Shown piece after piece: positions 1 through 64,000 of a stretch of 64,000 nucleotides of DNA (its first letter is position 1; each line of letters starts with the position of its first letter). The notes under the pieces were generated by a model. That model searched no databases. It saw only the letters and a list, made by a program, of their open reading frames with translations, and was not told the origin of the DNA. This stretch comes from Candidatus Poribacteria bacterium (lineage in GTDB: Bacteria; Poribacteria; WGA-4E; PCPOR2b), in contig JAJDUM010000017.1 of NCBI GenBank assembly GCA_022826645.1, positions 124,001 to 188,000 on the forward strand. Direction: 5' to 3'. The position numbers and the translations under genes were made by a program.

Positions 1-169
1 CGGGGCAACCGTTGTTGCGGATAACGTGGGGATCGGAGCAGCAGGCATGGCGGACTATTTGAGCCACGTCCGCTCTCACTACGAGAGTAGTACCCATTGG
101 TTCGAGACAGATTTGCCTTGGGTGAAGCGCGATGCCATGGAGGTGACTATTTACCGGACCTCCCGTTAA
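1..169 (+). CDS. C-terminal end of a COMT-like O-methyltransferase (5' truncated by window edge)
   Basis: The reading frame is open from base 2 and stops with TAA at 167-169, giving 55 residues. It contains ADN followed about a dozen residues later by YLSHVRSHYESSTHW, then a terminal EVTIYR. This resembles the last part of animal catechol O-methyltransferases, where an ADN motif is followed by a FLAHVR-type helix and a terminal strand ending in IYK. The family transfers a methyl group from S-adenosylmethionine to a catechol hydroxyl, with Mg2+. The SAM-binding core lies outside the window, so activity cannot be judged. The next gene, a PhyH dioxygenase, is 119 bases downstream on the same strand. 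The family call rests on a short stretch. Confidence 0.66.
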   Translation, partial: GATVVADNVGIGAAGMADYLSHVRSHYESSTHWFETDLPWVKRDAMEVTIYRTSR

Positions 170-288
170 ATAATCGGACAAGAGATTTAATCGATACTCT
201 TATTCACTTACTGGGAAGCGAATGCATTGATGAATTTCCTGCAACGGTCTCATCAACGCGCACCAAAGGTTACTCAGGAGGCTGTACT

Positions 289-1086
289 ATGGCGAACTTA
301 CATGGACCAGTTTTGACTGACGATGAATTTGAGATATTCCACGAAGAGGGATATGTGCGTCTGGGCAAAGTTGCGCCGGATGAAGAGATTCAGGCACTCT
401 GCCAACGAATTGATGACATCATGTTGGGAAAGATTTGCTACGACAACATGCTCATGCAGTTGTGCCCGTCAGCGGGTCACGCAGAATTGTCGAAGCAGAC
501 GAAAGAGTTTAAGGGATCTTCGCTGAAGTATCGGAAGATCCAGGACCTTGATCAGGACCCGCTATTCTTGCCTTACATACGACACCCGCTGTTTCAGAAT
601 ATCACAGGGAAAATCATCGGCGAAGAGGTTTCCGCCTTTCGGACGATGTTCTTCAACAAGCCGGCAGAACGAGGTGTCATGATCAATTGGCATCAAGACG
701 GTGCAGGCGGTTGGGGACTGAGCATTCCACCACAGGTGACGATCTGGACCGCATTGGATCCAACCAGTGTCGCCAACGGCTGCTTACAGATCATCCCGGG
801 ATCGCACAAAAGTCTTATCCCTGAACAAGGCGATCAATTATCCCCCGAAGAACGGGCAATCCACGCCCCAGACGAAAAGCGACTCTATCTGGAGATGGAG
901 ATGGGAGAGGTGGTCTTGCTGCATAATTGGACCTTACACCGTTCAGAGATCAACACGACAGATCGTCCACGGCGCGCATTCAGCGTCTGTTATATTGATG
1001 CAGCGACCCGCCAAGTTTCGACCGGGCGCACATATCCGAAGGTTTTCCCGGAGTATGTACCCGTTGAGGAACCGCAGAATGTGTGA
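289..1086 (+). CDS. Phytanoyl-CoA dioxygenase (PhyH) family protein
   Basis: A 265-residue non-haem Fe(II)/2-oxoglutarate oxygenase of the PhyH family, which hydroxylates small organic substrates. The facial triad is visible: H135-Q-D137 in the NWHQD motif and the distal H217 in LHNWTLHRS. Arg228 or Arg229 in RPRRAF is the likely 2-oxoglutarate anchor, and the family IPGSHK motif is at about 169-174. The frame is open further upstream, to 97, but ATG 289 has AGGAGG at 276-281 at good spacing and the family N-terminus begins just after it. A second PhyH gene follows after 63 bases, so the two are probably co-transcribed. The substrate is unknown. Confidence 0.9.
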   Translation: MANLHGPVLTDDEFEIFHEEGYVRLGKVAPDEEIQALCQRIDDIMLGKICYDNMLMQLCPSAGHAELSKQTKEFKGSSLKYRKIQDLDQDPLFLPYIRHPLFQNITGKIIGEEVSAFRTMFFNKPAERGVMINWHQDGAGGWGLSIPPQVTIWTALDPTSVANGCLQIIPGSHKSLIPEQGDQLSPEERAIHAPDEKRLYLEMEMGEVVLLHNWTLHRSEINTTDRPRRAFSVCYIDAATRQVSTGRTYPKVFPEYVPVEEPQNV

Positions 1087-1149
1087 ATCTACATTCTTGA
1101 GAATTAAGGAGTTTATCGACAGACAGTATGAATTCAAAGGAGAGTTTTT

Positions 1150-1926
1150 GTGACCCTTGCAGAATTATACTACTACGATGTGAACGGGTATCTGCTGATT
1201 GAAGATGCTATTGAGCCAAACTATCTGGCATATCTGAACGAACGTCTGGATATCTGGGAGGAAAAGGCACTGCAAGATTTTCACGCCCTACCGGAATCGG
1301 CAAACCCTGAAGTGAGATATGACGACATCCTGAATCAGGAAACGTCCTTATTGAACCTTGTTGTGAATCCGATAGTGCTTCCCTATATCAATGAGATGGT
1401 GGACCGTCCCAGGCTGAAGTCCACGTGGGTGACATTTAAATGGAATGGAGGCAGGACAACCTATCATTCTAATCACACACCGTCGATAACACATAACTTT
1501 TACCACTTTAACGATCGTATCCATCACAATCTATTTCAGGTGTTCTATGCAATGCGCGACATCAATCCCGGCGAGGGTGGATTGCAGGTGATTCCCGGTA
1601 GTCATAAAGCAAACTACCCACCGCCTCCCGACGATGCATTGCAGGACATGTACATTGAAATACCGATGAAGGCGGGGTCTGTCCTGCTTTTTACCCACGA
1701 CATGCGTCACGGTTCATTCAACACCATGGATAACGTACGTCGGACAATTATTTTCACCTACTGTCCCGGAGTCATAGCAAATTCTTTTGGAGGCGACACG
1801 CTTTACCAAAATCTCTTTGAAGATGCGCCGGAAGGAAGCTGGCTGAAGTATCTCCTTCGCACACCGAACGGCTTTTTGGAAACTTATCCAAAACCCGAGT
1901 GTATGCCTGAATCAACAATGAAGTAG
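1150..1926 (+). CDS. PhyH-like dioxygenase with an atypical iron-site motif
   Basis: A 258-residue protein starting at GTG, preceded by AAAGGAGAG at 1136-1144. Family features include VIPGSHKANYP at about 148-157, the distal H187 in FTHDMRHGS and R197/R198 for 2-oxoglutarate. At the place of the usual H-x-D the sequence is YHSNHT (H106, N108), so the canonical carboxylate ligand is replaced by Asn. This could mean a different ligand set, a water or chloride taking the third position, or a non-catalytic paralogue. It lies directly downstream of another PhyH gene, probably in the same operon. PhyH membership is secure; activity is not. Confidence 0.82.
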   Translation: MTLAELYYYDVNGYLLIEDAIEPNYLAYLNERLDIWEEKALQDFHALPESANPEVRYDDILNQETSLLNLVVNPIVLPYINEMVDRPRLKSTWVTFKWNGGRTTYHSNHTPSITHNFYHFNDRIHHNLFQVFYAMRDINPGEGGLQVIPGSHKANYPPPPDDALQDMYIEIPMKAGSVLLFTHDMRHGSFNTMDNVRRTIIFTYCPGVIANSFGGDTLYQNLFEDAPEGSWLKYLLRTPNGFLETYPKPECMPESTMK

Positions 1927-1960
1927 ATTCATGGATATTTCCGCTATCTCCAGCATTGAA

Positions 1961-1973
1961 ACCCCGCAGGGGT
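1961..1973. terminator. Short GC hairpin between convergent genes
   Basis: ACCCC-GCA-GGGGT forms a 5-bp stem with a 3-nt loop in the 56-base gap between the PhyH gene and the convergent SAM hydrolase gene. There is no T-tract, so at best it is a weak terminator. Confidence 0.25.
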
Positions 1974-1982
1974 AAGTTGGTA

Positions 1983-2783
1983 TCACGTTACACAAACTGT
2001 GATTGCGTCCCCCCGTTTCAGCCCAAGAACTCGCGCTGCATCGCCCTGGTTGATTGAGATTTCCAATCGGTTAGAGCTGCCGATAATTGCTAACGTCTCG
2101 CCGACTGGCGATTCAGCATACGAGTGGTTGAGATGAGCGATCTTCGCATTTCCTGCATGGATAACAACCCCAGCCTGTCCCGTCCACGACTCCAACATAT
2201 CGTGAGAGATATTTGTTACCAAATTCCCAAAGGTATCAATCCAGATGATGTGCCCCACAATCACCCCATTCGTTACTTTAGGTTTTGGAATGGGGAATTG
2301 CACGGGATCTGTAATTGGGTTTCCCAATTTATCCATGGATACACCGCGCGAAAGGTGTGCAGCAACAGGAGCAAAGATGTCCCTCCCATGAAAGGTGTTG
2401 CTAACCTGTGGCAGGAAGTAAGATGAGTTCTCCACCGATACGGTGCGAATATATTTTTCGTTATGGATGATATGAGTCAAAATCCCGTTATCCGGGCAGA
2501 TGAAGCGGGCTGTTTCTGTTTGGCAGATGATGGCTCTTCGGTGGCTGCCTACTCCTGGATCTACGACTATCAGGTGGATAGTACCGGATGGAAAATAGCG
2601 ATAGGCGGTATCAATTAGAATCGCAGCACCGTGAATATCTTGCGGCGGAATAGTGTGCGTGATGTCGACAATCTGAGCATGTGGATTGATATTCAGGATC
2701 ACGCCTTTCATGACTCCGACGTAATGATCACTTGTCCCAAAGTCGGTCATCAGTGTGATAACGCGGGTTGAAGAAAAGTCCAT
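1983..2783 (-). CDS. SAM hydroxide adenosyltransferase (DUF62 family), cytoplasmic
   Basis: A 266-residue member of the DUF62 / SAM hydroxide adenosyltransferase family, which hydrolyses S-adenosylmethionine to adenosine and methionine and is related to fluorinase and chlorinase. The family triad is visible as D75 in DPGVG, R82 in SHRR and H132 in FHGRDIF; the seven-residue D-to-R spacing matches the archaeal enzyme PH0463 (D68/R75). The N-terminal MTDFG motif is at 12-16. There is no signal peptide, unlike the paralogue at 20045-20944. It is transcribed alone and convergent to the preceding PhyH gene. The halogenase subfamily is unlikely because the hydroxide-forming triad is intact. Confidence 0.9.
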   Translation of the reverse strand: MDFSSTRVITLMTDFGTSDHYVGVMKGVILNINPHAQIVDITHTIPPQDIHGAAILIDTAYRYFPSGTIHLIVVDPGVGSHRRAIICQTETARFICPDNGILTHIIHNEKYIRTVSVENSSYFLPQVSNTFHGRDIFAPVAAHLSRGVSMDKLGNPITDPVQFPIPKPKVTNGVIVGHIIWIDTFGNLVTNISHDMLESWTGQAGVVIHAGNAKIAHLNHSYAESPVGETLAIIGSSNRLEISINQGDAARVLGLKRGDAITVCVT

Positions 2784-2864
2784 TGTCGCTTACCTCGTAA
2801 GATAGGTTACGCAGCATCGAAAGTCTATCAGAAAGGGCAGCGGCAGGCAAGACGAAATATTCGC

Positions 2865-2893
2865 TTGCACCGCCGCATAGACTGGGCTATAAT
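2865..2893 (+). promoter_or_regulatory. Sigma-70-type promoter for the mqnE-mqnA operon
   Basis: TTGCAC (2865-2870) and TATAAT (2888-2893) are separated by exactly 17 bases, in the 310-base gap between the divergent SAM hydrolase gene and mqnE. Predicted transcription would start near 2900, leaving a leader of about 190 bases. I saw no gene in the rest of this gap. Confidence 0.62.
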
Positions 2894-3093
2894 ACTGATA
2901 TCAGATCATGGGAATTTGTATGGCACTCCGACCAAAAATGTGAACCGACAAGGCTACTGATAAACTGCACAATTTCCTAGACAAAGATGGCTCGCATTCG
3001 GATTTATTCAACCGTTTTGGAGGAATTGCACTGGACTACGACCTGAGATTGACCAGTACTTTGAAAGATTTAGAAATTGAAACAGGAGCGATG

Positions 3094-4230
3094 ATGGCAA
3101 ATTTTTTACCAATTACAGACTCAACACTTCACCCAATCTACGAGAAAGTGGAGGCGGAGGCGCGCCTCTCCTTTGAAGATGGGGTAAAGCTCTATGAAAG
3201 TCCGGACGTCAACGGCGTTGGCTATCTCGCTAACATCGTGCGCGAACGGCAGAACGGGAGTTTTGCCTACTACAACCTGAACCAGCATATCGACTACTCG
3301 AATGTGTGCATTCTGCATGCCCGCTGCCATTTCTGTGCATTTGCGCGGAAGGACATGCAGACCGAAGGGGCTTGGGAGATGAGCGTTGATGAATTTCTGG
3401 ATAAGGCAATGTATTCGATAGACCACGGTTGCACGGAAATTCATAGCGTCGGTGGCTTGCACCCGAAGCTACCGTTTGAATACTATCTCGATATGCTGCG
3501 AGGGTTGAAGAAGCGGATGCCACAGGTTCATCTAAAGTTTTTTACGGCTGTAGAGATTCACCACTTTTCTCGGATATTCAAGATGTCGATTGAGGAGGTC
3601 TTGATTGCATTGCGTGAGGCGGGGTTAGATTCGCTGCCCGGTGGCGGGGCGGAGATCTTCGCGGAGGAGACACGAGAAAAGATCTGTCCCGGTAAATTGA
3701 GTGCGGAGGGTTGGCTTGAAGTACATGATATCGCACACCGGCTTGGCATTTCAACGAACGCAACGATGCTTTACGGGCATCTTGAAACGAATGAGGATCG
3801 GGTAGACCACCTGATTCGCCTTCGCGAGCAGCAGGACAGGTCGGAGGGTTTTGTCACCTTTATTCCGTTGGCATTCCATCCGGATAATACACGAATGGAC
3901 TACCTACCGAGCACATCAGGCTTGACAGACTTGCGGAATGTAGCAGTATCGCGCCTATTGTTGGATAACTTCCCGCACATCAAAGTGTATTGGATTATGA
4001 CCGGATTAAAGACTGCACAGATCGCTCTGAGTTTTGGTGCCGATGACATCGATGGTACGGTAACGGAGGAAAAGATTACCCATATGGCTGGCGCTGACAC
4101 GCCGGAAGCCATCTCAGCAGAAGAGATTACCCAGCTCATCGAAGAGGCTGGTCGTATTCCTGTTGAACGCGACACGCTCTATAACGAAATTATTCGCGAA
4201 GGAAATCAATGGCACAGGAAAGCCGCGTAA
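3094..4230 (+). CDS. mqnE: Aminofutalosine synthase, radical SAM (MqnE)
   Basis: A 378-residue radical SAM enzyme of the MqnE/CofH group. MqnE converts the enolpyruvyl ether made by MqnA, using SAM, to aminofutalosine in menaquinone biosynthesis. Supporting features are HIDYSN just before the cluster, the CAF motif after it, an EIHSVGG strand, PGGGAEIF and REKICPGK, all typical of this group. The cluster cysteines are C72, C78 and C81, a CX5CX2C spacing, two residues longer than the CX3CX2C I expect for MqnE. ATG 3094 has AGGAG at 3084-3088; the frame is open upstream to TTG 3049 but without a ribosome-binding site. It overlaps mqnA by 22 bases, which strongly supports the pathway call. Confidence 0.87.
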   Translation: MANFLPITDSTLHPIYEKVEAEARLSFEDGVKLYESPDVNGVGYLANIVRERQNGSFAYYNLNQHIDYSNVCILHARCHFCAFARKDMQTEGAWEMSVDEFLDKAMYSIDHGCTEIHSVGGLHPKLPFEYYLDMLRGLKKRMPQVHLKFFTAVEIHHFSRIFKMSIEEVLIALREAGLDSLPGGGAEIFAEETREKICPGKLSAEGWLEVHDIAHRLGISTNATMLYGHLETNEDRVDHLIRLREQQDRSEGFVTFIPLAFHPDNTRMDYLPSTSGLTDLRNVAVSRLLLDNFPHIKVYWIMTGLKTAQIALSFGADDIDGTVTEEKITHMAGADTPEAISAEEITQLIEEAGRIPVERDTLYNEIIREGNQWHRKAA

Positions 4231-5021
4231 AAGTTGGGGCGGTTTCGTTTCTCAACACGAAACCGCTGATTTACCCGCTTGTCAATGGAAACCAATTTCC
4301 CGGCAGTGAGGAGATAGAACTCAGCTTGGCAGTTCCCAGTCGTTTAGCCATGGAACTAAGGGACGGGAATCTTGATGTTGGATTGATTCCAATCATAGAG
4401 TATTTTCGGACCGGCATTGAGTATAGAATTATCCGGCAAATTTCAATCTGCTCACGGGGACCTGTATTGAGCATCCAATTGCTCAGCCGGGTACCGATCC
4501 CTGATATTCGCCGTGTCGCACTTGATACGAGTTCGCGCTCATCTCGTGCACTTGTACGGATCGTGCTTGCCGAAAAATATGACCTGCATCCCGAATTTCA
4601 TTCCTGTCCACCTACTATCGACCCACGAGAGACCGATACGGACGCAGTACTACTGATTGGCGATGCGGCGTTGAGATGGCTCGGAACCACGGATTATGGC
4701 TTAGATCTTGGTGCGGAATGGACTGCATTGACAGGGCTACCGTTTGTTTATGCTTGCTGGGTGGCACGGGGCGATGTCGAATTGGGGGAAGTTCCTCAAA
4801 CCCTCTTAAATGCAAAGGAGTACGGCATCAAGAAAATCCCTGAGATCGTTCAAATCGAATCTCAGAGACTCGGCTTCGCGGAAACACTTTGTCAAGATTA
4901 TCTGACCAAGTATATCTTCTACGAACTCGGAGATGCCGAGATTGCCGGATTGAAAAAGTTTTATGAACTCGCAATCAAGTATGACCTCGCCCAACCCAAT
5001 GTAACGCTGAAGTTTGTTTGA
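4209..5021 (+). CDS. mqnA: Chorismate dehydratase (MqnA)
   Basis: A 270-residue periplasmic-binding-protein-fold enzyme of the MqnA/MqnD family. MqnA dehydrates chorismate to 3-enolpyruvyl-benzoate, the first futalosine-pathway step. The N-terminal VGAVSFLNTKPLIYPL is the family signature; GNLDVGLIPIIEYF, SRSSRALVRI and the later GDAAL are also typical. The start ATG lies inside the end of mqnE, with GAAGGAA just upstream, so translation is probably coupled. Other pathway genes (mqnB, mqnC, mqnD) are not in this window. MqnD is the close alternative, but the N-terminus and the pairing with mqnE favour MqnA. Confidence 0.9.
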   Translation: MAQESRVKVGAVSFLNTKPLIYPLVNGNQFPGSEEIELSLAVPSRLAMELRDGNLDVGLIPIIEYFRTGIEYRIIRQISICSRGPVLSIQLLSRVPIPDIRRVALDTSSRSSRALVRIVLAEKYDLHPEFHSCPPTIDPRETDTDAVLLIGDAALRWLGTTDYGLDLGAEWTALTGLPFVYACWVARGDVELGEVPQTLLNAKEYGIKKIPEIVQIESQRLGFAETLCQDYLTKYIFYELGDAEIAGLKKFYELAIKYDLAQPNVTLKFV

Positions 5022-5044
5022 ACGTTCGGTATTGAGAAAACACT

Positions 5045-5842
5045 ATGCTGACGGCTGATGAGAAAACACACTTTCACCTGCTAGGTTTTGTCAAAGTCCC
5101 CGCTGTCCTGACACCTGGAGAAATTGCTGAATTTTCTTGGAGATTCGACGCAATTATTGCTAACGGCAAAGACCAAGGGGATACTTCAGCGCCAGGGACA
5201 CGGATTTTTCCAGCAGGCCATCGTGTCATTATCCCGTTAATTGAGGCAGATCCATATTTCTACAACCTACTCGATCATCCCAAACTGGCTGGCATCGCCG
5301 AAGATCTGCTTGGAGACGACTGCATCTTTTTCGGCAGCTCTGATGGCCAAATTCACACTGGGGACACGAATTGGCACCGCGATGGTAGTTGGCCTGAACC
5401 CGGCATTGAGATCAAGTTGACATTTTATCTGGATGATGTTGCACCGGGCAAAGGGTGTCTAAGTTTTATCCCCGGTAGTCACCTATGGCCACTCCATTAC
5501 ACCGAGCTTGAAAAGCAGATCGACGAACGGGCACTCGGATATCCCATGCGGGAGTTTCCCGGTCGCTATGAATTGTCAACACAGAAGGGTGATGTCATCG
5601 CTTTTAACACACGGGTATGGCACTCATCGTGGGGCGGCGGTGTTAATCGTCGGCAGATGGCGTGGATGATGCGAACCCGACCACGGATGGCTTGGGAGAT
5701 CGAGCGCATTGTCACATTCAACAAGAGCTACGCGAAGATGTGGGCACCTGATACTGGACGGTTGGTCTCCGATCGACTCTTCAAGACAGCAGGTCCAAAT
5801 AGGATGAAAAAGATCCAACTATTGAAAGAACTAGGACTGTGA
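5045..5842 (+). CDS. Phytanoyl-CoA dioxygenase (PhyH) family protein
   Basis: A 265-residue Fe(II)/2-oxoglutarate dioxygenase. H111-R-D113 in NWHRDGSW and distal H193 in RVWHSSWGG give the facial triad, with R202/R203 as probable 2-oxoglutarate ligand and FIPGSH at 141-146. It starts 23 bases after mqnA on the same strand and may be read from the mqn promoter, though no functional link to menaquinone is evident. The substrate is unknown; relatives act on phytanoyl-CoA, ectoine and various secondary metabolites. Confidence 0.9.
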   Translation: MLTADEKTHFHLLGFVKVPAVLTPGEIAEFSWRFDAIIANGKDQGDTSAPGTRIFPAGHRVIIPLIEADPYFYNLLDHPKLAGIAEDLLGDDCIFFGSSDGQIHTGDTNWHRDGSWPEPGIEIKLTFYLDDVAPGKGCLSFIPGSHLWPLHYTELEKQIDERALGYPMREFPGRYELSTQKGDVIAFNTRVWHSSWGGGVNRRQMAWMMRTRPRMAWEIERIVTFNKSYAKMWAPDTGRLVSDRLFKTAGPNRMKKIQLLKELGL

Positions 5843-5891
5843 AAAATATTGTGAGTGACAAAACAGTACGCTAATCGGAAGTATAAGTAAT

Positions 5892-7169
5892 ATGCTCGAA
5901 ACTACACTCTTTGATTCAACCTACGAAAGCCGCAAGCGCCCCTTGCTAAAGCAGTTGTTGGATGCGATTCGTCCGATTTATTCCGCGAACGAACTCAAAG
6001 TCTTACGCATTAACAGTGAAAGTCGAGATCTTCTTTCTCTCCGCTCTGGCCGCGGATTTGTCAATCGGGATATCCTCGAAACAGTGCTCGGAAATCTCCT
6101 TGAATGTGTGGCCCCCGGTTCCCACAACGCACCGCGTCCAGAAAATAGTAAGGGCGAACTGACAGAAGCGATTGAAGAGGTTGCCGACCAACTTTACGCG
6201 ATGATCGCTCAATCCTTTCTGGCGGTTACCGACGAGAGTGAGTTAGAAAGCCGCGCCCTAGACACCACGTTTGCGTTACTATGGGAGTTGCCTCGACTGA
6301 AACAGCGTGCTTTATGGAACCGTTTTGCCTCTCTGCGAGATCCGGCGGTGTGGGACGCGTATCTACTCCACACCGGAATTTCCCGTGAAAAGCTGATTAA
6401 ACTGGACATCAGGGACAAGGTAGATGAAGCCATTCTAAAACGAGAATTTCAACCCTATCGGAATTTCCTTGAGGATCTTGACTTGGCGTTCGCTTTTGAC
6501 TATCAGATGCAGTTGGTCGTAAGTACGTACCCCGGCTGGAGAGTGCTCTTCTACCACGATGTTGGCTATCTCTTAACTCGGTCTGGTCCCGTTGAGGATA
6601 ACCCGGATATCTGCCGCACTCCCGTTCCACTTTTGCCCCGCGCCATTTCTGAGCTTGGAGGGCGCTATTACCAAGCAGATCTCCACCCCGAAACAGAAAT
6701 TGGTGACGCAAATTTCTTGGAACATCCCCACCGCGGCTTCACCACTGGGCAGACCGGAGTTATCGGTTCTGGTTGTGTCATCTATCCGTGTACGCTCGGT
6801 GGCTTGAGCGTGAGGGTCAAGCAGCGCCATCCAACGCTGGGTGACTTCGTACAGATTGGCACGGATGCGAGTCTGTTGGGTCCTGTACGCGTGGGAGACC
6901 GTTCCACTGTCGGCACAAACACGGAGATCTACGGTTTCGTTGAAATCGGTACCAGCTGCCATATCGGTTCTTCAGTAGTCATCGGAACCATCCGGAGTGA
7001 ATCCATCAAACCGGGCGTCATTCGCCTTGGAAAAAACGTATCGGTGGGTGATGGAACAATCATCGAAAACACCTCCGCAATAGATCTTATCATTCCAGAT
7101 CAGTCAGAAATTCCCGCACGCAGCCATGTTTCCAACGATGGCTTCGGACATCCCAGATACGTGGTATAG
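5892..7169 (+). CDS. Serine acetyltransferase-like hexapeptide-repeat protein with a long N-terminal domain
   Basis: A 425-residue protein. The first 260 residues or so are mostly helical and I do not recognise them beyond a general resemblance to the helical part of serine acetyltransferases. From about residue 262 the sequence follows the CysE left-handed beta-helix: LHPETEIGD, LEHPHRGFTTGQTGVIG, CTLGG, then KQRHPTLGDFVQIG. CysE makes O-acetylserine from serine and acetyl-CoA for cysteine synthesis. Typical CysE is about 260-320 residues, so this is long, and it has a further set of hexapeptide turns to residue 400. It lies 13 bases upstream of purH and is probably co-transcribed with it. 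An acyltransferase acting on a different substrate is possible. Confidence 0.68.
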   Translation: MLETTLFDSTYESRKRPLLKQLLDAIRPIYSANELKVLRINSESRDLLSLRSGRGFVNRDILETVLGNLLECVAPGSHNAPRPENSKGELTEAIEEVADQLYAMIAQSFLAVTDESELESRALDTTFALLWELPRLKQRALWNRFASLRDPAVWDAYLLHTGISREKLIKLDIRDKVDEAILKREFQPYRNFLEDLDLAFAFDYQMQLVVSTYPGWRVLFYHDVGYLLTRSGPVEDNPDICRTPVPLLPRAISELGGRYYQADLHPETEIGDANFLEHPHRGFTTGQTGVIGSGCVIYPCTLGGLSVRVKQRHPTLGDFVQIGTDASLLGPVRVGDRSTVGTNTEIYGFVEIGTSCHIGSSVVIGTIRSESIKPGVIRLGKNVSVGDGTIIENTSAIDLIIPDQSEIPARSHVSNDGFGHPRYVV

Positions 7170-7182
7170 GAAGGAGGGGTGA

Positions 7183-8748
7183 ATGAAAAAGATAAAACGC
7201 GCATTAATTAGCACCCATGATAAAGCTGAACTGATAAGTCTTACGAAAACTCTCGTTAATCATGGTGTAGAGATCCTTTCCACTGGTGGCACGGCGAACA
7301 CACTCCGCGAATCAGGGATTGAGATTCGTGATGTATCCGACTACACCGATTTTCCAGAAATGCTTGATGGGCGGGTAAAAACGCTGCATCCGAAGATTCA
7401 CGGTGCCATACTAGCAATCAGAGATAACCCTGACCACGTTACTCAGGCATCGAACCACGGACTTGAATTCATAGATCTTGTCGTTTCCAATCTCTACCCG
7501 TTCGAGGCAACGATTGCTAAGGCAGGGGTCGAACTCGCTGAAGCCATTGAAAACATTGACATTGGCGGACCATCGATGATTCGGGCGGCAGCTAAAAATT
7601 ATCACGATGTGGCAATCCTCACGGATCCGAGACAGTACCCCAACATTATTGAAGAACTCAACGCGAATGACGGTTGCCTTTCGGAGGAAAGTCGGTTTGA
7701 GCTTGCTAAAGCAGCGTTTACACACACCGCTCACTACGACACAGCAATTTCACGTTATCTCGCCAATTCGGATGCTCCCGACAACGAATTTCCAGAACTG
7801 CTTGACCTCCAGTACGACAGTGCCCACAGCCTTCGGTACGGCGAAAATCCCCACCAGCGTGCGGCGTTCTATCGCACCCATGCTTCGCCTGAATCGTGTG
7901 CTGCATGGGCAAACCAACTGAGCGGTCAACCACTTTCGTTCAACAACATCCTCGACTTGGAAGCGGCGATTGAAATCGTCAAGGACTTTTCCGAACCGGC
8001 GTGTGTGATTATCAAGCATAACAACCCGTGTGGATTAGCAATTGCCAACAATTTGGAAGTAGCGTTCAACGATGCCCTTGATTGTGATCGGACGTCCGCC
8101 TTTGGCTCTGTAATTGGTTTGAACCAAGAAGTTTCGCTAAAGGTCGCAAATACTATTCGTGAAGCAGCAAACGCAGGAGTCAAAGTCGATGCCATTATTG
8201 CCCCCAGCTACACCCCGAAAGCGTTGCGGGCACTTTCCCGCGTGAAACGTCGACCTATTCTCGAAACGGGGGAACTTCGGTTGGACGCGTCGGTAAAGCA
8301 GATTCGGAATGTCATAGGTGGCGTTCTGGTCCAAGACCGAGATCTACATGAAATTACCCCTGAGGACCTGAAGGTTGTCACGAAACGCCAGCCAACAGAC
8401 GAGGAGATTCAATCTCTGCTGTTTGCGTGGAAGGCGTGCAAGCATGTTAAATCGAACTGCATATTGCTCGCTCAAGGCTCAAAGACGGTCGGAATCGGTG
8501 CCGGGCAGATGAGCCGTGTTGACTCGTGCATTATCGCCGCGCGAAAGGCAGGCGACAGAGCGAAAACTGCTGTCCTCGCGTCTGATGCCTACTTCCCTTT
8601 CCCCGACGGGGTCGAAATCGCTGGTGAGGCAGGTGTACGGGCGATTATTCAACCTGGCGGTTCGGTGGGTGACGGCCCTGTTATTGAAACCGCAGATCGG
8701 TACGGGATGGCGATGATCTTCACCGGCGTCCGGCATTTTCGGCATTAA
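7183..8748 (+). CDS. purH: Bifunctional AICAR transformylase / IMP cyclohydrolase (PurH)
   Basis: A 521-residue protein, full length for PurH, which carries out the last two steps of de novo IMP synthesis in the cytoplasm. The N-terminal MGS-like IMP cyclohydrolase domain (about 1-145) has the STGGT phosphate loop and GGPSMIRAAAKN. The C-terminal transformylase domain has LRYGENPHQRA and the catalytic Lys-His pair in VIIKHNNPCG, plus GAGQMSRVDS near the end. ATG 7183 is preceded by a strong GGAAGGAGGGG. It follows the acetyltransferase-like gene closely. Confidence 0.97.
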   Translation: MKKIKRALISTHDKAELISLTKTLVNHGVEILSTGGTANTLRESGIEIRDVSDYTDFPEMLDGRVKTLHPKIHGAILAIRDNPDHVTQASNHGLEFIDLVVSNLYPFEATIAKAGVELAEAIENIDIGGPSMIRAAAKNYHDVAILTDPRQYPNIIEELNANDGCLSEESRFELAKAAFTHTAHYDTAISRYLANSDAPDNEFPELLDLQYDSAHSLRYGENPHQRAAFYRTHASPESCAAWANQLSGQPLSFNNILDLEAAIEIVKDFSEPACVIIKHNNPCGLAIANNLEVAFNDALDCDRTSAFGSVIGLNQEVSLKVANTIREAANAGVKVDAIIAPSYTPKALRALSRVKRRPILETGELRLDASVKQIRNVIGGVLVQDRDLHEITPEDLKVVTKRQPTDEEIQSLLFAWKACKHVKSNCILLAQGSKTVGIGAGQMSRVDSCIIAARKAGDRAKTAVLASDAYFPFPDGVEIAGEAGVRAIIQPGGSVGDGPVIETADRYGMAMIFTGVRHFRH

Positions 8749-8788
8749 GAGGATAGATGAAAAGGGGACACCGTTAACTGTGATGCAC

Positions 8789-8812
8789 GGAACGCAGATC
8801 TGCGTTCCCTAC
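8789..8812 (-). repeat. REP-like element: 20-bp perfect palindrome with adjacent GTAG
   Basis: GGAACGCAGATCTGCGTTCC (8789-8808) is its own reverse complement and is immediately followed by CTAC (8809-8812), so on the minus strand it reads GTAG plus palindrome. The inner 18 bases recur at 63951-63968. It sits between purH and the aldo/keto reductase gene. Confidence 0.72.
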
Positions 8813-8850
8813 GGAAAAGGTAATTCTATCATCATTACAAGGGAGAACAG

Positions 8851-9624
8851 ATGGACGCAATTCGGCTTATATCAGGCGATGAAATTCCTGTTCTGGGACT
8901 TGGGACATGGAATCTGCGGGACGAACAGTGCAAAACCGTCGTCAAAATCGCCCTTGAACTCGGTTACAATCACATTGATACTGCATGGATGTACGCTAAT
9001 CAAAAGGAGATTGGGGAGGCACTGCAAGAGGTTGGTGCAGTCAGAGAGGAACTTTTCATTACCTCCAAAATATGGCACACCCACATGAAGTACGACCAAG
9101 TTCATTCCCAATGCAATGAATGCCTTGAGGATTTGCAAACCGACTATGTAGATCTGTTACTGGTTCACCATCCCGGCGATGGCGCGGTGCCGATGGAAGA
9201 AACCCTGTCCGCATTCAATGAGATACACGATGCGGGGAAGGCGAAAAATATTGGTATCAGCAATTTTAGTATTGAGCAAGTGGATCAGGCGAGGGAAATC
9301 TCCCAGGCACCCATCGTCACCAATCAGGTGGAATATCACGCTCATAGTCAAGATGAGGATCTCTTGCAGCACTGTCATGCAGTCCAGATTCCCCTGACCG
9401 CTCATCGCCCCTTAGCAGTTGGTAAAATCGTCAGTGATCAGGTCCTTGGAGGAATTGGGAACGCACATGGAAAAACGGCGGCACAGGCCGCTTTGCGATG
9501 GCTAGTCCAGAAAGGCTTAATCGTCATCCCCAAAGCCAGTTCTGATCCCCACTTGAGAGAAAATCTTGACCTGTTCGATTGGGAACTCACGCCTGAGGAG
9601 ATGGAAACAATTAATAACCTGTGA
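8851..9624 (+). CDS. Aldo/keto reductase
   Basis: A 257-residue NAD(P)H-dependent aldo/keto reductase TIM barrel of the 2,5-diketogluconate-reductase-like branch. The catalytic tetrad is intact: D43 (HIDTA), Y48, K73 (TSKIW) and H106 (LLVHHP). The GISNFS motif is typical, and the C-terminal IPKASSDPHLRENL segment binds the nucleotide phosphate. ATG 8851 follows GGGAG. It precedes a PhyH and amidohydrolase pair, so it may reduce or oxidise an intermediate handled by them; this is inference from position. Confidence 0.92.
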   Translation: MDAIRLISGDEIPVLGLGTWNLRDEQCKTVVKIALELGYNHIDTAWMYANQKEIGEALQEVGAVREELFITSKIWHTHMKYDQVHSQCNECLEDLQTDYVDLLLVHHPGDGAVPMEETLSAFNEIHDAGKAKNIGISNFSIEQVDQAREISQAPIVTNQVEYHAHSQDEDLLQHCHAVQIPLTAHRPLAVGKIVSDQVLGGIGNAHGKTAAQAALRWLVQKGLIVIPKASSDPHLRENLDLFDWELTPEEMETINNL

Positions 9625-9712
9625 ACAGACGGAAACAACACGCTCAGCTCTTTGGAGTAGAAGGATAAAGACTTTTCGCTATCTTGAGATTGATAACGAT
9701 GGGAGGAATTCC

Positions 9713-10429
9713 ATGATCAGACCTACTGAAACCCAGACAGCACAATGGGAAGAAAAAGGCTACCTTGTCTTTGAAGATGCGATTCAGGGTGATGAGTTGA
9801 AACGACTCCAAGATGTCTTTGATTATTGGGCAGAAAAGTGTAAGCCAGCATGGTTAGATCGTATAGAGGCTGGCGAAGCGGCTGCATCATTTTACGACAT
9901 CCCAGATCCGTTTGAGAAAGATGAAATCTTTGTAGACCTGATTGATCACCCCAGCTATTACGGCAGTCTGATGGCATTTACGGACGATGACTTGATCTTG
10001 CTGGGACCGCAGGTCCGCACCGTCCCGCCGGGTCCCGTATGCTACACCGGGTGGCATCCTGATGTACCACAGAGTAACCCACTGCATATCAAGGTCCAAG
10101 TGTATGTGAACGATGTCGAACCCGAATCAGGTGAATTTGCCTTCGTACCGGGGAGCCACAAACCGGACGCGGGACCTTACTCCAAGGCACAACGGTTAGA
10201 AGCGATGCCTGGTCATAAACGGTTTCCGGGAAAAGCAGGCACCGCAATCATGTTCAACTCATACGGTTGGCACACCGCCATGGATAACCACACAGATACG
10301 CCCCGCAAATCGCTCATCCTCATCTACGAAAAACGAACCCCGGACCGGGTAGACCCAAAACGGTATACCTCCATTACCCACCTCTGCACGACGCCGGAAC
10401 GGCGCAAACTTTTCGGTTTGGAGGGATGA
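9713..10429 (+). CDS. Phytanoyl-CoA dioxygenase (PhyH) family protein
   Basis: A 238-residue Fe(II)/2-oxoglutarate dioxygenase. The triad is H115-P-D117 (GWHPD) and H187 (YGWHTA), with R198 for 2-oxoglutarate and FVPGSHKP at 144-151. The frame is open upstream to 9566, but ATG 9713 has GGGAGG at 9701-9706 and gives the usual family N-terminus. Its stop codon overlaps the start of the amidohydrolase gene, so the two are translationally coupled and probably act in one pathway. Confidence 0.9.
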   Translation: MIRPTETQTAQWEEKGYLVFEDAIQGDELKRLQDVFDYWAEKCKPAWLDRIEAGEAAASFYDIPDPFEKDEIFVDLIDHPSYYGSLMAFTDDDLILLGPQVRTVPPGPVCYTGWHPDVPQSNPLHIKVQVYVNDVEPESGEFAFVPGSHKPDAGPYSKAQRLEAMPGHKRFPGKAGTAIMFNSYGWHTAMDNHTDTPRKSLILIYEKRTPDRVDPKRYTSITHLCTTPERRKLFGLEG

Positions 10430-11328
10430 TGACACGAATAGATTCCCATCTCCACGTTTTCGCCAAGGTTTCCCCTGAATTCCCGAGAGAACCAACCCCG
10501 GTTTGTCCCGCCGATCGGGAAGAGACCGCTGAAAAGCTGCTGGTCGAAATGGAAGCAAACGATATCGACCAAGCAATGCTGGTGCAGACGGGTGGGACTG
10601 CTATCGAACACCATGCGTACCTGCTCCACTGTCTGAAGACGTATCCTGATCGGTTCCTTGGGATTGGGTTAGTACCTCCAGATCTTACTCACCCGGAGGA
10701 TCACATGGATAGGCTAACGGACGGAACCGGGATTATCGGTTTTCGGCTATCCTCGATTGGTGGTTCGAGAGATCCATTCGCTCGAATCAACATTAAGGAG
10801 ATCAAAACCTACCCTATCTGGAAACATGCTGCAGAACAAGATTATGTCCTCTGGCTTTATCCTCGCGCGGTTGATGCTCACCTGCTACAGCATTTGATTG
10901 ATGCCTTTCCGCAGGTGCGGGTCGTCCTGAACCACCTCGGCATCTGCCCCGGCAAAGGGAAATTCTCTTGGGATGCGAAGGGACGCCCCCGGGTTGAAAC
11001 TATTGACTATAATCCTGCATTTCATACAACTCACCGTCTCGCCTGTTTCGAAAATGTTATGATGCATATTTCGGGGCAATATGCTTTTAGCAACGAGGCA
11101 TATCCCTATCAGGATCTCGCTAGATGGCATCAACGAGTCCTCGATCTTTTCGGCGCAAAACGGCTGATGTGGGCGACCGACTTTCCGTGGATTTTGGAAG
11201 ATCCCGGGTACGGTCAACTGACCGGCATCCTCAAGCAATTGTTGCCCGATCTACACGATAACGAATACGACGCCATCATGGGCGAAAATGCAAAGCGGTT
11301 TCTAAGATTTCCCGAACGCACGAAATAG
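10426..11328 (+). CDS. Amidohydrolase-2 family metal-dependent hydrolase
   Basis: A 300-residue TIM-barrel hydrolase of the amidohydrolase-2 family, which includes 2-pyrone-4,6-dicarboxylate lactonase, fuconolactonase-like and decarboxylase enzymes. Visible features are the N-terminal H-x-H (DSHLHVF, H8 and H10), VVLNHLG, and the C-terminal MWATDFPW motif whose Asp is the usual catalytic acid. ATG 10426 overlaps the PhyH stop; ATG 10429 is an alternative one codon later. Coupling to a hydroxylase suggests hydrolysis of a hydroxylated or lactone intermediate, which is inference. Confidence 0.9.
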   Translation: MMTRIDSHLHVFAKVSPEFPREPTPVCPADREETAEKLLVEMEANDIDQAMLVQTGGTAIEHHAYLLHCLKTYPDRFLGIGLVPPDLTHPEDHMDRLTDGTGIIGFRLSSIGGSRDPFARINIKEIKTYPIWKHAAEQDYVLWLYPRAVDAHLLQHLIDAFPQVRVVLNHLGICPGKGKFSWDAKGRPRVETIDYNPAFHTTHRLACFENVMMHISGQYAFSNEAYPYQDLARWHQRVLDLFGAKRLMWATDFPWILEDPGYGQLTGILKQLLPDLHDNEYDAIMGENAKRFLRFPERTK

Positions 11329-11465
11329 TGTGTCCCTTGCGTAGTTCAAAGTTGCAATTTTCACGGATATAACCAAGATTCAAACCAACTTCCCAACAGT
11401 GCCACCTGACGGCGCGTAGTTACTTGCTCATCATTTTTCCCACAGAATATTAGGATCCGATTTCT

Positions 11466-12890
11466 ATGAGACAACGAACACAAGCCACGACTCCGAACAT
11501 TGTTAAAGAGATCCAAGCTGGGAAGGTACGCCCCGTGTACCTGCTGTGTGGCGAAGAACAGTTTCTGGTAGAGGCTACCCTCAAGCAGATGCTTGAGAAT
11601 TTTCTGTCCCCTGAGACCCGTGATTTTAACCTGAATCACCTGGATGGCGCGGAGGTTTCGATGCGCGATATTCTCAGTGCAGTGGAAGTCTACCCCGTAA
11701 TGGCAAATTGGCGTGTTGTTGTTGTGAATGAGGCTACAGTATTCAAGAGGCAGAAGGGACCATCATCACCGGAGATAATAGAAAACGCAGCAGAAGCTGC
11801 TGAAGAGGGGAAGCCGCGGAAAGCAATCGCGTTGATGGTGAAAGTCTTGGGCGTTTCGGCACAGGACATTGCTGACGAGAATAGCGACTTTAGAGAAGCC
11901 ATCAGCGACCTCACCGAGGAAAACGAAGGCGGGTTGAGTCCTGAAGACCTCGAATTTCTTCGCGACTTGCCGCAAATTACCGCTCAGATTGATGATTTTC
12001 AGCACATATCGGGTGCCGTCGACGACACCGAAATCTTGATTGAGTGGCTGGGTGGGGAGTTACCCAAAGAAAGCGTACTCATTTTTACAGTCAAAGGAAA
12101 TGTGGATGGGCGAAGCCGGCTCGTTAAATTAATAGGTCGTGTTGGAAGGTATGTCTCGTTTGCGTCGTTGGAACCCGCACGATCAGGTCAGCAAGATCGA
12201 GTTTACCAGGGTGTCTCCAGAAAGCTCGAAACATTCGGGAAGAAGATTTCTCCCAACGCCTTCAATCTCCTCCAAAGCCGAACAGGAAACGACATGCACC
12301 TGATTGCTGAAGCCATCGAAAAGATAATCGCTTTTGTTGGTGAGAAGACACGGATCGACGAACGAGATATAGAAACCGTCATCGCCCAGAGCAGCTTTGA
12401 AAACATCTTTGCGCTTACGGATGCACTTGGAAAAAGATCCGTTTCGCAAGCGTTATCCAGCCTCCACAGTGTGCTAGAGAGCGGGGAGCCACCGATCAAA
12501 GTCAACGCACTGATCGCACGGCAAATCAGGCTCACGCTTCAAGCAAAACTACTTGCTGAGTGCGGAGAACTAAAACCGACAGTAGATCGAATGAATTATC
12601 AGAGTTTTGCAGATAACGTTTTCAAGCCGCTCGCCGCAAAGATGTCGAATTATCTGCCGCATGCAGCGCAGGTCAATCTCCTCAAGCAGAATCCCTATGC
12701 CGCTTATAAAGTAGTCCAAGCTATTCCTTTTTTTAACACAGACGAGTTAATCCAAGGATTGGAGCAAACCCTGGAGGCGGATGTACAACTCAAGAGCAGT
12801 CAATTAGATCCAGAGTGCATCTTAGAACAGCTAGTCTATGAACTTTGCACGAAGCCAGATACTAGGAGATTGGCAAGAAACAAAATATGA
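11466..12890 (+). CDS. holA: DNA polymerase III delta subunit (HolA), with an insertion
   Basis: A 474-residue clamp-loader subunit that opens the sliding clamp during replication. The N-terminal Rossmann-like part has VYLLCGEEQFLVEATL and RDFNLNHLDG; the AAA-like core has VVVVNEAT and VLIFTVKGNVDGRSRLVK; the collar has EAIEKIIAF and ALIARQIRL. Typical HolA is about 330-350 residues. The excess is mainly an acidic insertion at about residues 96-188, between the VVVVNEA strand and LIEWLGG, where the protein usually runs straight on. The insertion has no family I recognise. Confidence 0.9.
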   Translation: MRQRTQATTPNIVKEIQAGKVRPVYLLCGEEQFLVEATLKQMLENFLSPETRDFNLNHLDGAEVSMRDILSAVEVYPVMANWRVVVVNEATVFKRQKGPSSPEIIENAAEAAEEGKPRKAIALMVKVLGVSAQDIADENSDFREAISDLTEENEGGLSPEDLEFLRDLPQITAQIDDFQHISGAVDDTEILIEWLGGELPKESVLIFTVKGNVDGRSRLVKLIGRVGRYVSFASLEPARSGQQDRVYQGVSRKLETFGKKISPNAFNLLQSRTGNDMHLIAEAIEKIIAFVGEKTRIDERDIETVIAQSSFENIFALTDALGKRSVSQALSSLHSVLESGEPPIKVNALIARQIRLTLQAKLLAECGELKPTVDRMNYQSFADNVFKPLAAKMSNYLPHAAQVNLLKQNPYAAYKVVQAIPFFNTDELIQGLEQTLEADVQLKSSQLDPECILEQLVYELCTKPDTRRLARNKI

Positions 12891-13161
12891 GATCTCAACC
12901 TGCGAGTAGCTCTCGGAGTATTCAGGCTCCACCTCTTCTCTCAACACGGGTGAGTGCCCACTTCGACGACTCAAATATTTCCGCTGACGCGCACATAGCT
13001 CGCATCAATCCGGGGAATTGCTTAAACTCTCACAAGGTTCAGTCGATAAGTCGATATAAGAGTGGCAAAATTCTTATATCTCTTGTAAGGAAATTAGTGA
13101 ACCTGAGTGATAGCACTGCGTCATTCGAACCGTTAACATTGTGGATGGAGGCTTGAACATA

Positions 13162-13383
13162 ATGGAAGTAGTTTTCTTTATAGGCTTATTTATTGTTGTT
13201 ATTGTAGCGATTCAAACTATCGGCGACATAGTGAAAAGGAAGTATCAATTTGAAAACAGAAGCGACGTTAGTCAGGAGGCGCTTGCGCAGATCCAAGCAG
13301 ATCTCAACGCACTCCAAAAAAGCGTTGATGAAATGAAGGAGTACCTCACGGATTTATACATTCAGCAGCATGACAACTCCTGA
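13162..13383 (+). CDS. Small membrane-anchored coiled-coil protein
   Basis: A 73-residue protein with an N-terminal transmembrane helix (about residues 3-22, VVFFIGLFIVVIVAIQTIG), a short basic stretch, and an amphipathic coiled-coil-like helix (about 35-68). ATG 13162 has GGAGG at 13147-13151; the frame is open back to 13141. The layout resembles PspB-like or other short envelope-stress proteins, but I do not recognise a specific family. It lies between holA and cspA on the same strand. Confidence 0.55.
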   Translation: MEVVFFIGLFIVVIVAIQTIGDIVKRKYQFENRSDVSQEALAQIQADLNALQKSVDEMKEYLTDLYIQQHDNS

Positions 13384-13493
13384 ATTAAGAGGCAGCTCAA
13401 ATAACTGAAAACCCAAAATCACAGGTAGGCATTCATAGGTTCCAATCGCGCCCTGTTGCCGCCTAAAAATAGCCTAGATATCATCTTTCATTC

Positions 13494-13522
13494 TTGCATT
13501 TCTATCAGGAACTAAGTATAAT
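13494..13522 (+). promoter_or_regulatory. Sigma-70-type promoter for cspA, with long leader
   Basis: TTGCAT (13494-13499) and TATAAT (13517-13522) are 17 bases apart. Start of transcription near 13529 would give a cspA leader of about 160 bases, a length typical of cold-shock mRNAs whose 5' ends fold differently with temperature. The rest of 13384-13687 holds nothing else I can identify. Confidence 0.62.
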
Positions 13523-13687
13523 ATAAACGCAACTGTACAATGGATTCAAGAAAGCTTTACAAGTTGTGTGAAGGGCAAAACTGAAGCGTCTTCCCCAGAT
13601 TTGCTGTCATTTTGTACTTCTATGCTTCTTTCAGCTTCATGAGACGTTTGCAGTTAGATATTCTGAAGTGAAAGGAGGTGCGAAAAG

Positions 13688-13894
13688 ATGGCAACAGGCC
13701 GTGTCAAATGGTTCAGTAACCAGAAGGGTTACGGGTTTATCACTACTGATTCAGGGGAAGATGTGTTTATACATTATTCCGCTATCGAAGGAGATGGTTT
13801 CAAATCTCTCGATGAGGGCGAAGAGGTTGAGTTTGAAATCGTGCAAGGTCCCAAAGGTTATCAGGCAGAAAACGTTGTGAAACTTGAGGGTTGA
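13688..13894 (+). CDS. cspA: Cold-shock protein, CspA family
   Basis: A 68-residue single cold-shock domain (OB fold) that binds single-stranded RNA and DNA and acts as an RNA chaperone. Both RNA-binding motifs are intact: KGYGFI (RNP1) at about 14-19 and VFIHY (RNP2) at about 26-30. AAAGGAGGTG at 13671-13680 is an excellent ribosome-binding site. It is a monocistronic unit with its own promoter and a strong terminator 40 bases downstream. Whether it is cold-induced cannot be told from sequence alone. Confidence 0.95.
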
Positions 13895-13932
13895 TAGGTC
13901 GAAATTAACCAAGTTACTGGCTAAAACAAAAT

Positions 13933-13966
13933 AAAAAAGGCTCCCAAACCTATGGGAGCCTTTTTT
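13933..13966. terminator. Strong bidirectional intrinsic terminator
   Basis: A-tract plus GGCTCCC (to 13945), an 8-nt loop, then GGGAGCC (13954-13960) followed by six T. The A6/T6 flanks extend the stem and make it work on both strands, ending cspA on the plus strand and nadA on the minus strand. Confidence 0.92.
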
Positions 13967-14015
13967 GATTAATACCGGTATCGGATCTGAATAACCTAAA
14001 CCTATTTTACCTGTT

Positions 14016-15125
14016 TCAGGCGCTCAATTCAAGCATCCGCTCAATTGGCGTTCGTGCCCGTTCGATGACCTCCGGCATGAGTGTTACTTCGTGTGGACTC
14101 AAATCGTCACCTTTATCAAGCGCCTGCAGAACATTAAGCACCTTGTCGAGTGTGACCTTCGCCATGTGGGAACACCGCACAGAGCATGCAGTAGAAAACT
14201 GTACCGTCGGAAATTCCTGTCCGAGGTTTGATGTCAACTCACACTCCGAAGCAACGAATGCGCGCTCCAGCCGATCTTCCTCCACCCTTTTGGCTATATC
14301 CTGCCCTATCTGACTCGTACTGCCGTAAAAATCCGCTTCCTGAAGCACTTCAGGTCGGCATTCCCAATGTGCATAAAGTACTCTGGTGGGGTGACCTTTA
14401 GGGATATCAAACGACCCGCGTATTGCTAAGAGATCCGAAAGTAGAAATTTCTCATGCACCTCACACACCGCTCCCTTCTCTCGGTTCCCCTTACCAGGGA
14501 AGAAAACCGTTTTCGTTCCCCTCAGTTCTTCCTCTAAATTCTCCGCAAAGAAAATATCAGGAACAAATAGGATTTCATCACCCGGCATTTCTCGAGCTAT
14601 GTGGGCAGCATTTGCAGAGGTGCAGCAGATGTCCGACTCGGCTTTCGCATCAGCGTAACTATTGATGTAGATCATGACGGGCACTCCTGGATATAGTGCC
14701 TTCAGCTTTCTCACCTCTTCAGCCCCAAAATTATCTGCCAAAGAACATCCTGCGGTCTTATCCGCAGCGAGAACCGTTTTTGAAGGATTTAGGATCTTCG
14801 CAGTTTCTGCCATGAACGGCACACCATTAAAGAGGATGTATGGTGCGTCGGTTTTTGCTGCATGCATGCTCAACGCAAGTGAATCGCCCTGCTCATTTTT
14901 TGTTGATAAACCGAACACAAGGGGCTCCATATAGTTATGGCCAAGCATCACCACGTTGTGTTTTTTCTTCAGTTTTAATATCTGATACACTGTTTCCGCG
15001 TGAGCTTCTATGTCGATTGGCGTTACACTTGGATGGTTCCTCTTATAAAGTTCTTTCTTCACACTTTCAATACTCAGTTCGGTGCTGTTCATATTATCTT
15101 GAGATACTGTTGGTTGGGAATTCAT
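14016..15125 (-). CDS. nadA: Quinolinate synthase (NadA)
   Basis: A 369-residue 4Fe-4S enzyme condensing iminoaspartate with dihydroxyacetone phosphate to quinolinate in NAD synthesis. Visible motifs are LGHNYMEP, FNGVPFMAETAKIL, C127 in KTAGCSLAD, the CCTSANA segment, a Cys in YAHWEC and the C-terminal ACSVRCSHM, consistent with the three cluster cysteines of the family. nadB and nadC are not in the window. It has its own promoter at 15259-15287 and shares the terminator with cspA. Confidence 0.95.
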   Translation of the reverse strand: MNSQPTVSQDNMNSTELSIESVKKELYKRNHPSVTPIDIEAHAETVYQILKLKKKHNVVMLGHNYMEPLVFGLSTKNEQGDSLALSMHAAKTDAPYILFNGVPFMAETAKILNPSKTVLAADKTAGCSLADNFGAEEVRKLKALYPGVPVMIYINSYADAKAESDICCTSANAAHIAREMPGDEILFVPDIFFAENLEEELRGTKTVFFPGKGNREKGAVCEVHEKFLLSDLLAIRGSFDIPKGHPTRVLYAHWECRPEVLQEADFYGSTSQIGQDIAKRVEEDRLERAFVASECELTSNLGQEFPTVQFSTACSVRCSHMAKVTLDKVLNVLQALDKGDDLSPHEVTLMPEVIERARTPIERMLELSA

Positions 15126-15258
15126 TTCTTCTCACCCCTGAATCTATCGGCGTGTCTTTTGCCTTAAATTTCTTATTTGAATTTCTTAGTTCCAAAAACC
15201 TTCTGGGCATATAGCCAAAGAATGGGAGAAATCTCTGTTGTTTGTTGGATTGCCATAG

Positions 15259-15287
15259 AGTGTACAACGATTAGAAATCTTTGTCAA
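15259..15287 (-). promoter_or_regulatory. Sigma-70-type promoter for nadA
   Basis: On the minus strand TTGACA (15287-15282) and TACACT (15264-15259) are separated by 17 bases, about 130 bases upstream of the nadA start. Confidence 0.6.
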
Positions 15288-15373
15288 GTATGATTGCGAT
15301 GAATCGTGAAAATTTATCCGCTCGGTTCAGCAATTCAATTGACGAATTGCTGACCGTGACGTGAATGGATTAA

Positions 15374-17902
15374 TTATTCCGATGATTCATCATCTAGAAT
15401 CGAGACAATCCCTCGACCACCATCGACACTTAGACGTGTGCCCGATTGGATGCGTTGCGTTGCAGCAGGAACATTGACTACTGCCGGAATGCCATATTCT
15501 CGTGCAATGATAGCGCCGTGCGACAACATACCACCATATTCCATCACCAATGCGGTGGCGTGGAGAAAGAGTGGTGTCCAGCCCGGATCTGTTGAAGGAC
15601 AGACTAAGATAAACTTCTTACCAGCAATCTGGGCATCGGCTGCGTCGTGGAGAATATACGCCTCACCGGTAGCAACGCCAACCGACACACCGACTCCTTG
15701 AATTTCATCTTTTGCTTCAATCGCCTGGGGTTCACCGATACGGTTGAGGAGATCACTGTAGATGACATCGGGCAGTTCAATCTTTAACAATCGTGACCGG
15801 GTTATTTTCCGTTCCGCAATTACCGATTGGAGATCTTCTCCTTGGATAAGCTGATCCAACTCGTCCGGGACAAGATAGAAGATACCACCGTCAAGTTGAT
15901 AGCGCCGATCGAGTTCCAATAGGGCTTTCCGAATTAACTCGTAACCGAGCATAAGGTAGAATTTGGCGGTCTCCCGGAAGGGCATATACCGTTTTGTGAG
16001 ATCAAGCACTTTATTAATCCGTTTGCGAAACGCAGCAGCTTTACCTACCGGTAGCCGCGCCAATCTCCGTCTTGCTTTTTCCCGATTCGCCCTTTGGGCT
16101 TGTAAATGTTTCGTCGGATTAGCATCGGAATTGGTGCGGAACGACGCGATAATCTGTTCGACGTAGGAAGGATCCTCGCGCCAACGAGGTTGTGCAAGTT
16201 CAAATTCGCCGACAGACCGATGCCCGTGCTTTTCCAAGAAATCCTCCAATGTACGCTCACCCCGTGCCACCTCCCACATTTTCAGATTGGCAGCCACGGT
16301 TAGGTCACCTTCGAAGCCCGTGATTAGCAGCCTAGCGAGATCTTCTGCCTCATTCTCATCAAAACACTTTTGGAGCGTGATTTTCAACTGCTGATACGTA
16401 AAACTTGCAAATACTGTCGCTTTGAGCGCGTCTTTAGCGAATTCGTTGAGTGTTTTCTCACGCCATCCTTCGAATTTGTCAATAACCTGTTGATCGGACA
16501 GCTCACCGATCGAAATTTGCCTTTCCGCTTGGACATATTGTTCAAAGGCCGGAAATATTCTTTCGGAGAGAGTTTTATCAAGATCTTTACGAATTTTGCT
16601 ATGCTTGATCTCAGCAGCAATTGATTTATAGACATAGTAAGGAAACTTTATCCAAAACAGAAAGTTGCTACGCTTGATGTTCGGGGTCGGCTGTGGATAG
16701 ATTGCCTTGTTTGGATCACGCTTGAGTTGCTGAAAATCATGCTCAAAAAGAAAGCCGTGGAAATTAAACTCTACTTCCCGACTCAGGTTGAAATAGAGGC
16801 GACCGCAGATCAAATCTAGGACCCCCTCCTCATGAAATCTACGGCTTGGTAGGTACCCCAATTCACGACAGGTCCGCCCAAATCCGCCTCGGCCTGACAT
16901 AAACTCCTGTATGAGTGCCCATGTCATGGGAAGTGGAGCAGGAAGGACTTCGGATAGATTGTATCGACTCCATACCGTTCCGCCTTCATCCGCCTTTTGC
17001 TGGAGGGATTCTATTTCTGAGCGGCGTAATCGCTCAATTTCTGCTGCGTCCGTAAGGGTTGTTATAGGACGTGCCTGCAATAAGTAGAATTGTTCGTTAG
17101 CATATGCCCATTCGATATCTTGAGGTGCCCCATAGAACGCGTCCACTCGCATACCGACCCCACTGAGCTCGGCAACCTTTCCACGTTGCAGGCTCGGAAT
17201 CTCTCGCTGGCCGATTGGGACTGCTTGCACTCCCTCGTGTGCAATCATCTTACGCTTGCTTACTACAGTCTCGCGGATGAGATCTCCGCTCTCTCGTGAG
17301 ATCACAAAATGGTCGGGCGTAATTTCTCCTGAAACCACAGACTCGCCCAAGCCCCAGTTGGATTCGATGACGAGTTCATCTCCTCCTGTCGGATTACCGG
17401 TGAACATAACACCAGAAACCTCGGCGTCGACCATTGCCTGCACCACAACAGCCATTGCTAGTTGTGCGTCCTCGATTCCGTGTTCACGGCGATAGGTAAT
17501 CGCACGATCTGACCATAGCGACGCCCAACATTCCTTGATTTTAGCCAAGAGCTCAGATGTCCCGGATATATTTAGGAACGTATCTTGCTGTCCTGCAAAA
17601 CTCGCATCGGGGAGATCCTCTGCAGTAGCAGATGAGCGCACAGCAACTCTATCCGCGCCTAACTGCTCATAAGCTGCTACAACCTCCGACACGAGGAAAC
17701 CGGGCAGGGAAACAGCTTGGACAGCTTCACTAGTGGAAGCACCAACATTTTTGACGGCGGTCCTATATGCATCAGTTGTGACACAGAAGCCGGGCGGCAC
17801 GAGAAAATCCGCCGCTGCCAATTTTCCGAGATTCAGTCCTTTTCCGCCGACAAGCAGCAGATCTGCATCATCAATTTCAGTAAAGTGTTTGATCCATGTC
17901 AT
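15374..17902 (-). CDS. PEP-synthase-related dikinase with rifampicin-phosphotransferase-like architecture
   Basis: An 842-residue protein. The N-terminal PPDK/PEP-synthase ATP-binding domain (about 1-300) has VGGKGLNLG, VRSSATAEDLPDASFAGQ and QDIEWAYA. A long, mostly helical central region (about 310-730) includes GHRSVGEFELAQPRWREDPS. The C-terminal phosphohistidine domain has GGMLSHGAIIAREYGIPAV, with the catalytic His. The PEP-binding TIM barrel of true PEP synthase is absent. ATP domain, substrate domain and His domain in this order and length is the layout of rifampicin phosphotransferase, and the central GEFEL..PRW stretch resembles it. The family moves the beta-phosphate of ATP through the His to a substrate. 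ATG 17902 is chosen over TTG 17935; neither has a clear ribosome-binding site. Confidence 0.82.
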   Translation of the reverse strand: MTWIKHFTEIDDADLLLVGGKGLNLGKLAAADFLVPPGFCVTTDAYRTAVKNVGASTSEAVQAVSLPGFLVSEVVAAYEQLGADRVAVRSSATAEDLPDASFAGQQDTFLNISGTSELLAKIKECWASLWSDRAITYRREHGIEDAQLAMAVVVQAMVDAEVSGVMFTGNPTGGDELVIESNWGLGESVVSGEITPDHFVISRESGDLIRETVVSKRKMIAHEGVQAVPIGQREIPSLQRGKVAELSGVGMRVDAFYGAPQDIEWAYANEQFYLLQARPITTLTDAAEIERLRRSEIESLQQKADEGGTVWSRYNLSEVLPAPLPMTWALIQEFMSGRGGFGRTCRELGYLPSRRFHEEGVLDLICGRLYFNLSREVEFNFHGFLFEHDFQQLKRDPNKAIYPQPTPNIKRSNFLFWIKFPYYVYKSIAAEIKHSKIRKDLDKTLSERIFPAFEQYVQAERQISIGELSDQQVIDKFEGWREKTLNEFAKDALKATVFASFTYQQLKITLQKCFDENEAEDLARLLITGFEGDLTVAANLKMWEVARGERTLEDFLEKHGHRSVGEFELAQPRWREDPSYVEQIIASFRTNSDANPTKHLQAQRANREKARRRLARLPVGKAAAFRKRINKVLDLTKRYMPFRETAKFYLMLGYELIRKALLELDRRYQLDGGIFYLVPDELDQLIQGEDLQSVIAERKITRSRLLKIELPDVIYSDLLNRIGEPQAIEAKDEIQGVGVSVGVATGEAYILHDAADAQIAGKKFILVCPSTDPGWTPLFLHATALVMEYGGMLSHGAIIAREYGIPAVVNVPAATQRIQSGTRLSVDGGRGIVSILDDESSE

Positions 17903-18000
17903 AGGCGCGAAACGTGATCCACAACAGAAGGGCAAGAGCCAAGGACTTTAGTACATCACCTGCACTCCTACCGCCTTGTGAATACTTACGAAGTTTGATT

Positions 18001-19047
18001 TTATTGTTGTTCTGGAAATGGTGCGCGGATATCGTAACGCCCTTCCACAAATACGGGCAACATTCCGCCTTCAACCATCAGATCCAGCGGATTGGGGCGC
18101 GTAGTTAGCGGAAACTCAACAACGTCCTTAATTCTCAAAGATTCATAGATCGCCATTAGGATTGCCATAGTGGTAGCAGCATGCCTCCCCGCGTTACGAT
18201 GTTCCTCAATTTCTCCATCAAGCCAGGCAACCATTTCCTGGAACTGATTTGGTTCGCTCTGACGCGGTGTGACGGTCTGCCAATCCGCAGCTTTGGTATT
18301 GAGCAGCTCAATCGTTCCATCTGCACCTCGCCTGAGTTGGCCGTCGCTTCCATAAACTGCATCGCCGCGGAGACCAGGGTCGGGAAGATCACTCTCATAG
18401 ATGCCGCGGATCCCTCCTTCAAAACAGATTTCTCCCATACAAGCGTCTTCAGCACGTACCCGGCGCTCCCACTTATCGGTCCGACGCGAAACCTGTCCAA
18501 TCAACCATAACGGCTCGGGATCGCCGAGGATGTAGCGCATCTCGTCAATCTCGTGCGTACCTCGATTGAGCAAACCATACCCATCACGACGCAACATCGC
18601 CTGCGGTTCTCCGATTGCACCTTCCTGAATGAGCCGCCGCGCCTCGCAATTCTGGGGCATAAAACGCCGCTGATGACCGATAACGAGCTTGGTGCCGTTC
18701 TTATCACAGGCATCCATCATATCCTGGGCTTCACCGTAAGAGGCACTCATCGGTTTTTCCCCAAGGATCCCTGATACCCCTGCGTCTGCAGCTATAAGCG
18801 TAAGTTCCGCCCGCACACTCTGCCATGTTGTAATACTGACGATGTCCAGTGTTTCTTTTTCAAACATCTCGTGGACATCGGAATAATGTGTCGGCAGTGA
18901 AAATTCGTCCGCTAACTTAGCAGCAGCATCTGGACTCATATCCGCTGCAGTCACCACTTCAGCGCGACCGGTGGTAGGCCATGCGTTCGCGTGAGACCTT
19001 CCCATCCCACCACAGCCAATGATTCCAACTCGGTATGTTTTTGCCAT
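18001..19047 (-). CDS. Gfo/Idh/MocA family oxidoreductase
   Basis: A 348-residue NAD(P)-dependent oxidoreductase acting on a hydroxyl of a sugar, inositol or similar ring. The Rossmann domain starts with VGIIGCGGMGRSH (about 7-19), and the catalytic lysine is in GEKPMS (about residue 97). GTHEIDEMRY carries the usual catalytic His region. It lies upstream of the dikinase gene on the same strand, about 100 bases apart. The substrate cannot be assigned. Confidence 0.9.
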   Translation of the reverse strand: MAKTYRVGIIGCGGMGRSHANAWPTTGRAEVVTAADMSPDAAAKLADEFSLPTHYSDVHEMFEKETLDIVSITTWQSVRAELTLIAADAGVSGILGEKPMSASYGEAQDMMDACDKNGTKLVIGHQRRFMPQNCEARRLIQEGAIGEPQAMLRRDGYGLLNRGTHEIDEMRYILGDPEPLWLIGQVSRRTDKWERRVRAEDACMGEICFEGGIRGIYESDLPDPGLRGDAVYGSDGQLRRGADGTIELLNTKAADWQTVTPRQSEPNQFQEMVAWLDGEIEEHRNAGRHAATTMAILMAIYESLRIKDVVEFPLTTRPNPLDLMVEGGMLPVFVEGRYDIRAPFPEQQ

Positions 19048-19193
19048 AAATTTAATCTCCTTAAAAATCCGGGGTAAATTGTATTCGATATTTCAAGATA
19101 GCGCGTCGAGGTTCAAAGTATATCAGATTCCACGATGTTAATCAATTGCAAACCTTTATCCACGCTGTAATCACTTCCGAACCGTGGAATGCG

Positions 19194-20027
19194 CTACCAA
19201 CCTCGTTTAATGTCGCCCCACGTTGTCGCAAGTTTACCTGACGGGGACACTGCGAACAAAACATTCCCGATCCCTGTTTTGAGTTGTATAACCTCAGCTT
19301 CACTCAGGGCAACGTTGAATATGATTACCTCATCAATCACACTTTCACTGAAAGAGTCAAACCTCTCCGGTATCAATGCACCAATATGCATATTCCGCTT
19401 AGAATCCGGAAATAACTCTATCCTCGCTTCACCATCCCGGAGCGCAATCTCCCGCGCTATGCCATCAATATACATCGTGGGGTCGGTTTCGTTATCTTTG
19501 GCAACCGCGACATAATGATGCCACTGATCGTCAGGGATGCCCTCTACCCCACGGAAGCCACTCTTAAAAAAGAAAAAGAACATATTCTTTAGAATTTTAT
19601 GGATTGCTATTCCATAATTCGTTTGTGACTGTTTGCCATGCGCCCAGTTTCCTCCTTTTTCAAGAATATAGAAGGGGGCAGCAATAATATCGTTTGCATC
19701 CTTTCGAAGCGGCCTTTTTACCCATGCAGAAATGGAGATTGCACCCTTGATCTGTAATTTTCTATGGTGTGGCACTTCCAGATATTTGCCCTTCCCAAAG
19801 GCAAACGCTTTACCGAATTTCCCTTCCACCAGCTCTGGGTTTCCCACTACATCCGCATGGTGTAGGTTACCAGAGATGTCCTTCGTCACCTCTTTCTCAA
19901 CCTCATCAAAAAGCCACATAGCAACGATATCTTTGGGTTGAATTCGAGCATCACTTACGTCTATCCACATCAGACTGGCGAGCATAAAGACGACGCTTAC
20001 ACTTAGTTTTGCTACAACACCGCTCAT
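19194..20027 (-). CDS. Exported LamG (concanavalin-like lectin) domain protein
   Basis: A 277-residue protein with a signal peptide (about 1-27; hydrophobic VSVVFMLASLMW, cleavage near DA-RI). Residues about 35-245 form a LamG/concanavalin A-like fold with typical strands: VAMWLFDE, GKFGKAFAFGKGKYLEVP, ISISAWVK, WHHYVAVA, MYIDG, IGALIPERFDSFSESVIDEVIIFNVALSEAEV. Such domains bind carbohydrate or other extracellular ligands. The C-terminus ends in SPSGKLATTWGDIKRGW, a short conserved-looking tail after the fold. It is the last gene of a minus-strand operon with the exported SAM hydrolase and rimI. Confidence 0.85.
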   Translation of the reverse strand: MSGVVAKLSVSVVFMLASLMWIDVSDARIQPKDIVAMWLFDEVEKEVTKDISGNLHHADVVGNPELVEGKFGKAFAFGKGKYLEVPHHRKLQIKGAISISAWVKRPLRKDANDIIAAPFYILEKGGNWAHGKQSQTNYGIAIHKILKNMFFFFFKSGFRGVEGIPDDQWHHYVAVAKDNETDPTMYIDGIAREIALRDGEARIELFPDSKRNMHIGALIPERFDSFSESVIDEVIIFNVALSEAEVIQLKTGIGNVLFAVSPSGKLATTWGDIKRGW

Positions 20028-20044
20028 GTTAATGTTCTCCTATC

Positions 20045-20944
20045 TTAGTCCGATCCTCTCCGTACAATACACTTCTCTGTAGCTTGCAGTTTTAACCCTT
20101 CGGCAAGATTCCCTTGATTGATGGCGACCTCAAAAACCCCACCGCTTCCAAACAAGCCAACACCGGCACCGACCGGCACATCCCCGTAAGCCCTGACATA
20201 TTTGCACCGGATTTTCCGTTGGTTTCCAAATTCAATCTCAAGAGTTTGACCACCCTTTATGCCCAGTCCTTCGAATAGGTCCGGCCGTATATTCGTAATG
20301 GCATTTCCATATTCGTCAATCACGTCGATCTGCCCAACAATCGCATTATCAACAATCTTCGCAAACGAAATTGGTAATTGGACATACTCTCTCAACACGG
20401 GACCGATCTCCGCAAAGGCAAATCCTTTGGCAAGATGTGCGGCTGCGGGACCAAAAATATCTCGACCATGAAACGTGCTCGACTGAACATCCTGACGCAT
20501 GACTTCAGGATTAGTGATTTCCCGCACTTCGAGGACCCCCATTGAATCAGCAATGAGCGTCAAAAGTCCGTTGTCGGGGGCAACAAAAAAGTTCCCATTC
20601 TTGGTTCTTATTGCGATCGGCTTGCGCTGCGTACCAACGCCCGGATCGATGACGCCAACAAAAACAGTTCCCGTCGGAAATTCTGGCGCAGCTTTAGCGA
20701 GCGTATATGCTCCCTCTTTAATATCAAACTTTGAAACCCCGTGAGAAATAGCGTCAATCTTTGCCTGCGGAAACACCTTGTACATTGCGCCCTTCATCGC
20801 ACCAACGTAAAAGTCCTTGAAACCAAAATCGGTTATCATGATGATTAAACCGTTAGTCTGGGCTGCCATTGTAGAAGGCGCCCAGCTAACAACAGTCAGA
20901 AACACAAGCAGCAGCTGGACGCCGCAGCAAAAGTATTTTCTCAT
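20045..20944 (-). CDS. Exported SAM hydroxide adenosyltransferase (DUF62 family)
   Basis: A 299-residue DUF62 protein with a clear N-terminal signal peptide (about 1-28; LLLVFLTVVSWAPSTMAA). The catalytic triad is intact: D100 in DPGVG, R107 in TQRK and H159 in FHGRDIF. The family hydrolyses SAM to adenosine and methionine, a reaction with no obvious purpose outside the cytoplasm, so the exported form is unusual. It has a cytoplasmic paralogue at 1983-2783. It lies 20 bases after rimI and 17 before the LamG gene, so the three genes are one operon. Confidence 0.88.
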   Translation of the reverse strand: MRKYFCCGVQLLLVFLTVVSWAPSTMAAQTNGLIIMITDFGFKDFYVGAMKGAMYKVFPQAKIDAISHGVSKFDIKEGAYTLAKAAPEFPTGTVFVGVIDPGVGTQRKPIAIRTKNGNFFVAPDNGLLTLIADSMGVLEVREITNPEVMRQDVQSSTFHGRDIFGPAAAHLAKGFAFAEIGPVLREYVQLPISFAKIVDNAIVGQIDVIDEYGNAITNIRPDLFEGLGIKGGQTLEIEFGNQRKIRCKYVRAYGDVPVGAGVGLFGSGGVFEVAINQGNLAEGLKLQATEKCIVRRGSD

Positions 20945-20964
20945 AGTTTCGCAACTCCTTTTTG

Positions 20965-21552
20965 TTAACGGTCATGTGTATGAGCCCTACGATCAATATA
21001 TAAATCAACTGCTCCAAGGTTGGAAAGTCGAAAAACGTAGGCATCTTCACGATTGTCCATATAATAGTTCTCTCGAATAGCAACAACCTGAAATCCAAAT
21101 TGTCTATAAAGATACTGTGCCGGTATGTTGCTCACTCGCACCTCCAAGGAGACATGATCACCTCCCAATTTTCGGATACTGATCAGCGATTCTGCAAACA
21201 GATATTTACCAATACCTTGATTCCGATAGTCGGGTGCAACAGCGAAGTTTGCAATATGTGCATCGTCCTCAACAACCCAAAAATTGATGAACGCAATTGG
21301 ATTCTGCTGGTGACGGATGACGAGAAAGTAGACATGATGGTTACGCGACCTTATCCCTTCACGGAACGAGGACTCATCCCACGGAGCGGTAAATGAACTT
21401 CGCTCAATCTCCATCACCGCCGGCAGGTCGCTTTCTTGCATGTAATCGACCTGAATTCCGGAGAGGGGGAACTTCACTTTGATACTCTTCAACCTGCGTT
21501 TCTCCCTTTTTTCCCACCGTTGCTCTGGATTTTCTGCCACTTTTTTGCGCAC
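20965..21552 (-). CDS. rimI: GNAT acetyltransferase, RimI-like
   Basis: A 195-residue GNAT enzyme; RimI acetylates the N-terminal alanine of ribosomal protein S18. Visible motifs are MEIERSSFTAPW near the start of the fold, the acetyl-CoA loop RNQGIGKYL, LEVRVSNIPAQYLYRQFGF and the C-terminal YYMDNREDAYVF, all typical of RimI. The GTG start at 21552 gives a basic N-terminal extension of about 30 residues beyond the usual 150-residue protein; a later start is possible. It is the first gene of the rimI, exported SAM hydrolase, LamG operon. Confidence 0.85.
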   Translation of the reverse strand: MRKKVAENPEQRWEKREKRRLKSIKVKFPLSGIQVDYMQESDLPAVMEIERSSFTAPWDESSFREGIRSRNHHVYFLVIRHQQNPIAFINFWVVEDDAHIANFAVAPDYRNQGIGKYLFAESLISIRKLGGDHVSLEVRVSNIPAQYLYRQFGFQVVAIRENYYMDNREDAYVFRLSNLGAVDLYIDRRAHTHDR

Positions 21553-21581
21553 TTGATCAGCCTATAACCATCTGCTATAAT
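21553..21581 (+). promoter_or_regulatory. Sigma-70-type promoter for the Gfo/Idh gene at 21629
   Basis: TTGATC (21553-21558) and TATAAT (21576-21581) are separated by 17 bases, in the 76-base gap between divergent rimI and the oxidoreductase gene. The -35 box touches the rimI start codon. Confidence 0.58.
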
Positions 21582-21628
21582 ACGGCAGAAACTCTAATAT
21601 TTCACGTTTCATTTAAGGAGATGAACGA

Positions 21629-22726
21629 ATGTCCGATTTCAAACCGGTCAAGACAGTCATCGTTGGTTGCGGTATGATTGCAGGCAAAGGCTATCAGCCG
21701 CGCTGCCAAGCATATCCACATAAAATTGAACTTGTTGGCTATTACGACCAGGATGTGTCTCGCGCGGAAAATCTTGCTCAAAATGGCGGTGGCAAAGCGT
21801 ATCAATCTTTAGAAGACGTTCTGAACGATCCCAATGTTGAAGCAATTATTAATCTGACAATTCATACGGGCCACTACCCAGTATCATTGGCAGGGCTCAC
21901 AGCGGGGAAGCACGTTTATTCAGAAAAACCCATCGCATTACGCACTGAGGAAGCAGATCAGTTGGTCGAAACGGCAGATGCAATGGGAGTTAAATTTGCA
22001 TGTGCACCGGTGGCAATGCTCGGCTATGTCCAACAGAACGTCTGGAAGCGCATTCGCGAAGGGGAAATCGGCCAAGTCGTCTCCGCTATTGGAACTTTTG
22101 GTGGACCCATTGAGTATTGGCACCCGACAGCCGATGCTTTTATGCAAAAGGGCGTAGGACCTTTCAAGGATGTTGCGCCCTACCCATTGACCGCCATGAC
22201 AACAATGATAGGTCCTGTTAGACGCGTTTACGGTTTGGCTCGGATCACCTTGCCGGAACGAATATTACACGCTGGACCGCGTGCCGAAACAAGGTATCAG
22301 GTTACTGAGAAAGATCACGGTTTTGGATTGCTTGAATTCGAGGGTGGTGCTTACGGAATGCTCTACCACAGTTGGACCGGGAGATCGGAAATTCCACCCT
22401 ATGAAATCCATGGAACCAAGGGAGTTTTTTCGATTCAGGCACATGACGATGGACGCGGCATCCGCAAAGGTAACCCAACGGGCAGTTGGGAGACTGAGGC
22501 TTCCCCGGAAGGCGCGTACGAAGGTTTAGACTGGGGTAAAGGACCTTCCGATTTTGCGGACGCAATTCGGAAGGATCGCCCGGTGCGATGTTCCGGAAAA
22601 CACGCGCGGCATGTACTGGAAATCTGCGAACGCATCTTTGAATCCGCCAACAAGGGGATGCCGATTGATGTTGGAAGTCGGTTTCCTGCACCTGTCCCTG
22701 TGGGGCACCCTCCACCATGGAGCTAA
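21629..22726 (+). CDS. Gfo/Idh/MocA family oxidoreductase
   Basis: A 365-residue NAD(P)-dependent oxidoreductase. The Rossmann motif is VIVGCGMIAGKGYQPR (about 11-26), and the catalytic lysine is in SEKPIA. The C-terminal beta-sheet domain has EFEGGAYGMLYHSW. AAGGAG at 21615-21620 supports ATG 21629. It converges on the CorC-like gene with only a 7-base gap. The substrate is unknown. Confidence 0.9.
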   Translation: MSDFKPVKTVIVGCGMIAGKGYQPRCQAYPHKIELVGYYDQDVSRAENLAQNGGGKAYQSLEDVLNDPNVEAIINLTIHTGHYPVSLAGLTAGKHVYSEKPIALRTEEADQLVETADAMGVKFACAPVAMLGYVQQNVWKRIREGEIGQVVSAIGTFGGPIEYWHPTADAFMQKGVGPFKDVAPYPLTAMTTMIGPVRRVYGLARITLPERILHAGPRAETRYQVTEKDHGFGLLEFEGGAYGMLYHSWTGRSEIPPYEIHGTKGVFSIQAHDDGRGIRKGNPTGSWETEASPEGAYEGLDWGKGPSDFADAIRKDRPVRCSGKHARHVLEICERIFESANKGMPIDVGSRFPAPVPVGHPPPWS

Positions 22727-22733
22727 AGGGCAG

Positions 22734-23744
22734 TTAATTTTGTCTTTTTCGAGCGAAGTCTTGCAAGTTAACAACTGTATCGGTTTCATCAACCAGTTCA
22801 CCTGTGAGAACTTCGAGCACATCTTCAAGCGTTACAACTCCCGACACACCCCCATATTCATCAACCACAACAGCCAGGTGTTGGCGAGCCTGTTGGAATA
22901 TTGATAAAAGCTGATCGGCCGGTTTCCGTCCGAGTACAAAATGTACCTCATGGGTTAAATCTAAGATAGATTGATCCAACTTGCCTTGGATGATCGCCGC
23001 CAGCAATTCGGTCTTCAAAGCAACCCCGCTGACCTGATCCAGTGTTTCTCCAATTACAATAATTCGGCTATGTGGAGAACTAAGAATATCCTTGCGTGCT
23101 TCGGCAAGCGTTAAGTCACCTTTTAGGTATGTCATCACCACCCTTGGCGTCATCAGATCGGCGGCTGTCATATCATTCAGATCGAATATCTTTCGGATCA
23201 TCTCAAATTCGTCATCTTCAATCGTTCCTGCCTCTTGTCCCATTTTAGCCAATAATTGTATCTCCGCCTTATCCGTTGTGAAGCTGTTACTTCCTGCTGT
23301 CAGAGGGTTGGTAATTTTTTCGATGCACCATATCAAGGGGGTTAGCATTCGGGTCAATCCGGCGACGGGCCGAGCGATAACGAGTGCAATTTGGTCTGAA
23401 TATCGCTCACCCAGCGTTTTTGGGATAATTTCCGAGAAGAGTATCACCAAGAAGGTAAGTATGCCTGAAACTACGCCCAACCATTGCTTTCCCAAGACAG
23501 CAGTGGCTATATAACCCACGACAATCGTTCCAACAATATTAGCGATATTGTTGAGAATGACGACGGTTGCGATAGGGCGATTCATCTGCTCGCGGATGGA
23601 CAGCAGGGCTAACGCGTCGGGTCGTTTTGATTGAGCCAATCGTCGAACTTTAACTAACCGAACCGAAAATAAGGCCGCTTCAGACCCAGAACAGATAGCT
23701 GAAGAAAGCAAAACAATTCCAATAGTTACAAGCAGTGTCAGCAT
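22734..23744 (-). CDS. CNNM/CorC (HlyC/CorC) family transporter-like membrane protein
   Basis: A 336-residue protein. Residues 1 to about 150 form the DUF21/CNNM transmembrane domain with three to four helices and the SGSEAALFS and EIIPKTLGERY motifs. Residues about 185-320 carry two CBS domains (LMTPRVVMTYLKGD; LAVVVDEYGGVSGVVTLEDVLEVL). The family is linked to magnesium and cobalt homeostasis, with CBS domains sensing nucleotides. The C-terminal transporter-associated domain of longer CorC proteins is missing or very short. ATG 23744 has AAAGGAAAA upstream and is preferred to TTG 23795. Confidence 0.9.
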   Translation of the reverse strand: MLTLLVTIGIVLLSSAICSGSEAALFSVRLVKVRRLAQSKRPDALALLSIREQMNRPIATVVILNNIANIVGTIVVGYIATAVLGKQWLGVVSGILTFLVILFSEIIPKTLGERYSDQIALVIARPVAGLTRMLTPLIWCIEKITNPLTAGSNSFTTDKAEIQLLAKMGQEAGTIEDDEFEMIRKIFDLNDMTAADLMTPRVVMTYLKGDLTLAEARKDILSSPHSRIIVIGETLDQVSGVALKTELLAAIIQGKLDQSILDLTHEVHFVLGRKPADQLLSIFQQARQHLAVVVDEYGGVSGVVTLEDVLEVLTGELVDETDTVVNLQDFARKRQN

Positions 23745-23806
23745 TAGATTTTCCTTTTGTTTCAACCGTTTAGGTTGCCCTTTCGCTTGGATCAATTTGG
23801 CGGTTC

Positions 23807-23835
23807 ATTGTAGCATTTACTATTAGTTGTGTCAA
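23807..23835 (-). promoter_or_regulatory. Sigma-70-type promoter for the CorC-like gene
   Basis: On the minus strand TTGACA (23835-23830) and TACAAT (23812-23807) are separated by 17 bases, about 60 bases upstream of the chosen ATG. Confidence 0.65.
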
Positions 23836-23960
23836 TCTTGAAATGACTTGAACAGAGCTGACGAAGATACTCAGAAGCTCTTGTCTCTATCTGTATATTG
23901 CTGTTAACTGAGAGCAAAAATCACACCTATATTAGAAAGAAAAAGTTAGGAGAATCACCG

Positions 23961-25640
23961 GTGCAAACACTATTATGTCGGAAAGTCCCTGCCGAAGACG
24001 GAACAAATTTAGCTACAGATGTCTATCTCCCCGATGGGCAGGGACCATTCCCCACTGTTATTGTCCGCACGCCTTACCACCGCGTCGGGCTTCAGGGGAC
24101 GGCACATGAGTTCACGCGTCGAGGCTATGCGCTTGTTGCACAAGATTGTCGCGGCAAGTACGACTCCGACGGCGTTTTTACCCCACTCATTGACGAGGCG
24201 CGCGACGGACAAACAACGTTGGATTGGACAGCAAACCAAAGGTGGTGCAATGGCAGGATTGGGCTATGGGGTCGCAGTTATCTTGGAATCGTTCAAGTAC
24301 CAGCGGCGAGCGGCGGTCATGAGGCATTGCGTTGCATCGCCCCTTCCGTCGCACCCGGATCATTTTTCCGTGACTGGATTCGCTACGACGGCTGTTTTGC
24401 ACTTGGCAATGCCATCCGGTGGTCTCTGACACACGCTTCTTGTCGCAATCAACCACCGATGGGACACTTCTTATGGGACGATATCAATCAACTGTCCAAT
24501 CCTGAAGAAATCGTCGGTAGAGTTGGTTTTGAGACGCCAGCTTTGTCGGAGTGGGCTGCCCATGACCGTTACGATGACTACTGGAAATCAATTGACCAAT
24601 GTTTGATGCACCCCCAGATCAAGGTGCCAGGATTTCATGCTGGCGGATGGTTTGACCATCTCACGCGAGGGCAGTTTGAGGCTTACCAGAACATCCGGGA
24701 CAATGGTGCGACAGAATTAGCTCGAAGCGAACAGCGGCTTCTCATCGGACCGTGGGGGCATCGAAATGTTGGAAATATGGGGCAAGACCATTGTCGTTAC
24801 GGCGACTGGGATTTCAGCACGGAAGCTGACCTGCCAGTCCTTAGGCATGAATTTCAGTTTCTCGACTTTCATCTGAAAGAGATAGACAATGGTTACACAA
24901 GTCAAGCACCCGTGAAAATTTTCCTGATGGGAGAGAATCGGTGGATCTCTCTACAGGACTGGCCGCCGCCGGAAGCGGTAGAGCAATCATGGCATCTCAA
25001 ATCAGGTGGCAGTGCAAACATGGGGACAGGGGACGGGGTATTAACGCAGGAATGTTCTGATGGCAGCGTTACTGACGGCTATGTGTATGATCCGCGAGAC
25101 CCTGTTCCAACACACGGTGGGCCCATTTATTGGGGGCTCGAACATCTGGGGCCGGTCGATCAACGTCCGCTGCTTGATAGGTCTGATCTACTCTTTTATC
25201 GAAGTCAAAAACTTGACGCACCGTTGAGTGTAGTCGGCGAAGTTACGCTTGATCTCTGCATTTCGAGCGATGCGGTCGATACCGACTTCGTTGCCAAGTT
25301 TTGTGTCGAAGAGCTGTCTGGTGCTGTAACGTGCCTTACGATTGGGTCGCTGCGGTGCCGCTATCGGGAAAATTGGGCAGACCCACAACCGCTTGTGTCC
25401 GATGATATCACCCGTATTCGCTTGCAGATGGGGCAAACGGCTTATGTGTTTCCGGCTGGATCACGGATATGTCTACTCATTACGAGCAGCGATTTTCCAC
25501 GGATTTTTCCGCATCCGAACACCTTAGCGCCGCCGTGGTCAAACAGCGAACCGATCATTGCCCGCAACGCTGTTCACCACGGCAAAGAATACCCATCCTG
25601 TCTGAACCTGCCGGTGATTGAACAGTTGAATAGCTCCTGA
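23961..25640 (+). CDS. CocE/NonD family hydrolase (peptidase S15-like)
   Basis: A 559-residue serine hydrolase of the CocE / X-Pro dipeptidyl-peptidase group, which cleaves esters, amides or peptides. The alpha/beta-hydrolase core (about 1-330) has DVYLPDGQGPFPTVIVRTPY, the nucleophile in LWGRSYLG and the catalytic His in IGPWGHRN. The C-terminal jelly-roll domain (about 340-550) includes VVGEVTLDLCISSDAVDTDF and the final SSDFPRIFPHPNT. GTG 23961 has AGGAGA at 23948-23953; the frame is open back to TTG 23898. There is no signal peptide. The gap from 25641 to 25860 holds nothing I can identify. Confidence 0.92.
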   Translation: MQTLLCRKVPAEDGTNLATDVYLPDGQGPFPTVIVRTPYHRVGLQGTAHEFTRRGYALVAQDCRGKYDSDGVFTPLIDEARDGQTTLDWTANQRWCNGRIGLWGRSYLGIVQVPAASGGHEALRCIAPSVAPGSFFRDWIRYDGCFALGNAIRWSLTHASCRNQPPMGHFLWDDINQLSNPEEIVGRVGFETPALSEWAAHDRYDDYWKSIDQCLMHPQIKVPGFHAGGWFDHLTRGQFEAYQNIRDNGATELARSEQRLLIGPWGHRNVGNMGQDHCRYGDWDFSTEADLPVLRHEFQFLDFHLKEIDNGYTSQAPVKIFLMGENRWISLQDWPPPEAVEQSWHLKSGGSANMGTGDGVLTQECSDGSVTDGYVYDPRDPVPTHGGPIYWGLEHLGPVDQRPLLDRSDLLFYRSQKLDAPLSVVGEVTLDLCISSDAVDTDFVAKFCVEELSGAVTCLTIGSLRCRYRENWADPQPLVSDDITRIRLQMGQTAYVFPAGSRICLLITSSDFPRIFPHPNTLAPPWSNSEPIIARNAVHHGKEYPSCLNLPVIEQLNSS

Positions 25641-25860
25641 TACTTAGGATTGTCAGTGCCAGCCGGTTTGGGGTTGTTACCTGAAACCCTAAATAGGTCA
25701 CGCGAGGTGGTAGGTATCGGGGAGCCGTATTGCTGAATGGGTGAGAGGTTATCCGGTGAGTGCTATCAGTTGACGGACAGTCATAGAGGGCAACAGCCTG
25801 ATTAGGTTCATCATGCAAAAAGAGACTGCACAATGGAGGCGATGGAAGTTCCACGCGGTT

Positions 25861-27243
25861 CTAACCCTTAAAGTCCTTGCTATTAAATCCGTAACCCTGC
25901 ATTCGGTTTTGAAGGCGGCGGCGCGAAATTCCCAGAAGCTCAGCGGCTTTGGTCTGATTGCCAACAGTCTGTGTCAAGGCGACCCGAATGTATTCCTTCA
26001 CGATTTCCTCAAGCGCGACGCCATCCGCAGGGATTTCTACCGGGCAATCTCCTGGGGGCAACGAACTATCCGAGATTTCGGGCGGAAGATCTTCCAGATC
26101 AATGACCTCGTTTTCTAACAGCACGAAGATTCTGTGGAGATAGTTCTCAAGCTGACGCACATTCCCGGGCCACTCGTACCGTCGGAGGAGGGACATCGCC
26201 CTCGGTGTCACGCGTTTGGGTTCGATATCGGGATATTCTTGTCCGAACTTCTGGAGGAAGAAGTCAACCAAAATCCCAACATCATCGCTTCGTTCTTGGA
26301 GCTCGGGAAGATGCAGCGGGATGACATTCAGCCGGAAGAAGAGATCTTCGCGGAAGTCCCCCTCGTCAACAGCAGCTTGTAGATCTTTGTTGGTAGCAGC
26401 AAGGATACATACATCGACTTTAAGCCGCTCGACGCCACCGACACGCATGATCTCTCTTTCGTGCAAAACATGGAGGAGCTTACTCTGCGTATGAACAGAC
26501 AGATCGCCAATTTCATCCAGAAAAACGGTTCCACCATTTGCCGCTTCAAAGACACCTGCCTTTTGGCGATGCGCATCGGTAAACGCGCCTTTTTCATGCC
26601 CAAAGAGTTCACTCTCAATCAGGGTTTCGGGCACAGCCCCACAGTTAATCTGCAGGAACGGCTTATCCTTACGTTTTCCGTACTCATGAATTGCTTTCGC
26701 GACCATCCCCTTTCCGGTGCCCGTCTTACCTGTGATTAGCACTTGATTGACACCGCGATGGATGATACGGGACATGGTCTTGAACAGTTGACGCATACGA
26801 TCACTCTGCCCGACGATTCCTTCAAAATGAACTTCCTGAACGGAGGTCTCCTCGCTGGAGTCATCATCTGCTAAGCCGTGTCGCATCTCAATAGCACGGC
26901 GAATTTCCTTTTTGAGGGCATCGATCTGGATCGGTTTTTCAAGGTAATAGAAAGCCCCTTCACGGGCTACCAAATCCACGGCGTCGTTCACCTCAGCGTA
27001 GGCTGTGACAATCAGCACAGGGAGATCTGGATCTCTTCCTTTAATTTCATGGAGCAGTTCTCTGCCTGACATCTGAGCCATCCGCATATCGCTCACAACG
27101 ACATCAAAGAGGTTGTCTTCAATTTTTTCGAGAGCAACGATGCCATTTTCAGCCGTCTCTATCGTGTAGCCTTCGCGTTTTAGTATGGTCTGCAAAACAG
27201 TCCGTTGACCCTGGTCATCATCAACAATCAGTATTGATGGCAT
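25861..27243 (-). CDS. Sigma-54-dependent response regulator (NtrC family)
   Basis: A 460-residue regulator. The receiver domain (1-120) has acidic DDD at 8-10, phospho-acceptor D52 (VVVSDMRM) and the EKP lysine at about 103. The AAA+ sigma-54 activation domain (about 145-385) has Walker [15 protein letters not shown], the sigma-54 contact loop [10 protein letters not shown], Walker [13 protein letters not shown] and the [15 protein letters not shown] sensor. The C-terminal Fis-type helix-turn-helix is [19 protein letters not shown]. It follows the histidine kinase after 2 bases and is clearly its partner. No sigma-54 promoter was recognised in the window. Confidence 0.96.
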
Positions 27244-27245
27244 AC

Positions 27246-28841
27246 CTACTCCTCCTTACGACTTGTGGATTTATCGGATGGGTGGTCAGTGGGATTTTTA
27301 ATTGGCAGCTGGATTTGAAATGCTGTTCCCATACCGACTTGGCTTTTGAGTTCGATCCTTCCTTGGTGTGCCGTGATAATTTGGTGCGCGAGTGCAAGCC
27401 CGAGCCCCATTCCCCCTTCACTCTCCCTCGTAGTGAAATAAGCATCAAAAATCCGCTCTTGTATTTCGGAGGCAATACCGACACCTGTATCACGAACTTC
27501 AATCTCGACCCCTTGATCGGCAAGTGTCTGAATCCGCTTTGTGCTAATGTAAATTCTGCCACCTTTGGGCATGGCTTGAATGCTGTTCTGTATCAGGTTG
27601 AACATCGTCTGCTGGACCAAGCCGGGATCAAGTTGCAGTTGTGGTAAATCTGTAGTGTAGTTGGTGACAATCGTGACCTGGGCATTTTCGGTCATGAGCT
27701 TAAATTCTGCGATGACTTGGTCTATGAGTCCATTGAGATCCGTGGATTCGAGATCAAGCGTTTTAGGCCGATTCAAGGTGACGAACTGCTCAGAGATTCG
27801 TTGCAAGCGTTCAATTTCAAAGTTGACAATATCAAGAAGATCCCGCGCTTCCGCAACATCGCTGGGTTTGATATTGTTACGTGAGAAGAGATCTCGCAGG
27901 TGTTGGGCGGTCATCCCAATAGTGTTCAGCGGGTTACGGATCTCGTGAGCGACACCCGCAGCGAATTGTTGAAGTGCGGCGATTCGCTTTGAGTGTGTCC
28001 CCGTCAGTTGCCTCAACATCCGCACGAGGCTGTAAGTTACACGTCCAATCTCGTCGGAGGAGTAGGACTGTGGCAGCGATTCGGGGTCTCCAGCTTCTGC
28101 ACGTCTGATAATTTCCATCATACCTTGTAAAGGACGAAGCACTAAGCGCGTGGTCATCATATCAATGATAATCACCAGCAGGACGCTCACAACGATAATG
28201 GAGATCAGGAGCATAGCACGCAGACGGGAGAGATGATTAGCGAGATCAGGTCCTGCAAAAAGTGCTTGAATAAATCCGTCGATCGGTTCTGTGTCAAATT
28301 CTTCTCCAACAATTTCAACCGAATAGGGAATGATAACTGCGGTGGCATCTCTGCCATTAATTTGAGGCGTCCTGTAGAGCTCAAAGCCTTTTTTTCTTAT
28401 TTCGTGTACCCCTTCAGCGGTCAGATTTATGTGGTCATTCACCCCCTTATTTGGAATTAAACTTGCTTGGATCTTAGCATCCATTCCGAAGGTTACATTT
28501 ATGTCCAAAACATCCTGCATCTCATTTGGCTTCTGCACTTTCAATTCTCGGAGGGCATTTTCAAGTTTTTCCCTGTACAGTGTCTGCCTATCCTCAATCT
28601 TGTCTTCGACAAGCGGCTGAACGGTCTGCTCCGCAATTTCTTTGGACGCCATTTTCTGTTCCACCAGCGGGCGAATGGTTTTCTCTGTAATCTCTTTGAA
28701 AATCGCGCCGCGCGTTATGCCCTTTTCGTAAAGGTCTCCAAGGTCATCTACAGCTTTAATATTGAGAAGCATGTAGAAAGCAGCGAGAATTATCAGAACG
28801 GATAGATTAATAATGAGGGCGTACTTCCACTGTAAGCGCAT
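27246..28841 (-). CDS. Membrane sensor histidine kinase
   Basis: A 531-residue kinase. TM1 is at about 8-28 and TM2 at about 207-228, bracketing a 180-residue periplasmic sensor that starts with a charged internal repeat (TEKTIRPLVEQ and AEQTVQPLVED). HAMP follows at about 229-282, then HisKA with the phospho-acceptor H299 (AAGVAHEIRNPLN), and HATPase_c with N, D (RDTGVGI) and GMGLGLALAH boxes. It sits one base after the glpK stop and 2 bases before the response regulator gene, so the three are tightly coupled. The signal sensed is unknown. Confidence 0.95.
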   Translation of the reverse strand: MRLQWKYALIINLSVLIILAAFYMLLNIKAVDDLGDLYEKGITRGAIFKEITEKTIRPLVEQKMASKEIAEQTVQPLVEDKIEDRQTLYREKLENALRELKVQKPNEMQDVLDINVTFGMDAKIQASLIPNKGVNDHINLTAEGVHEIRKKGFELYRTPQINGRDATAVIIPYSVEIVGEEFDTEPIDGFIQALFAGPDLANHLSRLRAMLLISIIVVSVLLVIIIDMMTTRLVLRPLQGMMEIIRRAEAGDPESLPQSYSSDEIGRVTYSLVRMLRQLTGTHSKRIAALQQFAAGVAHEIRNPLNTIGMTAQHLRDLFSRNNIKPSDVAEARDLLDIVNFEIERLQRISEQFVTLNRPKTLDLESTDLNGLIDQVIAEFKLMTENAQVTIVTNYTTDLPQLQLDPGLVQQTMFNLIQNSIQAMPKGGRIYISTKRIQTLADQGVEIEVRDTGVGIASEIQERIFDAYFTTRESEGGMGLGLALAHQIITAHQGRIELKSQVGMGTAFQIQLPIKNPTDHPSDKSTSRKEE

Positions 28842-28842
28842 G

Positions 28843-30330
28843 TTAGTTCATGACCCTTCGGACGGCATCCTTCCAACCGTCAAGTTTCTCTTGTCGTTGG
28901 TCGCTATCAATCTGTGGCGAAAAGACCGTATCAACTTTTCGATGGGATTCCAATTCGTGGGGTCCCGTCCACACACCCACGGTCAATCCTGCCAAATACC
29001 CCGCACCAAGTCCAGTTGTTTCAATGCGTGTGGGGCGCTCCACATCTATACCCAATATATCCGCCTGAAACTGCATCAGGAAATTATTTGCAACTGCACC
29101 GCCATCAACTCGCAGCCGATCTAGTTCAATTTCTGCATCCGTGTGCATTGCCGTGACTACATCTGCTGTTTGGAGTGCGATTGATTCTAAGGTAGCTCGG
29201 ATAATATGCGCGCGAGTGACGCCCCGTGTCAGTCCAAGTATTGCGCCTTGGGCATTGGCGTCCCAGTACGGCGCACCGAGTCCCGTAAAGGCTGGTACGA
29301 CAAAGACCCCAGCTGAATCTGGAACGCTGGTGGCAATTGCTTCCGTCTCGGCAGCGGTATCAATAAGGCGCAGCCCGTCACGCAGCCACTGTACCGCTGC
29401 TCCTGCGATAAACACGCTCCCTTCAAGCGCATACACCGGTGTTTCATCAAGACCGCAAGCCAACGTCGTCAACAAGCCGGACCTCGAGCGGACGCGCTGT
29501 CTGCCTGTGTTGAGCATAAGGAAGCAACCGGTCCCGTAGGTGTTCTTCGCCATCCCGGACCGCGTGCAGAGTTGCCCGAAGAGAGCTGATTGTTGGTCTC
29601 CAGCAATCCCAGCAATTGGGATTCCGTCCGGCAATGAGGGTATATTTTTCGTCCTCCCGAAAATACTTCCAGAGGTCTGCACGTTTGGAAGAAGAGACTT
29701 CGGTACGCGCAGGAGGTCCAACAATTCGTCATCCCACGCAAGTGTGTCAATATTGAACAGAAGTGTCCGGGACGCGTTGGTGTAGTCCGTTACGTGAATT
29801 TCTCCTCCTGTTAAATGCCACAGCAACCACGTGTCAATAGTTCCAAATGCGAGTTCGCCGCGTTCAGCGCGCTCACGTGCACCATCGACATGATCCAAGA
29901 TCCACGCAATCTTCGTCGCTGAAAAGTACGGATCCAGCACCAACCCTGTTTTCGCTCGTATTCTCTCTTCAAGCGAGCGTTCCTTCAGATCCGCACAGAT
30001 ATCCGCGGTCCGACGGCATTGCCACACAATTGCGGGGTGAATCGGTTGTCCGGTTTTGCGTTCCCACACCACCGTTGTCTCTCGTTGATTCGTCACTCCA
30101 ATGGCTGCTATCTCATCCGCCGGTTCGTGTGTATCGATTAAATCTGCAATGACTCGATGGGTTACTTCCCAGATTTCGGTGGGATCGTGTTCGACCCAAC
30201 CGGGACGGGGATAGTGTTGCGTAAATTCGCGATAACCGTGCGCGACAATTTCCCCGTGCGCGTCAATGAGTAGCACTGTCGAGCCGGTAGTGCCTTGATC
30301 AATCGATAAGATATACGGGGGATGTGCCAT
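28843..30330 (-). CDS. glpK: Glycerol kinase (GlpK)
   Basis: A 495-residue FGGY-family kinase making glycerol 3-phosphate from glycerol and ATP. Motifs are [56 protein letters not shown] and [19 protein letters not shown], all as in GlpK. No glycerol facilitator or glycerol-3-phosphate dehydrogenase is adjacent; instead a two-component system follows immediately downstream. It has its own promoter at 30382-30410. Confidence 0.96.
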
Positions 30331-30381
30331 TCTGTTTCCACCAAATGCGATAAGAATCTGTACCCTCTACAAAGCGATTTC

Positions 30382-30410
30382 AATATACCACAGTCGATGG
30401 GGAGCGTCAA
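30382..30410 (-). promoter_or_regulatory. Sigma-70-type promoter for the glpK operon
   Basis: On the minus strand TTGACG (30410-30405) and TATATT (30387-30382) are 17 bases apart, about 50 bases upstream of glpK. It is back-to-back with a plus-strand promoter whose -35 box begins 14 bases away. Confidence 0.6.
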
Positions 30411-30423
30411 CACCAAAAATTGA

Positions 30424-30452
30424 TTGACAGAAAACATGGTTAGGATTACAAT
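30424..30452 (+). promoter_or_regulatory. Sigma-70-type promoter for the enolase-superfamily gene at 30642
   Basis: TTGACA (30424-30429) and TACAAT (30447-30452) are separated by 17 bases. A leader of about 180 bases would follow. The remainder of 30331-30641 holds no gene I can support. Confidence 0.62.
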
Positions 30453-30641
30453 GACCATCTGTTCAAAGGGAATTTGAACGAAGTTAGAACCGAAGCAGGA
30501 TCAAAACAACTGAAATCGGATTAACCAGTTCAGCTTCAGAAAGTTCCCAAGGTATCATATACTATTGGTGCAAGCCCAAGATAGCCTCTTAGATGAGGAC
30601 TGAATGCAATACTCTTCCGACAAAGAAAGGTCGAAACATCG

Positions 30642-31784
30642 ATGAAGATTACGAATATAAAAACCTATATGGCTCGCTTCGGCGGACGCTCAAGAGGACT
30701 AATCAAAGTCGAAACAGATGAGGGGATCCACGGTTGGGGTGAATCCTATTCTGTCGGACCAAACCTCGCTGCTGAGCCCATTGCAGATTATATCTTTGAG
30801 ATGATTAAAGGCGAAGACCCGCGCCGCATCGAGTACATCATGATGAAGATTCACCAGCAATTTCGATTCCCTGCAGGCGGCGTAGGACTCGCAGTTACCT
30901 CCGCAATTGACCATGCCCTGTGGGACATCAGCGGCAAAGCGGCGAATCTGCCTGTCTATATGCTTCTCGGAGGCGCTGCTCGGGATCGAATCCGTGTCTA
31001 TCATGGCATCGGCGGTCGCGATGGGCAGGAAGTCGGCGAAACGGGACATCGATTAAACGAAGAGTGGGGCTTCACCGCTTTCAAAACGAGCCCCTATCCG
31101 ATCGAGCCGGACTCAAATCGCTGGGGAAGGGTTTGTGCTGCCGCTGCCGACTATTTTGAAGGCATCCGTAATCATACCCCGGACGACTGGGAGTTTGCCT
31201 TCGATCCGCATGCTAAGATCTTTGAGCCGATCCGCGCGCTGCAACTCTCCAACGCCTTGGCACCGTATGACCCGTACTTCTACGAGGAACCGCTCAGACC
31301 GGAACATATTCCCGCATGGTCTCGCTTACGCTCCCAGATGCAGGTTCCATTGGCAACAGGCGAATCCCTTTACGCACGCTTTGAGTTCCTCAACCTAATG
31401 GCTGCGCAAGGGGCAGACATCATTCAACCGGACATCTGTGTCTGCGGCGGCCTGCTTGAAATGCGTAAAATCGCCGCTATCGCCGAAGCGCATTATGTCT
31501 CCATCGCTCCCCACAATCCGATGGGACCGCTGGCAACCGCAGTGAATGTACACTTCGCTGCAGCCACACCTAACTTCAAGGTCCTGGAATACATCCTTCC
31601 AACGGGCACTGAATGGAACGAGTGGGTGGATGAACCCTATCTGCCCAAAGATGGGTATCTTGAGTTGCGCGATCGGCCAGGTCTCGGCGTGGAGATAAAT
31701 GAAGACGTCATCGGAGACAACGAATATGTTCACTGGCAGCGCACCTGCCCAATTCGTCCGGATGGGTCGACTGGATATATTTAG
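30642..31784 (+). CDS. Mandelate racemase/MLE (enolase-superfamily) enzyme, galactonate-dehydratase-like
   Basis: A 380-residue enolase-superfamily enzyme with the N-terminal capping domain (1 to about 125, including ALWDISGKAANLPVYMLLGG) and the TIM barrel. Metal ligands are suggested by the Asp in FAFDPHAK, Glu in FYEEPL and Glu in ATGESLYAR. The barrel-end His in SIAPHNPMGP is the expected base. The QPDICVCGGLLEMRKIAAIAEAH segment and the C-terminal PGLGVEINED tail are typical of acid-sugar dehydratases such as galactonate dehydratase. It has a promoter at 30424 and stands alone. The substrate is probably a sugar acid; the exact one is unknown. Confidence 0.88.
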   Translation: MKITNIKTYMARFGGRSRGLIKVETDEGIHGWGESYSVGPNLAAEPIADYIFEMIKGEDPRRIEYIMMKIHQQFRFPAGGVGLAVTSAIDHALWDISGKAANLPVYMLLGGAARDRIRVYHGIGGRDGQEVGETGHRLNEEWGFTAFKTSPYPIEPDSNRWGRVCAAAADYFEGIRNHTPDDWEFAFDPHAKIFEPIRALQLSNALAPYDPYFYEEPLRPEHIPAWSRLRSQMQVPLATGESLYARFEFLNLMAAQGADIIQPDICVCGGLLEMRKIAAIAEAHYVSIAPHNPMGPLATAVNVHFAAATPNFKVLEYILPTGTEWNEWVDEPYLPKDGYLELRDRPGLGVEINEDVIGDNEYVHWQRTCPIRPDGSTGYI

Positions 31785-31915
31785 ACGGAGACGTGAGGTG
31801 TAATGCGTGATGTTACCGGAAAGTTGGAAAATCGTAATATGGCGTGTCCTCCTTTCGCTTCCTCACGAATCGTTCGGTTGACTTCTTCGTTTGCTCACTG
31901 AGAACTTTTCTACGA

Positions 31916-31954
31916 CTGCTGTTTGAGGGGTTTACGGAACTGCTCAAACAGCAG
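31916..31954. repeat. 12-bp perfect inverted repeat in an otherwise empty gap
   Basis: CTGCTGTTTGAG (31916-31927) and CTCAAACAGCAG (31943-31954) form a 12-bp stem with a 15-base loop. There is no T-tract after it. It lies 132 bases after the enolase-superfamily gene in the gap 31785-32174, which otherwise shows only the promoter at 32091. It could be a transcription end, a processing site or the remnant of an inserted element. Confidence 0.6.
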
Positions 31955-32090
31955 GTTACTGTCAAAGACTCATCAGACCTGCCTCTCACCAACTTTGCCT
32001 ACCTCTTCCTCCCGCAAACGAGAAAACTGATGCGTATGGTCTTTTGACCTCCCCGCCGTTTTGCTTCAGAGTCTTGTCCAAGAAATTAGG

Positions 32091-32119
32091 TTGAGGAATA
32101 TTGAGAGACGTGATACAAT
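32091..32119 (+). promoter_or_regulatory. Sigma-70-type promoter for the Rieske gene
   Basis: TTGAGG (32091-32096) and TACAAT (32114-32119) are separated by 17 bases, with about 50 bases from the predicted start to the ATG at 32175. Confidence 0.55.
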
Positions 32120-32174
32120 GAAGGTATCGACCACGAAAGTCATAATGTGAAGAATCAATCAGAAAGGAATTGGA

Positions 32175-32498
32175 ATGTCTCAGTTTGTAAAAGCTGCCGA
32201 AACAACTGAAGTCCAGCTTGGTCATTGTCTCGGCGTTAAGGTTGAAGGCGTATTTATTGGTATATACAATATCGATGGCAATTATTATGCGATGAATAAC
32301 ATCTGCCCACATCTTGGCGGCGTCTTATCCTATGGATTCCTCGATGATAATGTCGTCACCTGCCCGCTTCACATGTGGGAATTTGATGTGAAGACAGGAA
32401 AATGCCTCTGGCCCGAGCAGGAGAAACTTCCAACCTATCCCGTGAAGGTTGAGGGCAACGACATTCTTGTTGATGTCAATCCACCCCAGACCCACTGA
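32175..32498 (+). CDS. Rieske [2Fe-2S] ferredoxin-type protein
   Basis: A 107-residue soluble Rieske protein. The cluster motif is complete: C44-P-H46 and, after 16 residues, C63-P-L-H66. The order of strands and the DVKTGKCLWP loop match the small ferredoxins that pass electrons to ring-hydroxylating oxygenases or serve as nitrite-reductase-like small subunits. No Rieske oxygenase is next to it; the next gene is an SDR epimerase 118 bases downstream. The partner is unknown. Confidence 0.93.
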   Translation: MSQFVKAAETTEVQLGHCLGVKVEGVFIGIYNIDGNYYAMNNICPHLGGVLSYGFLDDNVVTCPLHMWEFDVKTGKCLWPEQEKLPTYPVKVEGNDILVDVNPPQTH

Positions 32499-32616
32499 TA
32501 GACAAACCTATCAGAGACACCAGAAAAATTAGAGGTGTTCACGCACCACGTCTCTGTGCCTTACCGATTTTCTGACTAAATACAAGAAAGAGATGATTCA
32601 AGAGGAGTAGTAGTTT

Positions 32617-33573
32617 ATGGCATATTTGATAACAGGTGGAATGGGGTGCATTGGATCCTATGTCATTCGTGACCTGCTGAACGCTGGCGAGAAAATTATT
32701 GTCTACGATTTTATGGAAGATTTGACCATCCCTCGGATGGTATTGACGGAGGAACAGCTTGAACAATTTACTTTTGTCCAAGGCGATATTACAGATCTCC
32801 CACATGTACTGCGAACGGTTCAAGAGCACGAAGTCGATCGGATTATCCATCTCGCATCGTGGCAGGTGCCAGCGTGCAATGCCAATCCACCACAGGCGTT
32901 GAAGATTGTGTGTGAAGGCACAATCAATATGTTTGAGGCAGCGCGAATCTTCGGTCTCAAGCGGGTTGTCTGGGCGAGCAGCGTCGCAGTTTTCGGATCG
33001 CCGGAAGACTATAATTACCAACAGATCGAAAATGACGCCCCACATTATCCAAAGTTCATCTACGGAGCATGCAAATCTATGAACGAGAGGTATGCCTCGC
33101 ACTATTTTGATGAGTACGGTGTAGACACCATAGGGTTACGTTTTACCGCAGTTTACGGGGTGGGACGAACCCGGGGCATGAGTTCGTTTTCGACACAAAT
33201 GATTGAAGCAGCTGCGCTCGGAAAGCCCTACGTTTCCCCATTTGGCGACGATGCAGTTGATTGGCAATACGTTGAAGATGTATCCAAATCCATCGTGATG
33301 TCCTGTACCTGTCCGACAACTGAGACGCGTGTCTTCAATGTCAAAGGCGGAATTCGTACAGTTAAAGAGGGCGTGGCTTACCTAAAGAAATTAGTCCCCA
33401 GTGCACGGATTACGCTTGAACCGGGTGTATTTGGAATTTCATGGGATTATGATGCGGAGCCGATCGCTGAACAGGTTGGGTTCACACCCGAATACACGAT
33501 GGAACAGGGAATTTTCAAGACGCTGAACAGCTTCCGTGGGTTGGCGGGGTTAGATCCAATTCAAGAAAAGTGA
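32617..33573 (+). CDS. NAD-dependent epimerase/dehydratase (extended SDR)
   Basis: A 318-residue extended short-chain dehydrogenase. The N-terminal nucleotide motif is TGGMGCIGSYV (about 6-16). The catalytic Ser is in WASSVAVFG, and the YxxxK motif is YGACK at about 149-153. VDTIGLRFTAVYG is typical of nucleotide-sugar epimerases. Position after the Rieske gene suggests co-transcription, but no shared pathway is known to me. The substrate is probably a nucleotide sugar or related keto compound. Confidence 0.9.
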   Translation: MAYLITGGMGCIGSYVIRDLLNAGEKIIVYDFMEDLTIPRMVLTEEQLEQFTFVQGDITDLPHVLRTVQEHEVDRIIHLASWQVPACNANPPQALKIVCEGTINMFEAARIFGLKRVVWASSVAVFGSPEDYNYQQIENDAPHYPKFIYGACKSMNERYASHYFDEYGVDTIGLRFTAVYGVGRTRGMSSFSTQMIEAAALGKPYVSPFGDDAVDWQYVEDVSKSIVMSCTCPTTETRVFNVKGGIRTVKEGVAYLKKLVPSARITLEPGVFGISWDYDAEPIAEQVGFTPEYTMEQGIFKTLNSFRGLAGLDPIQEK

Positions 33574-33749
33574 TTTTCCGCCCCAGCCTCTTCGATATAT
33601 CCTTCGCAAGGTTCTCTCAAAGGGAAGAGGTATTATCCGGCAGCCGCCGAGTTCTGGTGTAGAACCTACCCTCGGTGCAATCGGACCAGCGCAACTTGGA
33701 AATGATCGGTGACTCAGGCGCAACAGATATAGACATGGGAGGTTACGAG

Positions 33750-34826
33750 ATGAAGTTAGGCGTGTTTATGATGCCACTGCATCCCCCGGAGAAAGACCGG
33801 ACGGAGTGCTTTGAAGAGGACATTGATTTAATCGTTCTCGCTGATGAATTGGGATTTACCGAAGCATGGATTGGCCAGCACCACACGGTCGCGTGGGAAC
33901 CTATTCCATCTAACGATGTTTTCATCGGCAATGTGTTGCCACGCACGAAGCACATCCGTCTCGGCACCGGTGTGTCGATTATCCCGCAGCACCATCCGGT
34001 CAACACGGCTGTGCGCCTTGCGTTTCTTGATCACCTCTCTCGCGGTCGCCTCAATTGTGGTTTTGGGCAAGGCGGCGTAGCAACGGATTGGGGGCTATTC
34101 GATTTGCCGGACCCCAAAACGCAGGGATTGATGACCGTTGAGGCTATCGACATCATCCTTAAGCTGTGGCAAACGGACCCGCCCTTTGAATTGAAAGGGG
34201 ATTTCTGGGATATAAAGCTGGAAACCCTCGATCACGAACGTGGGATTGGGGTCCTACTCCAACCATATCAGAAACCCCATCCGCCTGTCGCCATGAGTAT
34301 TGTAAGAGGAAACTCGATGGCAGCCCGGACAGCGGGCCAGCGGGGCTTTTTGCCTATAAGCACGAACTTGGTACCGGGAATAACGCTTTCAAATCATTGG
34401 GAAACTTACTGCGCTGGTGCGGAAGATGCTGGACTTCCTACACCTAATCGCTCCGAGTGGCGCATCTCACGCAGCATTTTTGTCGGAGAGTCGACCGAAG
34501 AGGCGTGGGAACACGCGATCAATGGGAGTTTCATAGGTGCGTATGACTATCTAATTACTGTTCTGACGAAAGCAAATATGCTTAATATTCTGAAGCACGA
34601 TCCGGATCTCCCCGATGACGAAGTAACGCCGGAATATGTGCTCAAGAATATCTGTATTATCGGTGACGCAGCGGAGTGTATTCGTCGGCTTGAGGAGATA
34701 TGGGAACAGTCTGGTGGATTTGGCACATTACTGATGATTACACATGACTGGGACGACAGAGCCACATGGAGACGGTCCCAAGAGTTGCTCGCAAAAGAGG
34801 TTGTCCCCGCGCTGCCAACATTGTAA
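33750..34826 (+). CDS. Luciferase-like (LLM) flavin-dependent monooxygenase
   Basis: A 358-residue TIM-barrel monooxygenase that uses reduced flavin and oxygen. The start MKLGVFMMPLHPPEK is typical, followed by FTEAWIGQHH, RLGTGVSIIPQHHP and GRLNCGFGQGG. ATG 33750 is preceded by GGGAGG at 33737-33742; the open frame extends further upstream without support. The flavin reductase gene follows 18 bases later, so together they form a two-component monooxygenase. The substrate may be a sulfonate, alkane, nitrilotriacetate-like or aromatic compound; the sequence does not say which. Confidence 0.92.
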   Translation: MKLGVFMMPLHPPEKDRTECFEEDIDLIVLADELGFTEAWIGQHHTVAWEPIPSNDVFIGNVLPRTKHIRLGTGVSIIPQHHPVNTAVRLAFLDHLSRGRLNCGFGQGGVATDWGLFDLPDPKTQGLMTVEAIDIILKLWQTDPPFELKGDFWDIKLETLDHERGIGVLLQPYQKPHPPVAMSIVRGNSMAARTAGQRGFLPISTNLVPGITLSNHWETYCAGAEDAGLPTPNRSEWRISRSIFVGESTEEAWEHAINGSFIGAYDYLITVLTKANMLNILKHDPDLPDDEVTPEYVLKNICIIGDAAECIRRLEEIWEQSGGFGTLLMITHDWDDRATWRRSQELLAKEVVPALPTL

Positions 34827-34844
34827 GGGCAGCCAAGGAGGAGA

Positions 34845-35336
34845 ATGATGGCGTTTGATCCGATGCTTCAAAGGCAGATTATGGGTCGTTTCGCAACGGG
34901 AGTCACGGTCGTCACAACACGATATGGGGAACAGATTTCGGGGATGACGGCAAACGCGGTCATGTCTCTATCGCTGGATCCACCGCTAATCGTGGTTTCG
35001 GTAGACTGTAAGAGCAATATGCACGGACACTTGACACAAGGTCAGTGTTATGCGATAAATGTGCTTAGGCATGACCAAGAAGATCTGTCCCGTAGGTTCG
35101 CGAAACCGGGTCCCAAGGATTTCTCAGACCTCAAATTGGCTGTAGCGGAAACTGGAGCTCCTATTCTCGCTGATGCACTTGCTTATGTGGATTGCAGGGT
35201 TGTTGAGGTGGCTCCCGCTGGCGATCACGATCTGTTTATTGGCGAACCTGTCGCCGGTGAAACACACGACGGTCAACCGCTCATCTTCTATAGCGGACAG
35301 TATGCCCAGTTGGCACCAATAGCAGCCGATTCTTAG
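34845..35336 (+). CDS. Flavin reductase domain protein (FMN-binding split barrel)
   Basis: A 163-residue NAD(P)H:flavin reductase of the HpaC/DIM6/NTAB type. Typical stretches are MGRFATGVTVVTTR near the start, GMTANAVMSLSLDPPLIVVSV and the central FAVNVL-like YAINVLRHDQEDLSRRFA, with HDLFIGEPVA near the end. It supplies reduced FMN/FAD and is adjacent to an LLM monooxygenase, its likely partner. ATG 34845 and 34848 are both possible after AAGGAGGAG. Confidence 0.92.
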   Translation: MMAFDPMLQRQIMGRFATGVTVVTTRYGEQISGMTANAVMSLSLDPPLIVVSVDCKSNMHGHLTQGQCYAINVLRHDQEDLSRRFAKPGPKDFSDLKLAVAETGAPILADALAYVDCRVVEVAPAGDHDLFIGEPVAGETHDGQPLIFYSGQYAQLAPIAADS

Positions 35337-35646
35337 TGGGGATCTGGTTGATGATCCGTTGTTTGATGGCATACTAAGCCAGCAACTCGTTCCAAGCGAG
35401 ACATCCAGTGTAGTAGAGTGGTTTTAGGGTTTCACGCTCCGCCTTCTCCTGTCAATAGAACTCCCGGCTAAGTTCTCTACTTGCTACCGTCCTGGTATGC
35501 CGCTTACCGTTTACACCCCGCACCTCATATCGACTTCGCCTCCTCATAGTTATCTGGAAAGGACTGCTTTTTAACACGCGATGATTCTCTAATATGCCCA
35601 TTCTGTTGCGTCCGGTCAAAGGGAGACCGATAACAAGGAGATCACA
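35337..35646. other. Intergenic gap with no recognisable gene
   Basis: The 310 bases between the flavin reductase and Gfo/Idh genes contain no convincing gene, promoter or hairpin that I can defend. An AAGGAG at 35635-35640 is the ribosome-binding site of the next gene. Confidence 0.4.
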
Positions 35647-36924
35647 ATGGAAAAAGTTCCAATCTGTCTCGTGGGTTGTGGTGGCATGGGCCATCGTCAT
35701 GTCATGGGTTATAAAGAACTCCAGGAGAGTGGTATCGGGAATCTCGATCTAGTAGCCGTCTGTGACATTCGGCGCGAGAATGCAGCGTTAGTAGCGAATG
35801 AAGCCGAGCGACTGCTGGGTAAGAAACCGATGGTTTTCGATGATTTGGGCCAGGTCCTCGCCCATCCCAATATCGCTGCGGTCGATGTGGTCACCGACGG
35901 TTCGACTCACCACGCGGTGGGTGTGCCAGCACTCGAGGCGGGGAAGCATACGATGGTTGAGAAGCCGTTAGGCATTACTGTGCGTGCGTGTCAGGCGATG
36001 ATTGAAGCCGCTCAACGCGGTGGTGCAGTCCTCGCAACGGCGGAGAACTACCGCAGGGACACGCCCAACAGACTGGTACGAGCCATTATCGACCACGGAC
36101 TGTTAGGCGACCCCTACCTTATGATTCAGACATCTCTCGGTGGCGACGATTCTATGGCTATCACGCCCTGGCGTCATCTCAAGGAGAAGGGCGCAATCGG
36201 CTTGGACATGGGAGTACACTACGCCGACATCATCCGCTACTATATGGGTGAATACCGTGAGATCTTTGGTCAAGGGCTTATCGTTGAACCTGTGCGTCGC
36301 AAGCCAGATCATGCTGACCATCCGCTGATTTCGTATCGGGAACGCGCCAAGACTTATCCGGAAACCGTCGAGGCGACTGGTGAGGATTCGGTCATTGCAC
36401 TGTACACAATGACGTCAGGGGCGGTGGTTCAACTTTCGTATGTCGGAGGAGGGCGTGGAAGCCAAGGCTGGGAACGGAGTGTTCACGGTCGTTTCGGAGC
36501 TGTGTACGCACCCGGCGAACGCAATGGCAGACCAGTGGTGCTGCGCCTAGAGGGTAGGGAATTGAAGGGTAAAGAGATTCTACCGCTTTTGCCACAGTTT
36601 GAACTCAATGAAATAACCGAGCGACTTTTCGGGAAGCACGGGGTCGAGTACGAACCGCCAACTGATGTGGACCACGCGGTCTTTGCGGTTGATGCTAAAC
36701 ATTTGGCTATCGAATACCACGATTTCGGCGAGGCAATCCTTAACGGAACAGGTCCCGAAGTGGACGGCGAGGGTGGTATGAAAGCGGTTGCAGCAATAGT
36801 GGGCGCATACGAATCTGCTCTGGCTAAGCACTCCGTGAGTATGGAAGCCATGCTGTCCGGCGAAGTCCAGCAGTACCAAGCGGACATTGATGCCGCCCTC
36901 GGCTTTGATACACCTGAAAATTAG
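35647..36924 (+). CDS. Gfo/Idh/MocA family oxidoreductase
   Basis: A 425-residue NAD(P)-dependent oxidoreductase. The Rossmann motif is CLVGCGGMGHRHV (about 6-18), the catalytic lysine is in VEKPLG, and the GLDMGVHYADIIRYY segment carries the catalytic His. Longer than most members (about 350), with an insertion in the C-terminal domain around residues 200-330. It starts a plus-strand group of Gfo/Idh, cupin, Gfo/Idh, VOC and PhyH genes, which probably handle one substrate family. Confidence 0.9.
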   Translation: MEKVPICLVGCGGMGHRHVMGYKELQESGIGNLDLVAVCDIRRENAALVANEAERLLGKKPMVFDDLGQVLAHPNIAAVDVVTDGSTHHAVGVPALEAGKHTMVEKPLGITVRACQAMIEAAQRGGAVLATAENYRRDTPNRLVRAIIDHGLLGDPYLMIQTSLGGDDSMAITPWRHLKEKGAIGLDMGVHYADIIRYYMGEYREIFGQGLIVEPVRRKPDHADHPLISYRERAKTYPETVEATGEDSVIALYTMTSGAVVQLSYVGGGRGSQGWERSVHGRFGAVYAPGERNGRPVVLRLEGRELKGKEILPLLPQFELNEITERLFGKHGVEYEPPTDVDHAVFAVDAKHLAIEYHDFGEAILNGTGPEVDGEGGMKAVAAIVGAYESALAKHSVSMEAMLSGEVQQYQADIDAALGFDTPEN

Positions 36925-36942
36925 GATCTGCTGAAATAGCGT

Positions 36943-37126
36943 GTCGAGATGTGAATCTCTATCTACATGGCGCTGTGCCGGGATAGGGGTGGACAGGGCA
37001 AGACGTCCGACCTATGTGGGTGTAGTGTTGAGTTTCACCTTACCTTGGCACAAAAAGGCATTGTTGAAAAAGCGCAGTTTCTATTTTGCTGGATATAAAT
37101 TCGCACTTATCGTTCAGCCAACCTAC
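36943..37126 (-). repeat. Tandem mosaic of GTAG-headed REP-like palindromes
   Basis: Three units in a row. First, GTCGAGAT at 36943-36950 with its degenerate partner at 36955-36962, followed by CTAC (36963-36966). Second, a degenerate copy around 36990-37016 with GGAC and GTCC arms, followed by GACCTAT. Third, GTTGAG (37027-37032) with GCCAAC and CTAC at 37123-37126. All have the CTAC on the right, that is GTAG heads on the minus strand. They occupy the gap between the Gfo/Idh and cupin genes. Confidence 0.6.
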
Positions 37127-37167
37127 GCACCGTTAGCAACTCAGGGTACTTTAGAGAGGAGAGAACC

Positions 37168-37821
37168 ATGGGTTTCACTGTCTATGACTGTCGTAAAGAC
37201 ATCCGCAATATCTTGGTAACCCCGCAGATACGGGCTCGATTTTGTCGCATGGAGCCGGGACCGGGATCGCTTGATAAATTCCACACCCACGATTTGGGAC
37301 ATGAGATCTTCATTATTCTGTCAGGACGGGTGGAGTTCCGCATCAGCGGCGTGACGAAAGAACTTGGACCCGGACAGATGTGCTATGCCCTTGCGGATGA
37401 ACCGCATTCGGTGCGGGTTCTTGGGGACGAACCGGTGTATATGTATCTCTCGGTGACGCCGCATATCCAGCCCACCCACACCCAGTATTCCGACGACGGG
37501 GAAAGACTCCCGCCCCAGTTCAGACCGTCCAGCGACTATGACATGGAGACGGACTCAACCACACCGATTGACGTACTGATTGATAAACATGTCGATACTG
37601 CGCATTCGGTGGCTGCCGTGGCAAAGAACAGTGCTCAGATTCAGGAACAGATGGCAGCTGCCCTGAAGCGGGCGTTGGCGGAGGGCGACGAGAAAGCTGC
37701 TGCCGAGATACGAGACATCATGTGGGAACCGCTGTTAGAAACCTTCAAAAAGGTCAATGAATTGGCAGCAGAGTGGAACATACTTACCCCGCGAGCTGGA
37801 ACACTCCACGTCTACCGTTGA
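37168..37821 (+). CDS. Cupin-domain protein with a helical C-terminal extension
   Basis: A 217-residue protein. Residues about 25-105 form a cupin barrel with metal-binding H-x-H (FHTHD), a following Glu in HEIFIILSG and the second-motif His in DEPHSVRV, so it can bind a metal. The C-terminal 80 residues are helical and rich in Ala, Glu and Lys. Cupins here may be oxygenases, isomerases or sensors. It lies between two Gfo/Idh genes in the same direction, 31 bases upstream of the second. ATG 37168 follows GAGAGGAGAG. Confidence 0.88.
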   Translation: MGFTVYDCRKDIRNILVTPQIRARFCRMEPGPGSLDKFHTHDLGHEIFIILSGRVEFRISGVTKELGPGQMCYALADEPHSVRVLGDEPVYMYLSVTPHIQPTHTQYSDDGERLPPQFRPSSDYDMETDSTTPIDVLIDKHVDTAHSVAAVAKNSAQIQEQMAAALKRALAEGDEKAAAEIRDIMWEPLLETFKKVNELAAEWNILTPRAGTLHVYR

Positions 37822-37852
37822 GATCCGTATCCTGAGAATGGAGGGAGAGATT

Positions 37853-38935
37853 ATGTCACTCGTACGAATCGGCGTTGTTGGATGCGGTGCAATCGCCCAA
37901 GTTCAGCACCTTCCCAATCTGCTTGAGCTTGACGATGAATTTGAAGTGCCCATCGTCTGCGATGTATCGCCGGGACAAGCAGAATATGTAGCCCGTAGGT
38001 TCAAGGTTCCGAAATATGTGACTGATATTCGAGATATGCTAGCGGCGGATATCGATGCGGTGTTGCTCTGTCACACAGATCCTAAGACAGAGGCAGCGGT
38101 GCAAGCCTTCGAGGCAGGGAAGCATGTGTTCATTGAAAAACCTATCTGTAGTTCCTTGCAGGAAGCCGATGCTATGATTGATGCGGCGCGAAAATCGGGG
38201 AAGGTTGGTCAAGCCGGCTACATGAAGGTATATGAACCTGCATTTGAAATGGCGAAACGTGAAGTCGATGCCATGGACGACATCCGGTTTGTCCAGACCA
38301 ATCACCTGCATCCGAGCAACGAACTCCACTTGAGTCATTTTAAGGTCAAGAAGTTCAACGATCTGCCCCCCACTATGATGGAAGAACGACGGGAAGCGTC
38401 CAGAGCTGCGCGGCGTGATGCGTTTGGAGATCTTTTCGAGGCTGCTGAATCCTGCGGCATCGCCTACGGTCTTATCCACGACCTTTATAGCTTACGGACC
38501 ATGATAGGTGTTCCAAGCGCAGTCGTCAGCACAGAGGTTTGGAACGACCGTCGAGCGATAACGACCATTTTGGAATACCCCAACGGCGCGCGCTGTGTGG
38601 TTAGTAGAGTAGATCTGAACAAGTTATGGGATTTTAAGCAGACCCTTGAAGTCTACAGCGAAGACAAGCGCGTGATCCTCTCGTACCCAACCGGTTTTTC
38701 GCGTCGGGTCCTGACAGAACTGGTTGTGCAGGGCATCGATGCGGAGGGGAATAGTTTCTACAAGGAGCCAGCGATTCCGTGGGAAAGTGGGTTCACCCGC
38801 GAGCTGCGTCATTTCCACAAGTGCATCACCGAGGGCATCCCCTCACGTTCATCGATCGTAGACGCGCGCCACGATACTGCGCTCATTATTGACATCACTA
38901 AAGCGTATATCACGGGGGCACCTGTAAGTCGATAG
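37853..38935 (+). CDS. Gfo/Idh/MocA family oxidoreductase
   Basis: A 360-residue NAD(P)-dependent oxidoreductase. The start MSLVRIGVVGCGAIAQVQH is the Rossmann motif, with the catalytic lysine in IEKPIC at about 95-97. GLIHDLYSLRTMIG carries the catalytic His region. The frame is open 96 bases upstream, into the cupin gene, but ATG 37853 is preceded by GGAGGGAGAG. A VOC protein gene follows after 9 bases, so this is an operon. Confidence 0.91.
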   Translation: MSLVRIGVVGCGAIAQVQHLPNLLELDDEFEVPIVCDVSPGQAEYVARRFKVPKYVTDIRDMLAADIDAVLLCHTDPKTEAAVQAFEAGKHVFIEKPICSSLQEADAMIDAARKSGKVGQAGYMKVYEPAFEMAKREVDAMDDIRFVQTNHLHPSNELHLSHFKVKKFNDLPPTMMEERREASRAARRDAFGDLFEAAESCGIAYGLIHDLYSLRTMIGVPSAVVSTEVWNDRRAITTILEYPNGARCVVSRVDLNKLWDFKQTLEVYSEDKRVILSYPTGFSRRVLTELVVQGIDAEGNSFYKEPAIPWESGFTRELRHFHKCITEGIPSRSSIVDARHDTALIIDITKAYITGAPVSR

Positions 38936-38944
38936 AGAGAAGAA

Positions 38945-39355
38945 ATGATGGAGGCAAATCTTTGGAACATCGGCATCAAGGTCGAAGACCTGGAAGCCGA
39001 GATCAGCTTTTTTGAGGAGTTGGGTGGCAAGCTCCTGAGCCGTGGTTCCCGTATAAGGGCGGATGGAGACCATCCCCACGCGCTGATGGAGTTTGGCGGC
39101 ACCCGTCTGTTTCTGACACCAAAACCGGTCTTTCAGGATAAGCTGGCTCAACCACCTATGCCGGGGTTGACACACGCAGTTTTTGAGGTGGACGACTTGG
39201 ACGAAGCATATCAACGGCTGGTAGCGTTAGGAACAGAGGTGCTCCTTGAGCCGGTAGAGATAAGCACCGATTTTGGGGCACGGCGAATTTCCTTCTATCG
39301 CTCCCCTAACGGTCTTGTCTTTGAGGTCATGCAAATTCTGGAATCGAAGGTGTAG
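38945..39355 (+). CDS. VOC (glyoxalase/dioxygenase fold) family protein
   Basis: A 136-residue VOC protein. Two beta-alpha-beta-beta-beta modules are visible: LWNIGIKVEDLEAEISFFEE and LTHAVFEVDDLDEAYQRL, ending in DPNG-like SPNGLVFEVMQ. The usual metal positions are partly non-canonical (N or I replaces the first His), so it may be a metal-independent isomerase or a binding protein. It is 9 bases after a Gfo/Idh gene and 40 before a PhyH gene. Confidence 0.87.
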   Translation: MMEANLWNIGIKVEDLEAEISFFEELGGKLLSRGSRIRADGDHPHALMEFGGTRLFLTPKPVFQDKLAQPPMPGLTHAVFEVDDLDEAYQRLVALGTEVLLEPVEISTDFGARRISFYRSPNGLVFEVMQILESKV

Positions 39356-39395
39356 TTCAATTCATCATCTCTGAGGAAAAAAAGGGAAGCTAACC

Positions 39396-40616
39396 ATGCA
39401 GGTCAATCCACAACAGTTGCTTGATGATGGGTATATCATCCTACGCGAGGTTATCCCGCCAGGACAGTTAGATGACCTCCGTAACTGCTACGAAACACTG
39501 GTCGAGCGACAGAAGGTTATTTGGGCGCAGGAGCGCAAGCCTGACGATCCACCGGGGGGCTATTGGGAAACTGCTGCGCAACCGCGTGTGTTTTTCGATG
39601 GTGTCGCGGACAAAACGACGGCTAAAGCGGTGGAGTTTTGTCTGCATGAAAACACTTTGGGTGTCAGCCGACAGGTGATGCAGGCACCGGAGGCTTCGCC
39701 AACGCTGATGGCACTGATGTGCAGTCCGGTGCGGGACCACGGTCCGGCTAGCTGGCACAGGGATATTGATCCGGTTGGGCAGGCTCCACTACGCGGTATG
39801 CAGATGGATGTGCTTGAAAACGCGCCGGGCTACGTTCAATGGAATATCCCCCTCTATGATGACAGTGTGTTTTGGGTGGTGCCAAAAAGCCACAGACGCC
39901 CTAACACAGCGGCAGAAAATCGACATTTGGCAACAAAGGGGCGTGAGCCTATACCGGGTGGGATGCCGGTGGAACTCAAAGCGGGAGACGGTATTGTCTA
40001 TACCCACATGATGCTGCATTGGGGGAGCAACTACAGTGCGAAGTTACGGCGCACGGTGCATCTCGGCTATCGGGCTTTCGGCGGTCCCGTTTACCCCATG
40101 GTCAACCACTTTTATTGGCATCCAGATTTCGCGCGACGTATGCCTCCAGGGACGCGAGAGCAGTTTGCACATTTCTCCCAACTGCACGAAGACGAGTGTG
40201 ATGTGGTCGAAATGACTTTCCGTGCTATCTTGGACAAAAATGCGGAGGGGTTTCGCAATGGGCTGGCCACGCTCCATCCCGGGGAAGCGTCGCGGATGGT
40301 ATGCGTGGTGTACCTATCAAAATTGGTGCAAAAGACACGCACATTGAAACAACCCGATGCCGCTAGCCTACCATTGGAGGAGCGTGTGGACGCTATTTCG
40401 GAGCATCGGCTCAATTTCTATCTCTTCGAGGATTTTTCCCGCCGCTTTTCGTTAGAAGAAGCTGACTTGCTCTGGACCCGATTTGGGACACTCTATGGCA
40501 AAATTCAGGGGGAGATAGAGCGATCTGTCCCGAACTTGGAGTCTCGACAGGACCGGTTATTGCTGACTGACATGCCGGTTAATTTCGATGTGGAGGATTT
40601 CATCGCGAGTTGGTAG
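39396..40616 (+). CDS. PhyH-family dioxygenase with a long C-terminal extension
   Basis: A 406-residue Fe(II)/2-oxoglutarate oxygenase. H121-R-D123 (SWHRD) and H208 (MMLHWG) give the iron triad, with R218/R219 as likely 2-oxoglutarate ligand. The other PhyH proteins here have about 240-265 residues; this one has about 150 more at the C-terminus, mostly helical, with no family I recognise. It is the last gene of the Gfo/Idh, cupin, Gfo/Idh, VOC group. Confidence 0.9.
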   Translation: MQVNPQQLLDDGYIILREVIPPGQLDDLRNCYETLVERQKVIWAQERKPDDPPGGYWETAAQPRVFFDGVADKTTAKAVEFCLHENTLGVSRQVMQAPEASPTLMALMCSPVRDHGPASWHRDIDPVGQAPLRGMQMDVLENAPGYVQWNIPLYDDSVFWVVPKSHRRPNTAAENRHLATKGREPIPGGMPVELKAGDGIVYTHMMLHWGSNYSAKLRRTVHLGYRAFGGPVYPMVNHFYWHPDFARRMPPGTREQFAHFSQLHEDECDVVEMTFRAILDKNAEGFRNGLATLHPGEASRMVCVVYLSKLVQKTRTLKQPDAASLPLEERVDAISEHRLNFYLFEDFSRRFSLEEADLLWTRFGTLYGKIQGEIERSVPNLESRQDRLLLTDMPVNFDVEDFIASW

Positions 40617-40632
40617 GCATAAATTGCATAAG

Positions 40633-40664
40633 GCGTGAAACGTGATGCGTGAAACGTGAAAACC
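40633..40664 (+). repeat. Tandem 13-mer plus motif shared with 57682-57695
   Basis: GCGTGAAACGTGA occurs twice, one base apart, and the second copy runs on into GAAACGTGAAAACC (40651-40664). The same 14-mer is at 57682-57695, in both cases a short distance before a GTTGGG...CCCAAC-CTAC element. Confidence 0.6.
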
Positions 40665-40719
40665 ATTTGTTCATTAGTACAGTCGGGTAGCATGTACGCC
40701 CTATGGTGATAATATAGTG

Positions 40720-40982
40720 TTGGGTTTCGCTGTATCTGGTTATATTAAAGGGTGGTATTGAGAAGCGTGGCTCCTATTGTCATTGATAGGCTGCCGCTAT
40801 TACCGTTAACCCCAACCTACGTGCTCAACCCATAGTGTTAATCAACGGGTGAGGAAACCTCGCTCCTACGATTACAATTAGGGGCTGTAACCCTTTGTTC
40901 ACGGATCGGAAAAGATTTAGGACTTCGGAGAGCGGTGTCTTGAAATCGCCTTCTCAGTGTCGAGATGTGAATCACGACCTGC
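40720..40982 (-). repeat. Mosaic of three GTAG-headed REP-like palindromes
   Basis: In the 480-base gap 40617-41096. GTTGGG (40720-40725) pairs with CCCAAC (40811-40816), followed by CTAC (40817-40820). GGGTGAGG-AAA-CCTCGCTC (40847-40865) forms a hairpin, followed by CTAC (40866-40869). GTCGAGAT (40959-40966) with ATCACGAC (40971-40978) is followed by CTGC. Different palindromes thus carry the same adjacent motif. There is no gene in this gap. Confidence 0.65.
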
Positions 40983-41096
40983 AATCACAATCGACCCGCT
41001 CCTACGGCTACAGACAATTCCACATAAACGTCAACACGCCCCAGTTATTCACGGTGCCCTATTGTAGTTTGTTCGCTAATCTGCTGCTTGAGTCGG

Positions 41097-43400
41097 TTAC
41101 TCCATTGCCCATTCGCACCGTTCAATCCAATCCCTTGCTCTGTGAATCGTACCGAGGGGCAGTGTGTTATTGGTAGCAATTCGGTGAAATTGTTCAAGGG
41201 CTTCCTCATATTCTCCGAGCCGATACGAATTCACACCGATAAGCCGTATATTCTCGACTACGAGGCTATGGGGTGGGAATTCCAGAGAAGCAGCTTTTGA
41301 CAGATACTGGTTTGAGGCAGCATACTCCTGATCGAAATAGAGCTGTCGCCCTATCAGATAGTGCCCTAATCCCCACTCCGGCAACGCATCAATCACTTCG
41401 TGCAGTAGTGTCATCTTCAGTCGGTTCGATGACTGGCCGATGAGGACTTGCCTGATTTTATCCTCGACATCAGGTGAGCCAAGAGCAAGTGTTGTAAGCT
41501 TGGCTTGTGCCTCTCGATCAAGCGCATCAGAGGTGTGAAGTACGAAGACCTCCTGATACCGTGAACGGGCGTTTTCACGCTCCCCGCGCTGCCAATAGAC
41601 GTTCCCCTCAACATTTTTCGCCTCCGCAACCCGGTTCATGCTTGCTTGGGGATGTGTGATAATTCTTGATGCCCATTCCAAGGTTGAGGAGTAATCTCCG
41701 GTATGATAGTGTGCGTACATGAGTCCACGCAGATGGCGCGGATTATCCGGATCAAATTGGTAGACCTGTTCAAAGAGGCGAACTGCTGTGGTCATATCCG
41801 TTCGCTGATATGCTCGCCAAGCTTCGGAAGAGAGTTGAGCGATTTCGTGGGCGCACGGCTTCTGGAAGACACTTGGACGGTTGAAACGGTGTGCTGCGAT
41901 CTCCAAATCTGCCTCTGTCAACGGAACCGTTTGCAGAAACTCATTCCATTCCCGCTCAAGTTCTGCTAAGGATTTACCGTAAACCTCCTCAAAATTCCCG
42001 GTTGGAAAGACGCGCTTCGCTTTTTCGATTCCATACGTTTCGACGAGAAAGCGTACAAAAGAGCCCGCCAGTGTATAGCTTTGCCCTGAAGCTTGTCCCC
42101 AGAAACCGAGCCCCATGATCTGGCTCATCTCCGGGGCAATATCCAGTTGTTGCATCGCCCGACTCCACTGATGCGCTGTCAATTTTCCTTCACTCCAATC
42201 TGCGGCAACAGCAATTCCTTCATGCAATCCGATTTTGAGACTGACTTTCAGAAATGGATGCCAATCTGCCGTTAAAGCGTGTGCCAATTCGTGCTTCATG
42301 ACGGGATGGGGAAAATCCTCGTAGTTGATGTGAAAGCCATATCCGAGCGGATCTTCAACTGATGTGCCACGCGCACCTACGAGTCGCTTTTTCTGTGCGG
42401 GAGAGGTGTAGATGTAGGATTGAACCTTTTTGGTAGGTCGTATCTGGAAGTAGTGGATTAACTGATCATAACGAAACTCGTGGTCTTGGGCGATCCATTC
42501 CATCTCTTCCTCAACCTTTGATCCCTGCTCATAATAGATTTTGAAGTGCGCAGTCTCCTTCATGCCCCCTAACTTGCTTTCGATATATCCCCGTGTTGGA
42601 CGCAAGCCCAACTCTCCGCGAAATAGGAAAATCAGTCCAAACAGAGCTATCAGGGCAATGAGGCGAATTCGATGGTTCAGGTCTGCAAACCGTGGCTTGA
42701 AGCGGTATAGATTTCTCCAATTAAGTCTTGGCTCGAGTTGGGTATGCCTACCAACCTCCAACGTGTTAATCGCGAGCGACATAAAAATCCACGCCAACAG
42801 CAGTGTCGTGCCACGCGCTATCAGCAGGGGACCGGATATGGCGATCCGTTCGTCATAGATGGGTCCCGGAAAGTAACCGAAGGTTGAATGGTAACCAAAA
42901 ACAGGTGGATGAAAGATGAGATTGTACGCGAGGGCAAGGAGCGTGGCAAAGATATAACCGAGATAAGCGAGATACGCCGCCCAGCGTCTCTTCAACCATA
43001 ACCCATAAAATATACCCAAGGCAGTGGCATAGGCGCAACTGATGACAGGCAGGAGGAGAAAGAAGACGAACCCCTCCAAGAAGTCACAATTCTTTACGCG
43101 GAAGGCGTTAAGCAGGATGATGATTAACGGCATAACCAGCAGTGTCAGGTTGATCCCAAACGCTCGCCAAAAAGTTGACATAACCATCTGAGCGGCGGTG
43201 CCTCTTAATGACTGTGTGCGCTGTCTCAGGTTGGCGACACCCGTTATAACGGTATGCGCCCCTGCAAATGAGATCGCGAAAGCGAGGATGGCACAAAATT
43301 CGAATGCGAGGAGATTAAGCAGGGGGATATTTGCAAGAATCAAGGCGAGGAGCGTTAGTGTAACGAACCAACACCAGTAAGTAAGGGATTTGAAAGTCAT
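41097..43400 (-). CDS. Membrane-anchored zinc metallopeptidase-like protein with C-terminal TPRs
   Basis: A 767-residue protein. About seven hydrophobic segments occupy residues 8-262. A peptidase-MA-like domain follows (about 280-480) with the zinc motif HELAH at 370-374 and a third ligand candidate, E394 in GLHEG. TPR-like helical repeats fill the C-terminus (about 520-760), including LFEQVYQFDPDNPRHLRGLMYAHYHTGDY. The layout suggests an integral membrane protease with a soluble peptidase and protein-binding arm. The combination is not one I can name. The start is divergent from the Ppx/GppA gene. Confidence 0.82.
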   Translation of the reverse strand: MTFKSLTYWCWFVTLTLLALILANIPLLNLLAFEFCAILAFAISFAGAHTVITGVANLRQRTQSLRGTAAQMVMSTFWRAFGINLTLLVMPLIIILLNAFRVKNCDFLEGFVFFLLLPVISCAYATALGIFYGLWLKRRWAAYLAYLGYIFATLLALAYNLIFHPPVFGYHSTFGYFPGPIYDERIAISGPLLIARGTTLLLAWIFMSLAINTLEVGRHTQLEPRLNWRNLYRFKPRFADLNHRIRLIALIALFGLIFLFRGELGLRPTRGYIESKLGGMKETAHFKIYYEQGSKVEEEMEWIAQDHEFRYDQLIHYFQIRPTKKVQSYIYTSPAQKKRLVGARGTSVEDPLGYGFHINYEDFPHPVMKHELAHALTADWHPFLKVSLKIGLHEGIAVAADWSEGKLTAHQWSRAMQQLDIAPEMSQIMGLGFWGQASGQSYTLAGSFVRFLVETYGIEKAKRVFPTGNFEEVYGKSLAELEREWNEFLQTVPLTEADLEIAAHRFNRPSVFQKPCAHEIAQLSSEAWRAYQRTDMTTAVRLFEQVYQFDPDNPRHLRGLMYAHYHTGDYSSTLEWASRIITHPQASMNRVAEAKNVEGNVYWQRGERENARSRYQEVFVLHTSDALDREAQAKLTTLALGSPDVEDKIRQVLIGQSSNRLKMTLLHEVIDALPEWGLGHYLIGRQLYFDQEYAASNQYLSKAASLEFPPHSLVVENIRLIGVNSYRLGEYEEALEQFHRIATNNTLPLGTIHRARDWIERCEWAME

Positions 43401-43434
43401 ACTTGTTCCAAAAAAAATAACGCGTAACGAGTAG

Positions 43435-43473
43435 TGCGTAAAAATTTATTCCCTATGTATCATGCTTTACGCA
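43435..43473. repeat. 8-bp inverted repeat in the divergent gap 43401-43714
   Basis: TGCGTAAA (43435-43442) and TTTACGCA (43466-43473) are perfect inverted repeats 35-70 bases upstream of the metallopeptidase start, a position where a regulator could bind. A second pair, TTGGGTT/AACCCAA, is at 43607-43643. Apart from the promoter at 43656 the gap holds no other feature. Confidence 0.35.
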
Positions 43474-43655
43474 GCAAATATTATATGCTCAGACTTCAAA
43501 GTAATATGCCGTAACCACTGTATACGGATAGGCTTAGAGTCGTTAATTCACTGTGAGCGGTGTAGTCCCGTTCACCCTGTTTACAACGTTCATTATAATT
43601 GGGAATTTGGGTTATTTTAGCATAGCTTAAGGGAGAAACCCAAGCAATTCTCAAC

Positions 43656-43685
43656 TTGACAATCAGCTATGGAATCATCTAATAT
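43656..43685 (+). promoter_or_regulatory. Sigma-70-type promoter for the Ppx/GppA gene
   Basis: TTGACA (43656-43661) and TAATAT (43680-43685) are separated by 18 bases, about 30 bases before the ATG at 43715. Confidence 0.55.
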
Positions 43686-43714
43686 TTTGACATATATAGA
43701 GATAAGGAGAGAAT

Positions 43715-45289
43715 ATGGAGAGTGCTACACTTGCGGCAGTAGATGTTGGATCGAATGCGATACGGCTAAAGATTGTTGAAGTGAAGGCTGATGGAACTAT
43801 TGAAGAGGCCTATCAGCATCGGGCACCGGTCCGCTTAGGACATGAGGTTTTCTTGACGGGATTTCTAAACGATGAAGCGATTGAAAAAGCAATTGAGGCG
43901 TTTGGTGAGTTTCGTGAAGTGATTGACAGGATGAAGGTCCACAGCACACGTGCAATTGCCACCAGCGCAACACGCGAAGCCGTCAACGGTGACAACCTCG
44001 TGAACCGCATCTACAACAGTTCGGGTGTGCAGTTGGAACGGATCTCCGGCGGCGAAGAGGCGCGCCTCGTTCAACTCGCGGTGACCCGTAAGGTCGATAT
44101 TCGGAATCGGATTGCCCTGGTTATCGACATCGGTGGTGGAAGTGTCGAATTCGATGTGATTGATCACGGATCGATTGTCTACTCTAACAGTCTTCGGCTG
44201 GGAACCGTGCGGCTACAGGAGACCTTCCTGCGGACAGATACGATCTCAGATCTACAGATCTTATTGCTCAGGGCGTATATGGAGCAACTACTCGAAACCA
44301 CACTGGATGCGATCAACAGATACGACATTGACATAGTGCTTGGCACCGGCGGAAATGTTGAAGAATTCGGGCAGCAGCTTGGAGTCTTAGATCCAGAGAA
44401 CAACGAGTTCTCCAGAGACGTGCGTTTCATTCCATTGCGGGATTTTCAACGTTTTGTCAGAGATATTTCGAGACTGAGTGTGCAGGAACGTATGGAACGC
44501 TACGGTATGGCGCCGGACCGTGCGGATGTTATTCTACCTGCCGGACTCGTGCTCACAGAGGTGGTAAGCAATGTGATTGGGGCGAGAGGGCTTTACGCCG
44601 CAAATGTTGGCCTCAAGGACGGATTGCTTGCTGAGATGGCAGATCGCCACAGAAACTCATGGGACGAGACTTCAGAAGAAGCAGAGATTATCAAAGCAGC
44701 GATGGCACTCGGCAGCAAATATCGCTTCCACCTGGGACACGCCAAACAGGTACGTTATTTAGCGGAACTGTTGTTTGATCAGTTGCAACCGATCCATCAC
44801 TTGTCCTCAGAATCGCGAATGCTACTGAGTGTGGCGACGGTACTTCATGAGATTGGCGGGTATGTTAACCCGTTGTCGCATCATAAACACTCTTATTACC
44901 TGATACGGAATTCGGAGATTGTTGGACTCAACGCAAAACAACTTGAGTTGGTTGCCAATATCGCGCGTTACCATCGAAAAGCATTCCCCGACCCACAAAA
45001 ACCTTCCCATTCGCATTTTCAGAGGCTTTCGTATACTGAAAAGGAGCAGGTGAGCCGGCTCGCTGCTATTTTGCGCATTGCGGACGCCCTCGATCATCAG
45101 CACAAATCAATTGTGGAAGATTTGAAAGTGAAGATTTTTGATGACGCGATTGAGGTTGATGTCCGATCATTCGACGACTGTCTGTTAGAGAGATGGCATC
45201 TTCAAGAGAAGGGAGAATTGTTCGTCCATACATTCGGACGTTCTGTTCGTCTGCTGGTGAATGGGAAGGCGGGTGAGCGGATTGATTGA
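43715..45289 (+). CDS. Ppx/GppA exopolyphosphatase/pppGpp phosphohydrolase with HD domain
   Basis: A 524-residue protein. The ASKHA-fold phosphatase (about 1-310) has AAVDVGSNAIRLKIVEV, the ATSATREA segment, GGEEARL and the second phosphate loop VIDIGGGSVEFDV. The C-terminal HD-like domain (about 325-500) has TVLHEIGGYVNP and LAAILRIADALDHQ. This is the full-length layout of E. coli Ppx and GppA. It hydrolyses polyphosphate or pppGpp in the stringent-response network; the two activities cannot be separated here. AAGGAGAG precedes the ATG. Confidence 0.94.
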   Translation: MESATLAAVDVGSNAIRLKIVEVKADGTIEEAYQHRAPVRLGHEVFLTGFLNDEAIEKAIEAFGEFREVIDRMKVHSTRAIATSATREAVNGDNLVNRIYNSSGVQLERISGGEEARLVQLAVTRKVDIRNRIALVIDIGGGSVEFDVIDHGSIVYSNSLRLGTVRLQETFLRTDTISDLQILLLRAYMEQLLETTLDAINRYDIDIVLGTGGNVEEFGQQLGVLDPENNEFSRDVRFIPLRDFQRFVRDISRLSVQERMERYGMAPDRADVILPAGLVLTEVVSNVIGARGLYAANVGLKDGLLAEMADRHRNSWDETSEEAEIIKAAMALGSKYRFHLGHAKQVRYLAELLFDQLQPIHHLSSESRMLLSVATVLHEIGGYVNPLSHHKHSYYLIRNSEIVGLNAKQLELVANIARYHRKAFPDPQKPSHSHFQRLSYTEKEQVSRLAAILRIADALDHQHKSIVEDLKVKIFDDAIEVDVRSFDDCLLERWHLQEKGELFVHTFGRSVRLLVNGKAGERID

Positions 45290-45309
45290 TAAAATCGTTC
45301 CCCAGTTAC

Positions 45310-46704
45310 CTATTCGTCTTTAGGGAGTAGGTCCAAGCAGATTAGACCATCTTTTCCTCGGAGATACAGAAAGCCGTTTGAGAGGACCGGCGCTGCCCAT
45401 GCAGGATATTTGATCCGTCCATCACCGGTTTCGTCGGTCAGCAGAACCTGTGAGACGACCTCCATTTTTTTTGGATTGGGGCGAATCAGGGTCAACGTGC
45501 CGAATTCGCCCAAACTCACGAAGTGTCCGTCTGCATAGAGCAGTGATCCGCGCTCATGGACACGATGCGACCAGATTACCTTTCCTGTCCGCAACTCGAT
45601 ACAGCGCAGCTCACATCCTCTGGAATGCCGTCCGCTATAACCGTAGAGATAGCCTTCGTGATGGATGGCTGTGCTCCAGTGCAGCTGCATGGCTTTGTTA
45701 CGACGGCGCTCGGAATCCTTCCACACCACCTGGTATCCGCCCGGACGGACTTTCAGAAGAGAGCTTCCCGGACCGTATGTCTCGCTAATAAAGACCAGAT
45801 CGCCAACAACGACCGGATTGGAAGCGTTGACGGACTCAAACTTTTTAGAACGCCATGGATAGTGAAAATCCACGGTTCCGGAACGTGGCTCAAAGGCGAC
45901 CAAGCCACCACGAGTAAAGGTGAAACACCATCGGCGGCCATTGATGGTCGCAAGTGTTGGAGTTGTATAGCTCGCCAGTTCATCGGTGATTCGGTAGACA
46001 ACTTCACCGGTCCATTTGTTGAAAGCAACAATACCGCTGCCGTTTCCTTGAACCGGACCACGGGCGGAAAGTAGATTCTTGGCGTGACCCGGCGGTGAGC
46101 CGCCAATTTGGACAATTAGCAGCTCACCCTCGACCACTGGAGCGGATCCGACACCGAAAAAGTTCTGGATGACGTGGAATTTCGTGGTAGTATCAATGTT
46201 CCACAAAGGTTTGCCGTCTGAAACAGCCACACAGTGTAACATGCCTTCAGGACCAAAAATATAGACGCGGTTCCCATCAACGACTGGACAGGTTCGCGGA
46301 CCGTTATTATAGCCATACAGATCTTCGTAGTCCGTCGGATACTCAAATCGCCACAGTTCTTCGCCGGTCTCACTTTTCATACAGGTTAAGCGAGCAAAGT
46401 CGTCATAACGATCGAACATGAACAATCTTCCTTGGGCAACGGTTGGGGCCCCGTAGCTGCTCCCGATCTCTTTTTCCCATACAACAGGTGGACCTGCTGG
46501 TGACCAAGAGGTGAGGAGGGAGGTTTCGGGGGATTTACTGTCTCCTGTAGGGCCTAAGAAGCGGTCCCAGTCACTGCCGGATTTGCGCGTTCGGAGGTCT
46601 GGTGGTTGGGCTTCTGTTTCCGATGCTTGGACATCGTGAAAGTTGGTTGTAACTAACATCAAAACAAACGCTAAATAAATGAGGTCGATTAATTTCGTGT
46701 CCAT
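45310..46704 (-). CDS. Exported PQQ-like beta-propeller repeat protein
   Basis: A 464-residue protein with a signal peptide (about 1-28; LIDLIYLAFVLMLVTT). The rest is a PQQ-type beta-propeller with repeated blades, each with a V(V)-G/D-LVFI-like strand and a W(x)-motif: GSSYGAPTVAQGRLFMFDRYD, WRFEYPTDYEDL, PVVDGNRVYIFGPEG, PLWNIDT, GFLYLRGKDGLICLDL. It lacks obvious enzyme motifs and may be a scaffold or sugar-binding protein. The ATG at 46704 is preferred to the TTG one codon earlier. It ends 20 bases from the convergent Ppx gene. Confidence 0.88.
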   Translation of the reverse strand: MDTKLIDLIYLAFVLMLVTTNFHDVQASETEAQPPDLRTRKSGSDWDRFLGPTGDSKSPETSLLTSWSPAGPPVVWEKEIGSSYGAPTVAQGRLFMFDRYDDFARLTCMKSETGEELWRFEYPTDYEDLYGYNNGPRTCPVVDGNRVYIFGPEGMLHCVAVSDGKPLWNIDTTTKFHVIQNFFGVGSAPVVEGELLIVQIGGSPPGHAKNLLSARGPVQGNGSGIVAFNKWTGEVVYRITDELASYTTPTLATINGRRWCFTFTRGGLVAFEPRSGTVDFHYPWRSKKFESVNASNPVVVGDLVFISETYGPGSSLLKVRPGGYQVVWKDSERRRNKAMQLHWSTAIHHEGYLYGYSGRHSRGCELRCIELRTGKVIWSHRVHERGSLLYADGHFVSLGEFGTLTLIRPNPKKMEVVSQVLLTDETGDGRIKYPAWAAPVLSNGFLYLRGKDGLICLDLLPKDE

Positions 46705-46777
46705 CAATAGCTTTCTATTTGATTTGAATATTTAGAGTGGACATAAGATCAAAAAACAGTTCTGTTGACGTTTGGGT

Positions 46778-46900
46778 GTCGAGATATGAATCTCGACCTA
46801 CAGCCAGCCTACCTGATATCGAATTGGGTGAAACGGTCGGGCAAGTCCGAGAGGATCCGTCCGTTCTGAAACCAGGCGCGATTGGGGATGCCCGACCTAA
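46778..46900 (-). repeat. Two GTAG/TTAG-headed REP-like palindromes
   Basis: GTCGAGAT (46778-46785), 4-base loop, ATCTCGAC (46790-46797), then CTAC (46798-46801): a perfect 8-bp hairpin with an adjacent GTAG head on the minus strand. GGTCGGGCA (46835-46843) pairs with TGCCCGACC (46889-46897) and the next bases read CTAA. Both lie upstream of the enolase-superfamily gene at 46928. Confidence 0.7.
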
Positions 46901-46927
46901 TTACGCATCACGTGGATAGGAGAAAAG

Positions 46928-48034
46928 ATGAAGATTACAAATGTTGAATTGATTCCGATTTATTCAACTCGTGAGATGGGGCGAACCTGTCCTTCCGATT
47001 CGGAGAAGGCAATCTCTCACCACATCATTGTTCGGCTGCAAACCGATGCTAATATCACAGGATTGGGTGAGATGTCGGATGTTAATTTCGACCCTACCCC
47101 GGCGGCGGTTAATGAGTTGGCAGCTCGGTTGGAGCCTTTGCTCCTCGGACGCAGCCCGTTTGATCTGACGGCAATCCAGGTGGATCTGGGACAACAGGAG
47201 TGGGAGCATCAGGTCCTCCCTGGCATAGACATCGCATTACACGATGCTATCGGTAAGGCGTTAGATGTGCCAATTTACCAACTGTTCGGAGGCAAATACC
47301 GCGAACGAATTCCCTTTGCCTATCCGCTTGCACCGTGCCAGATTGAGGCGGATGTAGAAGCGAACTTACAGCGCATTGAAAAATTGCAAGACCAAGGCCA
47401 TCCGACAATTCGCTACTATTTCGGTGCCGATTTAGTGCTGGATGAACGTTTTCTCTCTGAACTGCGGCAGCGTTGGGGAGATGGGGTCGAGATTAATGCC
47501 TTAGACGCAAGTGGACGGTTTGACGTGGAAACTGCGATTGATATTATTGGTCGTTTTGCAGCATTTAAGCCCAATCTTGTTGAATCCCCTGTGAAAGGAC
47601 GCCAGAACGCTCCTATTGAGGACTTTATCGCTGTGAAACAAGCGGTCGACGTGCCGATCAGTGAGCATGCATCGGAAGCCCATGTCGCTGTGCGATTAGC
47701 ACAGCACGAAGCGGTAGATATTTTCAACCTCGGTGTGGGATATTCTGGAATGACCGCCTGTCAAAAAGTATTTGGGTTAGCTGAACTGTTCGGCATCAAG
47801 ACGTTATTGGGCAGCACTGTGGAACTCTCCATCGGCACCGCAGCGCGGGCGCATGTGGCGGCGGCGATGCCTAACCTCGATTTTCCGTGCTATCCTTCGG
47901 GACCATTGGTTTATTACGAACAGATTGTTAGGGAGAAGGTACGCTATGAAGAGGGACATATCATTGTTCCAGAAGGACCTGGATTGGGCGTGGAAATAGA
48001 TGAAGAACAGCTTGCGGCACAACGGTTGTATTGA
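46928..48034 (+). CDS. Mandelate racemase/MLE (enolase-superfamily) protein with altered active-site motifs
   Basis: A 368-residue enolase-superfamily protein with the capping domain (1 to about 125) and TIM barrel. Metal-ligand candidates are the Asp in NALDASG, Glu in VESPVKG and Glu in ISEHAS. The second-strand K-x-K usually bearing the catalytic base is replaced by IRYYFG, and the DAN motif reads DAS. The C-terminal GPGLGVEIDEE tail is typical of the superfamily. AGGAGA precedes the start. The chemistry may differ from a standard dehydratase or racemase; it could be a cycloisomerase- or epimerase-like member. Confidence 0.84.
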   Translation: MKITNVELIPIYSTREMGRTCPSDSEKAISHHIIVRLQTDANITGLGEMSDVNFDPTPAAVNELAARLEPLLLGRSPFDLTAIQVDLGQQEWEHQVLPGIDIALHDAIGKALDVPIYQLFGGKYRERIPFAYPLAPCQIEADVEANLQRIEKLQDQGHPTIRYYFGADLVLDERFLSELRQRWGDGVEINALDASGRFDVETAIDIIGRFAAFKPNLVESPVKGRQNAPIEDFIAVKQAVDVPISEHASEAHVAVRLAQHEAVDIFNLGVGYSGMTACQKVFGLAELFGIKTLLGSTVELSIGTAARAHVAAAMPNLDFPCYPSGPLVYYEQIVREKVRYEEGHIIVPEGPGLGVEIDEEQLAAQRLY

Positions 48035-48075
48035 ATCGCTGCAGAATTTTTGAGCCTTTCGAGCAGCAGTGTGCA

Positions 48076-48984
48076 TCATTCCGGGGGTGCGATGACGGTC
48101 AGACCACGTTTGATTATTTCAACCGTCGCAGGGGTGTAGCAGACCCGTTCTCCGTCCGCGTAAAGAAGTATCGGTGGATCTGTCTCGATGGTCAGTGTTT
48201 TTGTGCGGTGCATCTGGACAGCGCGATGTCCGGCATGTCCGCCCCAGAAGAGGGTCAAAAGCAAGCGCAAAACGGTACGATGGGGAACGGGTTCGATAAT
48301 ACACACGTCGAATAGCCCGTCATCTATAATTGCTTCCGGCACGATTTTCATCCCACCACCATAACTGGAGGTGATCCCGGTGGCAGTGAGAAGGATTTCT
48401 CCTTCGTAAATACCGAAGTCGCCTTTGATACGAGCGGCAGGAGATCGGTAACGGAAGAGCGTCGTGATTGCCGTATAGACATAAGAGGCTGTGCCTGAGA
48501 AAGGCGCTCCCTCCTCCGTGACACGCCTACTCACCTCTGCGTCATAACCGCACGTTACAATCGTATCGAAATAGTGGTCTCCGATTTTGCCCAGATCAAC
48601 CTGGCGCGTAGCCCCGTTCAATAGCACTTCAATCGCTTCCACCGGCTTTGTAGGAATCTTCAACGCCTCTGCGAAATCGTTGCCCTTCCCGCACGGCAGA
48701 ACGCCAAGCACCACGTCCGGCTTCTCTGCAACTGCATTGACGACCTCGTGGATTGTACCATCGCCGCCACATGCGATAATCCAGCGTCCACCGTTTTCAA
48801 TGCTCTCCCGTGCTATACGGTTCGCATCACCGGCTTGAGTGGTCAATTGCAGTCGCCCCGTGTGCCCTTCCGCCGTGAGCCGCTGAAACGCTTGTTCCGC
48901 GACCTCCGTCGCCGCACCTTTTCCCGAAATCGGGTTGGTAATTAGGATGAAGTCTCGGTATGGATATTGGGTGCTGACTGACAT
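48076..48984 (-). CDS. Diacylglycerol/sphingosine kinase family lipid kinase (YegS-like)
   Basis: A 302-residue DAGK_cat-type kinase that phosphorylates a lipid hydroxyl with ATP. Motifs are ITNPISGKGAA, the nucleotide-binding CGGDGTIHEVVNAVAE and LPCGKGNDFAEAL. It converges on the preceding enolase-superfamily gene with a 41-base gap. Substrate may be diacylglycerol, phosphatidylglycerol (YegS) or a ceramide-like lipid. Confidence 0.94.
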   Translation of the reverse strand: MSVSTQYPYRDFILITNPISGKGAATEVAEQAFQRLTAEGHTGRLQLTTQAGDANRIARESIENGGRWIIACGGDGTIHEVVNAVAEKPDVVLGVLPCGKGNDFAEALKIPTKPVEAIEVLLNGATRQVDLGKIGDHYFDTIVTCGYDAEVSRRVTEEGAPFSGTASYVYTAITTLFRYRSPAARIKGDFGIYEGEILLTATGITSSYGGGMKIVPEAIIDDGLFDVCIIEPVPHRTVLRLLLTLFWGGHAGHRAVQMHRTKTLTIETDPPILLYADGERVCYTPATVEIIKRGLTVIAPPE

Positions 48985-49041
48985 AGGATTTTCTCGGAAA
49001 TTTGCAACGTTCGATATATTGATTGGAAACGACTCTCGTCC

Positions 49042-50037
49042 TTACCCCTCAAGTAGATCTGCAACCTCGATAATCGTTCCGGTACTTGCAGCGTCACAGG
49101 TTGCCTGACAAAGGGCGAGCGTTTGGAGGTTACTTCTTCCTGAGATACCTGGTTCGACCCCATCGCGGATGTAATCCCTTAACGCATCAAGGACCAGCTG
49201 CTCACTGCGCGGTAAAGACAGTGGTTCAATCGTTTCAGTCTGGCTGCCGCCTGTCGGTTGCAATTCGATTCCCTCTACATCATACGCCCTGAGGGAGCCT
49301 CGCTCCATTTGCATACGTAGGTGATATGAGCTATTTTGGGCACAATGGGTTAAGCCGTAATTGCACACCATTCCGTTTTCATACTCGAAAATCGCGTAAA
49401 CCCCTGAATCGTAAGGATATCGACTCCACGGTGTGTTGAATGTCCGCGCGGTTATTGTCTTGATCGGACCGAACCAGAAGTTGAGATTATCGAAATGATG
49501 GCAACTCATGTCCCAGATCATGGCGTTGAGATAGTTGAGCGTGCGTGGTTCCGGGCGATAGCGATGGTGAATCAGGTCAACAATTGCAGGCGCACCGCAC
49601 GTTCCCTCATCAAGGATCTGCTTGATTGTCTGTTGCAGCGGCTGGTAGCGATAATTCTGCGCAACACAGAATCTAACTCCGCGCTCCTCGCCCTCCTTGA
49701 CTAGCTGCTTCGCCAAACCGAAATCAGTCGTCATTCCCTTTTCGACGAGCACGTGCAAACCAGCATCAAACCCCATTCGCGCGAATGGCGCGTGCGTTTC
49801 CGTTGGTGTGCAGATCAACGCTGCATCGGCTTCAACCTCTTGGGCGGCTTCTTCAATGCTTGAAAAGCAAGCAGATTTCGTTAATCCCGTTTTCTCACGT
49901 GCGTTTTCGAGGAACACCTCATTGACATCGACAAGGGCGACAGGTTCCCAATTTGGATCGGCTGTCACAACATCAATGGGCCAGATGCCTCTGCCGCCTG
50001 TGCCAACGTGGATAGATCTTAACGGTTCAGTTCTCAT
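49042..50037 (-). CDS. Gfo/Idh/MocA family protein with altered catalytic motif
   Basis: A 331-residue protein with an N-terminal Rossmann domain (IHVGTGGRGIWPIDVV) and the Gfo/Idh C-terminal sheet. The catalytic EKP motif reads LVEKGM: the lysine is kept but proline is replaced by glycine. The MSCHHFDNLNFWFG region carries the family His. ATG 50037 has GGGAG upstream and is preferred to ATG 50067, which has none. The change may affect hydride transfer geometry or simply be a lineage variant. Confidence 0.87.
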   Translation of the reverse strand: MRTEPLRSIHVGTGGRGIWPIDVVTADPNWEPVALVDVNEVFLENAREKTGLTKSACFSSIEEAAQEVEADAALICTPTETHAPFARMGFDAGLHVLVEKGMTTDFGLAKQLVKEGEERGVRFCVAQNYRYQPLQQTIKQILDEGTCGAPAIVDLIHHRYRPEPRTLNYLNAMIWDMSCHHFDNLNFWFGPIKTITARTFNTPWSRYPYDSGVYAIFEYENGMVCNYGLTHCAQNSSYHLRMQMERGSLRAYDVEGIELQPTGGSQTETIEPLSLPRSEQLVLDALRDYIRDGVEPGISGRSNLQTLALCQATCDAASTGTIIEVADLLEG

Positions 50038-50177
50038 ACGAATCTCCCATGATATGCTCCCAGTCATAGATGTTTCGGAGTGTCAGAAATCGGCTGCAAC
50101 ATACGACCGCTGATGAGTTTATTTTAACAAATTTGGGGACAGGTGGCAAGCGAAACTGAGATTGTCCTATATTTAAC

Positions 50178-50206
50178 TTGATTTGGGATTTTCACCGTGA
50201 TAAGAT
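50178..50206 (+). promoter_or_regulatory. Sigma-70-type promoter for the sodium:solute symporter gene
   Basis: TTGATT (50178-50183) and TAAGAT (50201-50206) are separated by 17 bases, about 110 bases before the symporter start. Confidence 0.5.
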
Positions 50207-50319
50207 AGCCAAACTTTCCGAGAATTTCCGACGTTGCCCAAGACGCACCGTCTGAAAATTGCAAGCCAACTGCGTAAGTATACCCTTGGCGCATCAATAT
50301 AAAATAGGGTCGATGTTTG

Positions 50320-52041
50320 ATGAAACTTTCACTTATTGACGGCGTAATCATCGTTAGTTACATCTTTTTCGCGCTGGGACTTGGTATTTACTACTCCAAA
50401 CGTGCTGGGAGGAATATTAACGAGTTTTTCGTTTCTGGTCGGAACTTGCCGTGGTGGCTTGCAGGCACATCGATGGTCGCAACGACATTTGCCGCGGATA
50501 CCCCGTTGGCAGTCACGGGGCTCGTAGTCAAAGACGGAATTGCCGGGAACTGGTTATGGTGGAACATGGTCTTGAGCGGGATGTTAGCAACATTCCTGTT
50601 CTCTCGACTCTGGCGTCGGTCGGAGGTTATCACCGATGTTGAGTTGACGGAATTGCGTTATTCCGGAAGATCAGCCAGCCTGTTGCGCGGTTTTCGAGCC
50701 TTATACATCGGATTACCGATAAACTGCATCACGATGGGTTGGGTGATTTTGGCAATGCAGAAGATCATTGTGTTGACCTTCGGCTTGCCTGACACCGGCA
50801 CATCGAAAGTGTTTGTTGTTCTGGCGTGTATGCTGATTGCAGGCATATATTGTGCGCTGTCAGGTTTTTGGGGCGTTGTCATAACGGACTTGGTCCAATT
50901 CGGAATGGCGATGGTCGGGTCGATTGCGTTAGCGGTTATCGCTGTTGTCAAAATCGGGGGTATAGGTACCCTGAAGGCGAAGCTATCGGAGGTGCATGGG
51001 GCAGACCACTCGATTCTGAACCTCTTCCCGGACTCCGGTGCCGGCGAGATGGCAATATTGACCTTCGGCGTTTATCTCGGTGTCCAGTGGTGGGCGGCAA
51101 ACGGCGTAGATGGCGGCGGCTACATCGCTCAGCGGATGTTCGCAGCAAAGGACGAACGGAACACACTGCTTGCTACGCTATGGTTTAACATCGCACACTA
51201 TACCTTGCGCCCCTGGCCATGGATTCTTGTCGCTCTCGTATCGATGATAGTCTACCCAAACCTCAGCGATCCGGAGGCGGGGTATCCGATGCTAATGCTT
51301 GCGTACCTGCCCGCAGGACTGCTTGGTCTGATGCTCACGGCATTTCTTGCAGCGTTTATGTCAACAATTGATACCCACCTTAACTGGGGGGCGTCCTACC
51401 TCGTTAATGATTTCTATAAACGCTTTTTCAAACCGGAGGCTGACGACCAGCACTATGTGGTCGTTTCCCGAATCTCGGTAGTGCTGATCATGTTTATTGC
51501 AGGAGTAACCAGTTTGTTCATGAATTCCATCGCGGGAGCATGGAAATTCCTGATTGCCCTCAACGCAGGGATTGGACTGGTGCAGATCTTGCGGTGGTAC
51601 TGGTGGCGGATTAATGCATGGTCAGAGATCGCCGCAATGGTTACTTCGGCGATTGTTTCAGCGATTGTGTTCACCTTACCCCAGACAAAAGATCATTTCG
51701 CATATCAGATGCTAATCATCGTTCCGTGTTCGACACTGGTTTGGATCGTCATAACTTTAATGACTGCACCTGTCTCGGAAGAGAAGCTGATTACGTTTTA
51801 TCAACGCGTTCGACCCAATGGCGGCTGGTGGGGACGCATCCGCAGTCTCGCAGATGTCGCACCGATCACGGACAGCAGTACACCAGCACTACTCAACTGG
51901 GTGCTGGGTTCAGCATTTGTTTATTGCACACTGTTTGGGATCGGCAAATTGCTCTTGGGGTTTTATGGTGCAGGAGCACTTTTTCTGCTGATTGCATTAA
52001 TCACGGGGGGACTGGTTTATCGCGGATTGCCAGCCAGATAG
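50320..52041 (+). CDS. Sodium:solute symporter family (SSS) transporter
   Basis: A 573-residue integral membrane protein with about 13-14 hydrophobic segments. The N-terminal LGIYYSKRAGRNINEFFVSGRNLPWWLAGTSMVATTFAADTPLAV is the signature of the family that imports sugars, amino acids, pantothenate, proline and the like with Na+ (residue run split here: SKRAGRNINEFFVSGR, then LPWWLAGTSMVATTFAADT). LLGLMLTAFLAAFMSTIDTHLNW is the later conserved helix. The ATG at 50320 is preferred to the TTG one codon earlier. It may take up the substrate of the neighbouring oxidoreductases. Confidence 0.93.
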   Translation: MKLSLIDGVIIVSYIFFALGLGIYYSKRAGRNINEFFVSGRNLPWWLAGTSMVATTFAADTPLAVTGLVVKDGIAGNWLWWNMVLSGMLATFLFSRLWRRSEVITDVELTELRYSGRSASLLRGFRALYIGLPINCITMGWVILAMQKIIVLTFGLPDTGTSKVFVVLACMLIAGIYCALSGFWGVVITDLVQFGMAMVGSIALAVIAVVKIGGIGTLKAKLSEVHGADHSILNLFPDSGAGEMAILTFGVYLGVQWWAANGVDGGGYIAQRMFAAKDERNTLLATLWFNIAHYTLRPWPWILVALVSMIVYPNLSDPEAGYPMLMLAYLPAGLLGLMLTAFLAAFMSTIDTHLNWGASYLVNDFYKRFFKPEADDQHYVVVSRISVVLIMFIAGVTSLFMNSIAGAWKFLIALNAGIGLVQILRWYWWRINAWSEIAAMVTSAIVSAIVFTLPQTKDHFAYQMLIIVPCSTLVWIVITLMTAPVSEEKLITFYQRVRPNGGWWGRIRSLADVAPITDSSTPALLNWVLGSAFVYCTLFGIGKLLLGFYGAGALFLLIALITGGLVYRGLPAR

Positions 52042-52214
52042 AACGGTGAGGTCCGACAGTAGTACGCGGCACGCCTATATCGGTGCTCTCCCCAATCGTA
52101 GGCACACCAAAACTCATCAATCTATCATCAATTGGATTGTCGAACGATTTGATCCTGAGCGCATTATCTACCTTGTAAAAATATCCCGCTAAAAGAGAGA
52201 TGGTTCCAAAATAT

Positions 52215-52333
52215 AAAGGAGGTAATTCGGGTGGATCCGGGAACAAACCCCGATAAGTCAGCAGCTGCTTGCAGACAGTCCATGATCGCTTGGGCTTTTT
52301 GATGATTGACTGTCAATCTCGTTCCTGAACCCG
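52215..52333 (+). promoter_or_regulatory. Possible structured leader or leader peptide upstream of the lytic transglycosylase
   Basis: AAAGGAGG (52215-52222) precedes GTG 52231, which opens a 23-codon frame ending at 52302. The same stretch can fold: GGAAC (52240-52244) with GTTCC (52321-52325) enclosing GACAGTC (52274-52280) with GACTGTC (52308-52314). It could be a small peptide, a regulatory RNA leader or neither. The rest of 52042-52340 shows nothing. Confidence 0.3.
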
Positions 52334-52340
52334 TAACGAT

Positions 52341-54554
52341 ATGCCCAGAAAAATGTTGTACAGTTACTTACTCTCTATTGCTTTCACCCTCTGTGTGATT
52401 CTGCGGGGATTTGCGGAAGCCAATTTTGAAGCGTCACTCAACTTTGTTGATCAGGGGAACTACACGGAAGCCGCGCGCAGTTTAGAAGATCTGCTGAAAA
52501 CACAACCAACCCATCCAGAGAAACAAGCGATCCATCATGTGCTAGCTTACTGTTACGAAGAGACGGAAAAATGGTCAGAAGCGATCAAACATTATACGCA
52601 TGCCGTTTCCCCAACCTATCCCTTAACGGATTATGTCCTCTACCATCTGGCAAAGTCATACGGACAGATGAAGGACAATCGAAACGCTATCATCTGGTAT
52701 CAACGGTTGATCAATGAACATCCGCAGAGTTTGCATGTTGCGGGCGCGAGGTACGAACTCGGAAAAGCGTATTATTACGCAGGCAATCACGCCGAAGCCC
52801 TCAAGAGGTTTCTGTCTCTGATCAACAACTCAAAGAACAGTTATGCCAGGAAAGCGACTTTTGAGGCTGCAAAGACCTATGCAAAACTGGGCAATTGGAA
52901 GAAAGCCCAGGACACCTATCAACAGCTTATGCACGCAAAGGACGCGGACACAATTGCACAAAATTCACTCGACGCACTGCAAAAATTGGTCGCAAAACAT
53001 CCAGAACTCCAGATTACCCGCAATCAACGCATGACGCACGCCATGGTACGGTTCAATCGGGGTCAACTGACGAAGGCACGTTCGGAATTTCGCAAGGTTG
53101 CCGCGGGACATAAAGACAAAATCACCGCACGTGCTACCTACTATATCGGTCGCTCATTCCACCGTCAGCGTAAATATGATTCTGCCCTCGAAGCATACAA
53201 CAAAATCGTTTCCCTCTACCCAGCGAGCGGTTATCTCACGCGGGCACTCTACCAGTCGACGCTATGCTACCGGCGCAAGGGACAGCCGCAAATGGCTGAG
53301 AAGCGTTTGATTGAATTCGTTGAAAAATACAACTGGAGTGCATTAGCAGACGATGCGCTATATGATCTCGGATGGGTGCAGGAGAACCAGAAACAGTACA
53401 ACAAAGCGATTGCTTCCTATCGACGCCTAACAACCCAATACACCCATAGCAACTGGTTACCGCGTACATACTGGCGAATTGGTTGGATCCAATTCAGAAA
53501 CGAACGATACACAGATTGTCTTGCAACCTTCACAACTTTGCAAAAGGGTTTTCCACACGATAGTTGGGCTAAAGCCGCGCACTTCTGGATAGCAAAGACC
53601 TATGAACGTCAGAACCAGTTAGAAGCAGCGGAGGCAACATACAGCGAACTCGCACGGGCAAGTCATTGGTATTACAGCGGTGCAGCAAAGCAGCATCTGA
53701 AACGGCTTCAATCAAAACGTGCTGCGCCCGCCAAACAGGAAATCTCAGAAGTCCCTCGCGTCCGTGTTGCTTTGGACAGCCCTGCTTGGAAAGGCATCGG
53801 ATCCAAGAAAACGGCTCGTGTCCAACAATTGATGCGTCTCAAGCTTTTTGAGGCTGCCTTGACCGAACTTGAGGGAAATATACAGCGCGGCAACTCAAAT
53901 CTTCAACACAATTACTATAATATGGTAGTATGCCTCGAAAAACTGAAAAGATTTCAACAGGCGCACCGATATGCAGATCGGCTATCAAATTTCCGACCTT
54001 TGCGCGGCGCAAACAACGCCATACCGATAGAGCTTTATCGACTCCTCTACCCACTTTACTACAAAGACCTCCTTCAAAAACATACGACAACCTACGAAAT
54101 TGACCCGCTATTCGTCGCCGCTATGATCCGCGAAGAGAGTCGATTTAACGCCGACATTGTTTCCTACGCGGGTGCGGTGGGACTGATGCAGATTATGCCG
54201 GCAACTGGCCGCGAGTTAGCCGGTCGTCTCAAAATTCCTCGATTTAGCAAAAAGATGCTGTATAATCCCGATATCAACATTCAGATGGGATCGTGGTACA
54301 TGAAAAGTTTGATGAACCAGTTTGACAATAATCACGCACTGGTTGCCGGTGCATACAATGGCGGTCCCGGCCGGATGCGGCGATGGATAAAGGGCAAGCA
54401 GATCCCGGATCTGGATGAATTCATCGAAGACATTGGGATAGACCAGACACGCCGTCATATAAAAAAGGTTATTGATAGCTACATCATCTATCAACAGCTT
54501 TACCCCGATCCGCCCCCTGCTTCTGCAAACGTATCGTTACCAACGGATGGTTGA
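52341..54554 (+). CDS. Exported lytic transglycosylase (SLT) with N-terminal TPR array
   Basis: A 737-residue protein. A signal peptide (about 1-26) is followed by TPR-like repeats over about 30-570, with typical units such as YTEAARSLEDLLKTQP, YDSALEAYNKIVSLYP and YNKAIASYRRLTTQY. The C-terminal SLT domain (about 585-715) has the catalytic E599 in REESRFN, GAVGLMQIMP and VAGAYNGGPGRM. It cleaves peptidoglycan glycosidic bonds, making anhydromuropeptides. The layout resembles E. coli Slt70, with helical superhelix then catalytic domain, but the first region here is TPR-like. The function fits envelope remodelling. Confidence 0.93.
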   Translation: MPRKMLYSYLLSIAFTLCVILRGFAEANFEASLNFVDQGNYTEAARSLEDLLKTQPTHPEKQAIHHVLAYCYEETEKWSEAIKHYTHAVSPTYPLTDYVLYHLAKSYGQMKDNRNAIIWYQRLINEHPQSLHVAGARYELGKAYYYAGNHAEALKRFLSLINNSKNSYARKATFEAAKTYAKLGNWKKAQDTYQQLMHAKDADTIAQNSLDALQKLVAKHPELQITRNQRMTHAMVRFNRGQLTKARSEFRKVAAGHKDKITARATYYIGRSFHRQRKYDSALEAYNKIVSLYPASGYLTRALYQSTLCYRRKGQPQMAEKRLIEFVEKYNWSALADDALYDLGWVQENQKQYNKAIASYRRLTTQYTHSNWLPRTYWRIGWIQFRNERYTDCLATFTTLQKGFPHDSWAKAAHFWIAKTYERQNQLEAAEATYSELARASHWYYSGAAKQHLKRLQSKRAAPAKQEISEVPRVRVALDSPAWKGIGSKKTARVQQLMRLKLFEAALTELEGNIQRGNSNLQHNYYNMVVCLEKLKRFQQAHRYADRLSNFRPLRGANNAIPIELYRLLYPLYYKDLLQKHTTTYEIDPLFVAAMIREESRFNADIVSYAGAVGLMQIMPATGRELAGRLKIPRFSKKMLYNPDINIQMGSWYMKSLMNQFDNNHALVAGAYNGGPGRMRRWIKGKQIPDLDEFIEDIGIDQTRRHIKKVIDSYIIYQQLYPDPPPASANVSLPTDG

Positions 54555-54632
54555 ATGGCAGGACGTGGCTCCTACCAAATCTGCGTCAATCCCTCGGACG
54601 AGCATCACTCAATAATTGAAAGGATAACTATT

Positions 54633-55424
54633 ATGGCACATACCATTGGCTGCACAACCCGTCCCTACGGTTCACTTACATTCTCCGAAGCGTGCGATCA
54701 TATCGCGGCTGCTGGATATACCGATGTTGCAGTATTTGCCAACGCCGGTCAGGTTCCTGTGAGAGCCGATAGCACGAACGCAGAAATTGCCGAAACCCGT
54801 AAAGCCGCAGATGCTGCTGGATTGGCTCCGTCAATGTTAATAGGCAGCACGAAATTGAACCTCGGTTTGGAAGCAGCTGTGGCTGACTACAAACAACTCA
54901 TCAGTAACGCCGCTGCCCTGGGGACGAAGTGGTTGCTCGATTGTGGTACAGGAAACGAAGCTCACTATGCGGACTACTTTGAGCTGATGCGTCAAGCTGC
55001 GCCACATGCGGCAGAAATGGGCGTCAATATAACGATGAAGCCGCACGGTGGAATCAGTCTCACAGTCCAAGACCTGATTGATGCCGATGAGGAAGTGAAG
55101 CACCCCGCCTTCGGGATCTGCTACGATCCGGGCAACATAATCTACTACACCAAAGGCGATCTCCGTCCCGAAACCGATGTAGCGACTATTGCGCCGAGAG
55201 TATCAACGACAATTATCAAAGATTGTGCTGTTGAAGATGGTGTACCCGATGTGATGGTCACGCCGGGCGAAGGGTTAGTTGAGTTTGACACGGTCCTCGC
55301 CGGGCTTGTCAATGGCGGTTTTGATGGGCCACTCTATGTTGAATGTGTCGGTGGGGAGACTGTGGATGAAATCGACGGAAACATCCAATCAACGCTGAAG
55401 TTTGTGAGCAATATCTTGGGTTAG
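54633..55424 (+). CDS. Sugar phosphate isomerase/epimerase (xylose-isomerase-like TIM barrel)
   Basis: A 263-residue TIM barrel of the AP-endonuclease-2 / xylose isomerase-like family, which includes hydroxypyruvate isomerases, inosose dehydratases and tagatose epimerases. Supporting stretches are EACDHIAAAGYTDVAVF, INITMKPHG, FGICYDPGNIIYY, TIIKDC and a late GPLYVECVG. The Glu, Asp, His and Glu metal-site residues are plausibly in these strands. ATG 54633 has AAAGGA upstream; the frame is open earlier, to 54555. It begins a run with two enolase-superfamily enzymes and a Gfo/Idh. Confidence 0.85.
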   Translation: MAHTIGCTTRPYGSLTFSEACDHIAAAGYTDVAVFANAGQVPVRADSTNAEIAETRKAADAAGLAPSMLIGSTKLNLGLEAAVADYKQLISNAAALGTKWLLDCGTGNEAHYADYFELMRQAAPHAAEMGVNITMKPHGGISLTVQDLIDADEEVKHPAFGICYDPGNIIYYTKGDLRPETDVATIAPRVSTTIIKDCAVEDGVPDVMVTPGEGLVEFDTVLAGLVNGGFDGPLYVECVGGETVDEIDGNIQSTLKFVSNILG

Positions 55425-55534
55425 CATCTCTTGGTGTATTGGTACATCTGAAAATTCAATAGAAATCCCGGTAGTTCTGTGCAGCGAGAATCCCGATCCG
55501 AATCGGAGGACGCAAAGGCACAAGGAGGAGAACA

Positions 55535-56578
55535 ATGAAAATCACCCGTCTTGAAACCGAACTGTATATCGCCCCGCCGCCGGAGCGCCCAATCACTGAT
55601 GCCCTCCGCGCTAATAAACATCCGGGACGTGTTCACGTGAAAGTCCATACCGATAAAGGCATCGTCGGTCGTTCATCGGTCGGTTTCTCCTCGATTCGGG
55701 GTGCGAACCAGACGCTACAGACAATGCTTGATGCAGAGGTTGCGCCGCTACTTGTGGGACGGGATCCGCTCGCTATTCGACTCATTCACGAAGATTTGAA
55801 GCGGGCATTGGAAGAGCAGGCGATCCACGGCATGACGATGTACGCCCTCACAGCTGTTAATGTCGCGCTTTGGGAGATCTTTGGGCAGGAGACGGGACAA
55901 CCTGTACACCGCCTTGTTGGTCAAGCAAAAGACCGAGTCCCCGCCTATACCATGGTCGGATGGATGCACTTAGACCTTGATGAGCTCAAGGAGGTCTGTG
56001 CGAAATCCACAGAACAAGGATTCAAGGCGGTGAAGGTCAAGGTAGGTTCGCCAACACTAGAGGAGGACATCCGACGTTTAGAAGCAGTTCGTGCGGAGAT
56101 TGGTCCAGATGTCACGGTTATGGTGGACGCCAACCAAACGCTCACCGTGTATGAAGCGTTGCGGCGTGGGCAGGTTTTTCAAGAGATGGGGGTCTTTTGG
56201 CTGGAAGAACCGTTACCTGCTCGCAATTACGATGACTACGCCGAACTCGCGCACGGACTTGCTATGCCCATCGCTACCGGCGAAAACCTTTACGGAAAGG
56301 AAGAGTTTAAGGAACTCTTAATCCGTCGTGGGATAGACATCGTTCAGGTCGATCTTGCCCGTTTGGGCGGATTCTCGGAATGTGTTGCCACCGGTCTGAT
56401 GGCAGCGGCGTTTGATGTTCCGTGCTGCACACATGGCGGAGGCCTGATAAATTTGAATATTCTATGCGCTCTGCCCAATACGCTGTATTTGGAAACGGGA
56501 CTATTGACCGATGAGGAACGTGACCACTTCGTTGATGGGTGTTTTCTTGCACCGGAGGGCGCTGGATTTTCGTGGTAG
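55535..56578 (+). CDS. Mandelate racemase/MLE (enolase-superfamily) enzyme with canonical K-x-K motif
   Basis: A 347-residue enolase-superfamily enzyme. The capping domain is at 1 to about 120 (ALWEIFGQETGQPVHRLVG). The barrel has AVKVKVG (the K-x-K base motif), VMVDANQTL, FWLEEPLPA and IATGENLYG for metal ligands, and a late His in CCTHGGG. This is a mandelate racemase/dehydratase-like active site. AAGGAGGAG is directly upstream. It is between the TIM-barrel isomerase and a Gfo/Idh gene, which suggests one acid-sugar pathway. Confidence 0.91.
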   Translation: MKITRLETELYIAPPPERPITDALRANKHPGRVHVKVHTDKGIVGRSSVGFSSIRGANQTLQTMLDAEVAPLLVGRDPLAIRLIHEDLKRALEEQAIHGMTMYALTAVNVALWEIFGQETGQPVHRLVGQAKDRVPAYTMVGWMHLDLDELKEVCAKSTEQGFKAVKVKVGSPTLEEDIRRLEAVRAEIGPDVTVMVDANQTLTVYEALRRGQVFQEMGVFWLEEPLPARNYDDYAELAHGLAMPIATGENLYGKEEFKELLIRRGIDIVQVDLARLGGFSECVATGLMAAAFDVPCCTHGGGLINLNILCALPNTLYLETGLLTDEERDHFVDGCFLAPEGAGFSW

Positions 56579-56624
56579 AATAGCTTAAACTGTCAATCTA
56601 TAGCTAAGGATGAGGAGAGAAACA

Positions 56625-57683
56625 GTGGGACAAAGCCAAGATAGCTTGCGCGTAGCAGTCGCTGGAGGCCACCGTATGACACACCGTACACCGGGCAGCC
56701 ATAACTTCGCGACTGCTTTTCATGCTGTGCCGGAGACGGACGTGGTAGCGGTGTTCGACCTTGGTACAGACACCCGAACAGAGTTTGTGGATTGTTGGCG
56801 AGAGGTCTGGGGAGAGATTCCGACCTATGACGACTATCAACAGATGCTTAACGAGATTCAGCCTGACCTGCTGTGCATAGCCACACGCCAAACGATGCAC
56901 GCCGATCAGATTGAGTTGGCTGTCCAAGCCGGAGTCCGCGGTATTCTGTGCGACAAACCACTTGCTACCAGCTTGGCGGAGATGGATCGGATTATCGCGG
57001 CGTGTCGAGAGGTGCCGCTGCTTTTGGGGTTGGACCGCCGTTGGATGCCCCGATATTGTGCACTGCGCGAGCTAATTGCCGATGGTGTGATCGGAAAGGT
57101 TACCAGTGCAACCGCCTATGCACTGTCCAATCTGATTAATCACGGATGCCATTCGTATGATGCTATCTTGGGCTTGGCGGGCGATGTTGAGCCGGTGTGG
57201 GTCAGCGGCTTAGTAGACGACGTTTCGGAGGAACCATCCGATTCACGCAGACGCATGGATCCAGCCGGACACGCGCAGATCGGTCTGGCAAATGGAGCGG
57301 TGCTTTATTTTACCCCAGACGGTCGCCATGAAAATGCAGGGATGACCCTTGAAGTGGTCGGAGAAACGGGACGTCTGTTTCTGTTGGACGATGCCAATGA
57401 GAGCTATATCTGGTTAGCGGACGATTCATCTGGGGCAGGATTGCGGCCATTAGATCTCCCGGAGGAAACCGAACCGTGGCCTGCCGGCAAGGCGATGGTG
57501 AGCGATCTGGTGCAAGCGGCGCAAACAGGCGGACGAACCGCCTGCGACATCGAACATGTTCGTCGCGCCACCGAGATAGGTTTCGCGATTCACGCGTCTT
57601 CAGCGGAAGGCGGGGTTAGGGTTGACCTACCAGTCGCCGATCGATCATTCCGTGTTGAGTCGTATCCCTGGGGCAATGAATGA
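56625..57683 (+). CDS. Gfo/Idh/MocA-like protein with degenerate Rossmann and EKP motifs
   Basis: A 352-residue protein related to the Gfo/Idh/MocA family. The nucleotide motif is unusual, VAVAGGHRMTHRTPGSHN rather than GxGxxG, and the catalytic motif is CDKPLA instead of EKP. The C-terminal sheet domain is recognisable (GMTLEVVGETGRLFLLD). GTG 56625 with GGAGAG five bases upstream is preferred to ATG 56610. It follows an enolase-superfamily gene by 46 bases. It may have lost or changed its cofactor, or act on a large substrate. Confidence 0.82.
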   Translation: MGQSQDSLRVAVAGGHRMTHRTPGSHNFATAFHAVPETDVVAVFDLGTDTRTEFVDCWREVWGEIPTYDDYQQMLNEIQPDLLCIATRQTMHADQIELAVQAGVRGILCDKPLATSLAEMDRIIAACREVPLLLGLDRRWMPRYCALRELIADGVIGKVTSATAYALSNLINHGCHSYDAILGLAGDVEPVWVSGLVDDVSEEPSDSRRRMDPAGHAQIGLANGAVLYFTPDGRHENAGMTLEVVGETGRLFLLDDANESYIWLADDSSGAGLRPLDLPEETEPWPAGKAMVSDLVQAAQTGGRTACDIEHVRRATEIGFAIHASSAEGGVRVDLPVADRSFRVESYPWGNE

Positions 57684-57817
57684 AACGTGAAAACCGTTGT
57701 CATTGGTTTTAGTGTTGGGTTTCACTAGTAGATTAGGACGATTTCAGGCAGAATCGAACACCAAAATCTCAGTGTGATGCTTGGTATTTTTTATCGGTGT
57801 CGTTCAGCCCAACCTAC
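57682..57817 (-). repeat. GAAACGTGAAAACC motif and a GTAG-headed inverted repeat
   Basis: The 14-mer at 57682-57695 matches 40651-40664. GTTGGG (57714-57719) and CCCAAC (57808-57813), followed by CTAC (57814-57817), form an inverted repeat 100 bases long with a long loop. The same arrangement is at 40720-40820, so the flanking motif and repeat travel together. The gap 57684-57881 otherwise shows no gene. Confidence 0.65.
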
Positions 57818-57881
57818 TACGATGCGGAAACGACATCCTCACTAACTTGCACCAAAGATTATAGAGGGAGGCAACAAACAG

Positions 57882-59045
57882 ATGAAAATTAAGGAGATAA
57901 AAGCCGCAGAGATAGACATCACACCCGCACCCAAAACCAAGCCACGGAGTTTGCCGCCCGCAGATCGGCCCGATTCGCCAAGCCCAATGGCACGTTATCC
58001 CGCTTACAGGACACGACGGTCGTCGTCAGGAGCTAGCTGGAACCGAGTCGGTTGCGTAATCACCGCCGAAGACGGCACCTTTGGCGTCGGTGTGACCATT
58101 AACGGGGGACCGGTGGTAAAAGTCATCAACGACCATTTCGCTCGACACCTTGGGGGCGAAAATTGTATGGCGACGGAGAAGGTATTTGACATGATGTTCC
58201 GAATGGCTACGCCTTATGGTAGCACTGGCGTCGCAAGCTATGCTATCAGTGCTGTTGATCTTGCTCTATGGGATCTGAAGGGAAAGCTGTTGAACCGACC
58301 GGTCTATGAACTTCTCGGTGGCCCTCAAAAGGAAAGCATCTTCTGTTACTCCACAGGATTCGAGACTGAGTGGTACATGGAGTTGGGCTTCAAGGCGACC
58401 AAACTCCCGCTGCCCTATGGACCCGCCGACGGATTGGAGGGTCTCAATAGGAATGAGGAAGAGGTAGCGAGAACACGAGAACTGATTGGCAATGATGTTG
58501 AACTGATGTTGGATTGCTGGCTGTCATTAGATGTAGAGTATACTATCCGGCTCGCTGAGCTGTTGAGACCCTACCGCCTCAAGTGGTTAGAAGACTATCT
58601 GATACCGGAAGATTTTGAAGGGTTCGCTGAAGTCCGGCGGCGACTGCCTTGGCAGACACTCGCTACGGGCGAACATTGGTATATGCCGTTACCTTTCTCA
58701 ATGGCAGCCACCCATCGGTACGTGGATATATTCCAACCGGACGTGCTATGGGCGGGCGGAATCACGTCGTGTGTTCGGATCTGTCACCTTGCCGAAGCGG
58801 CGGGTATTTCGGTGATCACCCACGGCGGCATGAACTACCCTTATGGGCAGCACCTTGCTTTTGCGATGCCCGCCATCGCTTGGGGCGAACGCTCCGAGGG
58901 GGTTTCTCCGCCGGGTGTGCCGCCTGAAGAGATGGTCGCCATCCCCGGAACAGCTGTGATTAAGGATGGTCAGCTTGTGCCCAACGGTGCGCCGGGATTT
59001 GGGATTGAGGTAAGCAAGAATTGGTTGGAAGATGTCTCGGTATAA
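57882..59045 (+). CDS. Enolase-superfamily protein, rhamnonate-dehydratase-like
   Basis: A 387-residue enolase-superfamily protein. The capping domain has ALWDLKGKLLNRPVYELLGG. The barrel has MLDCWLSLDVEYT, KWLEDYLIPEDFEGFAE and LATGEHWYM, matching the LDCWM..., KWIEE and TGEH pattern of L-rhamnonate dehydratase. QPDVLWAGGITSC and the late His in ITHGGMNYPYG are also of that type. The second metal-site Glu is followed by Asp (LED) rather than Glu. It dehydrates a six-carbon sugar acid, probably rhamnonate- or mannonate-like. Confidence 0.87.
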   Translation: MKIKEIKAAEIDITPAPKTKPRSLPPADRPDSPSPMARYPAYRTRRSSSGASWNRVGCVITAEDGTFGVGVTINGGPVVKVINDHFARHLGGENCMATEKVFDMMFRMATPYGSTGVASYAISAVDLALWDLKGKLLNRPVYELLGGPQKESIFCYSTGFETEWYMELGFKATKLPLPYGPADGLEGLNRNEEEVARTRELIGNDVELMLDCWLSLDVEYTIRLAELLRPYRLKWLEDYLIPEDFEGFAEVRRRLPWQTLATGEHWYMPLPFSMAATHRYVDIFQPDVLWAGGITSCVRICHLAEAAGISVITHGGMNYPYGQHLAFAMPAIAWGERSEGVSPPGVPPEEMVAIPGTAVIKDGQLVPNGAPGFGIEVSKNWLEDVSV

Positions 59046-59117
59046 AGGCTTGAGTTGGCATTCCGCTGGAACTGAATTTCTTAAAAAGACTCGGTTCCTG
59101 CATCTGGAGCTAAAGAC

Positions 59118-60206
59118 TCAAAACTGAATCACCCCGCGAGCGACCTCTCCGTTGAGCAGGTCATCGAATGCCTCGTTAATCTCTTCCAACTGGTAAGTGC
59201 GGCTAATCAGTTCGTCCAATTTAAGGACACCCGCGCGGTAAAGTGCTAACAGGCGGGGCATATCGTCACGAGGACGCGCTGAACCGTAGGTACTGGTCAT
59301 AACCATTCTTTCACCGGCGAGTATGCCTGGCTCCAAGGACAGAGGTTCACGTTCGGGCACACCGATCCAAACCGCCTTCCCGCGCGGTCGTAGGGCACGT
59401 ATCGCTTGATCATAGGTTACGTTCACCCCAATCGCTTCGATGGCAAAATCAACTCCAAGTCCATCCGTCAGCGATTGAATCTCCGGGATGGGATCGAGGT
59501 TACTCGCGTTGATGGTATGTGTCGCGCCAAGCTGCTGTGCCATTTCCAACTTAGTATCCAGCAGATCTACCGCGATAACCTTCTCGGCACCTGCGACAGC
59601 CGCACCTTGAATGGCATTCAAACCGATGCCACCCGTTCCGAATACCACGACGCTGCTTCCCGGACGGACTTGAGCGGTATTGGTTGCAGCACAAAACCCC
59701 GTTGTGACGCTACAACCGATCAGTGCCGCTTTATCTAGCGGAATCTCTTTGTCAATCGGAATAGCAGATTCTTGAGGAATCACGGTATATTCGGCGAAGG
59801 ACGCGACCCACGCATAGTGGTGGATAGGTGTGCCGTTCTTTTTGTAGCGTGTTGTCCCATCAAAGAGGCAGCCACGTTCGCTTTGTCTCGCTTTCAGGCA
59901 GAGGTGGGAATAGCCTTGGGTACAGTAGATACAATAACCACACGAGGGCACCCATGATAGAATCACATGATCACCCGGCTTCACGAGCGTAACACCCTCT
60001 CCGACCTCTTCAACAACCCCCGCACCTTCGTCGCCCAATACCACTGGAAGCGGATAGCTGATTTTGCCTGTGACCGCATGGTAACAGCTATGACACACGC
60101 CCGTTGCGGCAACCTTGACAACCACTTCGCCTTCCTTGGGACCTTCCATTTCAATATCTTCGACAACAACCGGTTGGTTTAATTCGTAAAGGACAGCAGC
60201 TTTCAT
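59118..60206 (-). CDS. Zinc-dependent alcohol dehydrogenase (MDR family)
   Basis: A 362-residue medium-chain dehydrogenase. The catalytic-zinc Cys is C38 (GVCHS); the next motif reads LGDEGAG rather than GHE, so Asp59 is at the usual His position. Structural-zinc cysteines C89, C92, C95 and C103 are complete. The Rossmann domain has VVFGTGGIGLNAIQGA, and the chain is full length. It oxidises a primary alcohol to an aldehyde with NAD(P). It converges with the enolase-superfamily gene at 57882-59045. Confidence 0.91.
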   Translation of the reverse strand: MKAAVLYELNQPVVVEDIEMEGPKEGEVVVKVAATGVCHSCYHAVTGKISYPLPVVLGDEGAGVVEEVGEGVTLVKPGDHVILSWVPSCGYCIYCTQGYSHLCLKARQSERGCLFDGTTRYKKNGTPIHHYAWVASFAEYTVIPQESAIPIDKEIPLDKAALIGCSVTTGFCAATNTAQVRPGSSVVVFGTGGIGLNAIQGAAVAGAEKVIAVDLLDTKLEMAQQLGATHTINASNLDPIPEIQSLTDGLGVDFAIEAIGVNVTYDQAIRALRPRGKAVWIGVPEREPLSLEPGILAGERMVMTSTYGSARPRDDMPRLLALYRAGVLKLDELISRTYQLEEINEAFDDLLNGEVARGVIQF

Positions 60207-60247
60207 GATCCTTCCTTATTTAATATGACGCATTCTCCCCATCATTT

Positions 60248-60856
60248 AACGCAAAGGCGCAAAGACGCATAAACTTTAAAATTCCTTGTGTCCTAACATC
60301 CTTGTGTGGAAATCAAAGAAGTTGTATTGAACTTTCACAAGTTATTCACTACACGATGTATACCATCTTTGACCATTCGCTCACCGAAATTGATTACCAT
60401 GCCCAGTTTAAGATCGGTGAGTCGAAGATAGGTAAGCGTTTGCGCTTCAAACACGGTGTTATAATCCGACGTTGCTTTACATTCAATGATGACTTTACCA
60501 TCGAGGAGCCAATCTATAAGCAATGGTGTCGCCAAAATCTTGGATTTATAGGTAATTGGAACTTCCACCTGCCGAGCTACATGTAAGCCTGCATAAGATA
60601 GTTCCCATGCGAGTGCTTCCTCATAGACGTTCTCGAGCAACCCAGCACCGCCAAGAGTGCGATGAACTTCAACCGCACAGAGAACAATTTTCCGGCTTAT
60701 CTCATTTTCCGATAGGTCAGAACGATGCCAGCGCATAAGTTCATTCATTTTCGATTTAATGAAGAAACGCGATGAAATTTTGACATAAACCTAAAGGTAG
60801 AGAGACGCAAGGTTGTAAAGGTTTCATAAATCCTCGCGTCCTTGCGACTTTGCGTT
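60248..60856. mobile_element. Putative mobile cassette with 21-bp terminal inverted repeats around a GxxExxY gene
   Basis: The left end 60248-60268 and the right end 60836-60856 are inverted repeats of 21 bases with two mismatches, built from AACGCAAAG and GACGC blocks. They enclose only the GxxExxY gene at 60335-60748, on the minus strand. Each flank is also a partial hairpin (CCTTGTGTCC near 60285; GCGTCCTTGCG near 60836), and both flanks continue into GAAATCAAA. There is no transposase and no obvious target duplication. Confidence 0.55.
60335..60748 (-). CDS. GxxExxY family protein (PD-(D/E)XK-like fold)
   Basis: A 137-residue protein with the defining motif G36-L-L-E39-N-V-Y42. A nuclease-like core follows: D79 in LLIDWLLDG, E89-C-K91 in IIECKA, and Q103 and Y107 in EAQTLTYL, the order of a PD-(D/E)XK site. 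The family is small, widespread and of unknown function. It sits inside a 609-base unit with inverted-repeat ends, which suggests the gene moves or is maintained with them. Whether it cuts DNA is inference from the fold. Confidence 0.9.
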   Translation of the reverse strand: MNELMRWHRSDLSENEISRKIVLCAVEVHRTLGGAGLLENVYEEALAWELSYAGLHVARQVEVPITYKSKILATPLLIDWLLDGKVIIECKATSDYNTVFEAQTLTYLRLTDLKLGMVINFGERMVKDGIHRVVNNL

Positions 60857-60860
60857 GAAA

Positions 60861-61721
60861 TCAAACAGGAACGGGTTTATCACCGCTGATTGTTGTTCGG
60901 TGCATGTGGCGCGGCGAATTTTCTCCGTAGTCCCTGATAGCATGATGAATTGTGCAGCGATTGTCCCAGAAGACCAGATCGTTCACCTGCCATCTGTGAC
61001 GATAAATGAAGGCGGGTTGCGTGATGTGCTGGAAGAGGTACTCCAGCAGCGGTGCGCTCTCTTCCTCCGTCATATCGACAAAACAGGATGTAAAGCCGGG
61101 ATTGATGAATAAGGCCTTACGCCCGGTGGTCGGATGGGTGCGGACGACTGGATGTTCGACGGGCGGTGTTTTTTTCTTCGCTGTATCATCGAGCCGAGCC
61201 TTAGCCCCTCGCTGCGAGAAAAAGCGTTTATCGGCATGACCGAAACTGTGAACTGCTCGCAGTTGTTCCAGCATCCGCTGGAGCCCTGATGAAAGTGTCT
61301 CATACGCGAGATACATGTTGGCGAACATTGTGTCACCGCCTATCTCAGGGATTCGCAGCGCATACATCATCGAACCCATCGCTGGCACGGGCATATAGCT
61401 TAGGTCCGAGTGCCAATAGGTGCCAGCGTATGGTCTGCCCTGTGGCTTTCCATCTTCAACGACGTTGGAAATCACATAGATTTCAGGGTACCCGTCCAGC
61501 AAAGCTTCAGATATGACATGCGTTTCAAGGGAACCAAATTGGCGGCTAAAACCGACGTGCTGCGCTGGCGTCAGATGCTGATCGCGGAAGACAAGCACAC
61601 CGTGTTCTCCAACTGCCAGTCGAAGCGCTTTAAACACCTTTAATGGTACGGAATCCGAAAGATCTACACCTTCCACCACGGCTCCGACCGCCGGCGATAT
61701 CTTCTGGACTGAGATTTGCAT
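60861..61721 (-). CDS. TauD/TfdA family Fe(II)/2-oxoglutarate dioxygenase
   Basis: A 286-residue enzyme. The N-terminal VGAVVEGVDLSD and VLVFRDQHLTP, then H104-S-D106 (YWHSDLS), and a distal His in CTIHHAIRDY with Arg in HMHRTTISG for 2-oxoglutarate, make the TauD/TfdA site. Members oxygenate sulfonates, phenoxyacids, carnitine-like or other substrates. Its stop lies four bases from the right end of the GxxExxY cassette. It runs in the same direction as the enolase-superfamily and aldo/keto reductase genes upstream. Confidence 0.94.
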   Translation of the reverse strand: MQISVQKISPAVGAVVEGVDLSDSVPLKVFKALRLAVGEHGVLVFRDQHLTPAQHVGFSRQFGSLETHVISEALLDGYPEIYVISNVVEDGKPQGRPYAGTYWHSDLSYMPVPAMGSMMYALRIPEIGGDTMFANMYLAYETLSSGLQRMLEQLRAVHSFGHADKRFFSQRGAKARLDDTAKKKTPPVEHPVVRTHPTTGRKALFINPGFTSCFVDMTEEESAPLLEYLFQHITQPAFIYRHRWQVNDLVFWDNRCTIHHAIRDYGENSPRHMHRTTISGDKPVPV

Positions 61722-61776
61722 CTGTGCATCTCCTGCCTATGCGAAAAATGTGGAGGTAACATGATATTGTGTGGTT

Positions 61777-62943
61777 TCAAACCCATTCGGTTTCCTGCTT
61801 CGATTTCCATGTTGCACCACGGCTATAGCCTTCGGCCTCACGCCGAGCTACGGGCGGATTTGATCGCAACGCTTCTTCGTCCATCTCAATACCAATACCG
61901 GGTTCGGTTGGCACATCAAAATATCCCTCCTTCTGACGAGGGAATTCACCAACGACAACCTGATCAAACCACGGTGCATGACCACCTTCTTGGATCATGA
62001 AGTTACTTGTACAGACATCGACCTGTATTGCCGCCATGGTGTTGATGGGACCGTAGGGATTGTGGGGTTGGAATCCGACATAGTATGCCTCAGCCATAGC
62101 AGCGATCTTCTTCAGTTCGGAAATCCCACCCGCATGGCACACATCCGGCTGGATCAGTGCCACAACCTGCTTTTCAAGTAGTTCGACAAACCCCCACTTG
62201 GTGTAGAGTCTTTCTCCCGTTGCAAGCGGGATATTTACAGCTTCTGCAACTTTCACCATGGCATCAACATTTTGGGGCGGGACCGGCTCCTCATAGACGT
62301 AGGGCCTAAACTCCTCCAAGGCATGACCAATTCGGATTGCAGACGATGGCGACAACCTTCCGTGCACCTCGACCAATAGTTCGACATCGTCTCCAACCGC
62401 TTCGCGCACCGCTTTTACTTTGGCGATAGCATCCCGCTCTGCCTCAGAACTGATGAACAATCCTTGATGCCCGAAAGGGTCACCCTTTAATGCGGTCAGA
62501 CCCGTATCAACCTGACGCAGGGCATGTTCGACAGCAAGTTCAGGGGTTTGGCCATCGAAGCGGCCGTACGTCCAGATCCGATCGCGCATTTGCCCTCCGA
62601 GCAGCTGCCATACCGGTGCATCAAATGCCTTGCCTTTGATGTCCCAAAGGGCGATTTCTATCCCACTGATCGCCGCCATCTGGATTACGCCGCCGCGGAC
62701 ATTGTGATAGAGGTGATAGAGCCGCTGCCAGTGCTCCTCGATCCGAAATGGATCTTTGCCAACCAATGTTGCTCCGATCTCTTCCACAACATTCGCGACA
62801 GACAGGGGACCGCATGTTGACTCGCCCCATCCCACAATGCCCTCATCGGTCGAAATCTTGACGTAGACGTAGTTACTTCGTGTGCCGCGCATATTGGTTG
62901 TCGGCGACGCACTGGGGACTGCCTCAACGCTCGTTATTTTCAT
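61777..62943 (-). CDS. Enolase-superfamily enzyme, galactonate-dehydratase-like (DgoD type)
   Basis: A 388-residue enolase-superfamily enzyme. The barrel has LLVEVHGRLSPSSAIR, VYEEPVPPQN and LATGERLYTKWGF, with the late base His in GFQPHNPYGPI and IQPDVCHAGGISELKKIAAMAEAYYV. This combination (first-ligand followed by HGR; EEP; GER; HNP) is typical of D-galactonate dehydratase and close relatives, although the first ligand reads Glu rather than Asp. The capping domain has GIEIALWDIKGKAFDAPVWQLLGG, split here after 20 residues. It is 55 bases upstream of tauD-like gene and co-directional. Confidence 0.9.
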   Translation of the reverse strand: MKITSVEAVPSASPTTNMRGTRSNYVYVKISTDEGIVGWGESTCGPLSVANVVEEIGATLVGKDPFRIEEHWQRLYHLYHNVRGGVIQMAAISGIEIALWDIKGKAFDAPVWQLLGGQMRDRIWTYGRFDGQTPELAVEHALRQVDTGLTALKGDPFGHQGLFISSEAERDAIAKVKAVREAVGDDVELLVEVHGRLSPSSAIRIGHALEEFRPYVYEEPVPPQNVDAMVKVAEAVNIPLATGERLYTKWGFVELLEKQVVALIQPDVCHAGGISELKKIAAMAEAYYVGFQPHNPYGPINTMAAIQVDVCTSNFMIQEGGHAPWFDQVVVGEFPRQKEGYFDVPTEPGIGIEMDEEALRSNPPVARREAEGYSRGATWKSKQETEWV

Positions 62944-62988
62944 TCAAAACCTCTCCTTGTGTATTAATTTTCTAAATCGTGCGTTTGC

Positions 62989-63918
62989 TTAAGTCAATTG
63001 GAACCATCCATCATCTGCCTCTTCAAAGCGACGCTGCAGCGCGTCAACGGTTTCGGTTGGAATTGGGAGCTGGTGTGTAACCATTTCGATATTTGACGAC
63101 AGATGCAAGGGATTATGAGTTCCGACGATTATCGTATCGACTTGGGGTTGAGCCAAGACAAATCCCAATGCCAGTAGGATAGGGTCTTCAGGTGCTTGTG
63201 GTAGCGGTCCCGTCCCTTCCATAATCTGTGCACGCCGGAAGTATTCATCTGCGTACTCGTAGGGACTACGCCCTTTACCCCACGCACCATTCGCGACAGG
63301 CCGCTTGATAATAACGCCCATCCCCCGTGCTTCCGCCGCCTCAAACAATCCTTTGGTGCGGGCATGCTGCTCTACGAGGTTAAAACTGGTTTGAAGCGAA
63401 TCGAACAGACCACTGTCTACCGCCCAACGGGCAGCTGCATTGTCTCCGCTGTAGCCGATAAAACGGGTCTTTCCCGCATCCCGCGCCTGCGCGAGTGCTT
63501 CGATAACCTCACCATTTTCTAACACATCCACATCACAGGAGTGGAGTTGGACTATATCTAAATGGTCTGTCTGCAACCGGCGCAGACTTCGGTCGATACT
63601 CTCAGAAACTGCTGCGCCGGTCCACGATTTGTGCTCTGTCCACGGTGTGCCCCTATCACCGTCGTCTGTAGTGTGACCGCACTTCGTCGCCAAGATATAC
63701 TCATCTCGCCGGTGTGCAACGGTTGCGCCGATTATCTCTTCCGTTCTGCCGTAACAGGCAGCGGTATCGAGGAAATTGATACCACCGTCGAGTGCGGCAT
63801 TTAGCACGCGGTCTGCCTCCTCAACGACTTTGGATCTCTCTTGACGAGAAATCTCGGCAAGCCCCAGACCGAGGCGGGTAATTTCGAGACCTGTATTGCC
63901 AAAATCTGTCGTTTTCAT
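62989..63918 (-). CDS. Aldo/keto reductase
   Basis: A 309-residue aldo/keto reductase of the Tas/YajO-like (AKR11-13) branch. The catalytic residues are D51 (FLDTAACYG), Y56, K79 (LATKCG) and the His in VQLHSCD. It starts RLGLGLAEISRQ and ends in an NADPH-site IIVGTHNPLHLSSNI. It is transcribed toward the enolase-superfamily gene, 45 bases upstream, and may interconvert a hydroxyl and carbonyl on the same substrate. Confidence 0.93.
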   Translation of the reverse strand: MKTTDFGNTGLEITRLGLGLAEISRQERSKVVEEADRVLNAALDGGINFLDTAACYGRTEEIIGATVAHRRDEYILATKCGHTTDDGDRGTPWTEHKSWTGAAVSESIDRSLRRLQTDHLDIVQLHSCDVDVLENGEVIEALAQARDAGKTRFIGYSGDNAAARWAVDSGLFDSLQTSFNLVEQHARTKGLFEAAEARGMGVIIKRPVANGAWGKGRSPYEYADEYFRRAQIMEGTGPLPQAPEDPILLALGFVLAQPQVDTIIVGTHNPLHLSSNIEMVTHQLPIPTETVDALQRRFEEADDGWFQLT

Positions 63919-63950
63919 ATCTCACTCCTGATATCATGCGCGGCTGTCAG

Positions 63951-63973
63951 GAACGCAGATCTGCGTTCGTTAC
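63951..63973 (-). repeat. REP-like palindrome, second copy
   Basis: GAACGCAGATCTGCGTTC (63951-63968) is a perfect 18-bp palindrome identical to the core at 8790-8807. It is followed by GTTAC instead of CCTAC, so the head motif has diverged. The rest of 63919-64000 shows nothing. Confidence 0.7.
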
Positions 63974-64000
63974 TAAAATCCGGCCTGCTTGTCACACACA

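Follow-up and report, generated by a model that had tools for sequence, protein, structure and literature searches.

GTAG-headed palindromes in a Poribacteria genome are very probably REP elements spread by several related RAYTs, and their orientation may reflect replication direction

A stretch of 64,000 nucleotides from Candidatus Poribacteria (contig JAJDUM010000017.1; hereafter the window) contains several different palindromes followed by the same tetranucleotide, CTAC, i.e., GTAG on the minus strand, which raises the question whether they are REP elements moved by Y1 transposases of the RAYT type, and whether their common orientation has a meaning. All five palindromes listed in an earlier note on this DNA were recovered in place, with CTAC or CTAA directly after them. 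On the minus strand, body B is represented by GTAG plus GGAACGCAGATCTGCGTTCC (8789–8812), body A by a GTAG-headed copy with a decayed right arm (36941–36967), a decayed copy with the head GCAG (40957–40983) and an intact copy, TGTAG plus GTCGAGATTCATATCTCGAC (46776–46802), and body G by a decayed copy, GTAG plus GAGCGAGGTTTCCTCACCC (40847–40869). Two elements have a long-loop form: body D (46835–46901, head TTAG), where the stems GGTCGGGCA/TGCCCGACC are ~45 nt apart, and body K (57714–57817), where GTAG precedes GTTGGG and CCCAAC, which are ~90 nt apart. The long form of body D recurs within the genus (query about 10336–10400). A second near-copy of body B with the head GTAA lies at 63950–63973 on the same strand, beyond the range covered by the earlier note. 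The head is thus GTAG in five copies and TTAG, GCAG or GTAA in the others. The GAGCGAGG/CCTCACCC site at 40847–40869 differs by two substitutions from GTAG-GGGCGAGG-TTT-CCTCGCCC, of which it appears to be a decayed form; full-form relatives, GTAG-GGGCGAGGTTTCCTCGCCC, are present elsewhere in the window's genome. With lengths of 23–104 nt, the window copies leave no room for a TnpA gene of their own, as membership of IS200/IS605 would demand.

The earlier note had named invariance of these sites among related genomes, together with absence of any Y1 transposase, as an argument against its reading; comparison of filled and empty sites in congeners shows that they vary. The body B site at 8789 has a same-site copy in G004 and is absent in G005 and G001, and at 36941 body A is intact at the orthologous position of G003 and absent from G004 and G005. 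The body G site at 40847 and the body A site at 40957 are both absent in G003. At 46776, body A is present in G003 and absent in G004 and G002, its cognate RAYT (L134) being found in G005; at 46835, G003 retains a decayed, shorter form of body D at the orthologous site, and G004 and G002 have none; and the body K site at 57714 is absent in G003 and G004. No clean insertion boundary was found in G001–G005, where the empty sites are too divergent around the element and therefore have no say on insertion 3' of a pre-existing GTAG.

Enrichment of GTAG beside hairpins, for which the earlier note had proposed a genome-wide test, was borne out on 455 kb. In the window together with L008–L027 (455,363 bases; stem score ≥8, loop 3–8, one mismatch allowed), 128 hairpins offer 256 flanks, of which GTAG occupies 31 where tetramer frequency predicts 3.4. 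No other tetramer with 8 or more occurrences is as enriched at hairpin edges, and a single Markov-1 shuffle control gave 0/96 flanks. At stem score ≥7 the count is 39 against 7.6 expected (shuffle 2/370). The palindromes are dispersed repeats with about a dozen bodies. GTAG plus body A has 54 genome-wide matches at ≤3 mismatches (reversed-pattern control 0), and body B has 104 strand-hits at ≤2 mismatches in the window's genome, many of its copies being symmetric and matched on both strands; body A is dispersed in 10/58 genomes and body B in 8/58, with reversed-pattern controls of 0. In a scan blind to long-loop forms, 53/77 detected copies are solitary, with no other copy within 150 bp, and inverted doublets of the REPIN/BIME kind do not prevail (15/77 with an opposite-strand neighbour within 150 bp). 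The REPIN/BIME arrangement is common among REPs, and does not define them.

Y1 transposases, sought as the earlier note had proposed, number 7 in the window's genome and are present in 56 of the 58 genomes searched, its own included. Genes flanked by the hairpins of the window were found in the same genus for bodies A, D and K, but for neither body B nor the window's form of G. Body A lies on either side of L134 (G005), body K flanks L129 (G003) and L141 (G012), and body D flanks L114 (G003). No RAYT for body A or body K was found in the window's genome, which has three RAYT-like genes, L005, L006 and L007, each with other GTAG bodies on both sides; L006 is truncated, and one of its bodies resembles D. 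Among 126 Y1 loci, a set that includes some genes twice, body A stands beside only L134 and its duplicate L174. The same loci, searched at ≤2 mismatches and with the GGGACG variant (33 of 38 matches read at locus level, 30 plus three added), yielded no RAYT for body B, which occurs only in L170 (G009), once within a partial Y1 frame and once 3' of that frame, and may have inserted at this locus without being the enzyme's own body. Nor did they yield a RAYT for the window's form of G, an exact copy of which lies 1.3 kb from L088.

L134, L129, L141, L114, L107 and L007 score over the NCBIfam REP_Tyr_transpos cut-off and also have a Y1_Tnp domain, as expected of a RAYT; L006 is above the cut-off over a partial match (profile 41–146) and L005 just under it (73.7 of 80). 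A profile of L134, L129, L141 and L007 matches the solved TnpA-REP structure 4er8 at 2.1e-44. In E. coli, GTAG is recognized by the residues W, Q and R (94, 95 and 104; PMC6006769), and these residues, mapped by spacing, are present together with the HUH motif in the RAYTs of bodies A, K, D and C; L006 has H in place of Q, and L007 departs from the pattern at Q and by one position. On the RAYT tree the body labels cluster (18 changes versus 38.3 when shuffled), with the exception of G2, Dx and N, for which counts as low were obtained in 70, 500 and 52 of 500 shuffles, respectively. Whereas the earlier note had allowed for one enzyme or related ones, these sequence comparisons indicate that each major RAYT lineage has bodies of its own, and hence that a set of related enzymes is involved rather than a single one. 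Body A is commonest where RAYT-A is intact: that single genome has 107 copies, against 18–52 in its five congeners. The closest RAYT-A relative found in a search of genome contigs is L194 of Zixibacteria (59%), which carries body A and an E-like body; an RNAfold scan that covered 46 of 80 loci placed a GTAG/GTGG hairpin near 45 of them, but its threshold was lenient and it lacked a null, and it was used only to read L194.

The window palindromes are therefore best described as REP elements of the GTAG super-family, very probably spread by RAYT (TnpA-REP) Y1/HUH transposases, and the earlier note's central proposal is upheld by the enrichment, by the RAYTs flanked by A, D and K, and by the varying sites. 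They show GTAG directly 5' of a hairpin, dispersal as high-copy intergenic repeats and, for A, D and K, the same palindrome beside a RAYT gene. Each REP would act as a single-strand hairpin of 20–30 nt, in some cases with a long loop, carrying an unpaired 5' GTAG, and the RAYT would recognize, cut and re-join it in trans. The host lineage would have met several RAYT lineages, each spreading its own body type; the GTAG head may have stayed fixed because it is both enzyme contact and cleavage-guide sequence, while drift in the stem arms was matched by compensating changes. In the window's genome, where no A or K enzyme was found, several such repeats are decaying, and sister species keep the enzymes.

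That the hairpins are instead ordinary transcription terminators or RNA-stability hairpins under selection, with GTAG incidental, would agree with their location, since 77 of 86 GTAG hairpins in 814,266 bases lie outside ORFs that a crude caller extends over 87% of the sequence. We consider it very unlikely, given that nearly identical bodies recur tens of times at scattered sites and also flank RAYT genes, that in the window's genome the orientation of the copies shows no relation to that of the genes (30 same, 30 opposite), and that 9/75 classified copies sit in divergent gaps. Mobilization by the IS200-type TnpA of the window's genome rather than by RAYTs is scarcely credible: although four such genes (L001–L004) exist with palindromes of their own on their flanks, these are of the GCTCC-GCTGGAGC or GCCCC type and lack GTAG, the R of the GTAG-contact set is missing from this type (L001, L002), and L001, the sole one scanned, is above the IS200 cut-off and far under that of REP_Tyr_transpos.

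GTAG-headed REPs with RAYTs are a known kind of system. Di Nocera 2013 (PMC3733652) describes a GTAG-tagged super-family of 24 families in several phyla, with palindromes of 20–40 nt that have GTAG unpaired at one end, several families per organism, intergenic location and RAYT association, as here; the present copies differ in being mostly solitary (53/77) rather than dimers, and a term search of that article found no mention of Poribacteria. According to Nunvar 2010 (PMC2817692) and Nunvar 2013 (PMC3686654), Stenotrophomonas and Pseudomonas likewise pair a single GT(A/G)G head with numerous bodies that each have a RAYT of their own, contain REPs whose RAYT is absent but retained by a related strain, and show abundance tied to the RAYT. 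Here the phylum and the bodies are others, and the RAYT-A/body A pair is found also in a Zixibacteria MAG. Over one order of bacteria the GTAG head is fixed, the body differs from one major enzyme lineage to the next, and some repeats persist where the enzyme was not found. IS608 and ISDra2 (IS200/IS605) share the Y1 HUH enzyme, the hairpins and a 5' guide tetranucleotide, and their orientation follows replication (review PMC5371812, in a section citing Ton-Hoang 2010); REPs differ in having no gene, and the orientation effect described below is a statistical sign only.

The uniform orientation reported in the earlier note holds for the window set, but genome-wide both strands are used (body A 20 plus, 34 minus). 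It may nevertheless be meaningful, and its apparent agreement with replication direction is the new and less certain part of this work. REP spread is described as poorly understood in PMC8266576. Inverted doublets erase strand information, but genomes with mostly solitary REPs preserve it, which makes fork-coupled insertion testable by counting. Our tentative proposal, held at slightly less than even confidence, is that RAYT dissemination is coupled to the fork, solitary REPs inserting in such a way that their GTAG strand lies on the lagging-strand template; orientation over megabases would then record replication direction. If true, REP orientation could help locate origins of uncultured genomes. 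With dnaA taken as origin, the GTAG strand is on the lagging-strand template at 124 of 178 sites in four single-contig relatives (G001, G026, G040 and G049), all of which lean the predicted way (random-origin p 0.0002; leave-one-out p 0.0006–0.0029). The bias is strong in G040 only and weak in each of the other three (one-sided Fisher 0.04–0.10). The test was framed after strand blocks had been seen in the window's genome along with the positions of G040, G026 and G049; dnaA positions were obtained after strand positions, and G001 was tested last. G001 rows are 150 scored of 1347 first-look candidates, and G040 rows 79 of 105. A second, weaker dnaA-domain match in G001 gives agreement in 34/73 rows versus 45/73 with the best match. 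Within stretches, strand concordance is non-significant (G000 p 0.064, G001 p 0.22, G040 p 0.051), as is a runs test in G049 (p 0.46; 40 of 43 rows).

The common orientation might instead follow gene direction or selection on strand-specific hairpins, or dnaA might not lie at the origin, a serious alternative that itself falls just short of being probable. In G040, REPs tend along gene direction (11 same, 3 opposite in unidirectional gaps). Under a dnaA origin the single rRNA gene is head-on in three of the four genomes (G001, G026 and G049), G040 being the only one in agreement; called genes are not in excess on the leading strand so defined (G001 280/591, G040 143/290); and GC skew was too weak to locate origins, for which gene strands also failed. 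The fork reading is graded lower because the G001 rRNA gene, too, is head-on and the gene strands lend it no support. Against the alternative stand the shared lean of all four genomes and the nature of the hairpin, which forms on both strands, with head and loop alone differing. Fork-coupled insertion is also favoured by the window's genome, where, with the fork placed by synteny, 31/39 sites are concordant, and 25/29 where genes are neutral or opposed: the fork is followed at 14/16 sites with opposed genes, 11/13 in neutral gaps and 6/10 with genes along the fork.

All five palindromes that the earlier note had described as followed on the plus strand by CTAC or CTAA, that is, as carrying their head on the minus strand, were confirmed in place in the window. 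The enrichment of GTAG beside hairpins that it anticipated is also borne out: in a scan of the window and 20 stretches of its source genome, G000 (455,363 bases; stem score ≥8), 128 hairpins provide 256 flanks, 31 of which carry GTAG, where 3.4 are expected from tetramer frequency. GTAG is the most enriched tetramer among those seen at least eight times at hairpin flanks, and in a single Markov-1 shuffle it occurred on 0 of 96 flanks. At a stem score ≥7, 814,266 bases of the genome contain 86 GTAG hairpins with about a dozen body types (counted by eye), and 77 of the 86 lie outside called ORFs. Head plus body A occurs in 54 copies in this genome at ≤3 mismatches, with none for the reversed-pattern control. 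At ≤2 mismatches, body A has 49 copies in G000, 18, 40, 52, 44 and 107 in its congeners G001–G005, and 3, 19, 3 and 1 in G007, G008, G012 and G014, respectively; the remaining 48 of the 58 genomes searched have 0. Body B is found in the six genus members and in G009 and G012. Its copies (window 8789–8812; many in G000–G005, G009 and G012) often form a 28-bp palindrome that has GTAG at each end and matches both strands, unlike normal REPs.

The source genome, 94.4% complete at 6.04 Mb in 127 contigs, contains seven PF01797 genes, three of which resemble the REP-associated Y1 transposases (RAYTs) that the note proposed to search for. These three (L005, L006 and L007) have GTAG hairpins on both sides; L006 is truncated at the N terminus (profile positions 41–146 matched) and has a body similar to D, GAGGGGCATCCTTGCCCCGA. 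The other four (L001–L004; the NCBIfam scan among these covered L001) are IS200-like, with palindromes lacking GTAG. These genes, like the IS200-type TnpA genes L118, L119 and L131, lie between repeated palindromes of the GCTCC-GCTGGAGC or AGCCCCAGCGGGGCGACATGT.TATAG type, a distinct second family of palindromes linked to Y1 enzymes.

In related genomes, RAYT genes have copies of window bodies on both sides: body A at L134 (G005), body K at L129 (G003) and L141 (G012), and body D at L114 (G003). All four pass the REP_Tyr_transpos cut-off (NCBIfam), and a profile built from L134, L129, L141 and L007 has a match in 4er8, a TnpA-REP of known structure. Among the source genome, its genus, G007 and G008, an intact RAYT for body A (RAYT-A) occurs in G005 only. 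G007 (C363, L128) and G008 (C434, L173) hold broken relatives, 48–61% identical, and these two genomes have few or variant body A copies. The best RAYT-A matches in G000–G003 are 26–34% identical, and G004 yields none. In genome_contigs, the best match (59%) is L194 of a Zixibacteria MAG, flanked by GTAG-GTCGAGATTCCAATCTCGAC and GTAG-GTCGATTTTCTAAAATCGAC, and a 'Candidatus Poribacteria' record (L196) is 48% identical, with a score like that of the G007 gene, which suggests that the window comes from that phylum or close to it. No enzyme for body B was found among 126 Y1 loci. In G009, a partial Y1 reading frame (L170 2574–2942) contains, in frame, a variant of body B, GGGACGCAGATCTGCGTCCC, and another copy lies directly 3' of it. 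At L084 (G028:C343), a RAYT lies between tandem palindrome arrays of the GGTTCGG/CCGAACC type, spaced mostly ~90 nt.

The note's proposal that one head with several bodies reflects related enzymes is upheld, as body type follows the major RAYT lineages. Palindromes beside 48 non-IS200 Y1 proteins were labelled by eye; 42 received a label (L098 doubtful) and six none, and four of the 42 (group Q) are without a consistent GTAG head. A tree of 54 proteins was scored with two short rows left out and with IS200 and unlabelled rows treated as groups; on it the labels require 18 changes, with a minimum of 15 and a shuffled mean of 38.3, and 0 of 200 shuffles needed as few as 18. Within the clade that has GAG-type bodies, the G2, Dx and N labels intermingle. 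All eight stem pairs vary with compensation among 19 chosen bodies; since these were picked as hairpins, the result shows what drift looks like rather than testing it independently. In the Stenotrophomonas system (PMC8266576), GTAG serves as both guide and contact, the loop is important and changes in the stem are tolerated, which fits the fixed head and varying stems seen here. The window repeats and their enzymes add new members to the known GTAG REP/RAYT group. They are of an ordinary sort, with an unusually clear pairing of body and enzyme; term searches of PMC3733652 and PMC6006769 did not find the lineage named.

Sites also vary among related genomes. Where both flanks could be found in G001–G005, the minus-strand body B site at 8789 is present in G004 and absent in G005 and G001; body A at 36941 (minus) is present and intact in G003 and absent in G004 and G005, and at 46776 (minus) present in G003 and absent in G004 and G002. 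G and A sites near 40850–40980 (minus) are absent in G003, and other REPs fill the same gap in G004 and G005; body K at 57714 (minus) is absent in G003 and G004. Two GTAG hairpins, at L157:3325 and L166:16148, align gap-free in relatives; they resemble chance matches within conserved sequence. The long-loop and short-loop forms of body D replace each other at orthologous sites: at window 46835–46901 G000 has the long form and G003 a shorter one, and at L014 974–997 the short form is in G000 and the long one in G003.

The uniform orientation claimed for the copies holds in the window, where all are minus, but not in the source genome, where both strands occur. Individual contigs are lopsided (C5 has 17 minus and 1 plus), and a stretch-wise strand concordance test was not significant. 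Among 79 of 105 body C matches listed for the complete genome G040, 30 of 34 at 0.08–2.15 Mb are minus, the four plus copies falling within 0.90–1.20 Mb, and 13 of 13 at 2.89–3.65 Mb are plus (14 runs versus 29.8 expected, p < 5e-5); runs tests gave p = 0.044 for G026 and 0.46 for G049. The G040 dnaA (PF08299), at 2.348 Mb, lies between the two blocks.

Such blocks would arise if REPs insert with the GTAG strand on the lagging-strand template, so that orientation follows replication, as is known for IS200/IS605 (PMC5371812). When the origin of each of four single-contig genomes is set at its best dnaA hit, with clusters within 5 kb counted once and 11 mixed clusters dropped, 124 of 178 sites agree with the IS608 rule (active strand on the lagging-strand template): 36/58 in G001 (sites found with model R1, E ≤ 1), 48/59 in G040, 15/22 in G026 and 25/39 in G049. 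Random origins did as well in 0.0002 of 20,000 trials, and leave-one-genome-out p values are 0.0006–0.0029. In the source genome, synteny with G001 suggests that the fork moves to the left along the window's contig, C5, C104 and C13 and to the right along C3. Of 39 REPs, 31 have the strand that this predicts, although the REPs, all from five contigs, are not 39 independent events. Gene direction could instead set the strand. In the source genome the strand shows no relation to it: REPs in unidirectional gaps run 30 with and 30 against the genes. Fork agreement is 25/29 beside genes that are neutral or oppose the fork and 6/10 beside genes that run with it; in G040, however, REPs tend to point with the genes as well, by 11 to 3. 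The dnaA-set origin itself is questioned by the rRNA genes, which would be head-on in G001, G026 and G049 and agree only in G040 (sole rRNA gene at 2.091 Mb, leftward); the co-directionality of called genes with the fork (47%, 280/591, in G001; 49%, 143/290, in G040) lends that origin no support. We found no report of fork-linked REP orientation in the literature searched, and priority is not established; Bertels and Rainey (PMC3116915) describe tandem REP arrays whose orientation is reversed between the two sides of one chromosome. The strand signal offers a way to test the fork model of REP spread. A dense mixed-strand body C cluster (G040:C1:2452895–2546763) surrounds a RAYT at 2484804–2485103, ~0.1 Mb from dnaA.
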